Source: Marinobacter sp. (GTDB lineage Bacteria > Pseudomonadota > Gammaproteobacteria > Pseudomonadales > Oleiphilaceae). Taken from it: DNA of 64,000 bases. The position numbers and the translations under genes are program-made. Every line of letters starts with the position of its first letter. Position 1 is the first letter of the stretch. Under the pieces are notes generated by a model. The model had not been told where the DNA came from and made no database searches. It was given only the letters and a program-made list of their open reading frames with translations. The DNA is taken from the NCBI GenBank assembly GCA_018402255.1, contig JAGYIS010000005.1, positions 222,153 through 286,152 on the forward strand. The letters run 5' to 3'. Positions 1-64,000 of this stretch are shown here, piece after piece.

Positions 1-1062
1 GCTGCGTCCGGGATAACTGAACCCAAGACGCTCCAGGCATATTTCTCCCTGGATGGGCTGTGGAAGTGACGTATGGCTCTGCTCCCGCACAAACTCCGGC
101 TCGGTCTGCAACAACTCGAACAGTCGTGCTGCTGAGCCCGCCGCTCGTTGCAGTTCGCCGATGACCTCGCTGATGGCACCGGCGGCCACACCCACCAGCA
201 GGCTATAGAACACAAACGCCGCCAGCTCGCCGGGGCTGATGCGGCCGTGAATGACATCCAGCCCGCCGATCCAGATCACGATGCCCACCGCCCCCATGAC
301 CAGGGTAATGGCCAGCGTGGTCAGCCAGGCGCGTTGACGGATGCGGTCCCGGGCGATGTCGAAGGCCCGCTCCGACACCTCGGCGAAAAAGCGCCGGTCA
401 TGGGGTTGGTGATTAAACGCCTGCACGGTTTTTATCTGGGTCAGGTTCTCCCCCACATAACTGCCGACATCTGCAACCCGATCCTGGCTCAACCGCGACA
501 GTTGCCGCACTCGCCGACCAAAGAACAGAATCGGCGCGATCACCAGCGGAAAACCCAACAGGATGATACTGGCCAGCTTGGCGTTGGTGATGAATAACAA
601 CAGCAAGCCACCAATCAGCATCAATGTGTTGCGCAAGGCAATGGACACGGTGGAGCCGATCACCGATTGCAGCACGGTGGTGTCGGCGGTAAACCGGGAC
701 TGGATTTCCAGCGCACGGTTCTGCTCGAAAAAGCCGGGGTGCAGATCAATCAGGTGGTTGAACACTTTTTTGCGAATGTCTGCGACCACCCGTTCACCGA
801 TCCAGGACACCAGATAAAAGCGGGCAAACGAGCCAAACGCCAGCCCCAGCACCAGCACAAAAAACAGGCCGATGGCTCTGGCCAGATTTTCCGGAGACTC
901 CGTGGCTAATCCCTGATCGACAAGAATACGTAAACCCTGGCCTAGCCCCAGCGTTATGCCTGCGGTAAAGACCAGGGCCACCAAAGCACCGGCTACGGCT
1001 TTCCGATAGGGGCTGATGAATTCAATGACCAGGTTCAGGGCCTTGCGATGACGGGTTTTAAT
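1..1062 (-). CDS. ABC exporter, fused permease/ATPase (MsbA-like), C-terminal part missing
   Basis: This is the N-terminal 354 residues of a half-transporter of the MsbA/LmrA-type exporter family; the nucleotide-binding domain lies beyond the left edge. The readable part is the six-helix membrane domain: a first helix at about residues 16-40, the family-typical stretch IGERVVADIRKKVFNHLI after the second helix, and the ENLTQIKTVQAFNHQ coupling region. The last residues (ERLGFSYPGR) are the beginning of the ATPase domain. It would export a hydrophobic or lipid-like substrate across the inner membrane as a dimer, but the substrate cannot be read. The gene is divergent from another ABC exporter at 1289. 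There is no ATG, GTG or TTG between the upstream in-frame stop (about 1116) and the first helix; an ATT codon at 1062-1060 sits six bases behind a perfect AGGAGG, so I place the start there. Confidence 0.85.
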   Translation of the reverse strand, partial: MKTRHRKALNLVIEFISPYRKAVAGALVALVFTAGITLGLGQGLRILVDQGLATESPENLARAIGLFFVLVLGLAFGSFARFYLVSWIGERVVADIRKKVFNHLIDLHPGFFEQNRALEIQSRFTADTTVLQSVIGSTVSIALRNTLMLIGGLLLLFITNAKLASIILLGFPLVIAPILFFGRRVRQLSRLSQDRVADVGSYVGENLTQIKTVQAFNHQPHDRRFFAEVSERAFDIARDRIRQRAWLTTLAITLVMGAVGIVIWIGGLDVIHGRISPGELAAFVFYSLLVGVAAGAISEVIGELQRAAGSAARLFELLQTEPEFVREQSHTSLPQPIQGEICLERLGFSYPGRS

Positions 1063-1074
1063 GGTGTGCCTCCT
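1060..1074 (-). promoter_or_regulatory. Ribosome binding site with AUU initiation codon
   Basis: On the minus strand AGGAGG (1074-1069), a six-base spacer and ATT (1062-1060) precede the codons IKTRHRKAL of the ABC exporter. Seen directly: ideal Shine-Dalgarno sequence and spacing, and no ATG, GTG or TTG in frame upstream of the first membrane helix. Known: AUU starts are rare and often autoregulated, as for infC. A sequencing error turning ATG into ATT would give the same picture. Confidence 0.6.
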
Positions 1075-1152
1075 GGGTACGGACTGCTGTAAACTCCGGC
1101 AACTAGACGATTTGTACTACGAACAAGACCTATCATACATCCGGGCAGAGCC

Positions 1153-1260
1153 CGCGTGGGTGTTAGGGCCTTCCGGGACACGCTGTAAATACGTCCCTGT
1201 ACGCTCGTCAAAAGCCATCCATGGCTTTTGACGGTCCCGGAAGGCCCTAACACCCACGCG
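1153..1260. repeat. Large hairpin repeat, copy R1
   Basis: A perfect 26-bp inverted repeat (1153-1178 against 1235-1260) encloses a 56-nt core. The stem extends by four more pairs after one mismatch. The core starts CACGCTGTAAATACGTCC, continues CTGTACGCTC, and holds an inner 13-bp palindrome around GCCATCCATGGC (1206-1218 against 1221-1233). The same core is found at 3103-3155 and, inverted, at 46356-46408, but with unrelated outer arms. This copy lies between two divergent genes, so it is in a promoter or leader region rather than at a gene end. It is not a protein-coding stretch, although it generates short spurious ORFs. Confidence 0.9.
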
Positions 1261-1280
1261 AGCTCCCCAACTTTGGAGCT
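1261..1280 (+). promoter_or_regulatory. Leader hairpin covering a Shine-Dalgarno sequence
   Basis: AGCTCC (1261-1266) can pair with GGAGCT (1275-1280) across an eight-base loop. GGAG at 1275-1278 is the only Shine-Dalgarno candidate for the GTG start at 1289. The left half directly abuts repeat R1 and can alternatively extend the R1 stem, so the two structures could compete. Pairing is seen; a regulatory role is inferred. Confidence 0.4.
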
Positions 1281-1288
1281 GTGACTAA

Positions 1289-3082
1289 GTGCAATCCTAC
1301 GCTGACAACGATTACCCTGCTGACCACAAACCAGACTGGAAGGTGATTTCTGGCTTGTGGCCTTACTTGGCGGAATTCCGGGGTCGTGTGGTTATTGCTC
1401 TGGCTCTGCTGGTACTGGCCAAACTGGCCACCGTGGCCACGCCTGTGGCTCTGAAATACATTGTGGATTACCTGGATCAGAACCGTGGTGCGGACATGCT
1501 GCTGTGGGTTCCGATTATCCTGGTGGTGGCTTACGGCTCGCTGCGTTTTGGCGCCACACTGTTCAATGAACTGCGAGATGCGGTGTTCGCGCGGGTGGCC
1601 GAACGGGCGATGCGGCGGGTGTCGTTGCGCATTTTTGAACACTTGCATCAGCGGGAGTTGGGTTTCCATCTTGATCGCAAAACCGGCGGCCTGGCCCGCG
1701 ACATCGAACGGGGCACCAACGGCATCAGCTTTCTGCTGCGGTTTACCCTGTTCAACATCGTGCCTACGATTCTGGAAATCCTGATGGTCGCCGGCATTCT
1801 GCTGGTGGTGTTCAACGTTGGTTACGTGCTGGCGATTCTGGTCGCGGTGGTGGTGTACGTGGTCTATTCCATCAAGATTACCGAGTGGCGGACCAAGTTC
1901 GTGCGAGAGGCCAACGCCCGGGATAACCAGTCCAACTCGCGGGCGATCGACAGCCTGCTGAACTACGAAACCGTCAAATACTTCAATAACGAACGCTACG
2001 AAGCGCAACTGTACGACCAGAATCTGGACGATTGGGAGCAGGCGCGGCTGAAAAACCGCCTGTCGTTGGCCACACTCAACGCCGGTCAGGCGCTGATCAT
2101 TGGTTTGGCGATGATTGCGATCATGGCGATGGCCGTGGGCGAAGTGGCCAGCGGTGAGATTACCCTGGGCGACTTCACCATGATCAACGCCTACCTGTTG
2201 CAGCTGTTCATTCCCCTGAATGCTCTGGGGTTTGTGTATCGGGAAATCCGCCAGGCGCTGGTGAATGTCGAACGCCTGTTCAAACTGCTGGGCGACAAAC
2301 CGGCCATTCAGGATGCGCCGGATGCCACCGAGCTGGTAGTGACGAATGCCGAGGTGCGTTTTGACCACATACACTTTGCCTACCGGTCGGATCGTCCCAT
2401 TTTGCAGGATGTGAATTTTACCATTCCGGCCGGTCATACCGTGGCGGTCGTGGGCGCCAGCGGCGCCGGGAAGTCTACCCTCGCCCGCCTGTTGTTTCGA
2501 TTCTATGAGGTCGATCAGGGCGCTATCCGTATCGACGGTCAGGATATCCGCCAAGTGACACAGAACAGCCTGCGTTCGGCTATTGGCGTGGTGCCTCAGG
2601 ATACGGTGCTGTTCAACGATACTCTGTATCGCAATCTGGCCTACGGCAACCCGGCGGCCAGTGAGGAACAGGTTTACCGGGCAGCACGCCTGGCCCACCT
2701 GGAAGATTTTATCCACAGCCTGCCGGATGGTTACGAAACCAAGGTAGGCGAGCGCGGTTTGAAGTTATCCGGTGGCGAGAAACAACGGGTGGCCATTGCC
2801 CGGGTGATCCTGAAAAACCCGCCCTTGCTGATTCTCGACGAGGCGACGTCATCGCTTGATTCGTTATCAGAGCAGGCGATTCTGAGCGCGTTGAAAGAAG
2901 TCAGTCAACAGCGCACTACTCTGGTGATCGCCCACCGGTTGTCCACCATTCGGGATGCCAACACCATTTTAGTGATGGATGGTGGCCGGATTGTCGAGAG
3001 TGGCAGCCACAACGAGTTGCTGGCTCTAGGTGGCCATTACGCCCATCTTTGGGAGCAGCAGCATCGGAGTGGCGAACAGTAA
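1289..3082 (+). CDS. ABC exporter of the Atm1/ABCB7/HMT1 type
   Basis: A 597-residue half-transporter with membrane domain (about residues 30-320) followed by an ATPase domain. Walker A GASGAGKS is at 389-396, signature LSGGEKQR at 493-500, Walker B LLILDE at 513-518 and the switch histidine at 549. The stretch NYETVKYFNNE (225-235) is a hallmark of the Atm1 family, whose mitochondrial and bacterial members export glutathione- or sulfur-containing compounds and confer heavy-metal tolerance; this substrate assignment is by family only. The start is GTG at 1289 behind a weak GGAG. The gene is divergent from another ABC exporter and ends inside the left arm of hairpin repeat R2, which includes its last codons and stop. 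Confidence 0.9.
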   Translation: MQSYADNDYPADHKPDWKVISGLWPYLAEFRGRVVIALALLVLAKLATVATPVALKYIVDYLDQNRGADMLLWVPIILVVAYGSLRFGATLFNELRDAVFARVAERAMRRVSLRIFEHLHQRELGFHLDRKTGGLARDIERGTNGISFLLRFTLFNIVPTILEILMVAGILLVVFNVGYVLAILVAVVVYVVYSIKITEWRTKFVREANARDNQSNSRAIDSLLNYETVKYFNNERYEAQLYDQNLDDWEQARLKNRLSLATLNAGQALIIGLAMIAIMAMAVGEVASGEITLGDFTMINAYLLQLFIPLNALGFVYREIRQALVNVERLFKLLGDKPAIQDAPDATELVVTNAEVRFDHIHFAYRSDRPILQDVNFTIPAGHTVAVVGASGAGKSTLARLLFRFYEVDQGAIRIDGQDIRQVTQNSLRSAIGVVPQDTVLFNDTLYRNLAYGNPAASEEQVYRAARLAHLEDFIHSLPDGYETKVGERGLKLSGGEKQRVAIARVILKNPPLLILDEATSSLDSLSEQAILSALKEVSQQRTTLVIAHRLSTIRDANTILVMDGGRIVESGSHNELLALGGHYAHLWEQQHRSGEQ

Positions 3083-3182
3083 GGGGGAGGCCCTCCCAAA
3101 ACACGCTGTAAATACGTCCGTGTACGCTCTGCTCCGCCATCCATGGCTCCGCAAGGTTTTGGAAGGGCCTCCCCCTTACTGT
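3076..3182. repeat. Large hairpin repeat, copy R2
   Basis: A 27-bp inverted repeat with one mismatch (3076-3102 against 3156-3182) encloses the shared core ACACGCTGTAAATACGTCCG, then TGTACGCTC and GCCATCCATGGC. The left arm contains the last codon and TAA stop of the upstream ABC gene (ACAGTAAGGGGGAGG); the right arm carries the reverse complement, ending CCCCCTTACTGT. The element sits between convergent genes and could act as a bidirectional terminator, but neither side ends in a good U-run. Confidence 0.9.
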
Positions 3183-3199
3183 CGCATCAAGCTTGGGTG

Positions 3200-5497
3200 T
3201 TAATGTTCTCCAAGCCGAAGCGCCAGCCCTGAGGCTCGAACCACCTGCTGCCCCACGCTGTCTCTAAACACATGAGCGTCACCGGTGATCAGGCTGAACC
3301 AGTTTTTGGCCCGGGTGATGCCGGTGTATACCAGCTCCTTGGTGAGCACTGGGCTGAGCCGGTCTGGCAACACCAGGCAGGTGTGGTTGAACTCCGAACC
3401 CTGGGATTTGTGCACCGTCATGGCGTAGACGGTTTCCAGCTGCTGCAGCCGGCTGGGCGAGATCCAGCGGATGCCGCCGGTGCTGTCAGCGCTCGGGAAG
3501 GCCACGCGCAGGGTGTCTTTCGGCTCGCCGGTGGCGGTTTTGTCCCAGGGCAGGCTGAAAGTAATGCCGATATCGCCGTTCATCAGGCCCAGGTTGTAGT
3601 CGTTGCCGGTAACCAGCACAGGGCGACCGGGGTACCAGCCTTCGGATCTCGGGATCAGTTTTTCTGCCAACAGATGCCTTGCCATTTGATCATTCAATCC
3701 TTCCACACCCCAGGGGCCTTTGCGTAACGCGCAGAGAATCTGGAAATCGTTGAACGCCTCCAGTACCTCAAGCGCCAGCGCGTCCCAATCTGCGCGGGGG
3801 CTGGTCGCGGTCAGGCCGTGATTCCGTAGCCGTTCGAGATAATGCCGGTAACCGACAGGAGGCTTCAGTGGCTGACTGTTCACCACTCGCCCTTGGCCAG
3901 CGTTGCGGAAGGCTTCCGGTGTGCCGGTGGTGGCGTGGCGGCAGATCTGTGCCAGGGTGTGTTCCAGCTCCGGTCTTGGGGTGTGGCCATTGAGCCAGAT
4001 CACGTCATCGAAATCCGCGTTGCGGATCTGCTCTAAGACAGCCTTGTCCAATGTGTTGGAATTGACGGCTTCAGCCAGCTGGCGAATGCCGCTGTCCTGC
4101 TGGAACCGGTAGCTCTTGCGCAGCATGGCGACCGCCTGGTCCATGGCCTGGCCGTTGGGATCGACCAGGCCAGCCGGCACCTGGGATCCGGTGATGGTAC
4201 TCAGCCATCGGGCGGTGGCCGGGGTGTAGTGAGCATCGAAAGCCCGCTGGCACAGCTCACCCAGCACCGCGCCGGCATCCACTGAGGCCAGCTGGTCCTT
4301 GTCGCCCAGCAGGATCAATTGGGCGTTGGTGGGCAGGGCGTCGAATACCGAGGCCATCAGGTCGACATCGACCATCGAGGCTTCGTCGATCACCAGAATG
4401 TCCACCAACAGCGGGTTGTCCTTGTGATGGCGGAACTGGCGGGTATCCGGCCGGCTGCCCAGCAGGCGGTGCAGGGTGGTGACCTTGGTGGGGATGTCCT
4501 CCAGTGTTACGCCACCCGGCAGCTCGGTAAGGGGCAGTCGGTTGACGGCGCCGCCGATGGATTCGTTCAATCTGGCTGCGGCTTTACCGGTGGGCGCAGC
4601 CAGGCGGATGCGGTATTTACGCCCTGCCCGGGCCGGGTCGTCTGCAGCTACGGCCTGCAAGGCGGCCAGCAGGTTGACCACGGTGGTGGTTTTGCCGGTC
4701 CCGGGGCCGCCGGTGATCACGGCAAAGCGATTGCGGGCAGCGAGCGCGCAGGCCAGCTTCTGGTAATCCACCGATTCTGCAGCCGGGAACAAGGTGGCCA
4801 ACGCCTGTGACAGGGTTTTCGCCGGAGCGCAGTCGGGGTCGGCCAGTGGCGATGGCAAGGCCAGGCGCTGCAAGATGCCCTCGGCAATGCGCTGTTCATA
4901 GCGCCAGAACCGGCGCAGGTACAGCCGGTTTTCGTTTAAAACGAGGGGTGTAGTAAGTGAGCCATCACTTACGGCCAGGGATCTGTCAAGAGAGGCTTTG
5001 CATTCCTCCAGGCTGGTCCGTGCAAACAAATCAGAGGGCTTCAGCTGAGTCAATTCGGCGGCTTCGGATTCGCTGAGACTGCTGTGAACGGGCTCCTCCG
5101 GCGGCAGCGATAAGGTGTTGCCGGCATCCGTCAGCAGGTTACTCAGATCAATACAGACGTGGCCACGGCCGACCTGATGTGAGGCCAGCGCCGCCAGGAG
5201 CAACACCAGGGGTTGCGGGCGCTCGCCCTGCTCTTCTGACAAGTCACGGATCAAGCGGGCAAAGCCGACATCCAGCGGTCGAATCCACTGGGCCTGTTGC
5301 CACTGTTGCAGCAGGGCGTCGGTCTGTTCCAGGCTGGTCAACAAGGCAGAGTTATCCACAGCCCTTGGTGGGGTTTCTGGCACCGATGCTGTCGATAGCA
5401 TCTTATCTACAGAATCGTCTGGAGCGCCGCCTTGTGTGTCGTCGCCCAGGTCCAGGGTAATCTGGTTGTCAGAATGGCCTTTGCGGGAACGGCTCAT
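3200..5497 (-). CDS. recD: Exodeoxyribonuclease V alpha subunit RecD
   Basis: RecD is the fast 5'-3' helicase motor of the RecBCD double-strand-break repair enzyme. The 765-residue product has Walker A GGPGTGKT at 263-270, the Walker B-like VIDEASMVD, LILLGDKDQLASV, and the C-terminal UvrD/TraA-like motif MTVHKSQGSEF. It is longer than the 608 residues of E. coli RecD; about 50 extra residues form an acidic, low-complexity N-terminus and more lie before the helicase core. Its ATG overlaps the recB stop codon as ATGA, so it is translationally coupled and last in recC-recB-recD. The start is fixed by this overlap. Confidence 0.97.
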   Translation of the reverse strand: MSRSRKGHSDNQITLDLGDDTQGGAPDDSVDKMLSTASVPETPPRAVDNSALLTSLEQTDALLQQWQQAQWIRPLDVGFARLIRDLSEEQGERPQPLVLLLAALASHQVGRGHVCIDLSNLLTDAGNTLSLPPEEPVHSSLSESEAAELTQLKPSDLFARTSLEECKASLDRSLAVSDGSLTTPLVLNENRLYLRRFWRYEQRIAEGILQRLALPSPLADPDCAPAKTLSQALATLFPAAESVDYQKLACALAARNRFAVITGGPGTGKTTTVVNLLAALQAVAADDPARAGRKYRIRLAAPTGKAAARLNESIGGAVNRLPLTELPGGVTLEDIPTKVTTLHRLLGSRPDTRQFRHHKDNPLLVDILVIDEASMVDVDLMASVFDALPTNAQLILLGDKDQLASVDAGAVLGELCQRAFDAHYTPATARWLSTITGSQVPAGLVDPNGQAMDQAVAMLRKSYRFQQDSGIRQLAEAVNSNTLDKAVLEQIRNADFDDVIWLNGHTPRPELEHTLAQICRHATTGTPEAFRNAGQGRVVNSQPLKPPVGYRHYLERLRNHGLTATSPRADWDALALEVLEAFNDFQILCALRKGPWGVEGLNDQMARHLLAEKLIPRSEGWYPGRPVLVTGNDYNLGLMNGDIGITFSLPWDKTATGEPKDTLRVAFPSADSTGGIRWISPSRLQQLETVYAMTVHKSQGSEFNHTCLVLPDRLSPVLTKELVYTGITRAKNWFSLITGDAHVFRDSVGQQVVRASGLALRLGEH

Positions 5498-8400
5498 GCG
5501 GCCACCTCCCCTGATCCGGGCTCGCCGTCAAACAAGGCATCCAGCTGTTCGATCAACACTTTCGGTGGTTTGTCGGTAAAGGCACCGCCGTTGGCTGCAT
5601 TCACGCCACGGAGGAACAGGTAGACCGCGCCGCCGATGTGCTGATCGTAGTCGTAGCTGGGCAAGCGTGCCTTCAGCAGGCGATGCAGGGCCAGCAGGTA
5701 GAGCACGTATTGCAGGTCGTAGCGTTTGTCCAGAATGGCATCCCCCATGGCCTGATCGGTGTAGGCGCTGTCGTCGTCACCCAGGGTATTGGATTTGTAG
5801 TCGAGCACGTAATACTGACCGTTGTGCTCGAACACCAGATCGATAAAGCCCTTGATCATTCCGTTGAAGCGGTTTTCCTCCACCTGCGGCCGGTCAGCGC
5901 TGTTCAGGGTATGACTGGTGATCAGCCGGTCGAGGGTGCGAACGTTGACGTTGCGGCTTTCAAACCAGAACTCCAGTTCCGGGCGCAGGGTGGCCAGGCC
6001 CAGCAGACTGATGCTGTCTGTGCTGGCGCGTTGCAGTTGCAGTGGCCGCTGGATCAGTGCCAGTAGCCAATGTTCCAGTGGTTCAACCCAGTCTTGCCAG
6101 CCCCGCGTGCCGCAGCGGCGTGTGAGCTGTTCCCGCAGCATGGCGGGGTTATCCACAATCTGTTGAAAGCCGTGTTGGCTGCACCATTCCAGCAGCTCAT
6201 GCAGGAAGGTACCGGGGCCAGCGCCCTTGGGGAAGTTGTGGTGGTTGCGGGCGTCTGGCATCGGCGTGGTGCCTTCTTCCTGATCCTGTGTACTTTCTTC
6301 CAGCAGGTTCTGGGTCTGGGCGTCTTCTACCTCGCCGGTGAAGGCGATGCCGGTGCCGGCCATACCGGTGTATTCGATCGACGAGTAGCTGGCAATCCAC
6401 CAGTCCTCTTTGGCGGCACGACTGGACAGCAACGCCGGCCCCAGGGCGTCGGGTGTGGGTGCCGTGTACTGGCTGGCGCTGGATTCGGGCAGCGGGCCTA
6501 CGGTGATTTCCGGTCGGCCTTCGGCCAATCGGGCCAGGCAATCGGTGATCCGGCTGTCTGCGTTGCCGGCGATCAGGTAACCCAGGCCGCTTAGGTGCCA
6601 GTTGTCCAGCGCCGCCGCGCCGACCCAGGTGGCAAACCGAGCCCGGGTCAGAGCCACGTAGAGTTTGCGGATGTCTTCGCCGAGGCGTTCCTGGTCAGCA
6701 TGGGCGACGTCATCGGGGGTCGGATCGAACACCGTGATCAGTTTGCCCTGGGGATCGTGGTAGCGCACAAAAGCCTGCTTTTCGCTTTCGCTGCGGAACG
6801 CCGTGCCAAAGGGTAGAAACACCAGCGGGTATTCCAGGCCCTTGGACTTGTGCACGGTGATGACCTTCACCAGCCCGGCGTCGCTTTCCAGGCGCAGGGT
6901 GCGGTGTTCGTCTTCTTCGTCCGCCGCCCGCAGAATCTGGGTGAAGTGATGCACCAGCGCGTGTTCACCGTCCAGTTGCAAGCTGTCCTGTTGCAGCAGT
7001 TCGGCGATGTGCAGGATGTCGGTCAGCCGGCGTTCGCCGTCGGCTCGCTGCAGCAACCGCCCGGGTACTTCAAAGTCCATCAGGAAACTGCGCAGCATGG
7101 GTAGCACACCCTGGTTCTGCCACTGCTGCTGGTAGTTTTGAAAGCGCTCGATTTCCCGTTCCAGCACCAGCTCATCGGTCAGCAACAGGTCCATCGCTTG
7201 CCAGGACTGACCCAGCGTGGGCGTGGCCAGAGCGGCGCGGGTGTAGGCCAGTTGCCGGGGCTCGGCAAAGGCTCGCAGCCAGCACAGCACTTCTTTGGCT
7301 TCCTGCGAAGTCAGCACCGAGTCCCGATCCGACAGATACACGCTTTTGATGCGTCGTTGGCTCAGGGCATCCCGCACGGCGGCGGCTTCATTACGGTTAT
7401 TGACCAGCACAGCAATATCATTGGGCGCGACCGGTTGCAGATCCGTCGGGTCGTCTGGCAGGGCAAAACCTGCCTGCCCGGTCTGGCCCAGCGTCAGCAG
7501 CCGGGCAATCTCGCTGGCGCAGGTTTCCGCCACATCGGCGGTGGCGGTGCCTTTGGCCAGGGCTTTCGGATTACCGTCTTTGTCCTCTTCCGACGATTCG
7601 TGGGTCCAGAACATCAGGCTGGGTTGCTGCTCGCCGTTCACCGACCACAGGCGTTTGGTGCCGTTGGCATCCACGCCCTGAAACGGAAGCGGTGAGGTGT
7701 CGCCTTTGCCAAACAGGAAGGCACCCCGGGTGCTGTGCTGGTCGCTGTAGTCAAACACCCGGTTGACCGCATCCACCATGGACCTGGCGGAACGGAAATT
7801 CTTGCCCAGGGTGTAGGTGCGTTCCTTGACGCCCTGGCGGGCCTGCAGATAGGTGTAAATGTCCGCGCCACGGAAGCCGTAGATGGCCTGTTTCGGGTCG
7901 CCGATCATCAGCAGGCAGGTGCTGGGGTCGCCCTCCGCCACGTTATAGATCCGGTCGAAAATGCGGTATTGCACCGGGTCCGTATCCTGGAACTCGTCGA
8001 TCAGTGCCACCGGGAACTGACGGCGGATGGTAGCCGCCAGCTGTTCGCCCCGGGGACCGTGCAGAGCGTCGTCCAGGCGGGTGAGCAGGTCGTCAAAACC
8101 CATCTCCGAACGTTGCTGTTTTTCCGTTTCCAGGCGTGTGGCAACCCAGTGGCTGGCATGGCGCAGAATGTCGGATTTGGCGCTGGGCTGGTTCTGGCCG
8201 AACGCCATCAGCGCTGCGATAGCCTCAAAAGCCGGATGGTCGGGAGCCGGATCATCCCCTTTGAGAATGTTGTCCAGGCCTTCCGGGGTCTGGTTCTTGA
8301 ACCCGGCAGCGCTGTCGAGTTTTTCGGGCAACAAATCATCTGAGTCGGTCCAGGCGATCAGCGAGTCCCAGACCTTGAGCATGGCATTCTTGCTGCCACC

Positions 8401-9222
8401 GTGCAGCCGTTTGCTCTTGTTCAGTTCGTTCAGCAGGTCAGTCACTTCGCCCTGCCACCCGGCCCAGGGCTGAGCTTTGAGTTCCTGTGACTGTGTCAGT
8501 CGTTCGCTGACCACCTTATTGATGGCCTGGTGCACGTTGTCCGGGGGCGTACCCAGGGACTCGGGATCATCAATCAGGTTGCGCACAGCCTTGCGCAGGT
8601 CGGTGGGGGTTTTCCAGTGGCTCAGGGCCTCGTCCATCAGCGCCGGTGGCAGTGGGTACACAAAGGTACGCCAGTAATCACGGGCCACGTCATCCAGCAG
8701 CTCGCTCTGGTCGGTTTCCAGGGTCAGCTTGAACAGGCTGCCGCTGTCGAAGGCGTGCTCGCTCAACATGCGATTGCAGAAGCCGTGAATGGTAGACACC
8801 GCCGCCTCGTCCATCCATTCGGCGGCCAGTAGCAGCTTTTTCCGGCACTCAGGCCAGGTTGACCGGTCCGGATAGCTGTCATTTCTCAACTGATAGATCA
8901 GCGCGGTTTCCGCGGGCGGCGCGGGCTCGTCCGGTGTCTCCGAGAACACCTCCGCTGCTTGCGTCAGCCGGGTGCGAATACGGTCCCGCAGCTCTTTGGT
9001 AGCCGCTTCAGTGAAAGTGACCACCAGCAGATTGGGCGGCAGCAGGTCTTTCGGCAGCGGGCTGTCAGCGGGCTGGCCGTGGCCCAGCACCAGGCGCACA
9101 TACAGAATGGCAATGGTGAAGGTCTTACCAGTGCCGGCGCTGGCCTCAATCAGGGCACTGCCGTTCAGGGGTAACGCCAGTGGGTCAAGATCAGGATTGA
9201 AGTTGCTCATTGGATCACTCAT
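5494..9222 (-). CDS. recB: Exodeoxyribonuclease V beta subunit RecB
   Basis: RecB is the 3'-5' helicase and only nuclease of RecBCD, and also loads RecA. The 1242-residue product begins with the UvrD-type Walker A ASAGTGKT (27-34), has DEFQDTDPVQY (Walker B), VHKSKGLEYPLVF, and near the C-terminus the nuclease core with VLDYKSN, where Asp and Lys are the catalytic PD-(D/E)XK residues. An upstream in-frame ATG exists, but the start at 9222 forms an ATGA overlap with the recC stop and is preferred; a second ATG lies four codons later. Length is close to the roughly 1180 residues of E. coli RecB. Confidence 0.97.
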   Translation of the reverse strand: MSDPMSNFNPDLDPLALPLNGSALIEASAGTGKTFTIAILYVRLVLGHGQPADSPLPKDLLPPNLLVVTFTEAATKELRDRIRTRLTQAAEVFSETPDEPAPPAETALIYQLRNDSYPDRSTWPECRKKLLLAAEWMDEAAVSTIHGFCNRMLSEHAFDSGSLFKLTLETDQSELLDDVARDYWRTFVYPLPPALMDEALSHWKTPTDLRKAVRNLIDDPESLGTPPDNVHQAINKVVSERLTQSQELKAQPWAGWQGEVTDLLNELNKSKRLHGGSKNAMLKVWDSLIAWTDSDDLLPEKLDSAAGFKNQTPEGLDNILKGDDPAPDHPAFEAIAALMAFGQNQPSAKSDILRHASHWVATRLETEKQQRSEMGFDDLLTRLDDALHGPRGEQLAATIRRQFPVALIDEFQDTDPVQYRIFDRIYNVAEGDPSTCLLMIGDPKQAIYGFRGADIYTYLQARQGVKERTYTLGKNFRSARSMVDAVNRVFDYSDQHSTRGAFLFGKGDTSPLPFQGVDANGTKRLWSVNGEQQPSLMFWTHESSEEDKDGNPKALAKGTATADVAETCASEIARLLTLGQTGQAGFALPDDPTDLQPVAPNDIAVLVNNRNEAAAVRDALSQRRIKSVYLSDRDSVLTSQEAKEVLCWLRAFAEPRQLAYTRAALATPTLGQSWQAMDLLLTDELVLEREIERFQNYQQQWQNQGVLPMLRSFLMDFEVPGRLLQRADGERRLTDILHIAELLQQDSLQLDGEHALVHHFTQILRAADEEDEHRTLRLESDAGLVKVITVHKSKGLEYPLVFLPFGTAFRSESEKQAFVRYHDPQGKLITVFDPTPDDVAHADQERLGEDIRKLYVALTRARFATWVGAAALDNWHLSGLGYLIAGNADSRITDCLARLAEGRPEITVGPLPESSASQYTAPTPDALGPALLSSRAAKEDWWIASYSSIEYTGMAGTGIAFTGEVEDAQTQNLLEESTQDQEEGTTPMPDARNHHNFPKGAGPGTFLHELLEWCSQHGFQQIVDNPAMLREQLTRRCGTRGWQDWVEPLEHWLLALIQRPLQLQRASTDSISLLGLATLRPELEFWFESRNVNVRTLDRLITSHTLNSADRPQVEENRFNGMIKGFIDLVFEHNGQYYVLDYKSNTLGDDDSAYTDQAMGDAILDKRYDLQYVLYLLALHRLLKARLPSYDYDQHIGGAVYLFLRGVNAANGGAFTDKPPKVLIEQLDALFDGEPGSGEVAA

Positions 9223-12200
9223 TCCAGCCCTCCGATCTGCTCGGCCGCGGATTTGCCCTGCTCGGCTTCCCACAATGGTACATAGAGCTGGTGTAGTAAG
9301 GCTTCAAACTCGCCGCTGGCCAGCAGCATCTCGGCGTTTTCATAGGCGCCGCGAAGGTAGCCCGTGTCCCGCTCCAGGGCGGTGCTGAAGTGTTGCTCCG
9401 CATCGCTGATGGCCCGTTCATGGTCACCGCGGAGGTTCTTGCTTTGGTAAAAGCTGTAAATCCAGGCAAAGCCGGCCTCGCAGTGAATGGGCAGGGCCCG
9501 GGTGGTGGCCTCCATCCAGCGGCTCAGAATGGCGTCGAAATGCCTCTGAGCCTGCTCTGGGGCCATCGGGGCAAAGCGGAATTTGCGGCCTTCTTCCTTG
9601 CCCAGAATCAGGGTCTCAAAGGGCTGACCGCTCAGCTGGCCGGCCAAATGAATCACCCAGTCCCGCATCAGGTTGGCGTAGCGTACTTTCTTGCTGTAAC
9701 CGGCGCCGGTCAGCAGGCCCGAGCTGGCCACCACCAGCCGGCATAACTGGCCTGCGGGGTTGCTGCGCAGGCCGTCGACCAAGTCCACCACGTCCACGGT
9801 GCCGAGGGCGTTCTCAAACCGGAGATCAAAAGGCAAAGGCTCGGCCACCGCTTCCGGCCATTCGGCCAGGGCACCGTGGTAGCGCTCGAACAGATCCGGC
9901 AAGCGCCCGGACAGCTCTGAGCGCAGCCGGTGTTCGGTCACGCCCATGCCCAGATCGCCGCGGCGGGCCATGCGGTCGAGGGTGGTTTCCAGCCGCTGGT
10001 GCAATTCCGCCTCAGAGCCCGCTTTCAACACGCTTTGCTGAATCAGCTCGTTATCCAGACGCCATCGATCGAGGCCGTTCAGGTCGAAGTTTTCGTTGTC
10101 GGTGTCTTCGTCTTCTACCTCCTCAAAGCGCACCTGCAGCCGGCGCTGGTAAAAGGTGTCGATGGGTTTTTTCAGGAAGCTGGCCAGATCGTTCAGGGTG
10201 ATGGGTTCTTCCGGGGTCTGGTAAGGCAAAGCCTCTTGCGTGCGCTGCGCCGCCTCAAGGCCATGGGCGCTGCGCCATTCCCGCTCGTAGGTGAACAGCT
10301 GGCGGGCTTGCAATACTTCGGCCAGAGGTTTCGGAACGGCGTCTTCGCCCTCGCCCAGACCGTTGGCTTTCGGGAAGTAATCCCGGCTGAACGGTTGCAG
10401 CGGGTGCTGGGTGGTCAGGGCTTTGATAACCCCGGTGTCCGTGTTGCCCGCGACTGTCCACAGGCTGTCCAGATGATCCTGCAGCTGGCCGACCAGGACT
10501 GACGGTGGCCGTTCGGAGTCGTCCTTGATACTGCGCCCTACCCAGCTGATGTACAGCTGTTCACGGGCCGACAGCAGGGCTTCCAGGAACAGATAGCGGT
10601 CGTCTTCCCGGCGGGAGCGGTCCCCGGGCCGGTAATCCTGAGCCATCAGGTCGAAATCCACCGGTGGCCGGGAGCGTGGGTAGTCGCCGTCGTTCATACC
10701 CAGCAGGCATACCTTGCGGAAGGGTATGGCCCGCATCGGCATCAGGGTGGCAAAATTGACTTTGCCGGCCAGAAAGCGCTGGTTCAGGCCGCCCTCATCC
10801 AGGCCTTGCAAGAGCACGTCTTTGACGATGTTCAGGGGCAGCGTTTGCGACTCCAGGCCGGCCGCCAGTGCATCTTCCAGCCATTGTTCCAGCTGGCGGC
10901 GGAACCGGTTGAGCAACAGCAGATCGCTGCCCTCGACTTTCTCGAAAAACTGCCCGAGCATGCCCGAGAACAAGCTGTCCCAATCGCCGGGCGTGCGGCT
11001 GCTTTGCAGCGCCTGCCATAACACTTCCAGCTGGTGCACGAACTCGCTCAAGCGACCGGCCAGGCTGGCCTGCAGGCCGCCGATTTCGCCGTAAGGTTCC
11101 ACCCCGGCCCAGGGCTCGTCCTCGCCCATGCCGTAACCCAACAGCATGGATCGCAAGCCGGATTGCCAGGTGTTGCGATCCAGCTCCGCCGGCAGCGCCA
11201 AGCTCTCCCGGTGCTGGCCGTGCAGGCCCCAGCGGATGTTGGCGCCTTCCACCCAGCGCCGGGCCAGGGGAATTTCGTCTTCAGTGATGGCAAAGCGGTC
11301 GCGAATACCGGGCACTTCCAGCAGGCTGATAATCTCGCTCACCCCAAAGCGACTGCGGGGCAACGACATCAGGGTTTCCAGAGCAATCAGCACCGGCTCG
11401 TGGTGGCGCTGGCCCTGGTCGGAAATGGTGAATGGAATGTGGCGCTTGCGCCCTGGCTGATAGCGGCCGAACACCGCCTGAATGTGGGCGGCGTAGACGT
11501 TGATGTCGGGCACCATGACAATCACATCCCGGGGTCGCAGGGAGGGGTCGGCATTGAATGCGGCGAGCAGCTGGTCGTGCAGGATTTCCACTTCCCGCTG
11601 GGGTCCGTGAGCATTGTGGAACACCACGGAATGATCCTGGGTCAGGTCCAGCTGGCGCTGCTGGTCGCGGATTTCCTGTAGCGGCGTCAGGTTGTGAATG
11701 TCATTTTGCAGTTGGTGCAGCAGACAGGGCGCTTCACCGGCACCGTGTTCCGAGAAAATATCGATCTTCTGGCCGGGGGTCTGGAAGCTGCTGCGGTAGT
11801 CGTCCGGATTGTCGAATTCGTCCAGCAGGCGGATGTAGTCCCGGCCCTGTTTGCCCCAGGCCGCCAGCAGCGGGTTGGCGTGCTGGTGCAGCTGGTCCGG
11901 GTCGTCAATCTGCGACAGCACCGGATGCGCCATGCCCCGTTTGCGTTCGGCTTTCAGCAGCTCGCGGTCGCTGATGATATCGGCCCAGTAAAACTGGCAG
12001 GGGTTGTGCACGCACAGCACCACCTGGCTGAAGCGACTCAAAACCGACAGTGCTTCCAGCGCCTGGCGGGGCAGCGACGACACCCCGAACACCACGAAGC
12101 GTTTGGGCAACCGGCCCGGATTGGCCGGCGCGTTGATGCGTTGGCCCTGCTCCATAAAACGGGTGTGGATTTGCGAACGGCTGGTGTGGGCCTCGTTGCC

Positions 12201-12812
12201 TACGTCCTCGACCAGCTTGCGCCAGAGCAGCGGCTGCCAGCGGGTTTCCGGATCCAGGGCTTTATGTTCGCCGCGGGCGGTGATGACGATGTCTTTGCCC
12301 TGCTCCCAGGCCGCCAGCCAGTCGGCGCGGAACACCTGGTACTGGTCAAACAGGTCCGCCACTTTTTCGGCCAGCTGGAAGTTGCGCAGATCGGTGTCGC
12401 TGCCATCCAGAAACCGCGCCAGTGGCGTGAAGGCCTCATCCTGCCCGACCAGTTCCGGCAACAACCGGTACAGCCGCCAGACCAGCCGGCGTTTGTCGAA
12501 CGGGGACTGCTCCGGCACCTCGCCATCCGGCAGCACCGCACGATAGGCCTGCCAGATAAACCGCGCCGGAAACAGGAAATCCATGCCGGCGGCAATGCCC
12601 AGGCCGCCGTCCACGCCATCCTCTGTGCGCTTTTCCGCGAGGGCCAGCTTCAGCCACTGGGCAATGCCGTTACTCTGCACCAGAAAGGTCTCGCTCTGCA
12701 GCGGCGGCATCGGGTTTTGCCGGCAGATGTACACCACCGCCCGGCGCAGGTCTTCCAGATGATTGGCGTGGATGGCGTGAAAGCCGGGTTCAATGGTGGA
12801 TGAGGCCGCCAT
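9219..12812 (-). CDS. recC: Exodeoxyribonuclease V gamma subunit RecC
   Basis: RecC holds RecB and RecD together, splits the duplex and scans the 3' strand for Chi. The 1197-residue product starts with the typical sequence FHAIHANHLEDLRRAVVYIC and LVQSNGIAQWLKLALAE, and carries the inactive helicase-like and nuclease-like folds of the family (LLGMNDGDYPRSRPPVDFDLM in the middle). It is the first gene of recC-recB-recD. The presence of this complex means the organism uses RecBCD rather than AddAB. No recombination hotspot can be assigned by eye. Confidence 0.96.
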   Translation of the reverse strand: MAASSTIEPGFHAIHANHLEDLRRAVVYICRQNPMPPLQSETFLVQSNGIAQWLKLALAEKRTEDGVDGGLGIAAGMDFLFPARFIWQAYRAVLPDGEVPEQSPFDKRRLVWRLYRLLPELVGQDEAFTPLARFLDGSDTDLRNFQLAEKVADLFDQYQVFRADWLAAWEQGKDIVITARGEHKALDPETRWQPLLWRKLVEDVGNEAHTSRSQIHTRFMEQGQRINAPANPGRLPKRFVVFGVSSLPRQALEALSVLSRFSQVVLCVHNPCQFYWADIISDRELLKAERKRGMAHPVLSQIDDPDQLHQHANPLLAAWGKQGRDYIRLLDEFDNPDDYRSSFQTPGQKIDIFSEHGAGEAPCLLHQLQNDIHNLTPLQEIRDQQRQLDLTQDHSVVFHNAHGPQREVEILHDQLLAAFNADPSLRPRDVIVMVPDINVYAAHIQAVFGRYQPGRKRHIPFTISDQGQRHHEPVLIALETLMSLPRSRFGVSEIISLLEVPGIRDRFAITEDEIPLARRWVEGANIRWGLHGQHRESLALPAELDRNTWQSGLRSMLLGYGMGEDEPWAGVEPYGEIGGLQASLAGRLSEFVHQLEVLWQALQSSRTPGDWDSLFSGMLGQFFEKVEGSDLLLLNRFRRQLEQWLEDALAAGLESQTLPLNIVKDVLLQGLDEGGLNQRFLAGKVNFATLMPMRAIPFRKVCLLGMNDGDYPRSRPPVDFDLMAQDYRPGDRSRREDDRYLFLEALLSAREQLYISWVGRSIKDDSERPPSVLVGQLQDHLDSLWTVAGNTDTGVIKALTTQHPLQPFSRDYFPKANGLGEGEDAVPKPLAEVLQARQLFTYEREWRSAHGLEAAQRTQEALPYQTPEEPITLNDLASFLKKPIDTFYQRRLQVRFEEVEDEDTDNENFDLNGLDRWRLDNELIQQSVLKAGSEAELHQRLETTLDRMARRGDLGMGVTEHRLRSELSGRLPDLFERYHGALAEWPEAVAEPLPFDLRFENALGTVDVVDLVDGLRSNPAGQLCRLVVASSGLLTGAGYSKKVRYANLMRDWVIHLAGQLSGQPFETLILGKEEGRKFRFAPMAPEQAQRHFDAILSRWMEATTRALPIHCEAGFAWIYSFYQSKNLRGDHERAISDAEQHFSTALERDTGYLRGAYENAEMLLASGEFEALLHQLYVPLWEAEQGKSAAEQIGGLE

Positions 12813-13023
12813 GGGATTCCTTGTCTGGTACTCGAGTCAATCCTGATGGTACAGGTTACCGTATGTGACATCAGAAACAGATCGTTTGAAACGAGAGATC
12901 GCCTGAAATACTAGCGGAACGAAACGACAAATTGTGTCGCAGGCGTCCAATAGTGGGAGTGATGACATATGAGGTTTGATTGCTGGTGCAGACGATGTCA
13001 AACAGAGCTATCAGTGACCAACG

Positions 13024-13452
13024 ATGAACAAGATTGAACTGGTCCGCGCAGCGGTAGAGCAGCAGCTGAGTGATATCTACGATCTCTTGGCCATGCGGCT
13101 GCTGTTTGCGCCGGAATGGGTTGAGGTCACGATCGAGAAAGAGATCCGCGATCTGTTTGTCTACCCGGAACGACTGGAAACCAGCTACCGCCATGAATGG
13201 GCGTCTCTCGCGACCAGGGCTCTTTACAATCAGGGCTTTACCGATCATTGGCGAACGGAACAGGACAACCTCGACCGGTACCTCCGATTTCTCAAGCAGC
13301 AGGCGATCCCGCGCTGTATCCACAACCACGTTGGACTTTTCCAGATGTTGGGCGAGGCTATTGCGGTACAACGCTCGGACAACACCCTTGCCTTCCCTGA
13401 TCCCAGGCGCTGTGCCCTGATGCGAATGATCTGGCCTGAAACGCCAGATTGA
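13024..13452 (+). CDS. Hypothetical protein, 142 aa
   Basis: I do not recognise this protein. It is soluble, without signal peptide or membrane helix, and rich in aromatic and charged residues (RLETSYRHEWASLATRALYNQGFTD and a histidine-rich IHNHVGLF near residue 110). It lies alone between divergent recC and a DUF4864 gene. A Shine-Dalgarno sequence is not evident before ATG 13024. The opposite strand is also open here for 166 codons, but that reading has no recognisable features and the plus-strand reading has more natural protein composition. A hairpin with ACGCCAG (13441-13447) and CTGGCGT (13466-13472) overlaps its end and might terminate transcription, though it lacks a U-run. Confidence 0.55.
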   Translation: MNKIELVRAAVEQQLSDIYDLLAMRLLFAPEWVEVTIEKEIRDLFVYPERLETSYRHEWASLATRALYNQGFTDHWRTEQDNLDRYLRFLKQQAIPRCIHNHVGLFQMLGEAIAVQRSDNTLAFPDPRRCALMRMIWPETPD

Positions 13453-13517
13453 TAAACGAATCTACCTGGCGTGTTACACCGTATTGATTAAATATTGAAC
13501 AGCTAAAGGTGCTCGTC

Positions 13518-13958
13518 ATGGGGCTCAAGGAAAGCAATATCAGTAAAGCGGCGGTCCTGGCGGTCATCGGTGTTGTGGCATTGGCCTTGCTATGGTCGCC
13601 AAGGCCTATGGCGAGCGACGCCGATGCGCAAATTAGGGATGCGATCCTCAGTCAGATTGAAGCGTTCGCCAATAACGACGGTGATCAGGCGTGGGCTCAT
13701 GCCTCCGAAGGTATCCAGCGCCGGTTTGGTTCTTCGCAGGTGTTTCTCAACATGGTTCGCGAGGCCTACCCGGCGGTACACAGCGCAACCGCCATCGAAT
13801 TCACCGAGCGTGTGCCGCACGGCTCGTTTGATATCCAGACCGTTCGATTGCAGGGGCCCGAGGGCAAACGCTGGGACGCCTATTATCGTATGGAACAGGG
13901 CGATGGTTCCTGGAAGATCGCAGGCGTACGCTTGCAACCGGCCGATCCAGGTATCTGA
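13518..13958 (+). CDS. DUF4864 domain protein, exported or anchored
   Basis: The 146-residue product has an N-terminal hydrophobic helix (about residues 9-27, AAVLAVIGVVALALLW) that could be a signal or anchor, followed by a DUF4864-like domain: QIEAFANNDGDQAWAHAS, then FGSSQVFLNMVREAYPAV and a C-terminal WKIAGVRLQP strand. The domain resembles small NTF2-like folds and has no established function. ATG 13518 has AAGG eight bases upstream and is preferred to the in-frame GTG at 13509. Confidence 0.75.
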   Translation: MGLKESNISKAAVLAVIGVVALALLWSPRPMASDADAQIRDAILSQIEAFANNDGDQAWAHASEGIQRRFGSSQVFLNMVREAYPAVHSATAIEFTERVPHGSFDIQTVRLQGPEGKRWDAYYRMEQGDGSWKIAGVRLQPADPGI

Positions 13959-13980
13959 GGTCTTGGGACAGTGCCCGGCT

Positions 13981-14208
13981 TCAACGGGTGCGCAGGCAGT
14001 CTAATAACAGGTCTTTGACAGCCTGTAGCGTTGCTTCATCGTTGCAGGAGAAAGCTTCTATGTGAAGTTGCTTGCTTGTGATCAGCCGAGCCAGACAATC
14101 GAAATCGATGCTTATGCACACGCGATCCGAGGGTTTCCAGCCCCGCCAGGGTATGTGCTCCGTTTGACTGTTCTGAGAGGCGCCCGGGTAATTAAAGGCC
14201 ATTCCCAT
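13981..14208 (-). CDS. Unknown 75-aa cysteine-containing protein, second gene of a Fur-controlled operon
   Basis: I do not recognise this protein. It is soluble, with four cysteines (31, 38, 55, 71) spread over a short sequence, in VCISIDFDCLARLI, FSCNDEATL and LLLDCLRTR. ATG 14208 is preceded by AGGAGG with a four-base spacer, a strong signal, so it is very likely translated. An upstream in-frame extension (to 14280) lacks such a site. It lies 14 bp behind the 156-aa gene at 14223, in the same direction, and should share its Fur-box promoter. Function, and whether the cysteines bind metal, are open. Confidence 0.75.
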   Translation of the reverse strand: MGMAFNYPGASQNSQTEHIPWRGWKPSDRVCISIDFDCLARLITSKQLHIEAFSCNDEATLQAVKDLLLDCLRTR

Positions 14209-14222
14209 AACTCCTCCTGAGT

Positions 14223-14693
14223 TTAGTGAGAGACCATTGTTGAGTACTGTGGTCGAGGCGCCAGCGGCGTTGTCGGCCAATTCAGGTATTCCGCGAAAAA
14301 ACCCGATTGTCGGGACGTGTCCAACAGCACCTCAATACATTGATCTGTACTGCATCCGCCGCTCGGGCTTGTATAGCGAGGGGCTACAGACTGCAGGCTT
14401 TCCAGGGCACTGAACAACACATAGTCGGCCGCCGTATAATCGCCACGATCCCGCAAGGCACGGCAGACCAGAATGGCGGATAGCGTTAACTCCACATGCA
14501 TGCAATCCGGGTGCTCGGCTCTGGCCAGGCAGGCCAGGTCAAAGGCGCTGCCAGTGGCGACAAGCATTTTTTCCGTCTGTTCGGTTTCGCTGAAGGTAAA
14601 GGCGTATTCCATCCAGAACATCCACAGATCGTTCTGCTCATTGAGGGAAAGGTTGGCAAACATTCGGCGGTGGCGTGGGCAGAGAAATTTCAT
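14223..14693 (-). CDS. Unknown 156-aa Cys/His-rich protein, first gene of a Fur-controlled operon
   Basis: I do not recognise this protein. It begins MKFLCPRHRRMFANLSL, with six cysteines (5, 55, 64, 77, 114, 119) and histidines clustered in CPRH and HPDCMH, and a C-terminal CSTDQC. The middle looks helical, with alternating residues reminiscent of TPR-like repeats (RALRDRGDYTAADYVLFSALESL). ATG 14693 follows AGGAGG with a five-base spacer; the in-frame ATG at 14717 has no such signal and would fall inside the promoter. A good sigma-70 promoter and a Fur box lie 20-56 bp upstream, so the gene should be made under iron limitation. It heads a two-gene unit with the 75-aa protein. Confidence 0.8.
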   Translation of the reverse strand: MKFLCPRHRRMFANLSLNEQNDLWMFWMEYAFTFSETEQTEKMLVATGSAFDLACLARAEHPDCMHVELTLSAILVCRALRDRGDYTAADYVLFSALESLQSVAPRYTSPSGGCSTDQCIEVLLDTSRQSGFFAEYLNWPTTPLAPRPQYSTMVSH

Positions 14694-14716
14694 GGCGTCC
14701 TCCTTGTCTTGATGCA

Positions 14717-14735
14717 AATGATAATAGTTATCATT
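14717..14735. promoter_or_regulatory. Fur box
   Basis: AATGATAATAGTTATCATT is a 19-bp inverted repeat with one mismatch between half-sites, matching the classical Fur consensus GATAATGATAATCATTATC closely in its core hexamers. It overlaps the -10 element of the minus-strand promoter for the unknown two-gene operon, the position expected for iron-dependent repression. It also lies about 40 bp upstream of the FAN1-like gene on the plus strand, which it could affect. Confidence 0.85.
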
Positions 14736-14749
14736 AAGGAGTTTGGCAA
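14721..14749 (-). promoter_or_regulatory. Sigma-70 promoter of the Fur-controlled operon
   Basis: On the minus strand TTGCCA (14749-14744), a 17-base spacer and TATTAT (14726-14721) match the -35 and -10 consensus at five of six positions each. Transcription should begin near 14714, leaving a leader of about 20 nt before ATG 14693. The Fur box covers the -10 element. Confidence 0.75.
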
Positions 14750-14773
14750 GGCAGTGATGATTAATTTTTGTGC

Positions 14774-16513
14774 ATGGATTACAGTTCCAGCCCTATGAGC
14801 ACCGAATCCACCAGCCAACGCCCTCAAGTAGCGAACCTTGAAGACCCCCTGTATTACCTGAGCAATATGGATACGGTGGTGTCCTGGGTGGCCGCTCATC
14901 ACGCCGATTTGTTGACGGAGCAGGAACAACATCGTCTGGCAGCGTTTGCCGATCTGGATATAGGTCCCCGGGCGCTGCTTACCCGCATGGTGATGCGCAC
15001 CGGCGAGCTGTTCCGGGCCGACAAGCTGAGCTACCCCGAATTGCCGGTGCCGGAAGCCGAAGCGCTCCAAGTATTGGTCACAGAAGGCTGGTTGGATAAC
15101 GAGCCGGCCTTGAGCCTGGATGACCTGTTCCGGTTGTTTACCCTGGCGGACCTGAAACCCGTGTTCGGCCCCTGGTTGCAGCAACAGGGTCATCCGAAAA
15201 CCCTGGGTAAAGCCCGGATGCGTGAGATTCTGGCGCAATCTTCCTGTGAGCCAAGGCCATTGCACAACTGGCTTGCCGAAGCGGAGACAGACTTAGCCCC
15301 GCGCGTTGTGCAGTTGCAGGACATGGCCCTGTTTGACCGCATCCGCCTGATGTTCTTCGGCAATCTGCGCCAGAGCTGGACCGATTTTGTACTGGTCGAA
15401 CTGGGCGTGCAGCAATTTGAGCCAGTGCCGTTCACTCCGCAATCCCGGGCTTTCCACCAGCGGGCGGATGTGGATTGCTACCTGCAAATGCATCAGTGCC
15501 GCCAACGACTCGATGCCGGTGAAGTGGCGGCCGAAGTCTGGGCGGATGTACCTCCCCCTGTGGATAACCCCTGGCTCGCCAGCCGTCGGGACCGCCTGTT
15601 GCTGGAATTGGGTCGACAGGCCGAGCGCCAGGGTGATCAGCCGCTGGCGCTGCAGGTCTGGGCGGCCAGCCACCACCGGGAAGCGCGGCTCAAGCAACTG
15701 CGATTACTGGAACGGATGAAGCGCTTTGACGATGCCTGGGCCATCGCCTGCGAGTGGCAAACCGGTGAGCTGAGCGATGCCGAAGCCCAGGGTCTGGGCC
15801 GACTACTGAAACGGTTGGCGGCCAAGGTGGGCGAACCCAGGCCCACTGAAACGCCGATACCGGCGATCCGGGAGTTTGCGGTCACTTTGCCCAAACCGGA
15901 GACGGGCAGTGTTGAGTGGGCGGCGTTGCAGCATCTCGGTACCGAGGATGCGCCGGTATTTTATGTGGAAAATACTCTGATCAACGCCCTGTTCGGCCTG
16001 CTGTGCTGGCCGGTGATTTTCAAAGCCATCCCCGGAGCCTTTTTTCACCCTTTCCACATCGGCCCCGCAGATTTGATGCGGGAGGATTTTGTCGCCCGGC
16101 GCCAGCAAGATCTTGATCGCTGCTTCGAGTTGCTTGAGAGCGGCGACTACCGGCGGTGCATTCTCGATACCTATCGGGAAAAACAAGGCATCGCCAATCC
16201 GTTCGTGGTCTGGCCGGTGTTGTCTGAAGAACTTCTGGAACTTGCCATGGACTGCCTTCCGGCCTCGCATCTGGCGGCCCTGTTTAACCGATTAGTGAAT
16301 AATCTGAAGGAGCACCGCAGCGGCTTTCCGGATCTCATCCGCTTTCTTCCTGCTGCTGACGATCCCGGACAGCGCTACGAGATGATCGAAATCAAAGGCC
16401 CCGGCGACCGCCTGCAGGATCATCAGCGCCGCTGGCTGCATTTCTTTGCCCGGGAAGGCCTGCCTGCGAGCGTGTGTTATGTGCGCTGGCAAGACGGTGA
16501 TGAGACGGCATGA
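14774..16513 (+). CDS. FAN1-like VRR-NUC structure-specific nuclease
   Basis: The product resembles bacterial FAN1, a 5'-flap nuclease that in eukaryotes unhooks interstrand crosslinks. The N-terminus DPLYYLSNMDTVVSWV and the later helical repeats fit the SAP/TPR-like part of the family. The C-terminal VRR-NUC domain carries GFPDL, IEIKGPGDRLQDHQ and LPASVCYVRW; with this start, Asp520, Glu539 and Lys541 are the expected catalytic residues. No start has a convincing Shine-Dalgarno site: ATG 14774 and ATG 14795 are both possible, giving 579 or 572 residues. It is followed 10 bp later by a helicase-nuclease, suggesting a joint DNA-repair operon. Confidence 0.88.
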   Translation: MDYSSSPMSTESTSQRPQVANLEDPLYYLSNMDTVVSWVAAHHADLLTEQEQHRLAAFADLDIGPRALLTRMVMRTGELFRADKLSYPELPVPEAEALQVLVTEGWLDNEPALSLDDLFRLFTLADLKPVFGPWLQQQGHPKTLGKARMREILAQSSCEPRPLHNWLAEAETDLAPRVVQLQDMALFDRIRLMFFGNLRQSWTDFVLVELGVQQFEPVPFTPQSRAFHQRADVDCYLQMHQCRQRLDAGEVAAEVWADVPPPVDNPWLASRRDRLLLELGRQAERQGDQPLALQVWAASHHREARLKQLRLLERMKRFDDAWAIACEWQTGELSDAEAQGLGRLLKRLAAKVGEPRPTETPIPAIREFAVTLPKPETGSVEWAALQHLGTEDAPVFYVENTLINALFGLLCWPVIFKAIPGAFFHPFHIGPADLMREDFVARRQQDLDRCFELLESGDYRRCILDTYREKQGIANPFVVWPVLSEELLELAMDCLPASHLAALFNRLVNNLKEHRSGFPDLIRFLPAADDPGQRYEMIEIKGPGDRLQDHQRRWLHFFAREGLPASVCYVRWQDGDETA

Positions 16514-16523
16514 GGGCGGCCCC

Positions 16524-18794
16524 GTGAAAGTCGCCGTTCGCACTCTGTGCGAATTCGCCGCCCGCCGCGGCGATCTGGACTTCCGTTACACCCCGGCGCC
16601 CAGCAGCGACGAGGGCATCGCCGGCCATCAGGCCCTGCAGGCTCGTCGGGGTTACGGCTACCAAAGTGAATACGCTCTGAGTGGACATTGCCAGGGACTG
16701 GCGCTGTCGGGCCGGGCGGATGGCTACAACCCGCATAAGGGCCGGCTGGAGGAAATCAAAACCCATCGGGGCGATCTGTCTCGTATCCGGCCCCATCAGC
16801 GCGCACTGCATCGGGCGCAACTCCGGGCCTACGGCGCCTTGTTGTGCCGGCAGGAAAACCGCAAAACCATCGAACTGGCCCTGACCTATTACGACACCGG
16901 CAACGACAAGGAAACCCCGGTACTGGAAACCGCTAATGCCGAGCAATTGTGGCAGGAGCTGGAGGCCCTGTGTGGCCTCTACAAAGTCTGGGCCGAACAG
17001 GAACAACATCACCGGGAACAGCGGGATGCTCTGCTGGGTAACCTGCGTTTTCCGTTCCCGGACTTTCGCCCCCAGCAGCGGCGACTGGCGGAAACCGTCT
17101 ACAAGAACTCCGTTAAAGGCGGCACCTTGCTGCTCGAGGCCCCTACGGGTCTGGGTAAAACCCTGGGCACCCTGTTCCCGGCCCTGATGGCATTGGCGGC
17201 CGCAAAGCAGGACCGGCTGTTCTACCTCACCTGCCGAAACACCGCCCGACAACTGGCGCTGGAGGCTGTGGATAAATTGCGTTCGGCGCAGGATGAGCTC
17301 CAGCCCTGGCCTCTGCGCACCCTGGAACTGGTCTCTAAAGACGACGCCTGCGAACACCCGGACAAAGCCTGCCATGGCGACTCCTGCCCGCTCGCCAAAG
17401 GCTTCTTTGATCGCCTGCCCGATGCCAGGGCGGAAGCGGCCCAGACCCAAGGCAGCCTGAACCAGGAAGCCCTGGCAAAGATTGCCGCAGGTCATGACCT
17501 TTGCCCCTACTTTCTCGCCCAGGAAATGGCCCGCTGGAGTGACCTGGTGGTGGGCGACGTCAACCGCCTGTTTGATCAGTCCGCGTTGCTCCATGGCCTG
17601 ATCCGTCAGAATAACTGGCAAGCCAGCGTGCTGGTGGATGAAGCCCACAACCTGGTGGACCGGGCCCGAGGCATGTATTCCGTGCGGCTGGATCAGCAGC
17701 GCCTGCTGGCAACCAGGAAAACCGCCCCCAAGCCTGTGAAAGCCGCGCTCGACCGCACGGCCCGGGCCTGGCAAAGCCTGATTCGAGATCACGGCGAACG
17801 GGACCAACCGGTGTTTCTGGAGGCCCTGCCCACCCAACTGCCCGGCGCCCTGCAAGGCATGGTATCTACCCTCACCGATTACCTGGCCGATAATCCGCCC
17901 GACCTGGCATTGCAGGAGCTGATGTTTGAAAGCGTTGCCTTTTTGAAGCTGGCGGACAGCTTTGGCGATCACTCCCTGTGCGAGTTTCAGCGCGTTGGCC
18001 GGGGCCGCGCCAGCCTGACCCTTCAGAACCTGATCCCGGCGGATTTCCTGAAAGATCGCTTTGCTGCTGCCCAGTCGGTCTTGCTGTTTTCCGCCACCCT
18101 CAGTCCTGGCCTCTATTCCCGGGATTTGCTCGGCCTGCCGGAAGATACCCGCTTTACCTCCCTGCCCAGTCCGTTCAGTGCCGATCAGTTGCAGGTGCAA
18201 TTCACCCCCGGCATCAGCACTCGCCAGGCGCACCGGGAAAGCTCCTTAAAACCGATTGCCGATCTGATTGCCCAGCAATACCGGGAAAGGCCGGGTCATT
18301 ATCTGGCGTTTTTCAGCAGCTTCAAATACGCCAGGGAGGTCAGTGATGCCCTGGCCCGACAGGCCCCGGACATTCCCCAACGCTCCCAGCAGCCGGGCAT
18401 GAGCCCAGAGCAGCGGCGGGAATTTCTGGCGGGCTTTCAGAAACCCGAGGGTTGCGTGGCATTTGCGGTTTTGGGTGGCGTGTTCAGCGAGGGTATCGAC
18501 CTGCCCGGTGATCAACTGATCGGTGCGTTTGTGGCCACCCTCGGCCTGCCACCGTTCGATCCCTGGCACGAAATACTGAAGTCCCGCCTGCAGCAGCGTT
18601 TTGGCGAAGGCTACAACTACACCTACCTGATTCCCGGCCTGCAGAAAGTGGCTCAGGCCGCTGGGCGGGTGATCCGAACCCCGGATGACCGGGGCGTGAT
18701 CTGGCTGATCGACGACCGCTTTATACAGCCGTCGGTCAACCGGTTGTTACCGGGCTGGTGGTTTTCTGGCGCCCCGGTGCGGGAGGCCAGATAA
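16524..18794 (+). CDS. XPD/DinG-type Fe-S helicase with N-terminal PD-(D/E)XK nuclease domain
   Basis: A 756-residue superfamily 2 helicase. Residues 1-110 form a RecB/Cas4-like nuclease domain: Asp66 in GRADGY, Glu77-Ile-Lys79 in EEIKTH, and the QLRAY motif (Gln99, Tyr103). The helicase part has Walker A APTGLGKT, DEAHN (motif II), four cysteines in DACEHPDKACHGDSC and HDLCPYF that fit the Fe-S cluster of XPD/DinG/FANCJ, and the C-terminal QAAGRVIRT (motif VI). I chose GTG 16524 because it gives MKVAVRTLCEF, the family-like N-terminus, behind GAGGG; ATG 16500 would overlap the upstream gene. Likely function is strand unwinding and trimming in repair, paired with the FAN1-like nuclease; this is inference. 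Confidence 0.88.
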   Translation: MKVAVRTLCEFAARRGDLDFRYTPAPSSDEGIAGHQALQARRGYGYQSEYALSGHCQGLALSGRADGYNPHKGRLEEIKTHRGDLSRIRPHQRALHRAQLRAYGALLCRQENRKTIELALTYYDTGNDKETPVLETANAEQLWQELEALCGLYKVWAEQEQHHREQRDALLGNLRFPFPDFRPQQRRLAETVYKNSVKGGTLLLEAPTGLGKTLGTLFPALMALAAAKQDRLFYLTCRNTARQLALEAVDKLRSAQDELQPWPLRTLELVSKDDACEHPDKACHGDSCPLAKGFFDRLPDARAEAAQTQGSLNQEALAKIAAGHDLCPYFLAQEMARWSDLVVGDVNRLFDQSALLHGLIRQNNWQASVLVDEAHNLVDRARGMYSVRLDQQRLLATRKTAPKPVKAALDRTARAWQSLIRDHGERDQPVFLEALPTQLPGALQGMVSTLTDYLADNPPDLALQELMFESVAFLKLADSFGDHSLCEFQRVGRGRASLTLQNLIPADFLKDRFAAAQSVLLFSATLSPGLYSRDLLGLPEDTRFTSLPSPFSADQLQVQFTPGISTRQAHRESSLKPIADLIAQQYRERPGHYLAFFSSFKYAREVSDALARQAPDIPQRSQQPGMSPEQRREFLAGFQKPEGCVAFAVLGGVFSEGIDLPGDQLIGAFVATLGLPPFDPWHEILKSRLQQRFGEGYNYTYLIPGLQKVAQAAGRVIRTPDDRGVIWLIDDRFIQPSVNRLLPGWWFSGAPVREAR

Positions 18795-18795
18795 A

Positions 18796-20703
18796 TCAGT
18801 TGCTATCACCTTCCCAGCGAGCAATTTTTTCACGGTCTGCATCGGGGGTGACCATCTCAGACTCAAGTACTGGCTGTTGGGGAGCCACCATGCCCTGTGC
18901 GGTCAGATCACCTGTCCGGCGGGCTTCTTGTTCCTGACGGATGTAATCGAGCCGTTGCTCCCGGTCGACTCGTTTTTCGTTCTGAATCTCATCGTTCCGA
19001 TGGCGGAACTGATCCTCCAGATCGCCCATGACACTGTTCATGAACCCGTCGCAGGGGTTCATGGATAACACGTAGCGAGGCTGCTCCAGATTATACTGGC
19101 CAGACACTGCGAAGGTTGAGCTCACGGTGTCGGCGGCCAAAGCAAAATACGTTGCGTCGAATGTAAAAACATCCTGCTCGCTGGAAGCGCTGTGGCGGTC
19201 TGCCCCGCGAAAATGAGTGGCCCGCATAACGGTGCCCTCGCAATGAAAATCAAAAATCCTGGAGCGGAAGAAAATCTCGGCCCAGAACATGTGACAGATT
19301 CTGTCCAGCGTGCGGCCAAAGCCCATCAGCAAAAGACCCGCAAGCAAAGTGGCTGCGGTCGCACCAACAGGCACCAACAGCTGACTGACCACGGTTTCAA
19401 TATCCGCACTCTGGCTGACCAGTTGATGCCATGTATCCACATGGGGCAACACGCTTTGAACTCCCAGCCAGAACAATACCGCACCCAGTAACATAAAGAC
19501 CTGGGCCAATACGGTTCCGCCGATCCGTGAGTAGCGCATAACAGCGGATTCAGGAATATCCTCGACCACTGGCTGAATTTCAGTAATCAAGTCGCCGTTA
19601 AATTGCTCGTTATCCCGGTTAGCCTGGCCGGTGTCGTTTTCATCCAGATACATGCGATTCGGAAGTTCCTGCTCCCGCTTTCCCATCAGGACCAGATCTC
19701 TCAGCGTGGTGAAGATTTGCCTTGGGTGCAGGTCGTAGCGCCAGCTACTGTTTTTCTCCGAGCTACTGGTTTTGATCTCAACCATCCGAATACGTGCGCG
19801 AATCATCAACACGGCAATGGCCGCAAGAACAGCGGCACAAACCAGCGTCAGCGTGAGCAATGTTCCGGTGTAAAAGACCGGCTCGAGCAGGGGCAACAAT
19901 TCAACAAATTCGGCGCGGCTTCCAGGGCGCAGTTCCGTCCAGAGCGCAATCCAGCCCTGGGCAACCAATACCGGAACAACGATTGCGCCGATAACCACCA
20001 GGGCAAGCCCGCCACTGGAGTAGGTGTGCAGTTTGGTCATGTTTTGGCGAGTGAGTGGATTGCCCAGCTTCACCCAAATCAAGCCGAGATAGACCAGCAA
20101 TACGACCTGAAAGACCAACGACACCACAACGCTGCCCGCTTCTCCGCCGGCAGTGCCGGAGAACACCATCACCACCACCAGGGAGGCGATCAGGAATGCG
20201 CATAAAGCGATAAGGCTCCGCGTGATCTTCATCACCAGCGTTTTGGCAATGTTCCGGATGGGCCAGGGCGTGACGATCAGCCCAGGAAATACCGAATGCA
20301 CGGCGCGGGCAAACCACCCCTGGGGTTCAGTGAAGGTAGGGTTACTTTTGCTCATCAGCATGTTGTGTATGCTGCGTGCGGTGTAGAGCGTTGGTTCTTT
20401 CTCCTGAACCGCCTCTCGGGCGACGTTGCCGGTCAGCGAGGCGGGGGCGGCCCGGCCCACGAAAAAGCGCATAACCTGAAAAAGTCCGATGCCCAGAGCT
20501 TTGAAACCACCGATCACAAATAGACCACCGATTACCAGATTCACCCAGGCCTGGGTTTTATCTGTGGAGAGCAGTGGCTGGATCTGCAACAGGAGATAAA
20601 CGCCGATCGCCGCCAGCACAAGACCTCGAACAGACCGGACAAGCCCTTCAAACCGGAACGGGTTCCGGATGTTGAGTTTCTGGGTACCGTATTCAAACGC
20701 CAT
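18796..20703 (-). CDS. Unknown multi-pass membrane protein, 635 aa
   Basis: I do not recognise this protein. It shows about eight hydrophobic segments: near residues 25-45, 55-78, 165-188, 192-212, 232-252, 275-300, 402-425 and 445-468. A hydrophilic loop (about 310-395) lies between them, and the C-terminal third is soluble, ending in a charged, probably helical tail (FRHRNDEIQNEKRVDREQRL, RQEQEARRTGD). No catalytic motif is visible. AAGGA lies eight bases before ATG 20703, supporting the start. It is convergent with the helicase gene, with a single base between the stop codons, and divergent from the globin gene. A channel or stress-related envelope protein is conceivable but nothing in the sequence decides it. 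Confidence 0.8.
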   Translation of the reverse strand: MAFEYGTQKLNIRNPFRFEGLVRSVRGLVLAAIGVYLLLQIQPLLSTDKTQAWVNLVIGGLFVIGGFKALGIGLFQVMRFFVGRAAPASLTGNVAREAVQEKEPTLYTARSIHNMLMSKSNPTFTEPQGWFARAVHSVFPGLIVTPWPIRNIAKTLVMKITRSLIALCAFLIASLVVVMVFSGTAGGEAGSVVVSLVFQVVLLVYLGLIWVKLGNPLTRQNMTKLHTYSSGGLALVVIGAIVVPVLVAQGWIALWTELRPGSRAEFVELLPLLEPVFYTGTLLTLTLVCAAVLAAIAVLMIRARIRMVEIKTSSSEKNSSWRYDLHPRQIFTTLRDLVLMGKREQELPNRMYLDENDTGQANRDNEQFNGDLITEIQPVVEDIPESAVMRYSRIGGTVLAQVFMLLGAVLFWLGVQSVLPHVDTWHQLVSQSADIETVVSQLLVPVGATAATLLAGLLLMGFGRTLDRICHMFWAEIFFRSRIFDFHCEGTVMRATHFRGADRHSASSEQDVFTFDATYFALAADTVSSTFAVSGQYNLEQPRYVLSMNPCDGFMNSVMGDLEDQFRHRNDEIQNEKRVDREQRLDYIRQEQEARRTGDLTAQGMVAPQQPVLESEMVTPDADREKIARWEGDSN

Positions 20704-20988
20704 TCGTTAGTTCCTTAACGTGGTTCCTGGGTATTTGCCGGCAAGTCTATCGCAAACCTGGCTTGGCGAAGTTGTTTTGAGAGTTCGTTTTACATTCTTT
20801 TGCTATGCAGAATTCAACAACTGGAGGTTCTGTTCAGGTCGGTTCGGAATACCCTTTGCCACGGCCAGCGTCATATTGTCGCAGATGGCGTCAGTTGTGG
20901 CATGTCGCTATAGATCTATTTGTTTGCTTGCTTACAATCCACGCTCTCCTTCGACCATTCCGAATTTTTTCAAGGACAATCCCCGCAA
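20704..20988. other. Intergenic region between divergent genes
   Basis: This 285-bp AT-richer stretch separates the unknown membrane protein and the globin. It must hold both promoters, but I see no pair of consensus -35 and -10 elements at good spacing. The only symmetrical site noticed is ATAGATCTAT near 20909. No small gene with a ribosome binding site is apparent. Confidence 0.5.
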
Positions 20989-21381
20989 ATGACTCCCACG
21001 GATCTTGTATTTCAGAGCTATGGCCGCTGCTGCCGGAAAGATGAATTCTTCGTCGATTTCTATGACTTCTTCATGGCCAGTTCCGAGGCCATCCGCAACC
21101 GGTTTGTCGATACCGATATGCCTGCCCAGCGACACTTGCTGCGCAATGGCGTTATGCAGATCATTCTGGTGGCTCGAGGTATGTCAGACCGTAAACTTCG
21201 GGATCTTGGCCACAGTCACAATCGCAGCAACTACAACATCCAGCCGGAATGGTATGGCCTGTGGGAAGAGTCTCTGTTAAAAACTGTGCAGGTACACGAT
21301 CCTGAATACACACCGGAGTTGCGTGCAGCCTGGCGGGAAGTGCTAAAACCGGGGATTGATCTGATTCGTGGCGCTTACTGA
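20989..21381 (+). CDS. Single-domain globin
   Basis: The 130-residue product has the helical pattern of a bacterial globin: YGRCCRKDEFFVDFYDFFMASSEAI (A-B helices), a middle helix LLRNGVMQIILVA, the heme-binding region LGHSHNR with His75 as likely proximal ligand, then WYGLWEESLL and a final helix AAWREVLKPGIDLI. Such proteins bind O2 or NO, or serve as heme sensors; the precise role is not readable. It stands alone, followed by a strong terminator. The start gives a normal globin N-terminus; AAGGA is rather far upstream (about 13 bases). Confidence 0.8.
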   Translation: MTPTDLVFQSYGRCCRKDEFFVDFYDFFMASSEAIRNRFVDTDMPAQRHLLRNGVMQIILVARGMSDRKLRDLGHSHNRSNYNIQPEWYGLWEESLLKTVQVHDPEYTPELRAAWREVLKPGIDLIRGAY

Positions 21382-21419
21382 CCAGGAGCGAAGCGCGACA
21401 CTGAGCATCGACTCAAACA

Positions 21420-21444
21420 AAAAGGCCCCAAGACGGGGCCTTTT
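21420..21444. terminator. Bidirectional intrinsic terminator
   Basis: AAAAGGCCCC (21420-21429) pairs perfectly with GGGGCCTTTT (21435-21444) across a five-base loop, giving A- and T-tracts on both sides. It lies between the convergent globin and VOC genes and should end both transcripts. Confidence 0.9.
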
Positions 21445-21450
21445 GCGTCA

Positions 21451-21822
21451 TCAGCCGAACTGGAAAAACGCCAGTTTGTTGCCGTCCGGATCGCGCACGT
21501 AAGCGCCGTAGAACATGTCCGGAATACGCTGGCCTGGTTCACCGTCGCAGGTAGCGCCCAGCTCGATCGCCTTGTGATAGAACTTGTCGACCGCCTCTTT
21601 TGAGCCCGGCTGAAGGGCCAACATGTTGCCGTTGCCCGGGTGGTTCGGCTCACCATTGAACGGTGTGCAGACCGCCAGCATGGGTGAGCCCATGTCTTTG
21701 CCGATAAACGCAATGCGCTCCATGTCCAGCAATACCTTGCCACCCAACTCGCCCAGCAAGTCGCTGTAAAACTGCTTGGCCTTGTTCATGTCGCTGACGC
21801 CAAGGGTTACGTATCCGATCAT
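21451..21822 (-). CDS. VOC (glyoxalase/bleomycin-resistance) family protein
   Basis: The 123-residue product is a typical small vicinal-oxygen-chelate protein with two beta-alpha-beta-beta-beta modules: IGYVTLGVSDMNKAKQFYSDLLG at the start and YVRDPDGNKLAFFQF at the end. These are metal-dependent lyases, dioxygenases or drug-binding proteins; the substrate is unknown here. ATG 21822 follows GGAG. It is divergent from the lipocalin gene and ends at the shared terminator. Confidence 0.9.
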   Translation of the reverse strand: MIGYVTLGVSDMNKAKQFYSDLLGELGGKVLLDMERIAFIGKDMGSPMLAVCTPFNGEPNHPGNGNMLALQPGSKEAVDKFYHKAIELGATCDGEPGQRIPDMFYGAYVRDPDGNKLAFFQFG

Positions 21823-21957
21823 AGCGGTTCTCCGTTGTGGATTGAGGTTCAGTATACGAAGGCTTCTGCCGTTCAGAGCAAAAGCCTTGGTAGCGGTGTT
21901 TTGTTCGCCGGTTTGCTATGGTTTCTGCTGCATCTACCCATTTCAGGAACACGCCCT

Positions 21958-22470
21958 ATGAAGCTCTCGGCATTGCTGACCACATTACTCCTGTTATTGG
22001 CCGGTTGCACCGGCCTGCCCAACAACATTGAGCCGGTTACCGGTTTCGACCAGGACCGCTACCTGGGCACCTGGTACGAAATCGCACGGCTGGACCATTC
22101 CTTTGAGCGGGGCCTGAGCCAGGTGAGTGCCGAATACACCCTGAACGAAGACGGTAGCATCAAAGTCATCAACCGTGGTTACAACGAAGAAGACGGCGAG
22201 TGGAACGAAGCCGAAGGCCGGGCGGTGTTTGTGGGTGACAGCGATGTGGGCCACTTGAAGGTCTCTTTCTTCGGGCCGTTCTATGCCTCCTATGTGGTGT
22301 TTGGGCTGGATGACGATTACACCACCGCCTACATCACCGGCTACAACCGGGATTACCTGTGGCTGATGTCGCGCACGCCGGAGGTGAGTGATGAGGTGCT
22401 GGCGGCGTTCAGGAAACGGGCTGAGGCGCAGGGGTTTGAGCTTGGGGAGTTGATCGTGGTGGAGCAGTAA
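21958..22470 (+). CDS. blc: Outer membrane lipocalin lipoprotein Blc
   Basis: A 170-residue bacterial lipocalin. The N-terminus MKLSALLTTLLLLLAGC is a lipoprotein signal with the cleavage Cys at 17. The lipocalin signature is GFDQDRYLGTWYEIARLDHSFERGL, and the third conserved region is YLWLMSRTPEVSDEV. Blc proteins bind lysophospholipids or fatty acids and are thought to help envelope maintenance under stress. ATG 21958 has AGGAA nine bases upstream and starts exactly at the signal peptide. Confidence 0.95.
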   Translation: MKLSALLTTLLLLLAGCTGLPNNIEPVTGFDQDRYLGTWYEIARLDHSFERGLSQVSAEYTLNEDGSIKVINRGYNEEDGEWNEAEGRAVFVGDSDVGHLKVSFFGPFYASYVVFGLDDDYTTAYITGYNRDYLWLMSRTPEVSDEVLAAFRKRAEAQGFELGELIVVEQ

Positions 22471-22539
22471 CGCAGGGCGAAATTTTGATGCCGCTCACAG
22501 CGTCAGGTTTTGCAGTTGCTTTGGACCGACCGCCAACTG

Positions 22540-22568
22540 TATATTCCGCCGGCACTTTGGAGTGCCGG
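22540..22568 (+). promoter_or_regulatory. Candidate promoter and 5' hairpin of the DUF2628 gene
   Basis: TATATT (22540-22545) with TTGCTT 18 bases upstream (22516-22521) could form a promoter. Immediately after it CCGGCACT (22549-22556) pairs perfectly with AGTGCCGG (22561-22568) across TTGG, so the transcript would begin at or in a stable hairpin, about 60 nt before the gene. Confidence 0.4.
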
Positions 22569-22625
22569 ACCGAGGTTGGTTGATGCCCGGTCATGAAACA
22601 TGGAAGACATTAAAAGGATAAGGAC

Positions 22626-23003
22626 ATGAAGCAGTACAAAATCTTCACGCACCCGTCAGGCCAACAAGAAGCGGTAAAACAGGGCTGGTCCTGGCCGGGA
22701 TTCTGTTTTGGCGGGTTCTGGGCGCTGGTCAAGAAAATGTGGGGCCTGGCCGCGCTGATTCTGATTGGCGGCTTTAGCATTGGTTTCCTTATGGGCGTCA
22801 TCATGCCCCTGGAAACTGCCAACCTGGTTACCAACATTATTGCCTTGGGTATTGCCATCGCCATTGGCATGAATGGCAATCAGCTCCGCGAGCAGAACCT
22901 CCTTTCTCGGGGCTACCAGGTAAGTGGCGAGCTTGTTGATGCCAAGAATCCCGACGGCGCTGTCGCTCGATTCCTGGAAAACGAAACTTCAGTAGCTGCT
23001 TAA
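22626..23003 (+). CDS. DUF2628 small membrane protein
   Basis: The 125-residue product carries the features of DUF2628: a short N-terminal strand, KQGWSWPGFCFGGFWALVKKMW, then two hydrophobic segments (about 42-62 and 68-85), and a soluble C-terminus. Members are inner-membrane proteins of unknown role. ATG 22626 is preceded by AAGGAT and AAGGA. A strong terminator follows. Confidence 0.85.
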   Translation: MKQYKIFTHPSGQQEAVKQGWSWPGFCFGGFWALVKKMWGLAALILIGGFSIGFLMGVIMPLETANLVTNIIALGIAIAIGMNGNQLREQNLLSRGYQVSGELVDAKNPDGAVARFLENETSVAA

Positions 23004-23043
23004 GGGCACCAGCGGTCCGGAAATTCTAAGTGGACAGTATCTG

Positions 23044-23072
23044 AGCCCCGGTGAGTGTCACCGGGGCTTTTT
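23044..23072 (+). terminator. Intrinsic terminator after the DUF2628 gene
   Basis: AGCCCCGGTGA (23044-23054) pairs perfectly with TCACCGGGGCT (23058-23068) around GTG and is followed by TTTT. Confidence 0.9.
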
Positions 23073-23173
23073 GGTTTTGCCGATAGCTTCGACGCTACCT
23101 CACTCGTTCCAGTCTTTGTGCTCTGCCGGGCCCTTGCCCTATGCGGAACAAACGCAAGCATGACGTGCTGGGG

Positions 23174-24001
23174 TCACAAACGGAAGTCCGGCAGCAATGC
23201 CTGCTTCCACCGCCACACCAGCAACCCCGCAGCAAGGTACATGAACAAACCAAATGCCAACAGGGTGTTCAGACCAGCGGTTGATGATGATGTAAGCGCC
23301 AACAAACTCAGCGCCAGGCTCAGGTTTCGAACCACGGTGATCAGGGTTATGGTTCGCCGAAAGCGCCAGTCTGGCTCAAGTAATGGTGGCAGCACCAGGA
23401 TCAGTGTCAGTATCACGCCCGCCAGAAGCGGCTCACCCGGGCCGCTGAGGATGTCTGCACCGTAGCGGGCCGCCAACGAAATCACCAACAGTATCACTAA
23501 AAGGCTGCCCAGCTTTTCTATCTTGGGTTGCCAGGTTGCGGTGACGTCTGGCAACAAAAAAAGCAGGACTTTACCGGTTAACAGGGGTAACAGGGTTAGT
23601 GCGAGCAGGATGCATCCGAGTGCTGTCAGTGACCCGTTGCCGAGCGGAACCAAACCGAGTTGGGTGAACGCGCCAATCATTATCAGGCTTGCGATCAGCA
23701 ACAGGATGAACAGCCGAACGGCGAGCCCGGGCAGACCTTGAACAGCACCGACAAAGGCGCCTGCAGATGTGCCGCCAGCGGCAGCAACGCAAAGTGACAG
23801 GGCTGCCAGGGTATTCGTGCCGAAGATTCCGTATGCATAGAATAAGGCCAGGGCCACCGACGGCAGTGCAATGTTGTAGAGCAAGACGGCACGCAACAAG
23901 CCCGCAACGGGAATGTTAGCTGGCGTTGGCGCCCGCATGCCCAGCGCGAGCATGATCACGACGGTGTTGGCCATTGCCCAGTACTCTGACAACGCACTCA
24001 T
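23174..24001 (-). CDS. BASS-family (bile acid:sodium symporter-like) transporter
   Basis: A 275-residue protein with about nine to ten membrane helices. The start SEYWAMANTVVIMLALGMRA, the glycine-rich LSLCVAAAGGTSAGAFVGAV and RTITLITVVRNLSLALSLL fit the BASS superfamily, which includes bile acid, pyruvate and pantothenate symporters and the arsenite exporter ACR3. ATG 24001 overlaps the stop of the flavin monooxygenase as ATGA, so translation is coupled. In an arsR operon an arsenical or organic-acid transport role is plausible, but substrate cannot be assigned. It is the last gene of the arsR operon. Confidence 0.75.
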   Translation of the reverse strand: MSALSEYWAMANTVVIMLALGMRAPTPANIPVAGLLRAVLLYNIALPSVALALFYAYGIFGTNTLAALSLCVAAAGGTSAGAFVGAVQGLPGLAVRLFILLLIASLIMIGAFTQLGLVPLGNGSLTALGCILLALTLLPLLTGKVLLFLLPDVTATWQPKIEKLGSLLVILLVISLAARYGADILSGPGEPLLAGVILTLILVLPPLLEPDWRFRRTITLITVVRNLSLALSLLALTSSSTAGLNTLLAFGLFMYLAAGLLVWRWKQALLPDFRL

Positions 24002-25080
24002 GCGCAGCAACCCCTGGCCTGTTTGGCGCCCCATATGGGTTGTTCATGACTCGATAGAATGTTCTTTACGACGTAGGCGGCATCGGCACCAACCCCCCGA
24101 AGTGTGGCGGAGGCATGTGATCGTTGCCAGGGCTGGCCTACGAAATAGAGGCCGGAAATGTGGGTGGCCACGCCGCCTTTGTGCCTGCTGGCCGTTGCCC
24201 GGTCGAGGCCGTCCAGACCTTCCAGAAACCGGGGTGCGGAATGAAACCCCGTGGCCAGCAACAAGGTATCGAACGGGACGGTGTCGTCTTGCCAGCGTAA
24301 TCCGTGGTTCGTCACCGCATCAAACAGACTCCGCTGGGCCAGCCGCCCGCTGGTCAGTGCCGCCCGGTATTCGCCGTTGTCCAGCACCGGCGTTGCCGGT
24401 TGCCGGTTCAGCCAGCGCCCTATCGGCAGCGTATCAATGCCGCTGTAGGTCATCCATGCATGTATATCAACGCCCAGTGGTCGTTGGGACAGGAATTTGG
24501 GCGGGTTACGTGATATCAGGGTCACCTTGTGGGTTGCCGACAGTTCATGGGCAATTTGCACGGCTGAGTTTCCTGCCCCGATTACGGCGACCCGATCCCC
24601 TGCGATGTCGGATGGCGAATGATAGGCCGAGGAATGCAGAAGCTTGCCGTGGTAGTGCTCGAGCCCAGGGAAGTCCGGAATATTGGGCTGGCTGTAAGGG
24701 CCGCTGGCGACGATCAATGCTCGGGTTGCCAGGCAATCACCGGTTGAGGTGTGCAGTTTGAAGCCATTGCCTTCGCGTTCAACCCGGGTGACGGGGGTAT
24801 TGAAACGTATCGGAAAATCGAAGTGGCGGGCGTAGCTTTGCAGGTAGCTCACTACCTCATCGCGACTGGGGTATCGTGCCGGGTTACCGGGGAAAGGCAG
24901 GCCTGGCAGGCTGGAAAATCTGGCTGGTGAAAACAGTTTGAGGCTGTTGTAGTACTGGGGCCAGGAGCCCGAGGCTTGCTGGCCGGCCTCGACAACAAGA
25001 TAGTTCAGACCGGTGCGATCAAGCGCATAACCTGCGGCAAGACCGGCTTGGCCTGCGCCGACAACAATGACGTCGTACAT
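23998..25080 (-). CDS. FAD/NAD(P)H-dependent monooxygenase, ArsO-like
   Basis: The 360-residue product has an FAD-binding GAGQAGLAAGYAL at residues 8-20, an NAD(P)H-binding GAGNSAVQIA in the middle and the late LLLATGF(H) motif of flavin monooxygenases of the YhiQ/CzcO/ArsO group. ArsO-like enzymes occur in arsenic operons; the present gene lies between an ArsR repressor and a BASS-type transporter, so oxidation of an arsenical or other thiophilic compound is the best guess. The C-terminus QARGCCA ends with a vicinal cysteine pair (358-359), like the ArsR of the same operon, which may be coincidental. Confidence 0.78.
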   Translation of the reverse strand: MYDVIVVGAGQAGLAAGYALDRTGLNYLVVEAGQQASGSWPQYYNSLKLFSPARFSSLPGLPFPGNPARYPSRDEVVSYLQSYARHFDFPIRFNTPVTRVEREGNGFKLHTSTGDCLATRALIVASGPYSQPNIPDFPGLEHYHGKLLHSSAYHSPSDIAGDRVAVIGAGNSAVQIAHELSATHKVTLISRNPPKFLSQRPLGVDIHAWMTYSGIDTLPIGRWLNRQPATPVLDNGEYRAALTSGRLAQRSLFDAVTNHGLRWQDDTVPFDTLLLATGFHSAPRFLEGLDGLDRATASRHKGGVATHISGLYFVGQPWQRSHASATLRGVGADAAYVVKNILSSHEQPIWGAKQARGCCA

Positions 25081-25110
25081 GATGAGTCCCCTTGTGATTA
25101 AATCCTTTAA

Positions 25111-25126
25111 TTCGGGAAATGACGAA
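25111..25126. promoter_or_regulatory. Second putative ArsR-type operator
   Basis: TTCGGGAAATGACGAA has the same half-sites, length and spacing (TTCGG-N6-ACGAA) as the operator in front of arsR (TTCGG-N6-CCGAA). It lies in the 71-bp gap between arsR and the monooxygenase gene, suggesting separate control of the distal genes. Confidence 0.45.
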
Positions 25127-25151
25127 ATATAGGCTCAAAAACAATTCCGGA

Positions 25152-25445
25152 TTAACAGCACTGGCCAAGAAACCCGTTCAGTTGGTTGAGCAGATCCTGG
25201 ATCCGGGAAACATTGACCCGATACTCCACTTCCTTGCCGACCTTGTTGGCGTTGAGCAATCCGGCTTCTCGTAATTGCTTGAGGTGCTCAGACACCGTCG
25301 ACATGCCCAGCTCGGTACGAATCGCCACGTCACCCACTGTGAGCACAGGCTGATCTGCGAACAGCAGCATGATGCGCTGTCGGTTGGGGTTGCTGAGCGC
25401 CTGTAAGAACTTCTGTATATCGTTTGAGAGTGTCATATCATTCAC
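25152..25445 (-). CDS. arsR: ArsR-family winged-helix repressor with C-terminal Cys-Cys
   Basis: A 97-residue ArsR/SmtB repressor: FLQALSNPNRQRIMLLF, the recognition helix MSTVSEHLKQLREAGLL and the wing VEYRVN. The usual metal-binding CVC motif in the alpha-3 region is absent; the only cysteines are the last two residues (96-97), recalling ArsR variants that bind trivalent arsenicals at C-terminal cysteines. A perfect TTCGG/CCGAA inverted repeat and a good promoter overlap its start, consistent with autorepression. GTG 25445 or ATG 25436 may be the start; the predicted transcript begins only 8-15 nt upstream, so the leader is very short. Inducer is inferred, not shown. Confidence 0.85.
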   Translation of the reverse strand: MNDMTLSNDIQKFLQALSNPNRQRIMLLFADQPVLTVGDVAIRTELGMSTVSEHLKQLREAGLLNANKVGKEVEYRVNVSRIQDLLNQLNGFLGQCC

Positions 25446-25461
25446 TTCGGATTTTACCGAA
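25446..25461. promoter_or_regulatory. ArsR operator
   Basis: TTCGGATTTTACCGAA is a perfect 5-bp inverted repeat separated by six bases, directly between the -10 element and the start codon of arsR, where the transcript should begin. A bound repressor would block RNA polymerase. Confidence 0.7.
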
Positions 25462-25489
25462 ATGTATGTTGAGTGAGACGTGTTGTCAA
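25461..25489 (-). promoter_or_regulatory. arsR promoter
   Basis: On the minus strand a consensus TTGACA (25489-25484), a 17-base spacer and TACATT (25466-25461) form a sigma-70 promoter. The operator starts at the last base of the -10 element. Confidence 0.8.
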
Positions 25490-25602
25490 GATCTGGTGAC
25501 GGTAAAACGGAGCAGTGGAAATAGTGGCCGATACCTGGCCGGGGAAACCCTGATGGATCAATAGTCGCGTACGGGCGTGACTTGGGCTTTTAGGCGGGAA
25601 AG

Positions 25603-25679
<77 letters not shown>

Positions 25680-25692
25680 ATCAACGGCCAGC

Positions 25693-25720
25693 ATTATACG
25701 GATTGCCGGCCGTTTTACTA
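25693..25720 (-). promoter_or_regulatory. Promoter of tRNA-Pro
   Basis: A perfect TATAAT (25698-25693, minus strand) lies 14 bp before the tRNA 5' end; the -35 region TAGTAA (25720-25715) is weak. A GC-rich stretch GCTGGCCG follows the -10 element, as in stringently controlled tRNA promoters. Confidence 0.6.
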
Positions 25721-25766
25721 GCCCCGTCCCTGGGGTAGTTACCTCCTATAACCGTGAAGCGCCCTG

Positions 25767-27848
25767 TTACCCGGCGGTGGGCAGCAGGGAAATATCGGCT
25801 ACCCGGAGGAACAGGTTACGCAGGCGATTGAGCAGTGCCAGCCGGTTGTTGCGCACGGCTTCGTCGTCTGCCATCACCATGACTTCGTCGAAGAAGGTGT
25901 CGACCGGTTCGCGCAGGTTGGCCAGAGAGGTCAGCGCGCTGGCGTAGTCGCCCTGCTCGAACAGCGGCAGTACTTTGTCTGCCAGCTCGTCCACTTTGGC
26001 CGCCAGAGTTTTCTCGGAGGCATCCTGCAGCAGTGCGGTATCAACGGACTCGCCAATGCTGTCACCACCCTGTTTGGTCAGGATGTTGGAAACCCGTTTG
26101 TTGGCGCCGGCCAGGGCCTGGGCTTCTGGTAGCTGGCGGAAGGTTTCCACGGCTTTTACCCGGCGGTCGAAGTCGAGCGGGCGGGTTGGGCGGCGGGCGT
26201 GTACGGCCAGGTACACTTCGGCGCCGATGCCCTGCTCGTCGTAATGGGCGCGGAAGCGCTCCAGCATGTAGTCCACCACGGTGCTGGCGGTGTTGTTCTC
26301 AGTCAGCACGGTGAAGTTCTGCTCGGCCCACTCACACACCGTTTGCAGGTCCAGCGGCAGCTGCCGTTCGATGATGATGCGCAGCACACCCAGTGAGGCG
26401 CGGCGCAACGCGAACGGATCACGGGTACCGGACGGCGGTTGGTTGATACCGAACAGGCCCACCAGGGAGTCGATGCGGTCAGCAATGGCGACGGCGCAAC
26501 CGGTCAGAGTGGTGGGCAGGTTGTCACCGGCAAAACGCGGCATGTACTGCTCGTTCAGGGCCTTGGCCACGTCGGCGTGTTCACCGTCGTTGGTGGCGTA
26601 GTACTGGCCCATGATGCCCTGAAGGTCGGTGAACTCCAGCACCATTTCAGTGACCAGGTCGGTCTTGGCCAGCATGGCGGCGCGCTCGGCCAGCGCCGGA
26701 TCGCCGTTGATGGCGTTGGCGATCTTCCCGGCCAGGGCGGCCACACGCACGGATTTGTCGTAAATGCTGCCCAGTTTGTCCTGGAACACGATGGGCTTGA
26801 GGGCCTCGATACGATCTTCCAGTTTGGTCTTGCGGTCAGTTTCATAGAAGAAGGCCGCGTCTGACAGACGCGGACGGATGACCTTCTCGTTGCCGGAAAT
26901 GACCTGGGCCGGGTCTTTGCTTTCCAGGTTGGCCACGGTAATGAACAGCGGCAACATGCGATTGTTGCTGTCGACCACGTGGAAGTACTTCTGATGCTCC
27001 TTCATGGACGAGATCAGAGCTTCGGCGGGTACTTCCAGAAAGCGCTCCTCGAAACGCCCCATCAGCGGGACCGGCCACTCGTTCAGAGCGGTCACTTCGT
27101 CCAGCAGGTCTTCGTCGATCACCGCTTTACCTTGGGCTTCTTTCTCAGCGAGGGCGTTAACGCCGGCGCGGATCTGTTCACGGCGCTCGGCGAAATCGGC
27201 CAGTACATAGCCTTCCTGCTTGAGCACCACTTCGTAGTCAGCCGGGGTGGGTACGATCAGTTCTTTCGCGCAGTGGAACCGATGGCCGCGGGTTTTGTTG
27301 CCGGGCTTGAGGTTCATCACCGGGGTGTCGATCACCTTGTTGCCGTACAGCATGATCAGCCAGTGTACCGGGCGCACAAATTCCGTGCGGTGGGCGCCCC
27401 AGCGCATGCGCTTGGGGATCGGCAACGCGGCCAGCGACTGATCTATCAGCTCTGGCAGCAGCTCCACGGTTGGCTTGCCCTTCTCTACGGTACGGTAAAC
27501 AACCCAGGCACCTTTGTCGGTTTCCAGGGTGTCGAGCTGGTCTGGCGTAATGCCCAATGAGGTGGCAAAGCCGGTCAGTGCGCGGGTCGGGTTTCCGGCG
27601 TCGTCAAAGGCCGCTTGCACGGCCGGGCCACGCTTTTCCACCGACTTGTCCGGCTGGGCGTTGGCCAGGTCACGGATACGCACGGCCAGGCGACGTGGGG
27701 CCGCAAAGGCTTCCACTTTGCCAAAGCTTACGCCTGCGTCTTCCAGGCCTTTGGTAATACCCTGAGTGAAGGCATCAGACAGCGGTTTGAGAGCTTTTGG
27801 CGGCAGCTCCTCAGTACCCAGTTCAACCAGAAAATCCTGTGTAGCCAT
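25767..27848 (-). CDS. glyS: Glycyl-tRNA synthetase beta subunit
   Basis: The 693-residue product is the beta chain of the bacterial alpha2-beta2 glycyl-tRNA synthetase, which binds tRNA-Gly. It opens with the typical [18 protein letters not shown] and contains [53 protein letters not shown] and a C-terminal anticodon-binding domain ending [12 protein letters not shown]. Length matches the 689 residues in E. coli. Its ATG overlaps the last base of the glyQ stop (TAATG), so the two subunits are translationally coupled. Confidence 0.98.
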
Positions 27849-28873
27849 TACGCGTTCCCCTGTTCCTGCGGTGCCTTTTTCGCTTTCTTGCCTTTTTTGC
27901 CATTGGCTTTGGCGTCTGCAGCGTCGGCTGCGGCCAACACCTCTTTACGGAGGTGTTCCGGTGCCAGCGGGAAGCCCAGGGCGCGGCGGCTATCAAAGTA
28001 AGCCTGAGCAACCGAACGGGCCAGGGTGCGTACACGCAGGATAAAGCGCTGGCGCTCAGTCACGGAAATGGCGTGGCGGGCATCCAGCAGGTTGAAGGTG
28101 TGGGAGGCCTTGAGCACCTGCTCGTAGGCGGGCAGTGGCAGGCCGGCTTCGATCAGGCGTGCGCTCTCGCGCTCATACACGTCAAAGCTGTGGAACAGAA
28201 ACTCGGTGTCGGCGTGCTCAAAGTTGTAAGTGGACATCTCCACTTCCTGCTGATGGAACACGTCACCGTAGGTGACCACACCATCAGGGCCTTTGGTCCA
28301 GACCAGGTCATACACGCTGTCTACGCCCTGGATGTACATAGCGAGGCGCTCAAGACCGTAGGTCAGCTCGCCAGTGACCGGATAGCATTCCAGGCCGCCG
28401 ACTTGCTGGAAGTAGGTAAACTGGGTGACTTCCATACCATTCAGCCAGATTTCCCAGCCCAGACCCCAGGCGCCCAGGGTTGGGGATTCCCAGTTGTCCT
28501 CAACAAAGCGGATGTCGTGTACCAGGGGATCCAGCCCCAGCGCCCGCAGCGAATCCAGGTACAGTTCCTGAATGTTGTCTGGCGAAGGCTTGAGCACCAC
28601 CTGAAACTGATAATAATGCTGCAGGCGGTTGGGGTTTTCGCCGTAGCGGCCATCGGTGGGACGGCGGCTGGGTTGAACGTAGGCGGAGTTCCAGGTTTCC
28701 GGTCCGATCGAGCGCAGGAAGGTGGCCGGATGGAAAGTACCGGCGCCGACTTCCATATCAAGCGGCTGGAGAACCACGCAGCCGTGCTGCGCCCAGAAAT
28801 TCTGCAGTGCCAGGATCAGACCCTGAAAGGTCTTGATATCCGGCGCGGAGTTGTTGGTTGCCTTGTCTGTCAC
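27848..28873 (-). CDS. glyQ: Glycyl-tRNA synthetase alpha subunit
   Basis: The alpha chain carries the class II catalytic core that activates glycine: [36 protein letters not shown] and the [16 protein letters not shown] region are characteristic. The GTG at 28873 gives an N-terminus ([18 protein letters not shown]) typical of the family; the upstream open frame would run through the promoter. At 341 residues it is longer than E. coli GlyQ (303) because of a lysine-rich C-terminal tail ([11 protein letters not shown]). It is the first gene of glyQ-glyS. Confidence 0.97.
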
Positions 28874-28945
28874 GACGATTGCCTGCTGGTCAGTCTGTGT
28901 GTGGCGCCCCGTCTTCTGGGGCACTCCGGAATTTTGAAAACGCGC

Positions 28946-28975
28946 ATTATACGCCTGCTGGCGTTGCATTTCTAA
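28946..28975 (-). promoter_or_regulatory. Promoter of glyQS
   Basis: A perfect TATAAT (28951-28946, minus strand) in the context GCGTATAATGCGCG, with a weak TTAGAA (28975-28970) 18 bases upstream. The context is nearly the same as that of the tRNA-Pro promoter (CCGTATAATGCTGG), with a GC-rich discriminator. Leader of about 65 nt. Confidence 0.55.
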
Positions 28976-29009
28976 GTGCATGCCAGGCTGTTGTTTTGCC
29001 TTGGATCAA

Positions 29010-30413
29010 TCAGAAGAACGTGAGGCCCACCTGGAACAGCTTTTCGACATCGCGGATCCGGGTCTTGTCGACCAGGAACAGGATCACGTGGTCGTCTGGC
29101 TGTATCCGCAGATGATCGTGGGCGATGAATACTTCGTTGTGCCGGACGATGGCGCCGATGGTGGTGCCCGGCGGCAGGTTGATCTCGTCCAGTCGTTTGC
29201 CCACGACTTTAGAAGACCGGTGATCGCCGTGGGCGATCGCTTCGATGGCTTCTGCGGCACCCCGGCGCAGGGAGTGGACGTTGACCACATCGCCCCGGCG
29301 CACATGGGTCAGCAGGCTGCCGATGGTGGTCTGTTGGGGCGAGATGGCAACGTCAATATCGCCGCCCTGGATCAGGTCGACGTAATCCGGATTGTTGATC
29401 AGGGTCAGTACCTTGCGGGCGCCCAGTCGCTTGGCCAGGAGGGAAGCCATGATGTTGGCTTCGTCGTCATTGGTGACGGCGCAGAACACATCGGTGTTTT
29501 CGATATTCTCTTCCAACAGGATGTCTTTGTTGGCCGCATTGCCCTCAAGTACCACGGTTTTGCGTAACCGTTCAGACAACATCACGCAGCGATCATGGTC
29601 CCGCTCGAGTATCTTTACCTGGTAGCGGCCTTCCAGCGTGTTCGCCAGGCGATAGCCGATATTGCCACCACCGCAGATAAAGACGCGCTTGTAGGGCTTG
29701 GATAACGGCTGCAGCTCACTCATGACCGAGCGAATGTGGTCGGCTGCCGCAATAAAGAACACCTCGTCGCCGTCTTCGATCACCGTGTTGCCCTGGGGCA
29801 TGATGGCACGGTCTTTCCGGAAAATGGCCGCCACCCGGGTATCGATTTTGGGCATGTGGGTGCGCAGGTAGGACAATTCACGACCGACCAGCGGGCCGCC
29901 TTCAATGGCCCGGATTGCCACCAGCCGCACCAGACCTCGGGAGAATTCCAGTACCTGCAGGGTGCCCGGGTACTCGATCAAGCGAGTGATGTGCTTGGTC
30001 ACCAGCTGTTCCGGGCTGATCAGTACATCAATCGGAAAGCCGCGCAAGCTGTCCAGTTCTTTTACCGTATCCCGGTTATAGAACAGTTCAGGTTTCGCCA
30101 GATAGGCCCCGGCACGAACCCGGCAGATGGTAGTCGGGGTTTTGTACAACAACTTGGACACCTGGCAGGCGACCATGTTGGTCTCGTCGCTGTTGGTGAC
30201 CGCGATCACCATGTCGGCATCTTCGGCGCCGGCCTGGCGCAACACGGTCGGATAGGATGCCCGGCCGTGCATGGTGCGGATGTCCAGCCGATCCTGCAGT
30301 TCCCGCAGGCGTGCGCTGTCGCTGTCTATGATCGTAATGTCGTTGGCTTCATTGGCGAGGTTTTCCGCCAGGGTGCCGCCAACCTGGCCGGCGCCGAGAA
30401 TCAGGATTTTCAT
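29010..30413 (-). CDS. trkA: Trk system potassium uptake protein TrkA
   Basis: TrkA is the cytoplasmic NAD-binding gating subunit of the TrkH/TrkG potassium channel. The 467-residue product has two RCK modules, each with a Rossmann GxGxx[16 protein letters not shown] at residue 4 and [16 protein letters not shown] near 236, each followed by a TrkA_C domain (the second ending [21 protein letters not shown]). Length equals the 458 residues of E. coli TrkA closely. ATG overlaps the rsmB stop as ATGA. It is the last gene of def-fmt-rsmB-trkA. Confidence 0.97.
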
Positions 30414-31711
30414 AATTCAGGTTTCTCCAGCACGGCATAGAAAAAGCCGTCGTGGCTGTCCGGGTCTGGCAGTAACTGGCGGCCGGTGGTCATGTCGCGG
30501 CCCCAGGCCGCGTCTGTCTGAATCAGCTGTGCCTGTTCCTGCTGCTTGAGGAACCGCTGGATTATACGGTGGTTCTCCTGCGGAAACACCGAACAGGTCG
30601 CGTAGACCAGCCGCCCGCCGGGTTTCAGGATAGACCACATGGCGTCAAGCAGGCCAAGCTGAATGGCGGCCAGGGGCACGATGTCGGATTCCCGGCGCAG
30701 CAGTTTGATGTCCGGGTGCCGGCGGATCACGCCGGTAGCGCTGCAGGGCACGTCCAGCAGGATACGGTCGAAGGCTTCGCCGTCCCACCATTGATCGATG
30801 TCAGCGGCGTCCGCTTGTTTCAGCGTGGCGACGAGATCCAGGCGGTCGAGGTTTTCCTGAACTCTGGGCAGTCGCTCGGCGGATTCGTCGATGGCGACCA
30901 CCTCGGCAAGATCGGCGCAGGCTTCCAGAATGGCGCAGGTTTTGCCCCCTGGCGCGGCGCAGGCGTCCAGCACCCGCTGGCCCGGTTGCAAGTCCATCAT
31001 GGTGGTACACAGCTGGGCGGCTTCGTCCTGAACGCTGGCGGCACCGTCCTCAAACCAGGGTAGCCGATCGACTGGCACCGGCTGCTCCAGCTGGATACCG
31101 AAAGGCGCAAAGCGGGTGGGCAGTGCGTTAATGCCGGCTTCTTTCAACAGCGCGAGGTATTCGTCCCGGCTGAAACGAAGGGCGTTTACCCGCAGGGTCA
31201 TCGGCGCCTGGGTATTATTGGCCGCCAGAATCGCCTGCCAGTCGTCCGGCCAGTTATGGCGCAGCTTCTCTACCATCCACACCGGGTGGCTGTATTGGCT
31301 GCAGTCATCTTTCGGTTCTGGCGCGCCTTCCCGTTCCGCAGCGCGCAGCACCCCGTTCACCAGGCCGGTCAGGTGCGGCTTGTCCAGGGCGCGGCAGGCT
31401 TCCACGGTTTCGTTCAATACGGCATAGGTGGCCTGTTCGCTGAACCGAAGCTGGAACAGCGCCACCAACATCAGGTGGTGGATAACCTGGTCCGGTTTGC
31501 GCAGAGGCTTCTTCAGGCGCTGGTTAAGTTCACCCTCAAGCCGGTGAAACCAGCGACAGGTGCCGTAGCAGATGGCCTGCAGTTGCGGGCGTTGTTCCGG
31601 TGGCAACTGACTCAGGGCCACCGGCAGGCACTGGCTTAACGACTGGCCGTTTTCCACCGCCAGCAACACATTGGCGGCAACCGCGCGAAACGGCAGGGGT
31701 TGGTAGGCCAT
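30410..31711 (-). CDS. rsmB: 16S rRNA m5C967 methyltransferase RsmB
   Basis: RsmB (Sun/Fmu) methylates C967 of 16S rRNA using SAM. The 433-residue product has an N-terminal NusB-like RNA-binding domain (about 1-140) and a Rossmann methyltransferase domain with [10 protein letters not shown] (SAM binding), [15 protein letters not shown] (motif IV with catalytic-site Cys) and [11 protein letters not shown] (motif VI with the nucleophilic Cys). Its stop overlaps the trkA start, and its ATG lies two bases after the fmt stop, so the three are one transcription unit. Confidence 0.97.
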
Positions 31712-31713
31712 GG

Positions 31714-32649
31714 TCAGTGCAGCTCCTGTTCGGGCATGAGCACCGGTTTGCCACCGTTGATCAGGTCATTCACGCTCAGGGCACGAGTGCCGGGCAGTTG
31801 TACAGAGGTAACCCTGAGGCTGCCGTTGCCGCAAGCGATGTCGATGCCCTCGCGCTCACGGCGCAGCACGGTGCCGGGTGTTTTGTCGCTGCTTTGCGCT
31901 AACGCTTCGGCCTGATGAATGCGGATGCGTTGATCGCCCAGGTCGGTGAAGGTGCCAGGCCAGGGGTTGAAGGCGCGGATCAGTCGTTCGATCTCCGGTG
32001 CACTGCGGGTCCAGTCGATATGGCCTTCTTCTTTTGACAATTTGTGGGCGTAGTTGGCTTCGTCGCCATTCTGGGCCTCGCCGGTCAGCTCACCTTTGGC
32101 CAGGCTGGCCAGTGCTTTGATGATGGCTTTGCCGCCCATCTCGGCCAGGCGGTCGTGCAGGCTGCCGCCGGTGTCGTCCGGGCCGATAGGAGTGGCTTCT
32201 TTCAGCAGCATGTCGCCGGTATCCAGGCCTACGTCCATCTGCATGATGGTAATGCCGGTTTCGCGATCGCCGGCGGCAATGGCGCGCTGAATGGGCGCAG
32301 CACCGCGCCAGCGCGGCAACAACGAGGCATGGATGTTCAGGCAACCGTGGCGTGGAATGGCCAGGACCGCTTTCGGCAGAATCAGCCCGTAGGCGGCCAC
32401 GATCATCACGTCGGGTTGCAGCGCGGCCAGCTCCTGTTGGGCGTCTTCCGGTTTCAGACTGTCGGGCTGGAACACTGGAAGGTTGGCCTCCAGTGCCACC
32501 TGCTTGACCGGGCTGGGCATCAGTTTCCGGCCTCGGCCGGCGGGACGGTCTGGCTGGCTGTAAACACCCACCACAGTGTGGCCGGCGTCCAGCAAAGCTT
32601 TCAGGGCGGTGGCGGCAAAATCCGGCGTTCCGGCAAACACAATTCGCAC
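31714..32649 (-). CDS. fmt: Methionyl-tRNA formyltransferase
   Basis: Fmt formylates initiator Met-tRNA. The 311-residue product begins with RIVFAGTPDFAATALKALL, contains the catalytic segment CLNIHASLLPRWRGAAPIQRAI (Asn, His) and MQMDVGLDTGDM, and ends with the OB-fold tRNA-binding domain. GTG 32649 gives exactly the family N-terminus (E. coli Fmt has 315 residues); longer readings run back into def. A perfect intrinsic terminator lies between def and this gene. Confidence 0.97.
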   Translation of the reverse strand: MRIVFAGTPDFAATALKALLDAGHTVVGVYSQPDRPAGRGRKLMPSPVKQVALEANLPVFQPDSLKPEDAQQELAALQPDVMIVAAYGLILPKAVLAIPRHGCLNIHASLLPRWRGAAPIQRAIAAGDRETGITIMQMDVGLDTGDMLLKEATPIGPDDTGGSLHDRLAEMGGKAIIKALASLAKGELTGEAQNGDEANYAHKLSKEEGHIDWTRSAPEIERLIRAFNPWPGTFTDLGDQRIRIHQAEALAQSSDKTPGTVLRREREGIDIACGNGSLRVTSVQLPGTRALSVNDLINGGKPVLMPEQELH

Positions 32650-32679
32650 GGTGGTGTTGTCTCTGTGTCGTTGAATACG

Positions 32680-32702
32680 AAAAAACCGGGTCGCAACCCG
32701 GT
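32680..32702 (-). terminator. Intrinsic terminator between def and fmt
   Basis: On the minus strand ACCGGGT (32702-32696), TGCG and ACCCGGT (32691-32685) form a seven-pair hairpin followed immediately by a T-run (32685-32680). It lies after the def stop and 31 bp before the fmt start, in the direction of transcription. Confidence 0.75.
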
Positions 32703-32731
32703 CCTGAAGTCTATCCGATGTCGAGTGCCGC

Positions 32732-33235
32732 TCAGGCGCTCTGTTTGTGCTGTTTTTCCAGCTTCTTGCGAATGCGGGTCCGCTTGAGCGAGCTGAGGTA
32801 ATCCACAAACAGTTTGCCGTTCAGGTGGTCCATTTCATGTTGGATGCACACAGCCAGCAGGCCAGTGGCTTCGATCACAAACTCTTCACCATTGCGGTCT
32901 TTGGCGGTAATCCGGCAGTGCTCGATGCGCTTAACGTCTTCGTAGAAGCCGGGCACCGACAGGCAGCCTTCCTGCATGGCTTCAAGCTCACCATCCAGAA
33001 CTTCAATCTTCGGGTTAATGAATACCCTCGGTTCGCTCTTGTCTTCCGACAGATCCATTACGATGATCTGCTTGTGCACATTTACCTGAGTAGCGGCCAG
33101 TCCAATGCCGGGAGCATCGTACATGGTCTCGAACATGTCGTCGATCAGGGTGCGGATGTCGTCGGTTACCTCGCCTACCGGCTTGGCAATGGTGCGAAGA
33201 CGGGGATCCGGATATTCAAGAATCTCTAGAATCAT
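32732..33235 (-). CDS. def: Peptide deformylase
   Basis: Def removes the formyl group from nascent proteins, using Fe2+ held by a Cys and two His. The 167-residue product has all three motifs: [18 protein letters not shown] (Cys ligand) and [11 protein letters not shown] (two His ligands and the catalytic Glu). Length matches E. coli Def (169). It is the first gene before fmt-rsmB-trkA and divergent from the lysM gene. Confidence 0.98.
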
Positions 33236-33281
33236 AGTGCTTTGGCTTCTCTGAAATGCGACGGCGGTCTGCGCAAATTTT

Positions 33282-33302
33282 CGTCATGAACCTATCATGA
33301 CG
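33282..33302. promoter_or_regulatory. Perfect inverted repeat upstream of def
   Basis: CGTCATGA (33282-33289) and TCATGACG (33295-33302) form a perfect eight-pair inverted repeat with a five-base centre, 47-67 bp upstream of def in the divergent def/lysM gap. The size fits a dimeric repressor site or a leader hairpin; there is no T-run. The rest of the 299-bp gap is AT-rich and holds no recognisable gene; TATAGT at 33438 may belong to a lysM promoter. Confidence 0.5.
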
Positions 33303-33534
33303 CGAACGTGATGTAGCTATTATCCGATAAATTACCGATTGAGTACAAACTGATCAGTTAATAGCTAAAATCTTTCAGACTTGCTGCAGAATTTACTCGA
33401 AGAACAAAAGATAACATCACAAATCCCCAGACTTCTTCTATAGTAACGGGAATAACAACGTAATAAGCTGCGAGAATACTGTGGCGACATTACTGAACGC
33501 AAAGATTCTAGGCACGCGATCAAGGATATAGACA

Positions 33535-34551
33535 ATGAGGAAACTGTTGTACGCTCTGGCAGCCACCATGCTGCTGTTTACCTCCTGGGCCCAGGCACAA
33601 CCGGAGCTGAGGTCTGATCATCCTGAGCGTTACACTGTCGTCAAAGGGGATACCCTTTGGGACATTTCAGGGCGATTCCTGAACAACCCCTGGTACTGGC
33701 CAGAAATCTGGCACGTGAACCCGCAGGTTGCCAACCCTCACCTGATTTACCCGGGCGATCGCCTTGCCCTGGTGTATATCGACGGCAAGCCCCGGATCAC
33801 CAAGGTAGCCACCAGCGACGTGATCAAGCTGTCGCCCCAGATTCGTTCTGAAGCCATCGACACCCCGATCCCGGCGATCCCTCTGGACGCGATCAGCAGC
33901 TTCCTGACCGACACCCGCATTGTATCGCCAGATGAAATCAACGGTGCACCCTACATTCTGGAAGGCGAAGACGGGCGGATCATTACCGGTGCCGGCGACA
34001 AGGTGTATGCCCGTGGCCAGAAGCCAGCCGATCGTGTGGGTATCTTCCGTCGCAGCCAAGAGTTTGTGGATCCGGAGACCGGCGAGTTTCTGGGACTGGA
34101 AGCCCGTAGTATTGCCCGCGGCAGGATCACCGCAGAAAACAGCGATGTGTTGACCATGATGCTGACCCGCTCCAGTGAAGAGGTGCGCATTGGTGATCGT
34201 CTGCTGATTAACGAAGATCGCGGCTTGACCACCAATTTTGTGCCCAGCTCACCGGATGAGGAAATCAAGGGCGTGATGATTTCGGTAGACGGCGGTGTTA
34301 ACCAGATCGGCCAGTACAATGTGGTAGCCATCAACCGCGGTGAGCGGGAAGGCCTGAAGGCGGGTAACGTCATGGCCGTGATGAAAACCGGCAATATGGT
34401 TCGTGATCCGGTCACCGGTGAAACCATTGAGCTGCCGTCTGAACGTGCGGGCCTGCTGATGGTGTTCCAGACCTATGAGAAGATGAGCTACGGTCTGGTG
34501 CTTCAGGCAACCCGGCCGCTGGCTGTCGGTGATCAGGTTACCAATCCCTGA
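33535..34551 (+). CDS. Exported LysM-domain protein
   Basis: The 338-residue product has a signal peptide (cleavage after AQA, residue 21) and one LysM peptidoglycan-binding domain at about 33-79 (YTVVKGDTLWDISGRFLNNPWYWPEIWHVNP, PHLIYPGDRLAL). The long C-terminal part has no motif that I recognise. The gene upstream of dprA in pseudomonads encodes the same kind of protein. It probably sits in the periplasm on the cell wall; its role is not established. AAGGA lies a few bases before ATG 33535. A strong hairpin follows the gene. Confidence 0.9.
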   Translation: MRKLLYALAATMLLFTSWAQAQPELRSDHPERYTVVKGDTLWDISGRFLNNPWYWPEIWHVNPQVANPHLIYPGDRLALVYIDGKPRITKVATSDVIKLSPQIRSEAIDTPIPAIPLDAISSFLTDTRIVSPDEINGAPYILEGEDGRIITGAGDKVYARGQKPADRVGIFRRSQEFVDPETGEFLGLEARSIARGRITAENSDVLTMMLTRSSEEVRIGDRLLINEDRGLTTNFVPSSPDEEIKGVMISVDGGVNQIGQYNVVAINRGEREGLKAGNVMAVMKTGNMVRDPVTGETIELPSERAGLLMVFQTYEKMSYGLVLQATRPLAVGDQVTNP

Positions 34552-34585
34552 TTACCCGCACATGAGCAAATGAGTGACAGGATAG

Positions 34586-34620
34586 AATGGCCGGGCAGGA
34601 TAGCCCGGCCATTGTCGTTT
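34586..34620 (+). terminator. Terminator-like hairpin after the lysM gene
   Basis: AATGGCCGGGC (34586-34596) pairs perfectly over 11 bases with GCCCGGCCATT (34603-34613), then GTCGTTT. It separates the lysM gene from dprA, although the T-run is imperfect. Confidence 0.65.
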
Positions 34621-34633
34621 CAAGGATGAAATT

Positions 34634-35779
34634 ATGTCTGCACAAAGCATTCTGCAATCTTCAGGCAGCCGCTGGCTGCTGCTGACACTTCTGCCCCGGT
34701 TCGGGCTCAAGGTGCGTGGGCGCATTCTCGCCCATACTGACAGCCTGACGGATATTCTCGAGATGAACGTCGCAACGCTGAAGGCGATGGGCCTGACGGA
34801 TGATGCCGTTGCGGCGGTCGTTGCCTGGCAAGTTGGCCATACCGAACATCCGGTACTGCGGCAAGCACTGGCAATACAGGCCGCTTGCGAGGATCACGGT
34901 ATTGTTCTGGTTGGCCTTGGTGAGGATGCTTATCCGGAGGCACTCAGACACATTCATAATGCCCCGTTGTTGCTGTACGGCCGGGGCGATATCGGCTTGC
35001 TGCAGCGGGATCAGTTAGGGGTTGTTGGTAGCCGTAACGCGACCCGAGCGGGCCTTGACCATGCCCGGCAATTTTCGGCGGAGCTGGGCCGGCGCGGGCT
35101 TGTGATCACCAGTGGACTGGCTCTGGGCATTGATGGTGCGGCTCACGCCGGTACACTGGATGCCGGATTCTCCACCATTGCCGTGGTTGGCTGTGGTCTT
35201 GATCGCCTTTACCCTGCGCAGCATCGCAAGCTGGCCCAGCGCATAATAGATCAAGGCCTGATTGTCTCGGAATATGCGCCGGGCACTGAGCCACGTGCGG
35301 CTCATTTTCCTCAGCGAAACCGCATCATCAGTGGCCTGAGCCGGGGCGTGCTGGTGGTTGAAGCAAGTCTGCGCAGTGGCTCTCTGATCACCGCCCGGAC
35401 GGCCCTGGAGCAGGGCCGCGAGGTGTTCGCCATTCCGGGGTCGGTGCACAGTCCGGTGGCGCGAGGCTGTCACCAGTTGATCAAACAAGGCGCCCGACTG
35501 GTCGAGACCGCCGACGATATTCTGGAAGAGCTGGGTACCTGGTGGTCCATGAACAACGACAGCGGCGCTGTGATGGCTGGTCCCTCGGTGCCGGATACGT
35601 CTGGTCTCGACAGCCGGGAAATCGCGGTGTTCGAGGCTTTGGGGTATGATCCACTGTCTACCGATGCACTGAGTCTCGCCACTGGCCTGCCAGCAGATCA
35701 ACTGATGCAGTCATTGTTGCTGCTGGAGCTTGAAGGGTTGGTAAACGCTGCCCCCGGCGGTTATCTGCGGGTTGCCTGA
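34634..35779 (+). CDS. dprA: DNA processing protein DprA
   Basis: DprA (Smf) loads RecA on incoming single-stranded DNA during natural transformation and protects it. The 381-residue product has an N-terminal SAM-like helical part, then the Rossmann domain with VGSRNATRAGLDHARQF, SGLALGIDGAAHAGTL, VGCGLDRLYPAQH, SEYAPGTEPRAAHFPQRNRIISGLS and EASLRSGSLITARTALEQGREVFAIPGS, and a C-terminal winged helix. All hallmark motifs are intact. It heads dprA-tsaC-hemF-aroE. Confidence 0.97.
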   Translation: MSAQSILQSSGSRWLLLTLLPRFGLKVRGRILAHTDSLTDILEMNVATLKAMGLTDDAVAAVVAWQVGHTEHPVLRQALAIQAACEDHGIVLVGLGEDAYPEALRHIHNAPLLLYGRGDIGLLQRDQLGVVGSRNATRAGLDHARQFSAELGRRGLVITSGLALGIDGAAHAGTLDAGFSTIAVVGCGLDRLYPAQHRKLAQRIIDQGLIVSEYAPGTEPRAAHFPQRNRIISGLSRGVLVVEASLRSGSLITARTALEQGREVFAIPGSVHSPVARGCHQLIKQGARLVETADDILEELGTWWSMNNDSGAVMAGPSVPDTSGLDSREIAVFEALGYDPLSTDALSLATGLPADQLMQSLLLLELEGLVNAAPGGYLRVA

Positions 35780-35831
35780 ACTGTGCATCATTCACAATCG
35801 TTTCTGATATCAGATGTCTGGAGAGTCGGCG

Positions 35832-38153
<2,322 letters not shown>

Positions 38154-38188
38154 GGCCGGTCTTTCGGGCCACATCATAAGGGTTGTGC

Positions 38189-38962
38189 ATGGACATTCTC
38201 ACGCTTGTTGGATTACTCGCCGGGATCCTGATTGTGGTACTGGCCATGTTGGCCAATGCCACGGCCCTGACCTTTCTGAACCTGCCAGGCCTGGCTATCG
38301 TACTTGGCGGCACCTTCGCGGTGACCTTGATCAAGTTCAGGATGGCGTCGGTGGTCAGCGCGTTTCGTCTGGCCATGCGTACCGTGTTTACTGACCGTTT
38401 GCCGCGACCCGCCGAGCTGATCCGTGAGGTCGGTGTTTTGGCCCGCGTGGTTCGTAAAGAGGGTGTTCTGGGCCTGGAAAATCACCGAACGGATGATGAA
38501 TTTCTGCAAAAAGCCATCAACTTGTGTGTCGATGGCCACCCGCCCGAGCTGGTGGAAGAAGCGCTGTTGCAAGACTCCCAACAGACCGCTGAGCGCTATG
38601 AAGTGGCGGAGCGGGTGTTCCGGGGTATCGGTGAATCGGCACCGGCTATCGGTATGCTCGGCACCCTGGTGGGGCTGGTGCAGATGCTGAACACGCTGGA
38701 TGATCCGTCCTCCATTGGTCCGGCCATGGCCATCGCCCTGCTGACGACTTTGTACGGTGCCTTCCTGGCCCAGCTGATCGCCCTGCCCCTGGCCGATAAA
38801 CTGCAGCTCAAAGCGGAAGACGATTCCCGCAATCAGATGCTGATCATCACCTCCATGAAGAGCATCATGCGTGGAGAGAACCCGAGGGTCATGACCGAGT
38901 TACTGTCGTCGTATGTCACGCCGGAACACCGGACCAATCTGGAACCGGAGCGGGAGGCCTGA
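38189..38962 (+). CDS. motA: Flagellar motor stator protein MotA/PomA
   Basis: The 257-residue product is the four-helix stator subunit that with MotB forms the ion channel driving the flagellar rotor. Helices lie at about 4-24, 29-48, 148-170 and 182-204. The charged cytoplasmic loop between helix 2 and 3 (RVVRKEGVLGLENH) and the helix 3 segment ESAPAIGMLGTLVGLVQML with conserved prolines fit PomA-like, possibly sodium-driven stators. ATG 38189 has AAGGG seven bases upstream. It is followed by motB after three bases. Confidence 0.94.
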   Translation: MDILTLVGLLAGILIVVLAMLANATALTFLNLPGLAIVLGGTFAVTLIKFRMASVVSAFRLAMRTVFTDRLPRPAELIREVGVLARVVRKEGVLGLENHRTDDEFLQKAINLCVDGHPPELVEEALLQDSQQTAERYEVAERVFRGIGESAPAIGMLGTLVGLVQMLNTLDDPSSIGPAMAIALLTTLYGAFLAQLIALPLADKLQLKAEDDSRNQMLIITSMKSIMRGENPRVMTELLSSYVTPEHRTNLEPEREA

Positions 38963-38965
38963 GGT

Positions 38966-39799
38966 TTGCAACCAGCGCGGCCACTGAAAAAGAACGCCAA
39001 TAAAAAACGGACGCCGGACTGGATTGTCACCTTTGCCGATCTGGCCACCCTGCTGCTGACGTTTTTTATCCTGTTGTTATCGTTTGCCGAGATGGACGCA
39101 GAAAAATACCGGGCCATGGCCAACTCGATGGCCCTGGCTTTTGGCTCCAGCAACGTGGTGGCGGAGGACATTGGCGGCTCACCGCTGACATTGATTGAAG
39201 CCGACACGGTGTCGTTGCCGGAGCCGTCCGAAACACTGCAGGACCAGCCAGAATTCATCGATGAGCGCGCTGAGCAACCAGAAGCCCGACCGATACAGGG
39301 TGGTGTGCTGGATCTGGCTGGCCGGCTGATTCAGGAACTGGAATCGGAAGTCGCCTCCGAAACCTTGAATGTTAATTATGACGAAGACCAGGTGGTTATC
39401 CGTTTTTCTGAGGAGGCCACCTTCCGTTCCGGTGACGCCGCCATCAAACCCGAGATGATTCCGATCATCGATCGGGTGGTTCAGGTGTTGTCTGCCTGCA
39501 CCGGTGATGTGGTGGTGTCTGGCCATACCGACAATATACCCATTTCAAGCGGCCAGTACCGCTCCAATTGGGACCTGTCGGCCGCCCGGGCGGTGTCCGT
39601 CGTGCATGAACTGGTGCTGAACCGGCAGATCCCGGCGAACCAGGTGGTGGCTGCGGGCCGTGCGGAAACCCGACCTCTGGTTGCCAATGACAGCGCGGAC
39701 AACCGGGCGGTCAATCGCCGTGTTGAAATTGCCATTCGTAATCCGGAGTGTGATGAAGCCGCACCGACACGCGATCTACCCATAGAAATTCTGCCTTGA
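38966..39799 (+). CDS. motB: Flagellar motor stator protein MotB/PomB
   Basis: MotB anchors the stator to peptidoglycan and carries the ion-binding aspartate. The 277-residue product has one membrane helix containing WIVTFADLATLLLTFFILLL, with Asp25 the essential residue, a plug region after it, and a C-terminal OmpA-like domain (GDVVVSGHTDNIPISSG, NWDLSAARAVSVV, NRAVNRRVEIAI). The start is TTG at 38966, nine bases after GGAGG; no ATG gives a complete N-terminus. The pair stands outside a flagellar cluster, as is usual for stator genes. Confidence 0.94.
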   Translation: MQPARPLKKNANKKRTPDWIVTFADLATLLLTFFILLLSFAEMDAEKYRAMANSMALAFGSSNVVAEDIGGSPLTLIEADTVSLPEPSETLQDQPEFIDERAEQPEARPIQGGVLDLAGRLIQELESEVASETLNVNYDEDQVVIRFSEEATFRSGDAAIKPEMIPIIDRVVQVLSACTGDVVVSGHTDNIPISSGQYRSNWDLSAARAVSVVHELVLNRQIPANQVVAAGRAETRPLVANDSADNRAVNRRVEIAIRNPECDEAAPTRDLPIEILP

Positions 39800-39915
39800 G
39801 CGCATGGGCCTTATGCTCGAGGCGCAGATCCTCATAGTGGATTCATATAACTGAGCCAGATTCAAAGCCTTATACTGTGCCGCCTAACACCAACCAGTAT
39901 TCAGGAGTTCTGAGC

Positions 39916-40233
39916 ATGAGCGGACCAGACAAGCCGAAAGTGATTGGCGAAGATTGGAGTGACGAGCGGGTCCGAAGTTTTCTGGAGCTGTCGCCCTGGG
40001 ATCAAAACCTCAACCCGGACCACTATGTGCTGACACGGGCTTACGAGTCGATGCGGGCGGAGGACTTTGAGCGCTTTATCGGTTTTTTCGTGGCGGCAGG
40101 GCGAGACCTGAATGCACAAGATGGCCATGGCCAGACCTTGCTTGATCGGGTGTCACAGCACGCGCGCAGTATTGATTATGCCCGCGCCATGGAACAGGCC
40201 GGTGCGAAGCGCAAGGCCGTTTCTGAGCACTGA
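39916..40233 (+). CDS. Small conserved hypothetical protein (PA4642-like)
   Basis: The 105-residue product begins MSGPDKPKVIGEDWSDERVRSFL and continues with helix-loop-helix segments (AEDFERFIGFFVAAGRDLNAQDGHGQTLLDRV) that resemble a single ankyrin-like repeat. I recall a similar protein in Pseudomonas annotated as PA4642 family; no function is known to me. ATG 39916 has AGGAG nine bases upstream. TATACT at 39871 may be the -10 element of its promoter, without a clear -35. Confidence 0.8.
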   Translation: MSGPDKPKVIGEDWSDERVRSFLELSPWDQNLNPDHYVLTRAYESMRAEDFERFIGFFVAAGRDLNAQDGHGQTLLDRVSQHARSIDYARAMEQAGAKRKAVSEH

Positions 40234-40241
40234 TTGCCGGC

Positions 40242-40260
40242 CCTGATGGCGATCAGGTTT
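40242..40260 (+). terminator. Weak terminator hairpin between convergent genes
   Basis: CCTGAT (40242-40247) pairs with ATCAGG (40252-40257) across GGCG, followed by TTTC. It overlaps the stop codon of the convergent transferase gene. Short stem and T-run make it uncertain. Confidence 0.35.
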
Positions 40261-41794
40261 CGCCAAATTGCTTTAACAGAAATGACCGGAAGTGGTTCAT
40301 GGGCGCGCCGTGGGTTGCGGTGTCCGGGAGGGTTCCAGGCCGGAATCCCGGCAGTTCACCGGACACAAACGGCGCCACCAGCGCCGGATTGCGGCTGATT
40401 ACATGCACAATCACATCTTTGCTCGCGTTGTCTCCGGTGATCAGTGGTGCTGGCTGGTGATCGCCAAGGATGAACAGTAGCGTGTCGTCGGTCAGGTAGC
40501 GGCTGGCGTAGTCGCCGGCGACGGCCAGAGCGTAATCGATGGCCTCGATATAATGCTCCCGCACCCGCTCCGGATCTCGCCAAAGCGAGACCGGAGCTTC
40601 TCCCATCCCTTCCCATTGCTGGAAGACTTCGCCATCCCCAATACTGTCCCAGTCTTCCAGCACCGGAAGTATCGGCACCCAGGGGGCGTGGCTGCTGATC
40701 AGCGCCAGCTCCGCAAATACCGGAGCTGGGGTTGCCTGTCGCAGTTGTTCAAACCGGTGCCAGGTGTATTGGTCTGGCATGGTGACCCAGTTGAACGCCG
40801 GACCCTGGTAGCCCAATTCGTCACGATCGTAGATCTGGTGATAGCCGAACAGACGTCCTTCAGGCCAGTCCATGGTGATGGCCGGCATCACCGCCAGGGT
40901 GTGGTGTCCGGTCAGGCGAAAGTCGTTGATCAGGGTCGGGTAATCACGGCTCAGAAACGTTTCGTAGGCAAGCTGACTGTTGATCCATTGCCCACTGAGA
41001 ACTGATAGATGCCCCAGCCATGACTGGCCGCCCTGAATAGGCGATGCCAGCCGCCCGGTGGCGACAGTCAGGCCGGCTGCGTCCAGCTGCTCCGCCAGGT
41101 TTTCCAGTCGCGGGCCAAGCACCGGGCGGTAACGATCATCAGTAAGTCCCGAGATACCGTAGGATTCGACAAAGGCCAGCACCACATCGGTGTCGGCCAA
41201 AGCCGGCAACGCCTGTGCTTGCCGGGCCGCTGCCGGTGCCTCATCGAGCTTCACGCGGAACGCTTCGGAGGCTTCGTGTGTGTGCACGATCAACGAGCCC
41301 TGATTGGCCACGAACGCCAGCGCGGGACTGCCTACCCAGGGCGTCAGCATGGCCAGCGCCAGCAGGCCGGCGGTGCCGAGCCACAGGGGGCGGCCTTGCA
41401 CAGGAAGGCCGCGGGCCAGGTGCAGGCCAAGGCGACGGAACAGCCAGGCCACCGCCATCGCCACCAGCAACAATGTAAGGATAACCAGCACGGCGCCAAC
41501 TACCCCCAGATTGGAATGCAACAGGTGCCAGGCCGCATCCAGCAAGCCGATTTCGAGGTACAGGTTGAGCCCCCGGCCAAAGCTCTGGCGGACTAACGCA
41601 TCGGCGACGATCAGCCAGACCATCAGCGCGTAAAATCCGGAGAGCAGAACGACCAGTCGTTTGCGCTGATCAGGCAGATGATGCAACAGCCACCAGATGA
41701 CCAGGGCCTCAAGCGCCAGCCAGGGCGCCGGCCCCGGCAGCGCCAGGGCGGGTAGCAATAACAAGCCATTCAGAAGCACAAAGGCGATCAGCAT
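40253..41794 (-). CDS. Membrane phosphoglycerol/phosphoethanolamine transferase-like protein (alkaline phosphatase superfamily)
   Basis: The 513-residue product has five or so membrane helices in the first 165 residues and a periplasmic sulfatase/LtaS-like domain. Metal-site elements are VLAFVESYG (Glu), IQGGQSWLGHLSVLSG, whose Ser would be the nucleophile where LtaS and OpgB use Thr, and LFILGDHQPAPL (Asp-His). Its ATG overlaps the opgD stop, so it is the last gene of the glucan operon. In E. coli OpgB, from the same superfamily, adds phosphoglycerol to periplasmic glucans; a similar decorating role is inferred here. Identity of the transferred group is unknown. Confidence 0.78.
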   Translation of the reverse strand: MLIAFVLLNGLLLLPALALPGPAPWLALEALVIWWLLHHLPDQRKRLVVLLSGFYALMVWLIVADALVRQSFGRGLNLYLEIGLLDAAWHLLHSNLGVVGAVLVILTLLLVAMAVAWLFRRLGLHLARGLPVQGRPLWLGTAGLLALAMLTPWVGSPALAFVANQGSLIVHTHEASEAFRVKLDEAPAAARQAQALPALADTDVVLAFVESYGISGLTDDRYRPVLGPRLENLAEQLDAAGLTVATGRLASPIQGGQSWLGHLSVLSGQWINSQLAYETFLSRDYPTLINDFRLTGHHTLAVMPAITMDWPEGRLFGYHQIYDRDELGYQGPAFNWVTMPDQYTWHRFEQLRQATPAPVFAELALISSHAPWVPILPVLEDWDSIGDGEVFQQWEGMGEAPVSLWRDPERVREHYIEAIDYALAVAGDYASRYLTDDTLLFILGDHQPAPLITGDNASKDVIVHVISRNPALVAPFVSGELPGFRPGTLPDTATHGAPMNHFRSFLLKQFGET

Positions 41795-43374
41795 CAGAGC
41801 GACCGAGCCTCCAGTGGCGGTGGCGTGTATTGATACAGCCAGGTTTCGCTGAGAGCCTGGGGGCCCAGCCGCAGATACAGGCGCAGGTCGATCGGGTCGG
41901 CGCTGTCATCGGGTATCAGGTCAAACATGGCCCGGAAGCCGTTAATGGCGTGCAAAGGCCGGGCCGACACCAGCTCTACCTTGCCCCGGCTGGCGGTGAC
42001 GACTGCTTCGACGCCGGCTTTACCATCCAGCATCGCCAGGCTGCCCCCCGCAAAATCCACCGCAAAACGCCGTGAAAAATAGGTTCTGGGCTGGCCGATT
42101 ACGCCGCCGATTCCAGTCCGGGTGGCAACAACGCTACCCAGTTCCGGATTCTGGTCTGGCACGGTTTCGCCCCAGCTAAGACCGTACTCAATGGGATAGC
42201 CCTGCCCCGGTTGCCAGGCCTGTGCCGGGTTCCAGAAGGCGACAATGTTGTCGAAGGTTTCATCCTGGGTGGGTATCTCCACCAGTACAACGGCACCCTC
42301 GCCCCAGTCGCCTCGGGGGGTAACCCACAGGCTGGGTCGCTTTTCATAAAACACGCCGTCGTCCTGGTAATGGGCAAAATTCCGGTCCCGTTGCAGCAAA
42401 CCAAATCCCCGTGGATGGTTGTCGACAAAGTGGCTGACGTTGAGCCGTTCAGGATTGACCAGCGGGCGCCAGATACGCTCGCCGGAACCGGTCCAGATGG
42501 CCAGCCCATCGGAATCGTGTATCTCCGGGCGCCAGTCATTGGCCATTCTGCGGTCGTTCTCACCGGTCTGGTACATGCTGGTGAGGGGAGCCAGCCCAAA
42601 TCGCTCCAGGGGTTTGCGCGGGTAGAGGGTGGCTTGCACATCCATGGCCAGATCGGCGCCAGGGTGTATCACAAATCGATAAGCGCCGGTCACGCTGGGG
42701 GAGTCCAGCAAGGCATGAACCGTCAACGACAGGTCGCCAGCCCCGGGGCGTTCAAGCCAGAAGGTTCGGAAACGCGGGAACTCTTCGGGCTCCGGCAATC
42801 CGGTGTTAACGGCGAATCCTCTGGCCGAGAGGCCGTACTGGCGCGACTCACCCACCGCACGAAAGTAACTGGCGCCAAGAAATGCGGCCACATCCCGGCT
42901 GAAATCCTGATGGAAATGCAGCCGAAACCCGGCATAGCCCAGACTGTCGGGCAGATCGCCGAGATCGTTGTCGCCATAGTCGAAATTATCAGCCCGATAC
43001 GGCAACCCGTGGGCCTTGCCATCAATCACCTCATAAAAATGTACGGGCTGCTTGAAGTACAGGCCCAGATGGAAAAATTGCAGTTGAAACGCGCTGTCTC
43101 TGTTTTGCCAGAGCGCCTGCTCTGGTCGGTAACGGATATCCTGGTACTGGTCCCAGTTCAAGGCTTGCAGGCTTTTGGGCAGGGTATTGTTTGGTGCCTG
43201 ATAGGGCTTGCCTGCCAGCGCCCGGGCCTGCTCGCGGAGCCACTGTGCGCTGAAAGGCTGGCCAGATGGCGCAGAACTCGTCAAATTGGCCAGGGCCCGA
43301 GCGCTGCCAGATAACGCGATCGGTGCACCGGCCGCCAGGGCCAGGCCGAGTTTCAGGAGGCGACGCCGATCCAT
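41794..43374 (-). CDS. opgD: Glucan biosynthesis protein OpgD (Tat-exported)
   Basis: The 526-residue product is of the OpgG/OpgD (MdoG/MdoD) family, which shapes osmoregulated periplasmic glucans. The N-terminus MDRRRLLKLGLALAAG, with cleavage near SARA (28), is a twin-arginine signal, as in OpgD rather than the Sec-exported OpgG. The beta-rich main domain includes QYQDIRYRPEQALW, FFHLGLYFKQPVHFYEV and FVDNHPRGFGLLQRDR (catalytic-site region of the family). It lies 12 bp behind opgH and overlaps the transferase gene by one base. No separate OpgG is in the window. Confidence 0.94.
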   Translation of the reverse strand: MDRRRLLKLGLALAAGAPIALSGSARALANLTSSAPSGQPFSAQWLREQARALAGKPYQAPNNTLPKSLQALNWDQYQDIRYRPEQALWQNRDSAFQLQFFHLGLYFKQPVHFYEVIDGKAHGLPYRADNFDYGDNDLGDLPDSLGYAGFRLHFHQDFSRDVAAFLGASYFRAVGESRQYGLSARGFAVNTGLPEPEEFPRFRTFWLERPGAGDLSLTVHALLDSPSVTGAYRFVIHPGADLAMDVQATLYPRKPLERFGLAPLTSMYQTGENDRRMANDWRPEIHDSDGLAIWTGSGERIWRPLVNPERLNVSHFVDNHPRGFGLLQRDRNFAHYQDDGVFYEKRPSLWVTPRGDWGEGAVVLVEIPTQDETFDNIVAFWNPAQAWQPGQGYPIEYGLSWGETVPDQNPELGSVVATRTGIGGVIGQPRTYFSRRFAVDFAGGSLAMLDGKAGVEAVVTASRGKVELVSARPLHAINGFRAMFDLIPDDSADPIDLRLYLRLGPQALSETWLYQYTPPPLEARSL

Positions 43375-43386
43375 GAGGTATCCTCG

Positions 43387-45465
43387 TTATGATTGGTGGC
43401 CGTGTAGGTTGCGGACCGCTGTCGTGACGAAGCTGTCGTCGAGCCTGGCCAGCACGGATCCCCAGGGCGAGCCGGGTTTGGCGTGCCAGGCCCTGACGTG
43501 CAAAGACGCGAGCGCGTCAGGGTGTTCACACAGTAAGCTGATCTCATCGGGAGCGAGCGCACCCGGGCCCTGTTCTGCGCACTGATCGACCAGTCTGCTC
43601 AGGACCGTTTGCTTGCAGCCGTTCTTGACGGGGGGCCGACGATGACGCCAACCGCGGTAATGGGGTGACAACACCGCCTGTTCAAACCAGCTCAGGGTGG
43701 GAAGGCGCTTACCTTGCGGCTGTACAGACAATGCTGAGCTGATAACCGGCGTTGGTGATTCTGTCTCCGGCACGGTCATCCATTGAGGGTTTGCAGGACC
43801 CGCCAGCCATAGCATCAACACGGGCGCCATCAGCAGTGGCAGGGTAACGGGCAGCGCCCAGGGCGTCAGATCTGGTGTGTACCAATGAATCAGTGCGAGC
43901 AAGCCGGTGCAGGCCAGTGCAGGCCAGACGAAATGCTGGAGTGCTTCAGCAAAGCCAACCGCTCCGGTCCGGTTCTGCCCGCGCCACTGAAGATTGCGGT
44001 TCAGAAGGGCGCCTGCGACATGACCGCTGTGCACGATCATCCGGATGGGCGCGAGCAATATCGATACCAGGGTTTCCAGTGCCGTATTGGTCATCAATCG
44101 CCACCGCCCCCCGAAGCCCTGTGACCGCCCTGCCAGGCCCTGATCTATCAAGGCCAGAATCCGGGGCCCCAGAAGCAGGGAGATGGTCAAGCCCACCAAC
44201 CCGCTTTCGGTTAGAGACCAGCTGGCGGGCGACGCGTTGATCAGTTCGGTCAGGGGCGCACCGGATGAGGCGCTGGCAATGGACAGGTAGGCTGACAGGC
44301 CCAGAAATACCAGCCACAGCGGTGAGGCCAGATAGGATAGTATTCCTGTGATCAGGGCGACACGATGGCAAAACTTCAGTTTGCTCAGGGTTAGCAGGGG
44401 TGCCAGATGCTGAAGGTTGCCCCGACACCAGCGGCGGTCCCGAATCAAATCATCCTTCAAGGTGGGCGGGGACTCTTCAAAGCTGCCAGATATCGAGGGC
44501 TCCAGCCAGACCTCATAACCAGCCCGGCCCATCAGCGCCGATTCCAGATAGTCGTGGCTGAGCACCGGTCCACGAAACAGCCCCCACCCTCGTAACTGCC
44601 GCAAGCCACAATGTTCCATGAACGGTGCCACCCGGATAATGGCATTGTGCCCCCAGTAATTGGCATCACCCAACTGAATGGCGGCCAGGCCGGCGCTGTG
44701 AATGCGGCCATAACAACGGTTGGCAAACTGCTGCAATCGCGCAAAACGGGTGTCCGCCCGGGCCAGCCGGGGGGCGGTCTGGATAATGCCAGCCTGTGGC
44801 CGTTGCTCCATCAAGCCAAGCAGCCGCTGGATGGCCTCGGCAGATAGCAGGCTGTCTGCGTCCAGCACCACCATATAACGGTAGCGAGCGCCCCACCGGC
44901 GCAGAAAGTCGGCGATGTTGCCGCTTTTGTATTTCAGGTTCACCCGGCGCCGTCGATAGAAAAGGCGGCCGCCACCCAGACGTGCATCTATATCGGCACA
45001 GGCCGCCTGCTCTTCCAGCCAGGTTTCCGGTTCCTGGCTGTCGGACAACACGTAGACATCAAAATTTGCTAACAAGCCTCGGTGGTCGAGGTCTTGGCAT
45101 ACGGCGTTCAGATTACCCAATGTGCGCTGCACTGGCTCGTGACAGATCGGCATGACCAGAGCCACGCGCTCACCGATTGGCAAGCTGACCGAGGTCGCTG
45201 CGAAGCGCCGGCTTAAACTCAGTGGATCGCCACCACGTCGTAACATCACGAAGCCGAACACCGCGGTCCAGAAGCCCAGGCCAATCCAAGTAAACAGAAT
45301 CGCAAACACGCCAATCAGAGCGGCTGCAGGCCAGCCGCTGTTCACCGCGGAGACATTCTGGGTAAGCAGCCAGACACCGGCAGCCGTCTGTCCGAGCACC
45401 AAAAGCGCCAGTAACAAACGCCGGCGAAAGGCAACCGATTGCCATCGGGGTTCAGTCAACGCCAT
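43387..45465 (-). CDS. opgH: Glucan glucosyltransferase OpgH
   Basis: OpgH is the membrane GT2 glycosyltransferase that polymerises UDP-glucose into periplasmic glucans. The 692-residue product has helices near 14-33 and 43-67, a GT2 domain with DVYVLSDSQEPE, RRRRVNLKYKSGNIADFLRRWG, MVVLDADSLL, HNAIIRVAPFMEHC and RDRRWCRGN (QxxRW-like), and several C-terminal helices. The start ATG 45465 overlaps the end of a 78-codon upstream gene. It is shorter than E. coli and Pseudomonas OpgH (about 850), which have a cytoplasmic N-terminal domain of 130 or more residues; here that part is missing or replaced by the small upstream frame. Confidence 0.93.
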   Translation of the reverse strand: MALTEPRWQSVAFRRRLLLALLVLGQTAAGVWLLTQNVSAVNSGWPAAALIGVFAILFTWIGLGFWTAVFGFVMLRRGGDPLSLSRRFAATSVSLPIGERVALVMPICHEPVQRTLGNLNAVCQDLDHRGLLANFDVYVLSDSQEPETWLEEQAACADIDARLGGGRLFYRRRRVNLKYKSGNIADFLRRWGARYRYMVVLDADSLLSAEAIQRLLGLMEQRPQAGIIQTAPRLARADTRFARLQQFANRCYGRIHSAGLAAIQLGDANYWGHNAIIRVAPFMEHCGLRQLRGWGLFRGPVLSHDYLESALMGRAGYEVWLEPSISGSFEESPPTLKDDLIRDRRWCRGNLQHLAPLLTLSKLKFCHRVALITGILSYLASPLWLVFLGLSAYLSIASASSGAPLTELINASPASWSLTESGLVGLTISLLLGPRILALIDQGLAGRSQGFGGRWRLMTNTALETLVSILLAPIRMIVHSGHVAGALLNRNLQWRGQNRTGAVGFAEALQHFVWPALACTGLLALIHWYTPDLTPWALPVTLPLLMAPVLMLWLAGPANPQWMTVPETESPTPVISSALSVQPQGKRLPTLSWFEQAVLSPHYRGWRHRRPPVKNGCKQTVLSRLVDQCAEQGPGALAPDEISLLCEHPDALASLHVRAWHAKPGSPWGSVLARLDDSFVTTAVRNLHGHQS

Positions 45466-45688
45466 ACCCCATTTTGCCCCTGACGAGCTGCGGCGGGCGG
45501 GTGGGATTTTGGTGCTGCTGGTCGCAAAGCTGCGCCTGCACCTGCGGCAGCAATTGAGCCAGGCGTAAGTCATGCCGACTGTCGTGCAATAGTCCACGCA
45601 GGCGGGAGCGCGTGTCGGGGCAGGTGTCATGCCCTGCGGCGTTCAGGTAAAGCAAGGCACGTCGGTATGCCGTGTCAGTGGGGTTCAC
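45452..45688 (-). CDS. Small 78-aa protein ahead of opgH, perhaps a detached OpgH N-terminus
   Basis: Starting at GTG 45688 behind GGGAG (six-base spacer), this frame encodes a basic, helical 78-residue protein with no signal or membrane helix (YRRALLYLNAAGHDTCPDTR, HDLRLAQLLPQVQAQL). Its TGA lies 14 bases inside the opgH frame, so the two are translationally coupled. E. coli OpgH has a cytoplasmic N-terminal region at this place that also inhibits FtsZ; this small protein may be a separated version, an unrelated gene, or the result of a frameshift. The sequence does not decide. Confidence 0.6.
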   Translation of the reverse strand: MNPTDTAYRRALLYLNAAGHDTCPDTRSRLRGLLHDSRHDLRLAQLLPQVQAQLCDQQHQNPTRPPQLVRGKMGYGVD

Positions 45689-45753
45689 GATTATCTCCCG
45701 GCTTGTAACAGCACCGAAACATACGGACGTGCGTTGGTGTTCAGACCACTCTG

Positions 45754-46290
45754 TTAACGCTCGTTAAGGTATTGGTCTTTAAGTTTGACGTAATTGGCCG
45801 CGGTATATTTGAAGAAGGTGCGCTCTTTTTCCGTCAGCGCCCGGGCCTGCTTACACGGTGAGCCGACGTATAAATGCCCGGATTCCAGGCGCTTACCCGG
45901 TGGCACCAGGGTGCCTGCCCCGATGATTACCTCGTCCTCGACCACCGCGCCGTCCATTACGGTGCAACCCATGCCGACCAGAACCCGGCTGCCAATGGTG
46001 CAGCCATGCAACAGGGCCTTATGGCCAACGGTCACGTCATCACCAATAATCAATGGCCAGCCGCCAGGGTTAAAATCACTGGCGTGGGTGATGTGCAGCA
46101 CGGAGCCATCCTGAATGCTGCAGCGGTCGCCGATGCGGATTTTGTGCATGTCGCCGCGAATGACAGTCATCGGCCACACCGAGCAGTCTTCGCCGGCAAT
46201 TACGTCGCCAATCACTACGGCACTCTCGTCTACCCAGCTGCGTTCGCCGAATTGTGGTGTGATACCCTTGTGAGTTCGTACATTTGCCAT
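45754..46290 (-). CDS. Gamma carbonic anhydrase family protein (YrdA-like)
   Basis: The 178-residue product is a left-handed beta-helix trimer protein with hexapeptide repeats (VVIGDVIAGEDCSVWPMTVIRGD, IGDRCSIQDGSVLHI, VTVGHKALLHGCTIGSRVLVGMGC). The metal-binding histidines of gamma carbonic anhydrases are in place in VLHITH and VGHKALLHG. YrdA/CaiE relatives often lack strong activity, so CO2 hydration is possible but not certain. ATG 46290 (ANVRTHKG) gives the family N-terminus; longer readings run into hairpin repeat R3. Confidence 0.92.
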   Translation of the reverse strand: MANVRTHKGITPQFGERSWVDESAVVIGDVIAGEDCSVWPMTVIRGDMHKIRIGDRCSIQDGSVLHITHASDFNPGGWPLIIGDDVTVGHKALLHGCTIGSRVLVGMGCTVMDGAVVEDEVIIGAGTLVPPGKRLESGHLYVGSPCKQARALTEKERTFFKYTAANYVKLKDQYLNER

Positions 46291-46326
46291 TACATATACC
46301 TTTATTGCGTTTTCCCGAAGTTTGGG

Positions 46327-46437
46327 GGCGCGTGTGGGGTAGGCCTTTCCAAAACCTTGCGGAGCCATGGATGGCGGAGCAGAGCGTACACGGATGTATT
46401 CACAGCGTGTTTTGGAAAGGCCTACCCCACACGCGCC
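46327..46437. repeat. Large hairpin repeat, copy R3 (inverted orientation)
   Basis: A perfect 29-bp inverted repeat (46327-46355 against 46409-46437) encloses the shared core, which here reads on the minus strand ACACGCTGTGAATACATCCG, then TGTACGCTCTGCTCCGCC and ATCCATGGCTCCGC, two transitions different from R2. The outer arms are unrelated to those of R1 and R2 except for the inner GGCCTTTCCAAAAC part. It lies between the divergent carbonic anhydrase and prlC genes. Confidence 0.9.
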
Positions 46438-46498
46438 AAGCGCCAAAACTTGATAAACGGGAAGCTACCCTAAAGACGAACAGCTGAGAAGGGGACTT

Positions 46499-48544
46499 AT
46501 GAATAACCCGCTACTGACTGACGATCTGCTGCCGAAGTTCGGCCATATCCGTACCGAGCACATGGAAACGGCGATTGACCAGATTCTCAGTGAAAACCGC
46601 ATGAAGATTCAGTCGCTGTCGCAGCAGGACGATCCGACCTGGGACACCCTGGCGCAGCCGATGCAAGCCCTGGAAGACAAACTGAGTAACGCCTGGTCGG
46701 TGGTTTCACACCTGAACGGGGTGATGAACAATGACGATCTTCGCAAGGTGTATAAAAACTGTCTGGAGAAGCTGACCGAATACAGCACCGAGGTCAGCCA
46801 GAATGAAGCCCTGTGTAACGCCTACAAAAAGCTGGCCGCGCGGGATGACTTCAAGGGTCTGAGCGAAGCCCAGCGCAAGTCGATTGAGAACACCCTGCGT
46901 GATTTTCATCTGGGTGGCGTCGACCTGCCGGAAGAGGACAAGAAGCGTTACGCCAACCTGTCCCGTGAGCTGGCGGAGCTGTCGAACAAGTTCAGCGACA
47001 ACGTGCTGGATGCCACGCAGCATTGGTACAAGCAGATCTCCGATGTGACTGAGTTGTCTGGCGTGCCGGAAAGCGCCATCGAGGGCGCCAAACAGGCCGC
47101 GCGGCAGAAAGAGCTGGACGGTTATGTAATCACGCTGGATTTCCCCAGTTTCTATCCGGTGATGACTTACTGTGATAACCGGGAACTGCGCCGTGAAGTA
47201 TACGAAGCCTTTGTCACCCGTGCCTCGGACCAGGGCCCGGATGCTGCCACCTGGGACAACACCCCGGTGATGGCAGAGATCCTCAAGCGCCGGCATGCCC
47301 TGGCCCAGCTGCTGGGCTTTGACAACTACGCCGAGCGCTCCCTGGCCACCAAGATGGCCCGTAACGTCGATGAGGTGCTGGATTTCCTGAATCAGCTGGC
47401 GGCCAAGTCCAAGCCCCAGGCTGAGAAGGAGTTTGCTGAGCTGAAGGCGTTTGCCAAAGATGAGCATGGCGTGGATGACCTGCAGGCTTGGGACATCGGC
47501 TATTACAGCGAAAAACTGAGCCAGAAGCGTTATGACATCTCGCCGGAGACCCTGCGCCCCTGGTTCCCGGTGGACAAGGTGGTGCCGGGCCTGTTCCGGG
47601 TGGCAGAAAAATTGTTTGATGTGCAGATTGAAGAAAAGCCCGGGGTAGAAACCTGGCACCAGGACGCCAAGGCTTACTGCATCAGTCGTAACGGCCAGCC
47701 ACTGGCCTGGTTCTACTTTGACCTGTTTGCCCGCCAGGGCAAGCGCGGTGGTGCCTGGATGGCGGACTGCCGGGTGCGCTGGACCGACATGCGCGGCAAG
47801 CTGCAGCTGCCGGTCGCCTTCCTGACCTGCAACTTCACCCCACCGGTCAACGGCAAGCCGTCGTTGCTGACCCACGACGAAGTTACCACCCTGTTCCACG
47901 AATTCGGCCACGGCTTGCACCACATGCTGACTCAGGTGGATGTGCTGGAAGTCTCTGGCATCAACGGCGTGGCCTGGGATGCCGTCGAGCTGCCCAGCCA
48001 GTTCCTGGAAAACTGGTGCTGGAATCCGGAATCCCTGGCGCTGATTGCCAGCCACCACGAAACCGGTGAGCCGCTGCCCGAAGACCTGTTGCAAAAGCTG
48101 CTGGCAGCGAAGAACTTCCAGTCCGGTATGGGCATGGTGCGGCAGTTGGAATTCTCGCTGTTCGACTTCCGCATGCACGCTGAATTCACCGACGAGGCGC
48201 CGACCAACCCGCTGGATATGCACCGCAAAATTCGCAAGGAAATCGCCGTGGTCGAAGCGCCGGCTTTCAACCGGTTCCCCAACAGCTTTTCCCACATCTT
48301 CGCGGGTGGCTACGCGGCGGGCTATTACAGCTACAAGTGGGCTGAGGTGTTGGCTGCGGATGCCTTTTCCCTGTTCGAGGAAAAAGGCATTTTCGACCCG
48401 GAAACCGGCAAGGCGTTTTTGCAGAATATCCTGGAAAAAGGCGGCTCCCAGGAGCCCATGGAACTGTTCAAAGCCTTCCGCGGCCGTGAGCCCCAGGTCG
48501 ATGCACTGCTGAAGCAGTCCGGCATCGCAGGCGCAGTGGCCTGA
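46499..48544 (+). CDS. prlC: Oligopeptidase A
   Basis: PrlC is a cytoplasmic M3 zinc metallopeptidase that degrades signal-peptide fragments and other oligopeptides. The 681-residue product has the zinc motif HEFGH at 467-471 (HEFGHGLHHML), followed by ISGINGVAWDAVELPSQFLENW with the third zinc ligand Glu, and the substrate-closing FSHIFAGGYAAGYYSYKWAEVLAADAF. Length matches E. coli PrlC (680). GAAGGGG lies a few bases before ATG 46499. Confidence 0.98.
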   Translation: MNNPLLTDDLLPKFGHIRTEHMETAIDQILSENRMKIQSLSQQDDPTWDTLAQPMQALEDKLSNAWSVVSHLNGVMNNDDLRKVYKNCLEKLTEYSTEVSQNEALCNAYKKLAARDDFKGLSEAQRKSIENTLRDFHLGGVDLPEEDKKRYANLSRELAELSNKFSDNVLDATQHWYKQISDVTELSGVPESAIEGAKQAARQKELDGYVITLDFPSFYPVMTYCDNRELRREVYEAFVTRASDQGPDAATWDNTPVMAEILKRRHALAQLLGFDNYAERSLATKMARNVDEVLDFLNQLAAKSKPQAEKEFAELKAFAKDEHGVDDLQAWDIGYYSEKLSQKRYDISPETLRPWFPVDKVVPGLFRVAEKLFDVQIEEKPGVETWHQDAKAYCISRNGQPLAWFYFDLFARQGKRGGAWMADCRVRWTDMRGKLQLPVAFLTCNFTPPVNGKPSLLTHDEVTTLFHEFGHGLHHMLTQVDVLEVSGINGVAWDAVELPSQFLENWCWNPESLALIASHHETGEPLPEDLLQKLLAAKNFQSGMGMVRQLEFSLFDFRMHAEFTDEAPTNPLDMHRKIRKEIAVVEAPAFNRFPNSFSHIFAGGYAAGYYSYKWAEVLAADAFSLFEEKGIFDPETGKAFLQNILEKGGSQEPMELFKAFRGREPQVDALLKQSGIAGAVA

Positions 48545-48600
48545 GCCAGTACCGCCCGGCCGTGGCAACCCTGGCCGGGCATTATATGGGGAGTAGTATT

Positions 48601-48852
48601 ATGGCGAGTCCGAAACGTTTTATTGCCGGCGCGGTCTGCCCCCGCTGTGCGGAGATGGACAAGATCATGATGTTCACCGACGCCGCCGGCGAGCAGGTGC
48701 GTGAGTGCGTGGCGTGTGGTTATACCGATGCCCTGTCGGACCTGGAGCAGCCGTCGGCGCCTGAGTTGGAAACCCGGGTGAACAAGCGGGATAACGAGGA
48801 CGATCATACGGTCAAGCAGGTGGTGTTCTTTAAGGCTGGTTCGGAGGACTGA
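48601..48852 (+). CDS. yheV: YheV-like zinc-ribbon protein
   Basis: The 83-residue product has a zinc ribbon of two CxxC pairs: AVCPRCAEMD and RECVACGYTD, with an acidic C-terminal tail ending in VKQVVFFKAG. It matches the small YheV family, of unknown function, commonly next to prlC in gammaproteobacteria. It follows prlC after 56 bp; the gap holds a hairpin GCCCGGCC (48554-48561)/GGCCGGGC (48573-48580) that may modulate expression. Confidence 0.88.
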   Translation: MASPKRFIAGAVCPRCAEMDKIMMFTDAAGEQVRECVACGYTDALSDLEQPSAPELETRVNKRDNEDDHTVKQVVFFKAGSED

Positions 48853-48898
48853 CCGTTTTTTGAGATGGTCTTGTAGCCTGCTGGCTCGGTGAATGGTC

Positions 48899-48970
48899 GG
48901 GGTTCGGGAGAGGGTTCCAAAACGGAAAACGTGGTTTTCCTGATTGTTTTGGAACCCTCTCCCGAACCCC
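48899..48970. terminator. Two-tier hairpin R4, probable bidirectional terminator
   Basis: A perfect 25-bp inverted repeat (48899-48923 against 48946-48970) with a 22-nt interior that itself contains GGAAAAC/GTTTTCC. TTTTATT follows on the plus side. The stem ends in TTCCAAAAC like repeats R2 and R3 but the shared core is absent. It lies between the convergent yheV-like and antiporter genes. Confidence 0.8.
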
Positions 48971-49020
48971 TTTTATTGGCTTGATCAGAAACGCTTTGGT
49001 GCTGGAATTCTAGCGACGGA

Positions 49021-50343
49021 TCAAAGCACCATAGCCGCGAGCCAGCCAAAGGCCAGCAACGGCAGGTTGTAGTGCAGGAACGTCGGCACCACGGTGTCCC
49101 AGATGTGGTTGTGCTGGCCGTCGACGTTCAGGCCGGCGGTGGGGCCGAGGGTGGAATCAGACGCCGGGGAGCCGGCGTCGCCCAGGGCACCGGCGGTGCC
49201 GACCAGAGCCAGGATCGCCAAAGGGCTGAAGCCCATTTGCAGGGCCAGGGGCACGTACAGGGCGGCGATGATCGGAATAGTTGAGAACGACGAGCCAATG
49301 CCCATGGTGATCAACAGGCCCACTACCAGCATCAGTAATGCCGCCAGGGGCTTGTTCTCGCCAATGGCGGCGACCGAGCCTTCGACCAGGCTGGTGATTT
49401 CGCCGGTTTCGCGCATCACCTCGGCAAAGCCGTTGGCGGCGATCATGATGAAGCCAATCATCGCCAGCATCTTCATGCCCTCGGTGAACAGATCATCCGC
49501 TTCTTTCCACTTCACCACGCCGGAAATGTTGAACAGCACGAAGCCCGCCAGGGCGCCAAGAATCATCGAACCCAGCCAGAGCTGAACCACAAACGCCACC
49601 GCAATCGCGACCAGCGCCATGATCAGCGTCTTCGGGCTGTACTGTGCGTCCACCCGCTCGGTTCGCTCGATACGCGTCATGTCGTAATCGCGGCCACCGC
49701 GGTAGCTGAAGAACACCGCAACAAGCAGGCCGATAAGCATACCCAGGGCCGGCAGGGCCATGGCCGCCATCACGTTCAGTTCGCTGGCATCGACGCCGTT
49801 GTCGCCAACATTGGCCAGCAGGATTTCGTTCAGGTAGATGCCACCGAAGCCGACCGGCAGGAACATATACGGGGTGATCAGGCCGAAGGTCAGCACGCAG
49901 GCGATCAGGCGGCGGTCCATGTGCAGTTTGGCCATCACATACAACAGCGGCGGCACCACCAGTGGAATGAAGGCAATGTGGATGGGCAGGATGTTCTGGG
50001 AAGAAATGGCCACTGCCAGCAGCAGGCCGATGATCATGAAGCGGATGCCATTGGCGGCACCGCCTTCGTCCTGTTTGCCGACCATCGCCAGGGCCTTGTC
50101 GGCCAGCGCGTGGGCCAGGCCTGATTTACCGATGGCGACGGCGAAGGCACCGAGGGTGGCATACGACAGAGCTACGGTGGCACCGCCGCCGAGGCCGGCA
50201 TTGAACGCATTGATGGTGGCTTCCAGCGACATGCCCGCCACCAGGCCGCCGGATATGGCGCCAATGATCAGGGCAACAACAACGTGAATGCGGCACAGGC
50301 TCAGAACGAGCATGATCAGGACCGCGGCAACAACGGCATTCAT
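49021..50343 (-). CDS. NhaC-type / YuiF-like Na+/H+ antiporter
   Basis: A 440-residue membrane protein with about twelve helices. [70 protein letters not shown] and [23 protein letters not shown] correspond to the two inverted halves of ion transporters of the NhaC/ArsB superfamily, in particular the YuiF-like Na+/H+ antiporter family. It should extrude Na+ or exchange it for an organic solute, which suits a marine organism. It ends near R4 and is 334 bp downstream of DUF1653, without a shared obvious promoter. Confidence 0.85.
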
Positions 50344-50441
50344 GGCAAACTCCGGGTAGGAATTGAGGGTTTGCCGGCACCTTTTGAGCGCCAGCAGCTC
50401 GAAAAGTGCGCTAATGTGCAGGAAACCGCCGCCGCAGTCAA

Positions 50442-50459
50442 AGCGGTTGTGTAACCGCT
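50442..50459 (-). terminator. Possible terminator at the end of the DUF1653 gene
   Basis: On the minus strand AGCGGTT, ACAC and AACCGCT (50459-50442) form a perfect seven-pair hairpin overlapping the TAG stop and followed by TTTG. The T-run is short. Confidence 0.4.
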
Positions 50460-50688
50460 ATTCCGTGTCGAGGCGGGCGAATCGAGGGACCTGCTCACCG
50501 GCCAGCTCTACCGTCTCCCTGAACATGGTCAGCGGCCGTACCCACAGGCTGTAGTCGCCATACAGACAACGGTACACCACCATGGGTTCTTCCGTTTCAC
50601 TGTGCCTGGCCACGCCGAGCACTTCGTAATCCATGCCTTTGTAGTGGCGATAACGGCCGGGTGTGATGGGGTGTTTTTTATCAGACAT
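50458..50688 (-). CDS. DUF1653 protein
   Basis: The 76-residue product is a single DUF1653 domain: ITPGRYRHYKGMDYEVLGVARHSETEEPMVVY, YGDYSLWVRPLTMFRETV. It is a small cytoplasmic beta protein of unknown role, common in proteobacteria. ATG 50688 has GAGAGGAAGG shortly upstream. It is divergent from the diguanylate cyclase gene. Confidence 0.9.
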   Translation of the reverse strand: MSDKKHPITPGRYRHYKGMDYEVLGVARHSETEEPMVVYRCLYGDYSLWVRPLTMFRETVELAGEQVPRFARLDTE

Positions 50689-50850
50689 GCCTTCCTCTCT
50701 GGTGGTAGCCGGGGGTACTCCCTAAATTCGGCGGACTCCCGCGCCCTTAGGGTCTACAATAAACAGAGACAACGGGATCTGGTGCCGCGCTGCAGCGTGG
50801 CAAGGCTCCAGTGTAGTTCAAGTCGCCAAAGCCGGGAATAACAGACAAGA

Positions 50851-52650
50851 ATGAAAGCCCCACTTGCCCGCACCCTGGGCACGCTGATATGGCTGCTGCT
50901 GTGGCTCGCCAGTTCTGCCGCGAGTGCCGAGCCCATGGGGTTCGACTGGATTGAGCTTACCGAGGATAACCTGGGGCCCGATCAGGTGCGTTTGCTGCCC
51001 GATAGCCAATGGCAACACAGTCCCGCCACTACGGTACTGAACCGTGGCTTCAGTAGCGGCACGTTCTGGCTGAAAGTCACGGTGCCACCGGAACCGGTTA
51101 ACCGGGTGCTGGAAGTGGGCTATCCGTTGTTGGATCAGGTGTCGGTCTATTGGGAGCTGGACGGCAGCATTGTGGAATCCCACCATACGGGGGATGCCCG
51201 CCCGTTTGATACGCGTCCGATCATACACCGCAATTTTGTGTTTCTGGTGCCATCCAATACCGAGCCGGTGACGGCCTGGATAAGGATCATGACCCAGGGC
51301 TCGGTGCAGGTTCCCATTGCCGTCTTACCATCGGCGGATTTCCTGGCCAACGAGCAGTTCTCCTATGGCTGGCAGGCGATGTTCCTGGGCATCGTGGTAG
51401 CGCTTTCGCTGTATAACCTGTTTCTGTTTGTGATTGTGCGCCACACCACCTATCTGTGGTATGTGCTCGCGGTCGTTTTTGCCGCCTTGGTACAGCTTAA
51501 TTTCAATGGCCTGTTGTTTCAGTGGTTCTGGCCGAACTCGCCGGAGATTAATCGCTATTTCACGGTGCCGGTTATAAGTCTGGCGATTTTCTTTGCCGGC
51601 ATGTTTACCCTGAAGTTCCTCACGGTTCGTCACTACAGTCTGGCCAGTTACCGGATCATCCAGCTTATTTTGGTGGTCTGTGTTTTTGCCTTTTTTTACG
51701 GTCTGTTCGGCCCTTATCAACGCGGCATCTTACTGGTCAGTGGTCTGGCGACGCTGACCGCGCCGGTGGCCTGGTTGATTGGCGTGAAGGTCTGGCGACA
51801 GGGGCAGGTGCTCGCGGGCTTTTATGTGGTGGCCTGGACCCCGCTGTTGATCGGCCATCTGGTGTTAGCGGTGAGCAAGGTAGGCTGGATTCCAACCAAC
51901 ACCTTTACTGAACTGGCTCCCCAGGGTGGAGTTGCGCTGGAAGTCATCCTGCTGTCATTTGCGCTCGCTTACCGGATCAATCTGGAACGTCGCAAACGCC
52001 AACAGGCTCAGGAACATGCCCTGGAGATACAGCAGCAGGCTAATCTGACGCTGGAAGCCCGGGTGCGTGAGCGCACTGAAGAGCTGGAAAATGCCAATGA
52101 AAAGCTCCGGGCCATCAGCCTGACTGACGGCTTGACCCATGTCGCCAACCGGCGCCGGTTTGATGACAAGCTCGATATCGAGTGGGGCCGGGCTGTGCGT
52201 CATGAGCATGAGCTGAGCCTGTTGCTGATGGATATTGACCACTTCAAGCGGGTCAATGATGACCTGGGGCATCTTGCCGGTGACGATTGCCTGGTGGCCC
52301 TGGCCAGCCTGTTGCAGGCGGAGGTGCAGCGGTCCGGCGATCTGGTGGCACGTTACGGAGGCGAAGAATTTGCCATCTTGCTGCCCGCGACCGAGAGTGA
52401 GGGTGCCCTTATGGTGGCTGAGCGTATCCGCCAGGCGGTGGCGCAAACCCCGGTGGTCAGTGGTGAACACGATGAACCGATCAATCTGACCATCAGTGTC
52501 GGTGTTGCGACCATGCTGCCCACCCGGGGCAGTGACAGCCAGGAACTGATCCGGCGGGCCGACGAAGCGATGTATTGCGCCAAGGCCAACGGCCGGAACC
52601 GGGTCGCGGAGTGGCAGCCGAAAGCTGTCGCCCCCGCGACGGACGCCTGA
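50851..52650 (+). CDS. Membrane diguanylate cyclase with 7TMR-DISM sensor
   Basis: The 599-residue product has a signal peptide (1-26), a periplasmic 7TMR-DISM extracellular domain (FWLKVTVPPEP, HRNFVFLVPSNTEPVTAWIRI), seven membrane helices (about 175-380), a short coiled coil (ANLTLEARVRERTEELENANEKL) and a GGDEF domain. The active-site loop is GGEEF in RYGGEEFAILLP, MDIDHFKRVND holds the metal ligand, and an RxxD inhibitory site (RSGD) lies five residues before GGEEF, so the enzyme should make c-di-GMP with product inhibition. The sensed ligand, perhaps a carbohydrate, is unknown. Confidence 0.93.
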   Translation: MKAPLARTLGTLIWLLLWLASSAASAEPMGFDWIELTEDNLGPDQVRLLPDSQWQHSPATTVLNRGFSSGTFWLKVTVPPEPVNRVLEVGYPLLDQVSVYWELDGSIVESHHTGDARPFDTRPIIHRNFVFLVPSNTEPVTAWIRIMTQGSVQVPIAVLPSADFLANEQFSYGWQAMFLGIVVALSLYNLFLFVIVRHTTYLWYVLAVVFAALVQLNFNGLLFQWFWPNSPEINRYFTVPVISLAIFFAGMFTLKFLTVRHYSLASYRIIQLILVVCVFAFFYGLFGPYQRGILLVSGLATLTAPVAWLIGVKVWRQGQVLAGFYVVAWTPLLIGHLVLAVSKVGWIPTNTFTELAPQGGVALEVILLSFALAYRINLERRKRQQAQEHALEIQQQANLTLEARVRERTEELENANEKLRAISLTDGLTHVANRRRFDDKLDIEWGRAVRHEHELSLLLMDIDHFKRVNDDLGHLAGDDCLVALASLLQAEVQRSGDLVARYGGEEFAILLPATESEGALMVAERIRQAVAQTPVVSGEHDEPINLTISVGVATMLPTRGSDSQELIRRADEAMYCAKANGRNRVAEWQPKAVAPATDA

Positions 52651-52653
52651 GCT

Positions 52654-53040
52654 TCAGTTTTTGAGTTTGTACTTGCCGGGACCGAGAAACAGCACGGCAA
52701 GCGCAATAAACAGGAAAAACCCCTGCAGTTCCAGCGCCCAGCCACCATTACTGCTTAACGTCAGTAGCTGATGGCCATGGACCAGAGCAATGGCCACGAT
52801 CATGTTGAAGATGATGATCAGCGCGCCGATGCGGGTCTGGTAGCCCAGAAGGACCATCAGTGGGGCGATGACTTCGCCGATGTAGACGCCATAGGCCAGA
52901 ATCGTCGGCAGCCCGTGGCTGGCCAGCTGGCCTTCGATAAAGCCGACGCCGTTGAGCAGTTTCGAAATACCATGGAACAGCAGCAGTCCGCCCAGGGTGA
53001 GTCGGACAATGAGTTTTCCCAGGTCGGTGTTCTCAAGCAA
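52654..53040 (-). CDS. DoxX family membrane protein
   Basis: The 128-residue product has four hydrophobic segments and the DoxX pattern KLIVRLTLGGLLLFHGISKLLNGVGF, HGLPTILAYGVYIGEVIAPLMVLLG and RIGALIIIFNMIVAIALVHG. DoxX-like proteins are small inner-membrane proteins linked to quinone or thiol redox; a precise role is unknown. It is 68 bp downstream of the truncated-haemoglobin gene in the same direction and may be the last member of that operon. It is convergent with the diguanylate cyclase, with three bases between stops. Confidence 0.88.
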   Translation of the reverse strand: MLENTDLGKLIVRLTLGGLLLFHGISKLLNGVGFIEGQLASHGLPTILAYGVYIGEVIAPLMVLLGYQTRIGALIIIFNMIVAIALVHGHQLLTLSSNGGWALELQGFFLFIALAVLFLGPGKYKLKN

Positions 53041-53108
53041 GGTTGGTTACTCCCGGTATGTGGCTTTGGATGATCAGGGCGCCAAGGATACCCGGTTCCA
53101 CGGGCTGC

Positions 53109-53561
53109 TCAAAGATTACGGATATCCGGGTACAGGGGAACCAGCTTTTCCAGCAGGCGGTTCTGGGCACCGACAGGCACCCTATTCTTCTCCATTGCCA
53201 GAATCAGGTTTTCCGTCAGGGCGTTGAACTGGGTGTCGGTAATGGCCATGTCGGCATGGAGTTCACGCATGCTGCGGCCGGTGTACTCACAGGGGCCGCC
53301 ACTGAGTTCACACAGCTGATCGGTCAGGTGCCGATGGAACTGCTGCACATCAACGCCTTTGAAAGATTGGTTGATGCGTGCATCGTCGACAATCAGGAAC
53401 AGCAGATCCTCAACGATGTCTGCAATGCCACTGCGTTGTCCTAATTGATCGTAGAAACCGTCGTTTTGATGGCTAGCGGGCGTCTGACAGCCTGTTATCC
53501 ATCCGCTCACGAAGAGAATCAGGCACAAGGCCAGGGTGTTTGGTCGAATCATGCCGGTCAT
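53109..53561 (-). CDS. Lipoprotein group I truncated haemoglobin
   Basis: The 150-residue product has a lipoprotein signal with lipobox ITGC (Cys25) and a group I truncated-haemoglobin domain: FYDQLGQRSGIADIVEDL, SFKGVDVQQFHRHL, GGPCEYTGRSMRELHADMAITDTQFNAL. His102 is the proximal ligand candidate. By hand alignment to mycobacterial trHbN the distal TyrB10 and GlnE11 are replaced by Leu, while His76 and His78 lie in the E helix. It would sit outside the cytoplasm, anchored in a membrane. ATG 53561 follows GGGAG and overlaps the upstream stop by one base (TGATG). Last or next-to-last gene of the cupredoxin operon. Confidence 0.85.
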   Translation of the reverse strand: MTGMIRPNTLALCLILFVSGWITGCQTPASHQNDGFYDQLGQRSGIADIVEDLLFLIVDDARINQSFKGVDVQQFHRHLTDQLCELSGGPCEYTGRSMRELHADMAITDTQFNALTENLILAMEKNRVPVGAQNRLLEKLVPLYPDIRNL

Positions 53562-54436
53562 CAGAAACTCCCTTCAAGGGACAGGTACAAGCCTTGTTGA
53601 TCGGTCAGTGTGGCGATGTCGCCCAGGTTGACCCAGGCGGCGGTCAGCGACAGCCGGCGATCCGGAACCCAGGCGACAAACAGATCCCACCAGTCATTTT
53701 CTTCAGCAAAATTCAGGTTGTCCGGCTTCTGGCGGTACTCTGCGCCCACCAGCCATTGGCGGTTCAGGAAGATGCCTGCTGCGGCTTCGGCCATGAATTC
53801 GTAGCTGTTGTTTTTGTCACCGCCAAATCCCAGCAACCCGCCCTGGTTAGCGCGGGTTGCCCGAACGGTGCCGTTCACCAGCAGGTTGCGGTCAAAAAGG
53901 CTGGCAAAAAAGACTTTGCTGCCACTCAGATAAAGGTCTGTGCCGCTGTCATCCCGGGCCCCGATCGTATCCGGCACGGTAAAGTCCCGTTGGCGTTTGT
54001 ATTGCACGCCTGCAGACCATTGCCCCCAGGGCGTGTACAGCACATCCCCGAACAGCCGGACCTTGAGTCCGAGGACATCCTGGCGCAGCTCATCCTGCTC
54101 GATCCCGAAGCCATCCTTGAGCACAAACACCAGGCTGTCCAGGTCCAGAGTTTGCCGGGCAACCGACAGCTCGACCCGGTTGTGCCAGTTCAGGCTGGCG
54201 GCCTGAACCGTCAGGCTGTAGTCGTCAACGTTCGCCTGGCTCAGGCTCAGGGTACCGCCCCACTCCTCATCGCTGGCGTAACCACTCAACAACGCCCAGG
54301 GGACAAGACCGCCGCCGGCGCTGCCCTCGATGGTGGTGACACCGCCGGTCGCCCAGATACGGCTGCCGGGATCACTGGCCTGAGCGAGTGGCAGAGTGGC
54401 CGGTAGCAACAGCATAAAGGCCAGAATTCTGATCAT
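53561..54436 (-). CDS. DUF3034 family exported beta-barrel-like protein
   Basis: The 291-residue product has a signal peptide (cleavage after AQA, about 19) and alternating amphipathic strands with a C-terminal aromatic Phe (LYLSLEGSF), as in outer-membrane proteins. IWATGGVTTIEGSAGGGLVPWALLSGYA is the characteristic N-terminal motif of the DUF3034 family as I recall it. No function is established. Its ATG overlaps the stop of the GGDEF-EAL gene as ATGA, and its stop overlaps the truncated-haemoglobin start. Confidence 0.8.
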   Translation of the reverse strand: MIRILAFMLLLPATLPLAQASDPGSRIWATGGVTTIEGSAGGGLVPWALLSGYASDEEWGGTLSLSQANVDDYSLTVQAASLNWHNRVELSVARQTLDLDSLVFVLKDGFGIEQDELRQDVLGLKVRLFGDVLYTPWGQWSAGVQYKRQRDFTVPDTIGARDDSGTDLYLSGSKVFFASLFDRNLLVNGTVRATRANQGGLLGFGGDKNNSYEFMAEAAAGIFLNRQWLVGAEYRQKPDNLNFAEENDWWDLFVAWVPDRRLSLTAAWVNLGDIATLTDQQGLYLSLEGSF

Positions 54437-56784
54437 GTGAAGGTCTCCGCATCGGGGTGTGCCAGTTCAAAACGTCGGTTGGCCAGTTCCTCGGCCACTC
54501 GTGGCAGGTCGCCGGCAGGCACCGGCCGGCTCAGTCCGAACCCCTGGCCGAGGTCGCATTGCCAGGTTTGCAGCAAGGCCCAGGCATCCATACTTTCAAT
54601 CCCTTCTGCCACGACGAGCAACCCAAGACCGTGCGCCATCTCGATGGTGGATCTGACGATCAGCTGGTCCTGGGGTTCAGAGGCCAGTTTCAGGACAAAG
54701 GATTTGTCGATCTTGAGCTCGTGAACCGGCAGGGTTCTGAGTTGCGACAGCGACGAATAGCCGGTGCCGAAGTCGTCGACTGAGAGCTTGGCGCCCAGTG
54801 CCCTCAGCTGGTTCAGTGTGGTCAGGGCTTTCTCGGGCTCTTCCATGACCGCGCTTTCGGTGACTTCCAGCGTGATGCAGGCCATACCGCCGGGCAGCTG
54901 CTTGAAACAACGGGCAACGTGATCGGTCAGGCCTGCCCAGGCCAGATCCATGGCTGACAGGTTGATGGCCACACCGAAGGTCAGGCCTGCCTCTTGCCAG
55001 ACCTGCGCATCCGAGGCAACGAGTCCAAGAATGTGGGCCGTCAGGTCGTGAATCTGGCCAGAGCGTTCGGCCAGAAAGATAAATTCTTCCGGTGAGATAA
55101 AGCCTAGCTCGGGATGAATCCAACGCACCAGCGCTTCAACCTGAACCAGTTGTCCGGTGCGCAGGTCCAGTTTGGGCTGGTAATGCATGGTCAGACCCTG
55201 CTGTGTGATGGCCTGGTGCAGATCGGCAATGAGTTTTAGCTCACGCAGGTGGTTTTCGTCCTCACCGGCCTGATAGCGGATAACAGCGGCCTGGCCGTCC
55301 TGGGCCTTCTCAAAGGTCAGGTTCAGGCGGCGACGGAGCTCGTTGGAATCGCTGGCATCGGTGGGTAACGCCATGGTCACCAGCGTCATTTTCAGTGAAA
55401 ACGGCGTATTGTCGACCTGCAACGGTTTGCGTAACTGTTCCGCGAGGGCGGAGGCCCGACCATCAAGCTGCGCTGGCTCAGCGGCCGGAAGAACCGCGAG
55501 AAATTCGTCGCCGCCGGTGCGGGCCAACAAAAGAGCATCCGGAAGGGCTTCGCGCAGGCGGCCGGATATCCCGACCAGCACTTTGTCGCCTAGCTCGAGT
55601 CCCAGGGTGTCATTGATTTCTGAGAGCTCGTCCAGGCGAACGCCGATCACGCTGCAGGGTGTTTGCGCATTGAACAGCTCTTTGGCCAGGTGAATCAGTG
55701 CGTTGCGATTTCCCAGCGCCGTCACATCGTCGTGAGAGGCGGTGTAACGTATTTGTTCTTCCCGTTCACGCAGGCGGCCGAGCATGTCGGTGAACGCCTG
55801 GCCCAGCTCGGTGATTTCACCACCACCGGTAAGCTCTGGCGGCGGTGGGGGGTTGTCCTTACCGACCGCCCGGGCATAGTCCGCCAGCTGCAGGACCGGT
55901 TTACCAAGTGACCGGGCGATGTAGAGCGCGACCACAATGGCGATAAACAATATCACCATCACCAACAACAGCACTTCCGTAACTCGCTGGTAGAAGCGTT
56001 GCAGACTGGCATCCCGGTTGATCAGAAGGACCGCTTGCAGATCGTTGCTGGCATCAAGCGGGACCACTCGTAAAAAAAAGCGGGCGTCTTCCATTGGCAG
56101 TATGTTGTTGTCCGGATTCGTCCGTTCTTGCGCTCGTGCCAGCTCCACCCCGGAACTGGCTGCGATCACTTGGCGGGCTTGGTCATCCGCGGCTCCGCTG
56201 CGAAAGTACACCTGGGTGTCTGACAGGCTGGCAATTGACTCAGCCAGATCATTGTCCAGCGCAAATCCGGCGGCCATCCAGGCTCTCAGACCGGGTGCCT
56301 GGACCGGGATCAGGAGCAGTTCGTAGCCAGCCTGATCGATGGTCATCAGCTGGCGACCGTAGCCTTGTGTGAGGGCAGACTGAAAACTGTCGGAATGTAT
56401 CTGTGGGGTGTCGCCATTGAGCGTGGAGGCCAGGGGCTGGCGGGCCTGGTCCAGGATCACCGCGAAGGCGGCGCCGACCCGTTGACTGTGATTGTCCAGT
56501 GCGCTGAGCATGGTGGCGTCGTCACCGCTGGCGATGGCAGAACGAAAACCAAAATCCTGAACCAGTACTGACAGGCGAGACAGCTCCAGCGCGGTGCGGC
56601 GACTCATGATTTCGTCGGTCAGGCGCTGACCTACATCGAGCTGCGCAGCAGCGCGGTTTTCTTCCTCATCAAACAGATAGGCGGTAAACAGGGCGCTGAT
56701 GGTCAGGCTGACCAAGGCCACCAGGACCACCATGGCAAGAATCAGGCGTCCCCGAAAACCAAGCGGAGAATGCATCAAAGCCAT
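54433..56784 (-). CDS. Membrane GGDEF-EAL protein, probable c-di-GMP phosphodiesterase
   Basis: The 783-residue product has a membrane helix (about 13-36), a large periplasmic sensor (37-268), a second helix (271-290), a HAMP-like linker, GGDEF (about 350-505) and EAL (about 520-770). GGDEF itself is intact (424-428), but the upstream metal-site motif DxDxFK is RLDELS, with Arg383 at the usual first Asp, and no RxxD site is seen, so cyclase activity is doubtful. EAL residues are all present: Glu550, Asn608, Glu640, Asp670-Asp671, Lys691. I infer a phosphodiesterase controlled by a periplasmic signal. Its ATG overlaps the cupredoxin stop (TGATG). Confidence 0.92.
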   Translation of the reverse strand: MALMHSPLGFRGRLILAMVVLVALVSLTISALFTAYLFDEEENRAAAQLDVGQRLTDEIMSRRTALELSRLSVLVQDFGFRSAIASGDDATMLSALDNHSQRVGAAFAVILDQARQPLASTLNGDTPQIHSDSFQSALTQGYGRQLMTIDQAGYELLLIPVQAPGLRAWMAAGFALDNDLAESIASLSDTQVYFRSGAADDQARQVIAASSGVELARAQERTNPDNNILPMEDARFFLRVVPLDASNDLQAVLLINRDASLQRFYQRVTEVLLLVMVILFIAIVVALYIARSLGKPVLQLADYARAVGKDNPPPPPELTGGGEITELGQAFTDMLGRLREREEQIRYTASHDDVTALGNRNALIHLAKELFNAQTPCSVIGVRLDELSEINDTLGLELGDKVLVGISGRLREALPDALLLARTGGDEFLAVLPAAEPAQLDGRASALAEQLRKPLQVDNTPFSLKMTLVTMALPTDASDSNELRRRLNLTFEKAQDGQAAVIRYQAGEDENHLRELKLIADLHQAITQQGLTMHYQPKLDLRTGQLVQVEALVRWIHPELGFISPEEFIFLAERSGQIHDLTAHILGLVASDAQVWQEAGLTFGVAINLSAMDLAWAGLTDHVARCFKQLPGGMACITLEVTESAVMEEPEKALTTLNQLRALGAKLSVDDFGTGYSSLSQLRTLPVHELKIDKSFVLKLASEPQDQLIVRSTIEMAHGLGLLVVAEGIESMDAWALLQTWQCDLGQGFGLSRPVPAGDLPRVAEELANRRFELAHPDAETFT

Positions 56785-57425
56785 CAGATATCCTGGAATC
56801 GTTTCTGGAGCCTGTCCAGAGGGCTGTCCGTGTCTGGCTCCGGAGTGAGTTCGATGGCGATTCTTGAGGGCATGTCGGGGGCGACACTCTGGCGTAATGG
56901 CCGGGTATTATCCGGTAGCCGGGGGTGCCAGATGTTGACGGTGATGGCATCACCGTTCTGGGTGGCTGCCGGCACCGTCAGCCGAACCTGGCCCTGGCTA
57001 TCGGTCCGTCCGTAAGCGGTGGTGTCGACAATGATCACGAAGGCCTGCATCTGGTCGTGGATGTTGCAGCCGAGTTCCACAATGCCGGCTTGATCAAATA
57101 CCACCGGTGCTTCTGGTCGGTTGGTGTAGAGCTCCAGTTCAAAGGGCTTGGCTGGCGAAAACGAGTAAACATGATGTTGCGTGTTATCGCGGTTCGGAAA
57201 GTCAACGGTGGAGTTGACCGGAATAACCAGCACACGGGGATCAAACTGTCGGTTCTGTTGGGCGATCTCGGCTGTGACAGGCCGGCCTGAGGGCCCAACG
57301 TCCAGAAACACTACCGCATCGGTGACCGGGCCGCTCGCAGAGGTAAGTGTCAGATCAATTTCCTGGGCCTGAAGCCATGACGGCAGCGCCAATAACGTCA
57401 GGATTGCGCAAAAGCGTCGTTTCAT
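56784..57425 (-). CDS. Periplasmic cupredoxin (methylamine-utilisation-like)
   Basis: The 213-residue product has a signal peptide (1-20) and a cupredoxin domain. The type 1 copper ligands are visible: His84 or His85 in NTQHHVYSFS, then Cys120, His123 and Met126 in GCNIHDQM. Such proteins are often annotated as methylamine utilisation protein although no methylamine genes are nearby. A C-terminal beta-sandwich-like part follows (RLTVPAATQNGDAITVNIWHP). It lies 13 bp behind an unknown gene and overlaps the GGDEF-EAL gene by one base, suggesting that it delivers a redox or copper signal to that sensor; this is inference. Confidence 0.88.
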   Translation of the reverse strand: MKRRFCAILTLLALPSWLQAQEIDLTLTSASGPVTDAVVFLDVGPSGRPVTAEIAQQNRQFDPRVLVIPVNSTVDFPNRDNTQHHVYSFSPAKPFELELYTNRPEAPVVFDQAGIVELGCNIHDQMQAFVIIVDTTAYGRTDSQGQVRLTVPAATQNGDAITVNIWHPRLPDNTRPLRQSVAPDMPSRIAIELTPEPDTDSPLDRLQKRFQDI

Positions 57426-57438
57426 AGAGTAAAACCTG

Positions 57439-58128
57439 TCAGGTTAGGTCTGAGCCCAGCGAAAAATGGATGCGGTTTCTCTCCAACAGGTTTTCCCAGT
57501 AATGACGCATCCAGTCCCAGGCCTGGTTGTTGACCTGGTTGATAAACGGGTCCAGGTCAAGATTGTAATAATCCGGTGTCCCGGCGATCTGCAGGACCGT
57601 CACGGTGATGGCATCATCCAGCTCGTTGGCAAAGGGCTCACCGATCAGCTCGTGAGCCAGCAGGTTGGCCCGGGTGGCTTCCAGATCGATCAGTTCGCCG
57701 GCGCGGATGGACCGGTTGTTGTCGTGCATTTCTTCCATCAGGCGGTGGCACAGGTAGGCTCGTATCAGCAACCCATCCAGACCATCGTAGCGCACCAGCA
57801 GCACAGAAGGCTGGGTGAAGTACCGGGTAGCCGCATCAACAAAGGGCTGAAACAGGTCCGCGATGCCCGCCTCTCTTGAGCAGGCCTCCACGCATTCGAT
57901 TAACCGTGGTGCCATTTCGATGTATTCCACAGCAAACTGGAACAGCGATGTGGCAGGCTGATAACCATCAACCGAAATAACCGAAGGCAGCTGTGCGGCT
58001 TTCTCCTTCATCTGTCGGAGAAATGCGCCGGATCGTGCTTCCTTTCTTCTGGCCTGGCTGATGATCTCAAGAACTGCCTGTGGTGTCATGTCAGGAGATG
58101 CCGGTGTCTGTACAAGTTGAGGTCGCAA
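57439..58128 (-). CDS. Unknown soluble protein heading the cupredoxin operon
   Basis: I do not recognise this 229-residue protein. It appears mostly helical and cytoplasmic, with segments VLEIISQARRKEARSGAFL, ATSLFQFAVEYIEMAPRLIE, GLLIRAYLCHRLMEEMHDN and AWDWMRHYWENLLERNRIHF. The start is uncertain: TTG 58128 has a G-rich Shine-Dalgarno sequence five bases upstream, while ATG 58089 has none. The gap to the cupredoxin gene is 13 bp, so it is almost certainly co-transcribed. A nested hairpin lies 28 bp upstream. Confidence 0.75.
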   Translation of the reverse strand: MRPQLVQTPASPDMTPQAVLEIISQARRKEARSGAFLRQMKEKAAQLPSVISVDGYQPATSLFQFAVEYIEMAPRLIECVEACSREAGIADLFQPFVDAATRYFTQPSVLLVRYDGLDGLLIRAYLCHRLMEEMHDNNRSIRAGELIDLEATRANLLAHELIGEPFANELDDAITVTVLQIAGTPDYYNLDLDPFINQVNNQAWDWMRHYWENLLERNRIHFSLGSDLT

Positions 58129-58155
58129 GGCGCCCCCCCTGTCGAGTAAGGAATA

Positions 58156-58189
58156 CGCAGGCCGGAAAGCGCAACGCTGACGGCCTGCG
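58156..58189 (-). promoter_or_regulatory. Nested hairpin in the operon leader
   Basis: CGCAGGCCG (58156-58164) pairs perfectly with CGGCCTGCG (58181-58189); inside lies AGCG-CAA-CGCT. The structure is 28 bp upstream of the TTG start of the cupredoxin operon's first gene, in its probable 5' leader or promoter. Pairing seen, role inferred; it could also end MATE-gene transcripts. Confidence 0.45.
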
Positions 58190-58282
58190 CCGGCCCTTTA
58201 TTCTTGAATAGTGTAGCCAAGATTTCGGCGGATGCTGAGCATGTCACCGAAGTAATAATGCGGTGCGGCCGTCGAAATCTGA

Positions 58283-59629
58283 TCAATCCCGCCTGAACCA
58301 GGTGTCGGTACGAGTGTAGTTCCAGCACAGCCAGCCCATGGTGACCGCGCGCGCCAGCATCAGGGAGATCAGTGAGAACCAGAGCCCGTGGTTGCCCCAA
58401 CCCGTGGTCAACCACCAGACCGGCACAAAAACCCCGAGTGCGGAGAGCAACATGGTGTTCTGCATTTCGCGGGTGCGGGTCGCTCCGATGAACACACCAT
58501 CCAGCAGGAAACCCCAGACCGATACCAGCGGCAGCAGCCACAACCAAGGCAGGTATTGCCACGCAGTGACACGCACTTGTTCCAGGCCGGTCAGCAGACT
58601 GATCAACCAATGACCGCCGAGCACAAAGGCCAGGGTCAGCAGCACCGAGCCCCAGAGCGACCAGCGCAAAGCGCTGGCGAAGGCCAGCCGGAAGCGGCGC
58701 CGGCTGTTGCGGCCAACGGCCTCTCCGATCAGCGCCTCGGCGGCATTGGCAAAGCCATCCAGTGCGTTTGATATAACGAGCAGAAAGGTAATCAGCACCG
58801 CATTGGCCGCCAGGATAATGTCGCCTTGTCGGGCACCCTGAGCGGTAAAGAATGCGAGTACCAGCAGCAGGGCAATGGTGCGCACCATGATGTAGCGATT
58901 GACCCTGAGAATGACCAGATAGTCAGCCAGCTGACCGACCAGGGCGCGGGTCAGCCGCTGGCCAACCGGCATCCGCCGGAGCACGATTACGAAGCCGATC
59001 ACGGCAGCACCGTATTCCGCCATTACCGTGGCCATGGCGACGCCTCGGCTGTTCCAGCCCAGTACCGTGACGAAGAAGACGTCAAGCACGATGTTGATGC
59101 CGTTGGCTACGATCAACATGATCATTGGCCCGCGCGGGAATTGGGTGCCGATCAGCCAGCCAACCAGCGTGTACTGGCACAGCACGGCGGGCGCGCTCCA
59201 GATCCGGATGGCGGCATATTCCGCTGCCAGTGCTGACACGGACGGGCTCGGGTTCATCAGCGTCAGGCCAAGGCTGATCAGTGGCTTGTGGAACACAATT
59301 AACAACAAACCAATACCGACCGCGAGCACGATCGAGCGCAACAACAGTGCAACCTGCGCGAACGAGTCCCGCTTGCCCCAGGCCTGTGCCGCCAAACCGG
59401 TGGTGCCCATGCGCATAAAGCCGAAGGTCCAGTAGAGAATGCTGAACAAATTGGCGCCCACAGCGACCGCCCCCAGATATTCAGGGCTATCGAGGTGACC
59501 CAGCACGGCGGTATCGACCAACCCCAGCAGCGGCACTGTCAGATTGGTCAGCATCAGCGGCCAGGCCAGTGCCCACAACCGATGGTCGGTGGACGTCAAA
59601 AGAGGCTTTTTATGTGTATTGGTTCTCAA
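58283..59629 (-). CDS. MATE family efflux transporter (DinF-like)
   Basis: The 448-residue product has twelve membrane helices arranged in two six-helix halves. The N-terminal LWALAWPLMLTNLTVPLLGLVDTAVLGHL and FMRMGTTGLAAQAWGKRD, and the later ALDGFANAAEALIGEAVGRN, are typical of the DinF branch of MATE exporters, which use H+ or Na+ to expel drugs or oxidised metabolites. Substrate unknown. It is divergent from coxB and 154 bp upstream of the cupredoxin operon on the same strand. Confidence 0.93.
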   Translation of the reverse strand: MRTNTHKKPLLTSTDHRLWALAWPLMLTNLTVPLLGLVDTAVLGHLDSPEYLGAVAVGANLFSILYWTFGFMRMGTTGLAAQAWGKRDSFAQVALLLRSIVLAVGIGLLLIVFHKPLISLGLTLMNPSPSVSALAAEYAAIRIWSAPAVLCQYTLVGWLIGTQFPRGPMIMLIVANGINIVLDVFFVTVLGWNSRGVAMATVMAEYGAAVIGFVIVLRRMPVGQRLTRALVGQLADYLVILRVNRYIMVRTIALLLVLAFFTAQGARQGDIILAANAVLITFLLVISNALDGFANAAEALIGEAVGRNSRRRFRLAFASALRWSLWGSVLLTLAFVLGGHWLISLLTGLEQVRVTAWQYLPWLWLLPLVSVWGFLLDGVFIGATRTREMQNTMLLSALGVFVPVWWLTTGWGNHGLWFSLISLMLARAVTMGWLCWNYTRTDTWFRRD

Positions 59630-59689
59630 AACTGGTTGTTTATCTCTTTTGGATTTAAAGAAATTTTTAGCCTTTTATTGATCTGTGTC

Positions 59690-59695
59690 TATACT
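59690..59695 (+). promoter_or_regulatory. Possible -10 element of the cox operon
   Basis: TATACT at 59690-59695 in the 189-bp gap between the MATE gene and coxB. The -35 region (TTTAGC, 18 bases upstream) is poor, so this is only a candidate. The leader would be about 115 nt. Confidence 0.3.
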
Positions 59696-59818
59696 CGACG
59701 GAGACGTATCCATAAGCAGACTTTCACTCTGTCGTTTATCCGGTGTTGCGAGCGCCGGGCATCTGTACAGAGGGATGACGCAAAATCCGACAAGAATAAC
59801 ACTCTGTGGAGACACAGT

Positions 59819-60943
59819 ATGCGCGTGCATGCCAAGCGGGCAGTAGCCCTAGCCGCTGGTCTGTTGTTGCCGGTCACTGTCATGGCAGATTGGACCATGA
59901 ACATGTCACCAGGGGTGACCAGCACCAGTAACCAGATTTTTACCCTTCATATGACCATTCTCTGGATCTGTGTCGCCATTGGCGTCGTGGTATTCGGGGT
60001 CATGTTCTGGTCGATTTTTGCCCATCGTAAATCCCGGGGCGCCAAGCCGGCGAATTTCCACGAAAACACCCTGGTTGAGGTGCTCTGGACCATTGTGCCT
60101 CTGGCCATCCTGGTGGCCATGGCCATACCGGCTACCACCACCCTGGTGGAAATGTATGACACCACCGAGTCCGACGTCGATATCAAGATTACCGGCTACC
60201 AGTGGCGGTGGCAGTACGAATACATTGACGATGATTTCAGCTTTTTTTCTAACATGTCGACGCCGCGGGACCAGATCCGAAACCGCCAGGCCAAGGGTGA
60301 GCATTACCTGCTCGAAGTGGATAACCCGGTGGTCATTCCGGTCGGCAAAAAAGTTCGGTTTCTGTTGACGGCTAACGACGTGATTCACTCCTGGTGGGTT
60401 CCTGAGTTCGGCGTCAAGAAAGATGCTATTCCTGGCTTTATCAACGAAACCTGGACACGGGTGGACGAGCCTGGAACCTATCGGGGCCAGTGTACCGAGC
60501 TCTGCGGTAAGGATCATGGCTTCATGCCGGTTGTAGTGAAGGCGGTTCCTGAAGAGGAATACAACGCCTGGGTCGCCGAGCAAAGAGAAGCGGCCGAGAC
60601 CGAGCGCCAGTTGACCGAAAAAGACTGGACACTGGATGAACTGATGGAACGGGGCGAACGGGCTTATGCCACGGCCTGTGCCAGCTGTCACCAGGCAGAT
60701 GGCAGTGGCATGCCACCGGCCTTCCCGGCGCTCAAGGGCAGCCCGATGGCGCTGGAGGATATGGCCGGGCACATTGAGATCGTGGTGAACGGCTCGCCGG
60801 GCACTTCCATGCAGGCCTTTGGCAATCAGTTGAGCGAAGTTGATCTGGCGGCGGTTATTACCTACGAGCGAAATGCCTGGGGTAACAACACCGGTGAAAT
60901 GGTCACTCCGAAAGAAATTTTTGATTACAAGAATCAGCAGTAA
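59819..60943 (+). CDS. coxB: Cytochrome c oxidase subunit II with fused cytochrome c
   Basis: The 374-residue product has a signal peptide (cleavage after VMA, 23), two membrane helices (about 42-66 and 88-108) and a periplasmic CuA domain with ligands His190, Cys225, Glu227, Cys229, His233 and Met236. A C-terminal cytochrome c domain has CASCH (287-291) and a later Met ligand candidate (TSMQAF). This is the caa3-like arrangement of subunit II. ATG 59819 follows GGAG with seven bases. It heads coxB-coxA-ctaG-coxC. Confidence 0.97.
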   Translation: MRVHAKRAVALAAGLLLPVTVMADWTMNMSPGVTSTSNQIFTLHMTILWICVAIGVVVFGVMFWSIFAHRKSRGAKPANFHENTLVEVLWTIVPLAILVAMAIPATTTLVEMYDTTESDVDIKITGYQWRWQYEYIDDDFSFFSNMSTPRDQIRNRQAKGEHYLLEVDNPVVIPVGKKVRFLLTANDVIHSWWVPEFGVKKDAIPGFINETWTRVDEPGTYRGQCTELCGKDHGFMPVVVKAVPEEEYNAWVAEQREAAETERQLTEKDWTLDELMERGERAYATACASCHQADGSGMPPAFPALKGSPMALEDMAGHIEIVVNGSPGTSMQAFGNQLSEVDLAAVITYERNAWGNNTGEMVTPKEIFDYKNQQ

Positions 60944-61000
60944 TCAACGCCAGATAACAACAATCACCAGCCAGAATAAACGGCGGTAACGGGGGTTTTC

Positions 61001-62584
61001 ATGAGTGCGGTTGCAGATACCCACGCCCAGGATCATCATCATGGCCCGGCCAAAGGCATAAGCCGATGGCTGTTGACCACGAACCACAAAGACATCGGGT
61101 CTATGTACCTGATTTTCAGCTTCGCTATGTTCCTGCTGGGCGGCAGCATGGCGATGGTCATTCGGGCAGAGCTTTTTCAGCCAGGCCTGCAGATCGTAGA
61201 GCCTGAATTCTTCAATCAGATGACCACCATGCATGGTCTGATCATGGTCTTTGGCGCCGTTATGCCGGCGTTCGTAGGCCTTGCTAACTGGATGTTGCCG
61301 TTGATGGTCGGAGCGCCCGATATGGCGCTGCCGCGGATGAATAACTGGAGCTTCTGGCTGCTACCCTGTGCCTTCCTGATTCTTGTCTCTACCTTGTTCA
61401 TGCAGGGCGGCGCACCGGACTTCGGTTGGACTTTCTATGCCCCGCTGTCGACAACCTACGGACCGCCAAGCACGACCTTCTTTATCTTTGCTGTGCATAT
61501 CATGGGTGTGTCTTCGATCATGGGTGCGATCAACGTGATTGCCACCATCCTGAACATGCGCGCCCCCGGCATGACGCTGATGAAAATGCCCCTGTTCGTC
61601 TGGACCTGGCTGATCACTGCGTTCCTGTTGATTGCGGTAATGCCGGTTCTGGCGGGCGTGGTCACGATGATGCTGATGGATATTCATTTCGGCACCAGCT
61701 TCTTTGATGCTGCGGGCGGCGGCGATCCGGTGCTGTTCCAGCACGTGTTCTGGTTCTTCGGGCACCCCGAGGTGTACATCATGATCCTGCCGGCATTTGG
61801 TGCGATCTCCCATATAGTCGCGGCGTTTTCCCGTAAACCACTGTTTGGCTATGCCTCCATGGTGTATGCGGTTGGCGCCATTGCGGTGTTGTCATTCGTA
61901 GTCTGGGCGCACCACATGTTTACCGTTGGCATGCCATTGGCGGGCCAGCTGTTCTTCATGTATGCCACGCTGCTGATTGCGGTGCCGACCGGGGTGAAGG
62001 TGTTCAACTGGGTAACGACGATGTTCCGTGGGTCGCTCAGCTTTGAGGCGCCGATGTTGTTTGCCGTTGCCTTCATCATTCTGTTCACCATTGGCGGTTT
62101 CTCTGGCCTGATGCTGGCCATCGCGCCGGCGGACTTCCAGTATCACGACACCTACTTTGTGGTTGCTCACTTCCACTACGTACTGGTGCCGGGTGCCATC
62201 TTCGGTATTTTTGCTTCGGCCTACTTCTGGTTGCCCAAGTGGACCGGCCATATGTACGACGAGACACTCGCCAAGACCCATTTCTGGCTATCCTTTATCG
62301 GCATGAACCTGGCCTTCTTCCCCATGCACTTCCTGGGCCTGGCGGGTATGCCCCGGCGGATTCCGGATTACGCATTGCAGTTCACCGATTTCAACATGAT
62401 TTCCAGCATTGGTGCCTTCATGTTCGGGGCCACTCAATTGCTGTTCCTGTTCATCGTGGTGAAGTGTGCAAGAGGCGGAGAGAAAGCGCCTGCCAAGCCC
62501 TGGGACGGTGCTGAGGGCCTTGAGTGGACTGTGCCCTCGCCGGCGCCCTACCACACCTTTTCAACTCCACCGGAAGTGAAATAG
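61001..62584 (+). CDS. coxA: Cytochrome c oxidase subunit I
   Basis: The 527-residue product is the catalytic heme-copper subunit with twelve helices. Heme and CuB ligands are visible: the low-spin heme His in MTTMHGLIMVFG, CuB His with the cross-linked Tyr in WFFGHPEVYIMILP, the two CuB His in VWAHHMFTVG, and the heme His pair in DTYFVVAHFHYVL. GHPEVY marks the A1-type, with the D-channel Glu. It pumps protons while reducing O2. Confidence 0.98.
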   Translation: MSAVADTHAQDHHHGPAKGISRWLLTTNHKDIGSMYLIFSFAMFLLGGSMAMVIRAELFQPGLQIVEPEFFNQMTTMHGLIMVFGAVMPAFVGLANWMLPLMVGAPDMALPRMNNWSFWLLPCAFLILVSTLFMQGGAPDFGWTFYAPLSTTYGPPSTTFFIFAVHIMGVSSIMGAINVIATILNMRAPGMTLMKMPLFVWTWLITAFLLIAVMPVLAGVVTMMLMDIHFGTSFFDAAGGGDPVLFQHVFWFFGHPEVYIMILPAFGAISHIVAAFSRKPLFGYASMVYAVGAIAVLSFVVWAHHMFTVGMPLAGQLFFMYATLLIAVPTGVKVFNWVTTMFRGSLSFEAPMLFAVAFIILFTIGGFSGLMLAIAPADFQYHDTYFVVAHFHYVLVPGAIFGIFASAYFWLPKWTGHMYDETLAKTHFWLSFIGMNLAFFPMHFLGLAGMPRRIPDYALQFTDFNMISSIGAFMFGATQLLFLFIVVKCARGGEKAPAKPWDGAEGLEWTVPSPAPYHTFSTPPEVK

Positions 62585-62600
62585 CCCGGGAGGCATGACC

Positions 62601-63203
62601 ATGGCCAATGAAACTGCAAATGAGCAGCCTGAACGTCGCAGCAATTCGAAAGTGATTGCCTGGTGTCTGTCGGGTGTCGTGGGCATGTTTGCTTTTGGCT
62701 TTGCGCTGGTCCCGCTTTACGACGTGTTTTGCGAGATTACCGGAATCAATGGCAAAACCGGTGGCCGCTATGAATCCGGCGCGACGCAACAGGTGGACGA
62801 GAATCGCACCGTCAGGGTGCAGTTTCTGGCCAGCAATGGCCCGGGTATGACCTGGGAGTTCCGGCCGGTGGTGCGCAGTATTGATGTGCATCCAGGCCAG
62901 CCAGTCACGGTCAATTTCTACGCAGCCAATGGCACCGATCACGCCATGGTAGGTCAGGCGGTGCCAAGCCTGGCACCCTCCGAGGGTACTCAGTTCTTCC
63001 ACAAGACAGAGTGTTTCTGCTTTAACCAGCAACCCCTGGAAGCCGGTGAAAGTGTCGAGATGCCGCTGATCTTTATTGTTGATCGGGATCTGCCGGAGCA
63101 CATCACCAAGCTGACCCTGTCCTACACGCTTTACGATCAGGGCAAAATGACCGACGTGTCCCGCTCTGATCGCACACAAACAACAACAAACAATAACGGC
63201 TAA
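62601..63203 (+). CDS. ctaG: Cytochrome oxidase copper chaperone CtaG (Cox11)
   Basis: CtaG delivers copper to the CuB site of subunit I. The 200-residue product has one N-terminal membrane helix (about 20-42, VIAWCLSGVVGMFAFGFALVPL) with VPLYDVFCEITGINGKTG, and the copper-binding KTECFCFNQQPL in the periplasmic immunoglobulin-like domain. ATG 62601 has GGAGG eight bases upstream; the ATG two codons earlier is too close to it. It lies between coxA and coxC, the usual order. Confidence 0.97.
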   Translation: MANETANEQPERRSNSKVIAWCLSGVVGMFAFGFALVPLYDVFCEITGINGKTGGRYESGATQQVDENRTVRVQFLASNGPGMTWEFRPVVRSIDVHPGQPVTVNFYAANGTDHAMVGQAVPSLAPSEGTQFFHKTECFCFNQQPLEAGESVEMPLIFIVDRDLPEHITKLTLSYTLYDQGKMTDVSRSDRTQTTTNNNG

Positions 63204-63219
63204 GCCATTGGAGAAAGCT

Positions 63220-64000
63220 ATGGCGGACAACCAGACCCAGACCTATTACGTTCCCGAGCAGAGTAAATGGCCCATCGTCGCTACGGTTGGCCTGGGTGTT
63301 ACCCTGTATGGCGTGGCGTCGATCATGGTCAACGGCAAACAGGGTGACAGCACCACCGGCGCCTGGATCATGTTCCTGATCGGCTCATTGATCATGGCAT
63401 ACATGCTGTTCGGTTGGTTTGGCGCGGTGATTAAAGAGAGCCGCGAAGGTCTTTACAGCCCACAGATGGACCGCTCGTTCCGTTGGGGCATGAGCTGGTT
63501 TATTTTCTCGGAAGTGATGTTCTTTGCTGCCTTCTTCGGAGCCCTGTTCTATGTGCGGGTGCTGGCAGTGCCCTGGCTTGGGGGTGAGGGCGACAAGGGC
63601 AGTTCCAATATGCTTTGGGAGGGTTTTCAGGCCACCTGGCCGCTGGTCAATAACCCGGACCCGCAAGCCTACCCTGGCCCGAGCAGTCTTATCGGGCCCT
63701 GGGGCTTGCCGCTGATCAACACGATTTTGCTGGTGACGTCTTCATTCACCGTCACCATTGCCCACCACGCCATGAAGGCCGATAACCGTGCCAAGGTAAA
63801 GCTCTGGCTCGGCGCTACCATCGCGTTGGCCGTTGTGTTCATGTTTGTGCAGTCATACGAATATCTTCACGCATACCGGGATCTTGATCTGACGCTGCAA
63901 TCGGGTATTTACGGCAGCACCTTCTTCATGTTGACGGGTTTCCACGGTGCTCACGTGTTTCTGGGCACATTGATGCTGTTCATCATGCTGCTGCGAATTC
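63220..64000 (+). CDS. coxC: Cytochrome c oxidase subunit III, cut at the window edge
   Basis: The first 260 residues of subunit III are present. The N-terminal QTYYVPEQSKWPIVATVGLG, GMSWFIFSEVMFFAAFFGALFYVR, INTILLVTSSFTVTIAHHA and the C-terminal STFFMLTGFHGAHVFLGTLML segments are typical; only the last one or two helices lie beyond the right edge. It stabilises subunit I and its proton uptake. GGAG lies seven bases before ATG 63220. Confidence 0.96.
   Translation, partial: MADNQTQTYYVPEQSKWPIVATVGLGVTLYGVASIMVNGKQGDSTTGAWIMFLIGSLIMAYMLFGWFGAVIKESREGLYSPQMDRSFRWGMSWFIFSEVMFFAAFFGALFYVRVLAVPWLGGEGDKGSSNMLWEGFQATWPLVNNPDPQAYPGPSSLIGPWGLPLINTILLVTSSFTVTIAHHAMKADNRAKVKLWLGATIALAVVFMFVQSYEYLHAYRDLDLTLQSGIYGSTFFMLTGFHGAHVFLGTLMLFIMLLRI

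What the first reader, a model, noticed from the sequence alone, without database searches (positions are those of the whole stretch)
1153..46437. Family of large hairpin elements with a shared core but private, self-complementary arms (R1, R2, R3)
At 1153-1260, 3076-3182 and 46327-46437 a core of about 55 nt (CACGCTGTRAATACRTCC ... TGTACGCTC ... GCCATCCATGGC) is nearly identical, yet the enclosing 26-29 bp stems differ from copy to copy while each is nearly perfectly self-complementary (0, 1 and 0 mismatches). Mutation and selection on a mobile core alone would not normally give different yet perfect arms at each place. It suggests that when the core enters a site, one flank is copied as its inverse (hairpin-primed or template-switch copying), or strong ongoing selection for a locus-specific stem. 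Copies sit both between convergent (R2) and divergent (R1, R3) genes, so terminator function alone does not explain them.
Basis: partly seen in the sequence, partly recalled or inferred. Interest (0 to 1): 0.8.

Follow-up and report, generated by a model that had tools for sequence, protein, structure and literature searches.

The report
Scattered hairpins that likely bind CsrA
The three look-alike hairpins belong to a family with at least 95 detected copies in this bacterial genome; their RNA is predicted to fold into a long stem bearing two docking loops for the global regulator CsrA and so would likely soak that regulator up, while the letters of the stem differ between copies yet stay matched.

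Summary
A covariance model finds 95 copies in the 3.5-Mb genome (lower bound). Of 92 read, 91 carry exactly two C-A-N-GGA-N-G motifs on one strand, on small stems that covary, while the letters N vary. ANGGAX on a stem is the high-affinity CsrA/RsmE site (PMC4005645). On that strand G.U outnumbers A.C in the outer stems (81:27 in 117 representatives), also where neighbouring genes run the other way (30:7), so the stems look selected as RNA of the GGA strand. The nearest known family is Rfam TwoAYGGAY, already predicted in print to bind CsrA (PMC4333381); R1 and R3 score below its cut-off, R2 does not match, one own copy passes. My reading: a dispersed set of CsrA-binding RNA hairpins, likely a collective decoy, with stems kept matched by selection and probably template switching. 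Transcription and binding are untested; folding programs rarely choose the second loop unaided (13 of 91).

The parts
1148..1265 (-). R1: whole element, GGA strand is minus; 32-bp arms 1148-1179 and 1234-1265
   Evidence: model hit C4:223310-223407; TwoAYGGAY 37.0 bits, below cut-off 43
1216..1223 (-). R1 hairpin 1 motif CATGGATG (hexaloop AUGGAU closed by C-G)
   Evidence: sequence; closing pair in the fold
1192..1199 (-). R1 hairpin 2 motif CAGGGACG (hexaloop AGGGAC)
   Evidence: sequence; short stem supported by covariation over the family, not chosen by the fold of this copy
3076..3182 (-). R2: whole element, GGA strand is minus; the left arm overlaps the stop codon of the gene ending at 3082
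   Evidence: model hit C4:225233-225329; no TwoAYGGAY match
3138..3145 (-). R2 hairpin 1 motif CATGGATG
   Evidence: sequence; fold
3115..3122 (-). R2 hairpin 2 motif CACGGACG
   Evidence: sequence; as for R1 hairpin 2
46327..46437 (+). R3: whole element, GGA strand is plus; upstream of the gene starting at 46499
   Evidence: model hit C4:268486-268582, best in the genome; TwoAYGGAY 35.9 bits
46366..46373 (+). R3 hairpin 1 motif CATGGATG
   Evidence: sequence; fold
46389..46396 (+). R3 hairpin 2 motif CACGGATG
   Evidence: sequence; as for R1 hairpin 2

Best explanation
R1, R2 and R3 are three of at least 95 mostly intergenic copies of one element whose GGA strand is predicted to fold as RNA into a long private stem capped by two C-ANGGAN-G hexaloops, and which likely binds the regulator CsrA/RsmA and would act as a dispersed decoy for it. 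Shown: the copies, the two motifs in 91 of 92 copies read, the covarying outer stem and short stems under the motifs, the strand-specific G.U excess, and one csrA gene in the genome. Inferred: that the strand is transcribed (no promoter or terminator signal was found, so read-through from either side is assumed), that a CsrA dimer clamps the two loops, and that about 190 loops per genome together compete with mRNAs for CsrA. Also inferred: the stem must stay paired but its letters are free, so it diverges at each site, and template switching between the arms helps to copy changes from one arm into the other and can turn the core round.
For: 91 of 92 own copies have exactly two CANGGANG, although the small stems differ: next to the closing C-G, hairpin 2 shows A-U 83, C-G 7, G-U 1 (91 of 91 paired, shuffles at most 81) and then U-A 50, C-G 37 (87 of 91, shuffles at most 71); hairpin 1 is paired at both such positions in 91 of 91. 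The two letters that vary in the loops are N and X of ANGGAX, the looped-out ones in the RsmE structures (PMC4005645, passages). In elements collected by hairpin 2 alone, hairpin 1 has A-N-GGA-N with at least two Watson-Crick closing pairs in 97 of 117 representatives, C-G being the closing pair in 96 of 97. G.U 125 against A.C 30 in 205 elements, 81:27 in 117 representatives, 28:9 in own copies outside the training set, and in every gene context. Covariation score 0.642 against 0.146 shuffled. One own csrA. Rfam TwoAYGGAY: 11 own hits at E up to 0.001, one above the cut-off, none in 14 control genomes. Mirrored changes 48 against 18 one-sided; core orientation differs at one site between species.
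Against: No transcript or binding data. The minimum-energy fold forms the hairpin-2 closing pair in only 13 of 91 copies (median probability 0.10) and in none of R1-R3; hairpin 1 in 78 of 91. In the training alignment hairpin 2's pairs hardly vary. Copies outside the training set were still found with a model that holds both loops. No own promoter signal. No significant preference for lying sense to tandem neighbours (36:27 or 32:20), and the core flips at a site, which does not suit strict mRNA control. R2 has no TwoAYGGAY match. csrA is in 26 of 27 motif-bearing genomes against 313 of 369 overall, and the exception G192 (88% complete) has 22 motif copies: weak. Five loci hold 38 of the 48 mirrored changes, and at some of them the near flank is replaced too, so allele exchange may account for part.
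Confidence: 0.62

Rival explanations
1. Each copy is a cis-acting CsrA site: it lies in the leader or tail of one mRNA, and CsrA bound there changes that mRNA's stability or translation, with no collective decoy role.
For: Copies lie close to genes (median distances about 50-100 bp); R2's arm overlaps a stop codon; the R3 site has been kept in 29 of 30 loci read; Rfam files TwoAYGGAY as cis-regulatory.
Against: Core orientation flips at one site between species; no significant sense bias beside tandem genes; G.U excess is as strong where both neighbours run the other way (30:7).
Confidence: 0.22
2. The element works as single-stranded DNA: one strand extrudes a hairpin that a nuclease or Y1 transposase recognises, as for REP sequences and RAYT proteins.
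For: Long palindromes, core inversions and deletions are DNA events; one Y1_Tnp gene is in the genome; G.T is also the milder mismatch in DNA.
Against: The loops fit the CsrA site including which letters vary (PMC4005645); sites are old, and no fresh insertion was seen.
Confidence: 0.08
3. One reading: each arm pair was made when the core entered a site, by copying one flank as its inverse.
For: Few own copies share arms (6 of 3828 pairs with 13 or more of 14 letters).
Against: Arms are homologous between species at R1, R2 and R3 and go on changing in both arms; readable vacancies look like deletions.
Confidence: 0.05
4. They are intrinsic transcription terminators whose loops have been taken over by a repeat.
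For: Strong hairpins near gene ends, with G-rich 5' arms.
Against: T-run of 4 or more within 15 nt in 0 of 86 copies on the GGA strand and 5 of 86 on the other; R1 and R3 lie upstream of genes; at the L097 site a terminator-like hairpin with its T-run stands separately beside the element.
Confidence: 0.03

Closest known systems
TwoAYGGAY RNA (Rfam RF01731, clan CL00106)
   Same: Two hairpins with ANGGAN loops inside an outer stem that is poorly conserved in sequence; gammaproteobacterial members are listed (PMC2864571, table passage); CsrA binding was predicted from two motif matches (PMC4333381, passages).
   Different: R1 and R3 score under the cut-off and R2 does not match; here it is a dispersed family of about a hundred copies per genome, loops are ANGGAN and not only AYGGAY, and hairpin 2 has another stem.
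Ysr224 (Rfam RF02770, Yersinia sRNA)
   Same: A Pectobacterium copy of the element passes its cut-off (73.3 against 70); aligned over the whole core of R1 (19.2 bits). It is among the 20 most prevalent sRNAs in a survey (PMC9029176, passages).
   Different: The Rfam model is of the opposite, TCC strand; no CsrA link was seen in the passages read.
CsrB/CsrC and RsmX/Y/Z decoy RNAs
   Same: Several GGA hairpins that titrate CsrA (PMC4333381 and PMC4005645, passages).
   Different: Those are one or a few sRNA genes with own promoter and terminator (recalled); here many two-loop copies without such signals.
Template switching between inverted repeats (PMC8794818, abstract; PMC8604942, passages)
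   Same: Multi-base mirrored changes in both arms and inverted spacers.
   Different: Described there for RNA genes and for yeast genes; here a repeat family gives many replicate stems at fixed sites. The mechanism is inferred here, not shown.

Membership tests
TwoAYGGAY (RF01731) | Score at or above Rfam's cut-off of 43 bits | tested here: inconclusive
   R1 37.0 and R3 35.9, not met; R2 no match; 1 of 11 own hits passes with 43.8; none of 18 named loci with the element passed.
TwoAYGGAY (RF01731) | Two terminal AYGGAY loops | tested here: inconclusive
   Two ANGGAN motifs in 91 of 92 copies, but N is A, G, T or C and X is mostly T or C, wider than AYGGAY.
TwoAYGGAY (RF01731) | Outer stem with little sequence conservation | tested here: met
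   Outer stem 98.9% paired, 21 of 22 pairs change on both sides.
CsrA/RsmA-binding RNA | ANGGAX hexaloop directly on a stem, closed by C-G | tested here: inconclusive
   Motif in 91 of 92 copies and covarying stems, but hairpin 2 is rarely the minimum-energy fold (13 of 91).
CsrA/RsmA-binding RNA | Binds CsrA in vitro or in vivo | not testable with these tools
   Needs gel shift or CLIP.
CsrB/RsmZ-type decoy gene | Own promoter and intrinsic terminator | tested here: not met
   No T-run in 86 of 86 on the GGA strand, promoter scores equal on both sides; consensus scans at R1-R3 found nothing beyond chance.
REP/RAYT elements | Y1 transposase matched to the repeat | tested here: inconclusive
   One Y1_Tnp gene in the genome; its surroundings and its link to the repeat were not examined.

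The most novel reading that the evidence does not exclude
The genome carries a distributed sponge: about a hundred intergenic 'repeats' are one collective RNA decoy for CsrA, read out by whatever transcription passes through, so that total read-through sets the level of free CsrA. Their stems are rewritten in both arms at once by template switching, so sequence drifts freely while the stem and the two loops persist, and the core can flip at a site without loss of function.
Probability: 0.35. Interest if true: 0.8.

Novelty: new variant of a known kind. Interest (0 to 1): 0.62.

Why it matters
Intergenic palindromes are often taken for terminators or inert repeats. Here a simple strand test (G.U against A.C) separates RNA selection from a DNA palindrome and points to a post-transcriptional regulator. 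If the decoy reading holds, CsrA control in these bacteria would be spread over the genome and not only over a few sRNA genes, and copy number (3 to 117 model hits in 11 same-genus genomes, lower bounds) would be a species-level setting. The family also offers many replicate stems per genome for measuring template switching against selection.

Tried and rejected
Rfam at gathering level on the window gave only a tRNA. At permissive thresholds microRNA models also hit these long hairpins, so only the strand-specific TwoAYGGAY match was used; a first permissive scan of 2.5 kb had not shown it. A plasmid search found nothing. Gene-direction counts with 60-aa ORFs were spoiled by ORFs through the hairpins and redone with longer ORFs. 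An own promoter was looked for and not found. csrA presence against element presence over the class was too weak to use. Gene conversion from another own copy as the source of new arms: best matches of the ten examined loci to other arms were mostly 10 to 14 of 16 letters against a background 99th percentile of 13, so no clear donor. Rows dropped: 2 of 52 sequences (L132, L140) before the pair count, because hairpin 1 lacks the N and shifts the register; 3 of 95 model hits not read; 20 of 27 same-orientation orthologue pairs used (both flanks required; L113/L085 needed a 7-pair shift of register), the 9 flipped pairs looked at apart. Paper searches listed no paper whose title or abstract describes such a dispersed family; the library is open-access only, and supplements were not read.
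Full report
WHAT IS THERE. The three hairpins are confirmed. The core with at most one mismatch has 36 places in the own genome G000, and 89 of 100 same-genus genomes, own included, have at least one. A covariance model built from 50 copies with distinct arms finds 95 hits in G000 at E up to 0.01, all spanning model positions 1-97; only 150 of 918 first-look candidates were scored, so this is a lower bound. Eleven same-genus genomes give 3 to 117 hits, again with 150 candidates scored each; six of the eleven were chosen because the plain pattern had found nothing there. In a draw of 369 genomes of the class, 27 including G000 have the motif.

WHICH STRAND, WHICH PARTS. The relevant strand is the minus strand for R1 and R2 and the plus strand for R3. 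Thirteen core-bearing copies of several core types were folded: each has a long outer stem and two C-A-N-GGA-N-G motifs in its head. Of 92 own copies read, 91 have exactly two such motifs, 23 to 25 nt apart. The motifs sit on short stems of different sequence that covary: hairpin 1 is paired at the two positions next to the closing C-G in 91 of 91 copies, hairpin 2 in 91 and 87 of 91, each above every one of 500 shuffles. Against this, the minimum-energy fold forms the hairpin-1 closing pair in 78 of 91 copies but the hairpin-2 one in only 13, and in none of R1-R3; so the second loop would have to be stabilised by its protein. The 69 copies outside the training set were still found with a model that holds both loops. 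A freer test is hairpin 1 in elements collected by hairpin 2 alone: 97 of 117 representatives have A-N-GGA-N closed by at least two Watson-Crick pairs, C-G in 96 of 97. ANGGAX directly on a stem is the high-affinity CsrA/RsmE site, and N and X are the looped-out letters (PMC4005645, passages); N and X are the letters that vary here. The own genome has one csrA.

RNA OR DNA PALINDROME. A DNA palindrome has no preferred strand, so transitions should leave G.T and A.C mismatches about equally often. On the GGA strand the outer stems of 205 distinct elements hold 5220 Watson-Crick pairs, 125 G.U and 30 A.C; one representative of each of 117 arm clusters gives 81 and 27, with 49 elements richer in G.U and 18 in A.C; own copies outside the training set give 28 and 9. 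The excess holds where both neighbours run against the GGA strand (30:7), along it (29:6), towards each other (20:3) and apart (25:8), so it is not a by-product of neighbouring transcription. In 50 copies the covariation score is 0.642 against 0.146 in shuffles and at most 0.157 with slid partners. Strand-bound single-stranded DNA remains a formal alternative.

THE PRIVATE ARMS. At orthologous sites many arms are related and change together. Twenty G000/G045 pairs with both flanks matched (mean flank divergence 6.3%) give 526 stem pairs: 48 mirrored changes, 18 one-sided, 3 other. Of the 48, 28 include a transversion, so did not pass through G.U in one step, and 31 stand next to another mirrored change. 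Five loci hold 38 of them; at L027/L098, L117/L099 and L114/L084 the near flank is changed as well, so exchange of whole alleles between lineages may be at work; without the five, 10 mirrored stand against 13 one-sided. Clearer in-place cases are L021/L095 (CC..GG against TT..AA, flanks 98%) and L005/L079 (AG..CT against CT..AG, flanks 88-89%). The core lies in either orientation at the same site in different species. Arm homogenisation and spacer inversion are the two known products of template switching between inverted repeats (PMC8604942, passages; PMC8794818, abstract). I infer that selection for the RNA stem and template switching act together; their shares are not measured.

At the R3 site 29 of 30 loci read carry an element, with different arms, core types and orientations; at R1 and R2 many of the 29 relatives read do. 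Missing elements, where readable, look like deletions: L046 against L056, L051 against L035, and G000 against G045 at the L097 site, where five further species are occupied and G000 keeps the right arm. One relative (L254) joins the left half of one arm type to the right half of another, with mismatched arms. Inverse copying on entry is thus not needed and not seen, though the first origin of a copy remains unseen.

NOT TERMINATORS, NOT CLASSICAL DECOY GENES. 0 of 86 copies have a T-run of 4 or more within 15 nt after the GGA strand, 5 of 86 on the other; promoter scores on the two sides do not differ. Copies beside tandem genes are sense 36, antisense 27 (or 32 and 20 with longer ORFs), not significant.

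RELATION TO WHAT IS KNOWN. Rfam TwoAYGGAY (RF01731) matches R1 with 37.0 and R3 with 35.9 bits on the GGA strand (cut-off 43), not R2; in the own genome 11 hits, one above the cut-off, none in 14 control genomes. PMC4333381 (passages) predicted on motif grounds that TwoAYGGAY binds CsrA and remarks that its external stem is not well conserved. So the two-loop plan and the CsrA idea are in print. I did not find in print (searches; open-access library; listings, with passages of seven papers) the high-copy dispersed family, the strand test, or the behaviour of the arms. Ysr224 (RF02770) appears to be the same element recorded on the other strand: a Pectobacterium copy passes its cut-off.

VERDICT. 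A dispersed family of RNA elements with two predicted CsrA sites each; likely a decoy, possibly cis sites; a new high-copy variant of a known motif. The checks weakened the folding of hairpin 2 and strengthened its covariation; I left the odds about where they were.

Noticed in passing
G000, e.g. C2:51087-51385 (L358), C7:485676-486023 (L340), C9:279189-279437 (L118): All 13 pairs of own copies closer than 700 bp (12 of them within 152 bp) have the GGA strands pointing outward (minus then plus); farther neighbours are mixed (+- 23, ++ 19, -- 18, -+ 13). Five close pairs (under 300 bp) visible in the partial listing (G045, G052, G082) are the same, while one G045 pair 682 bp apart is minus-minus. 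Flanking genes are convergent in 6 of 12, so the cause is unclear.
   Followed up: partly
window 48899-48970; L120 2139-2216: A second hairpin family: perfect 25-bp private arms with the same TTCCAAAAC neck but a 22-nt head without CANGGANG; the same head recurs beside an element in L120.
   Followed up: no
L072 (G074:C3) 102432-102507, 123555-123641, 129084-129179 of that stretch: Another class of private-arm hairpins in a relative, with heads holding AACTCGCTNCGCTCAGACAT; the first lies where the window has the hairpin 48899-48970.
   Followed up: no
L057, L084, L153, L191, L201, L287, L288, L304: Enlarged elements whose head carries an extra insert, in several cases with further GGA-bearing hairpins.
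   Followed up: no
G192 (class draw): 22 copies of a GGAGG variant, several at contig ends, in a genome (88% complete) where no csrA was found.
   Followed up: no
L163 2188-2513: Three motif copies about 153 bp apart in a Saccharophagus MAG, apparently a tandem array.
   Followed up: no
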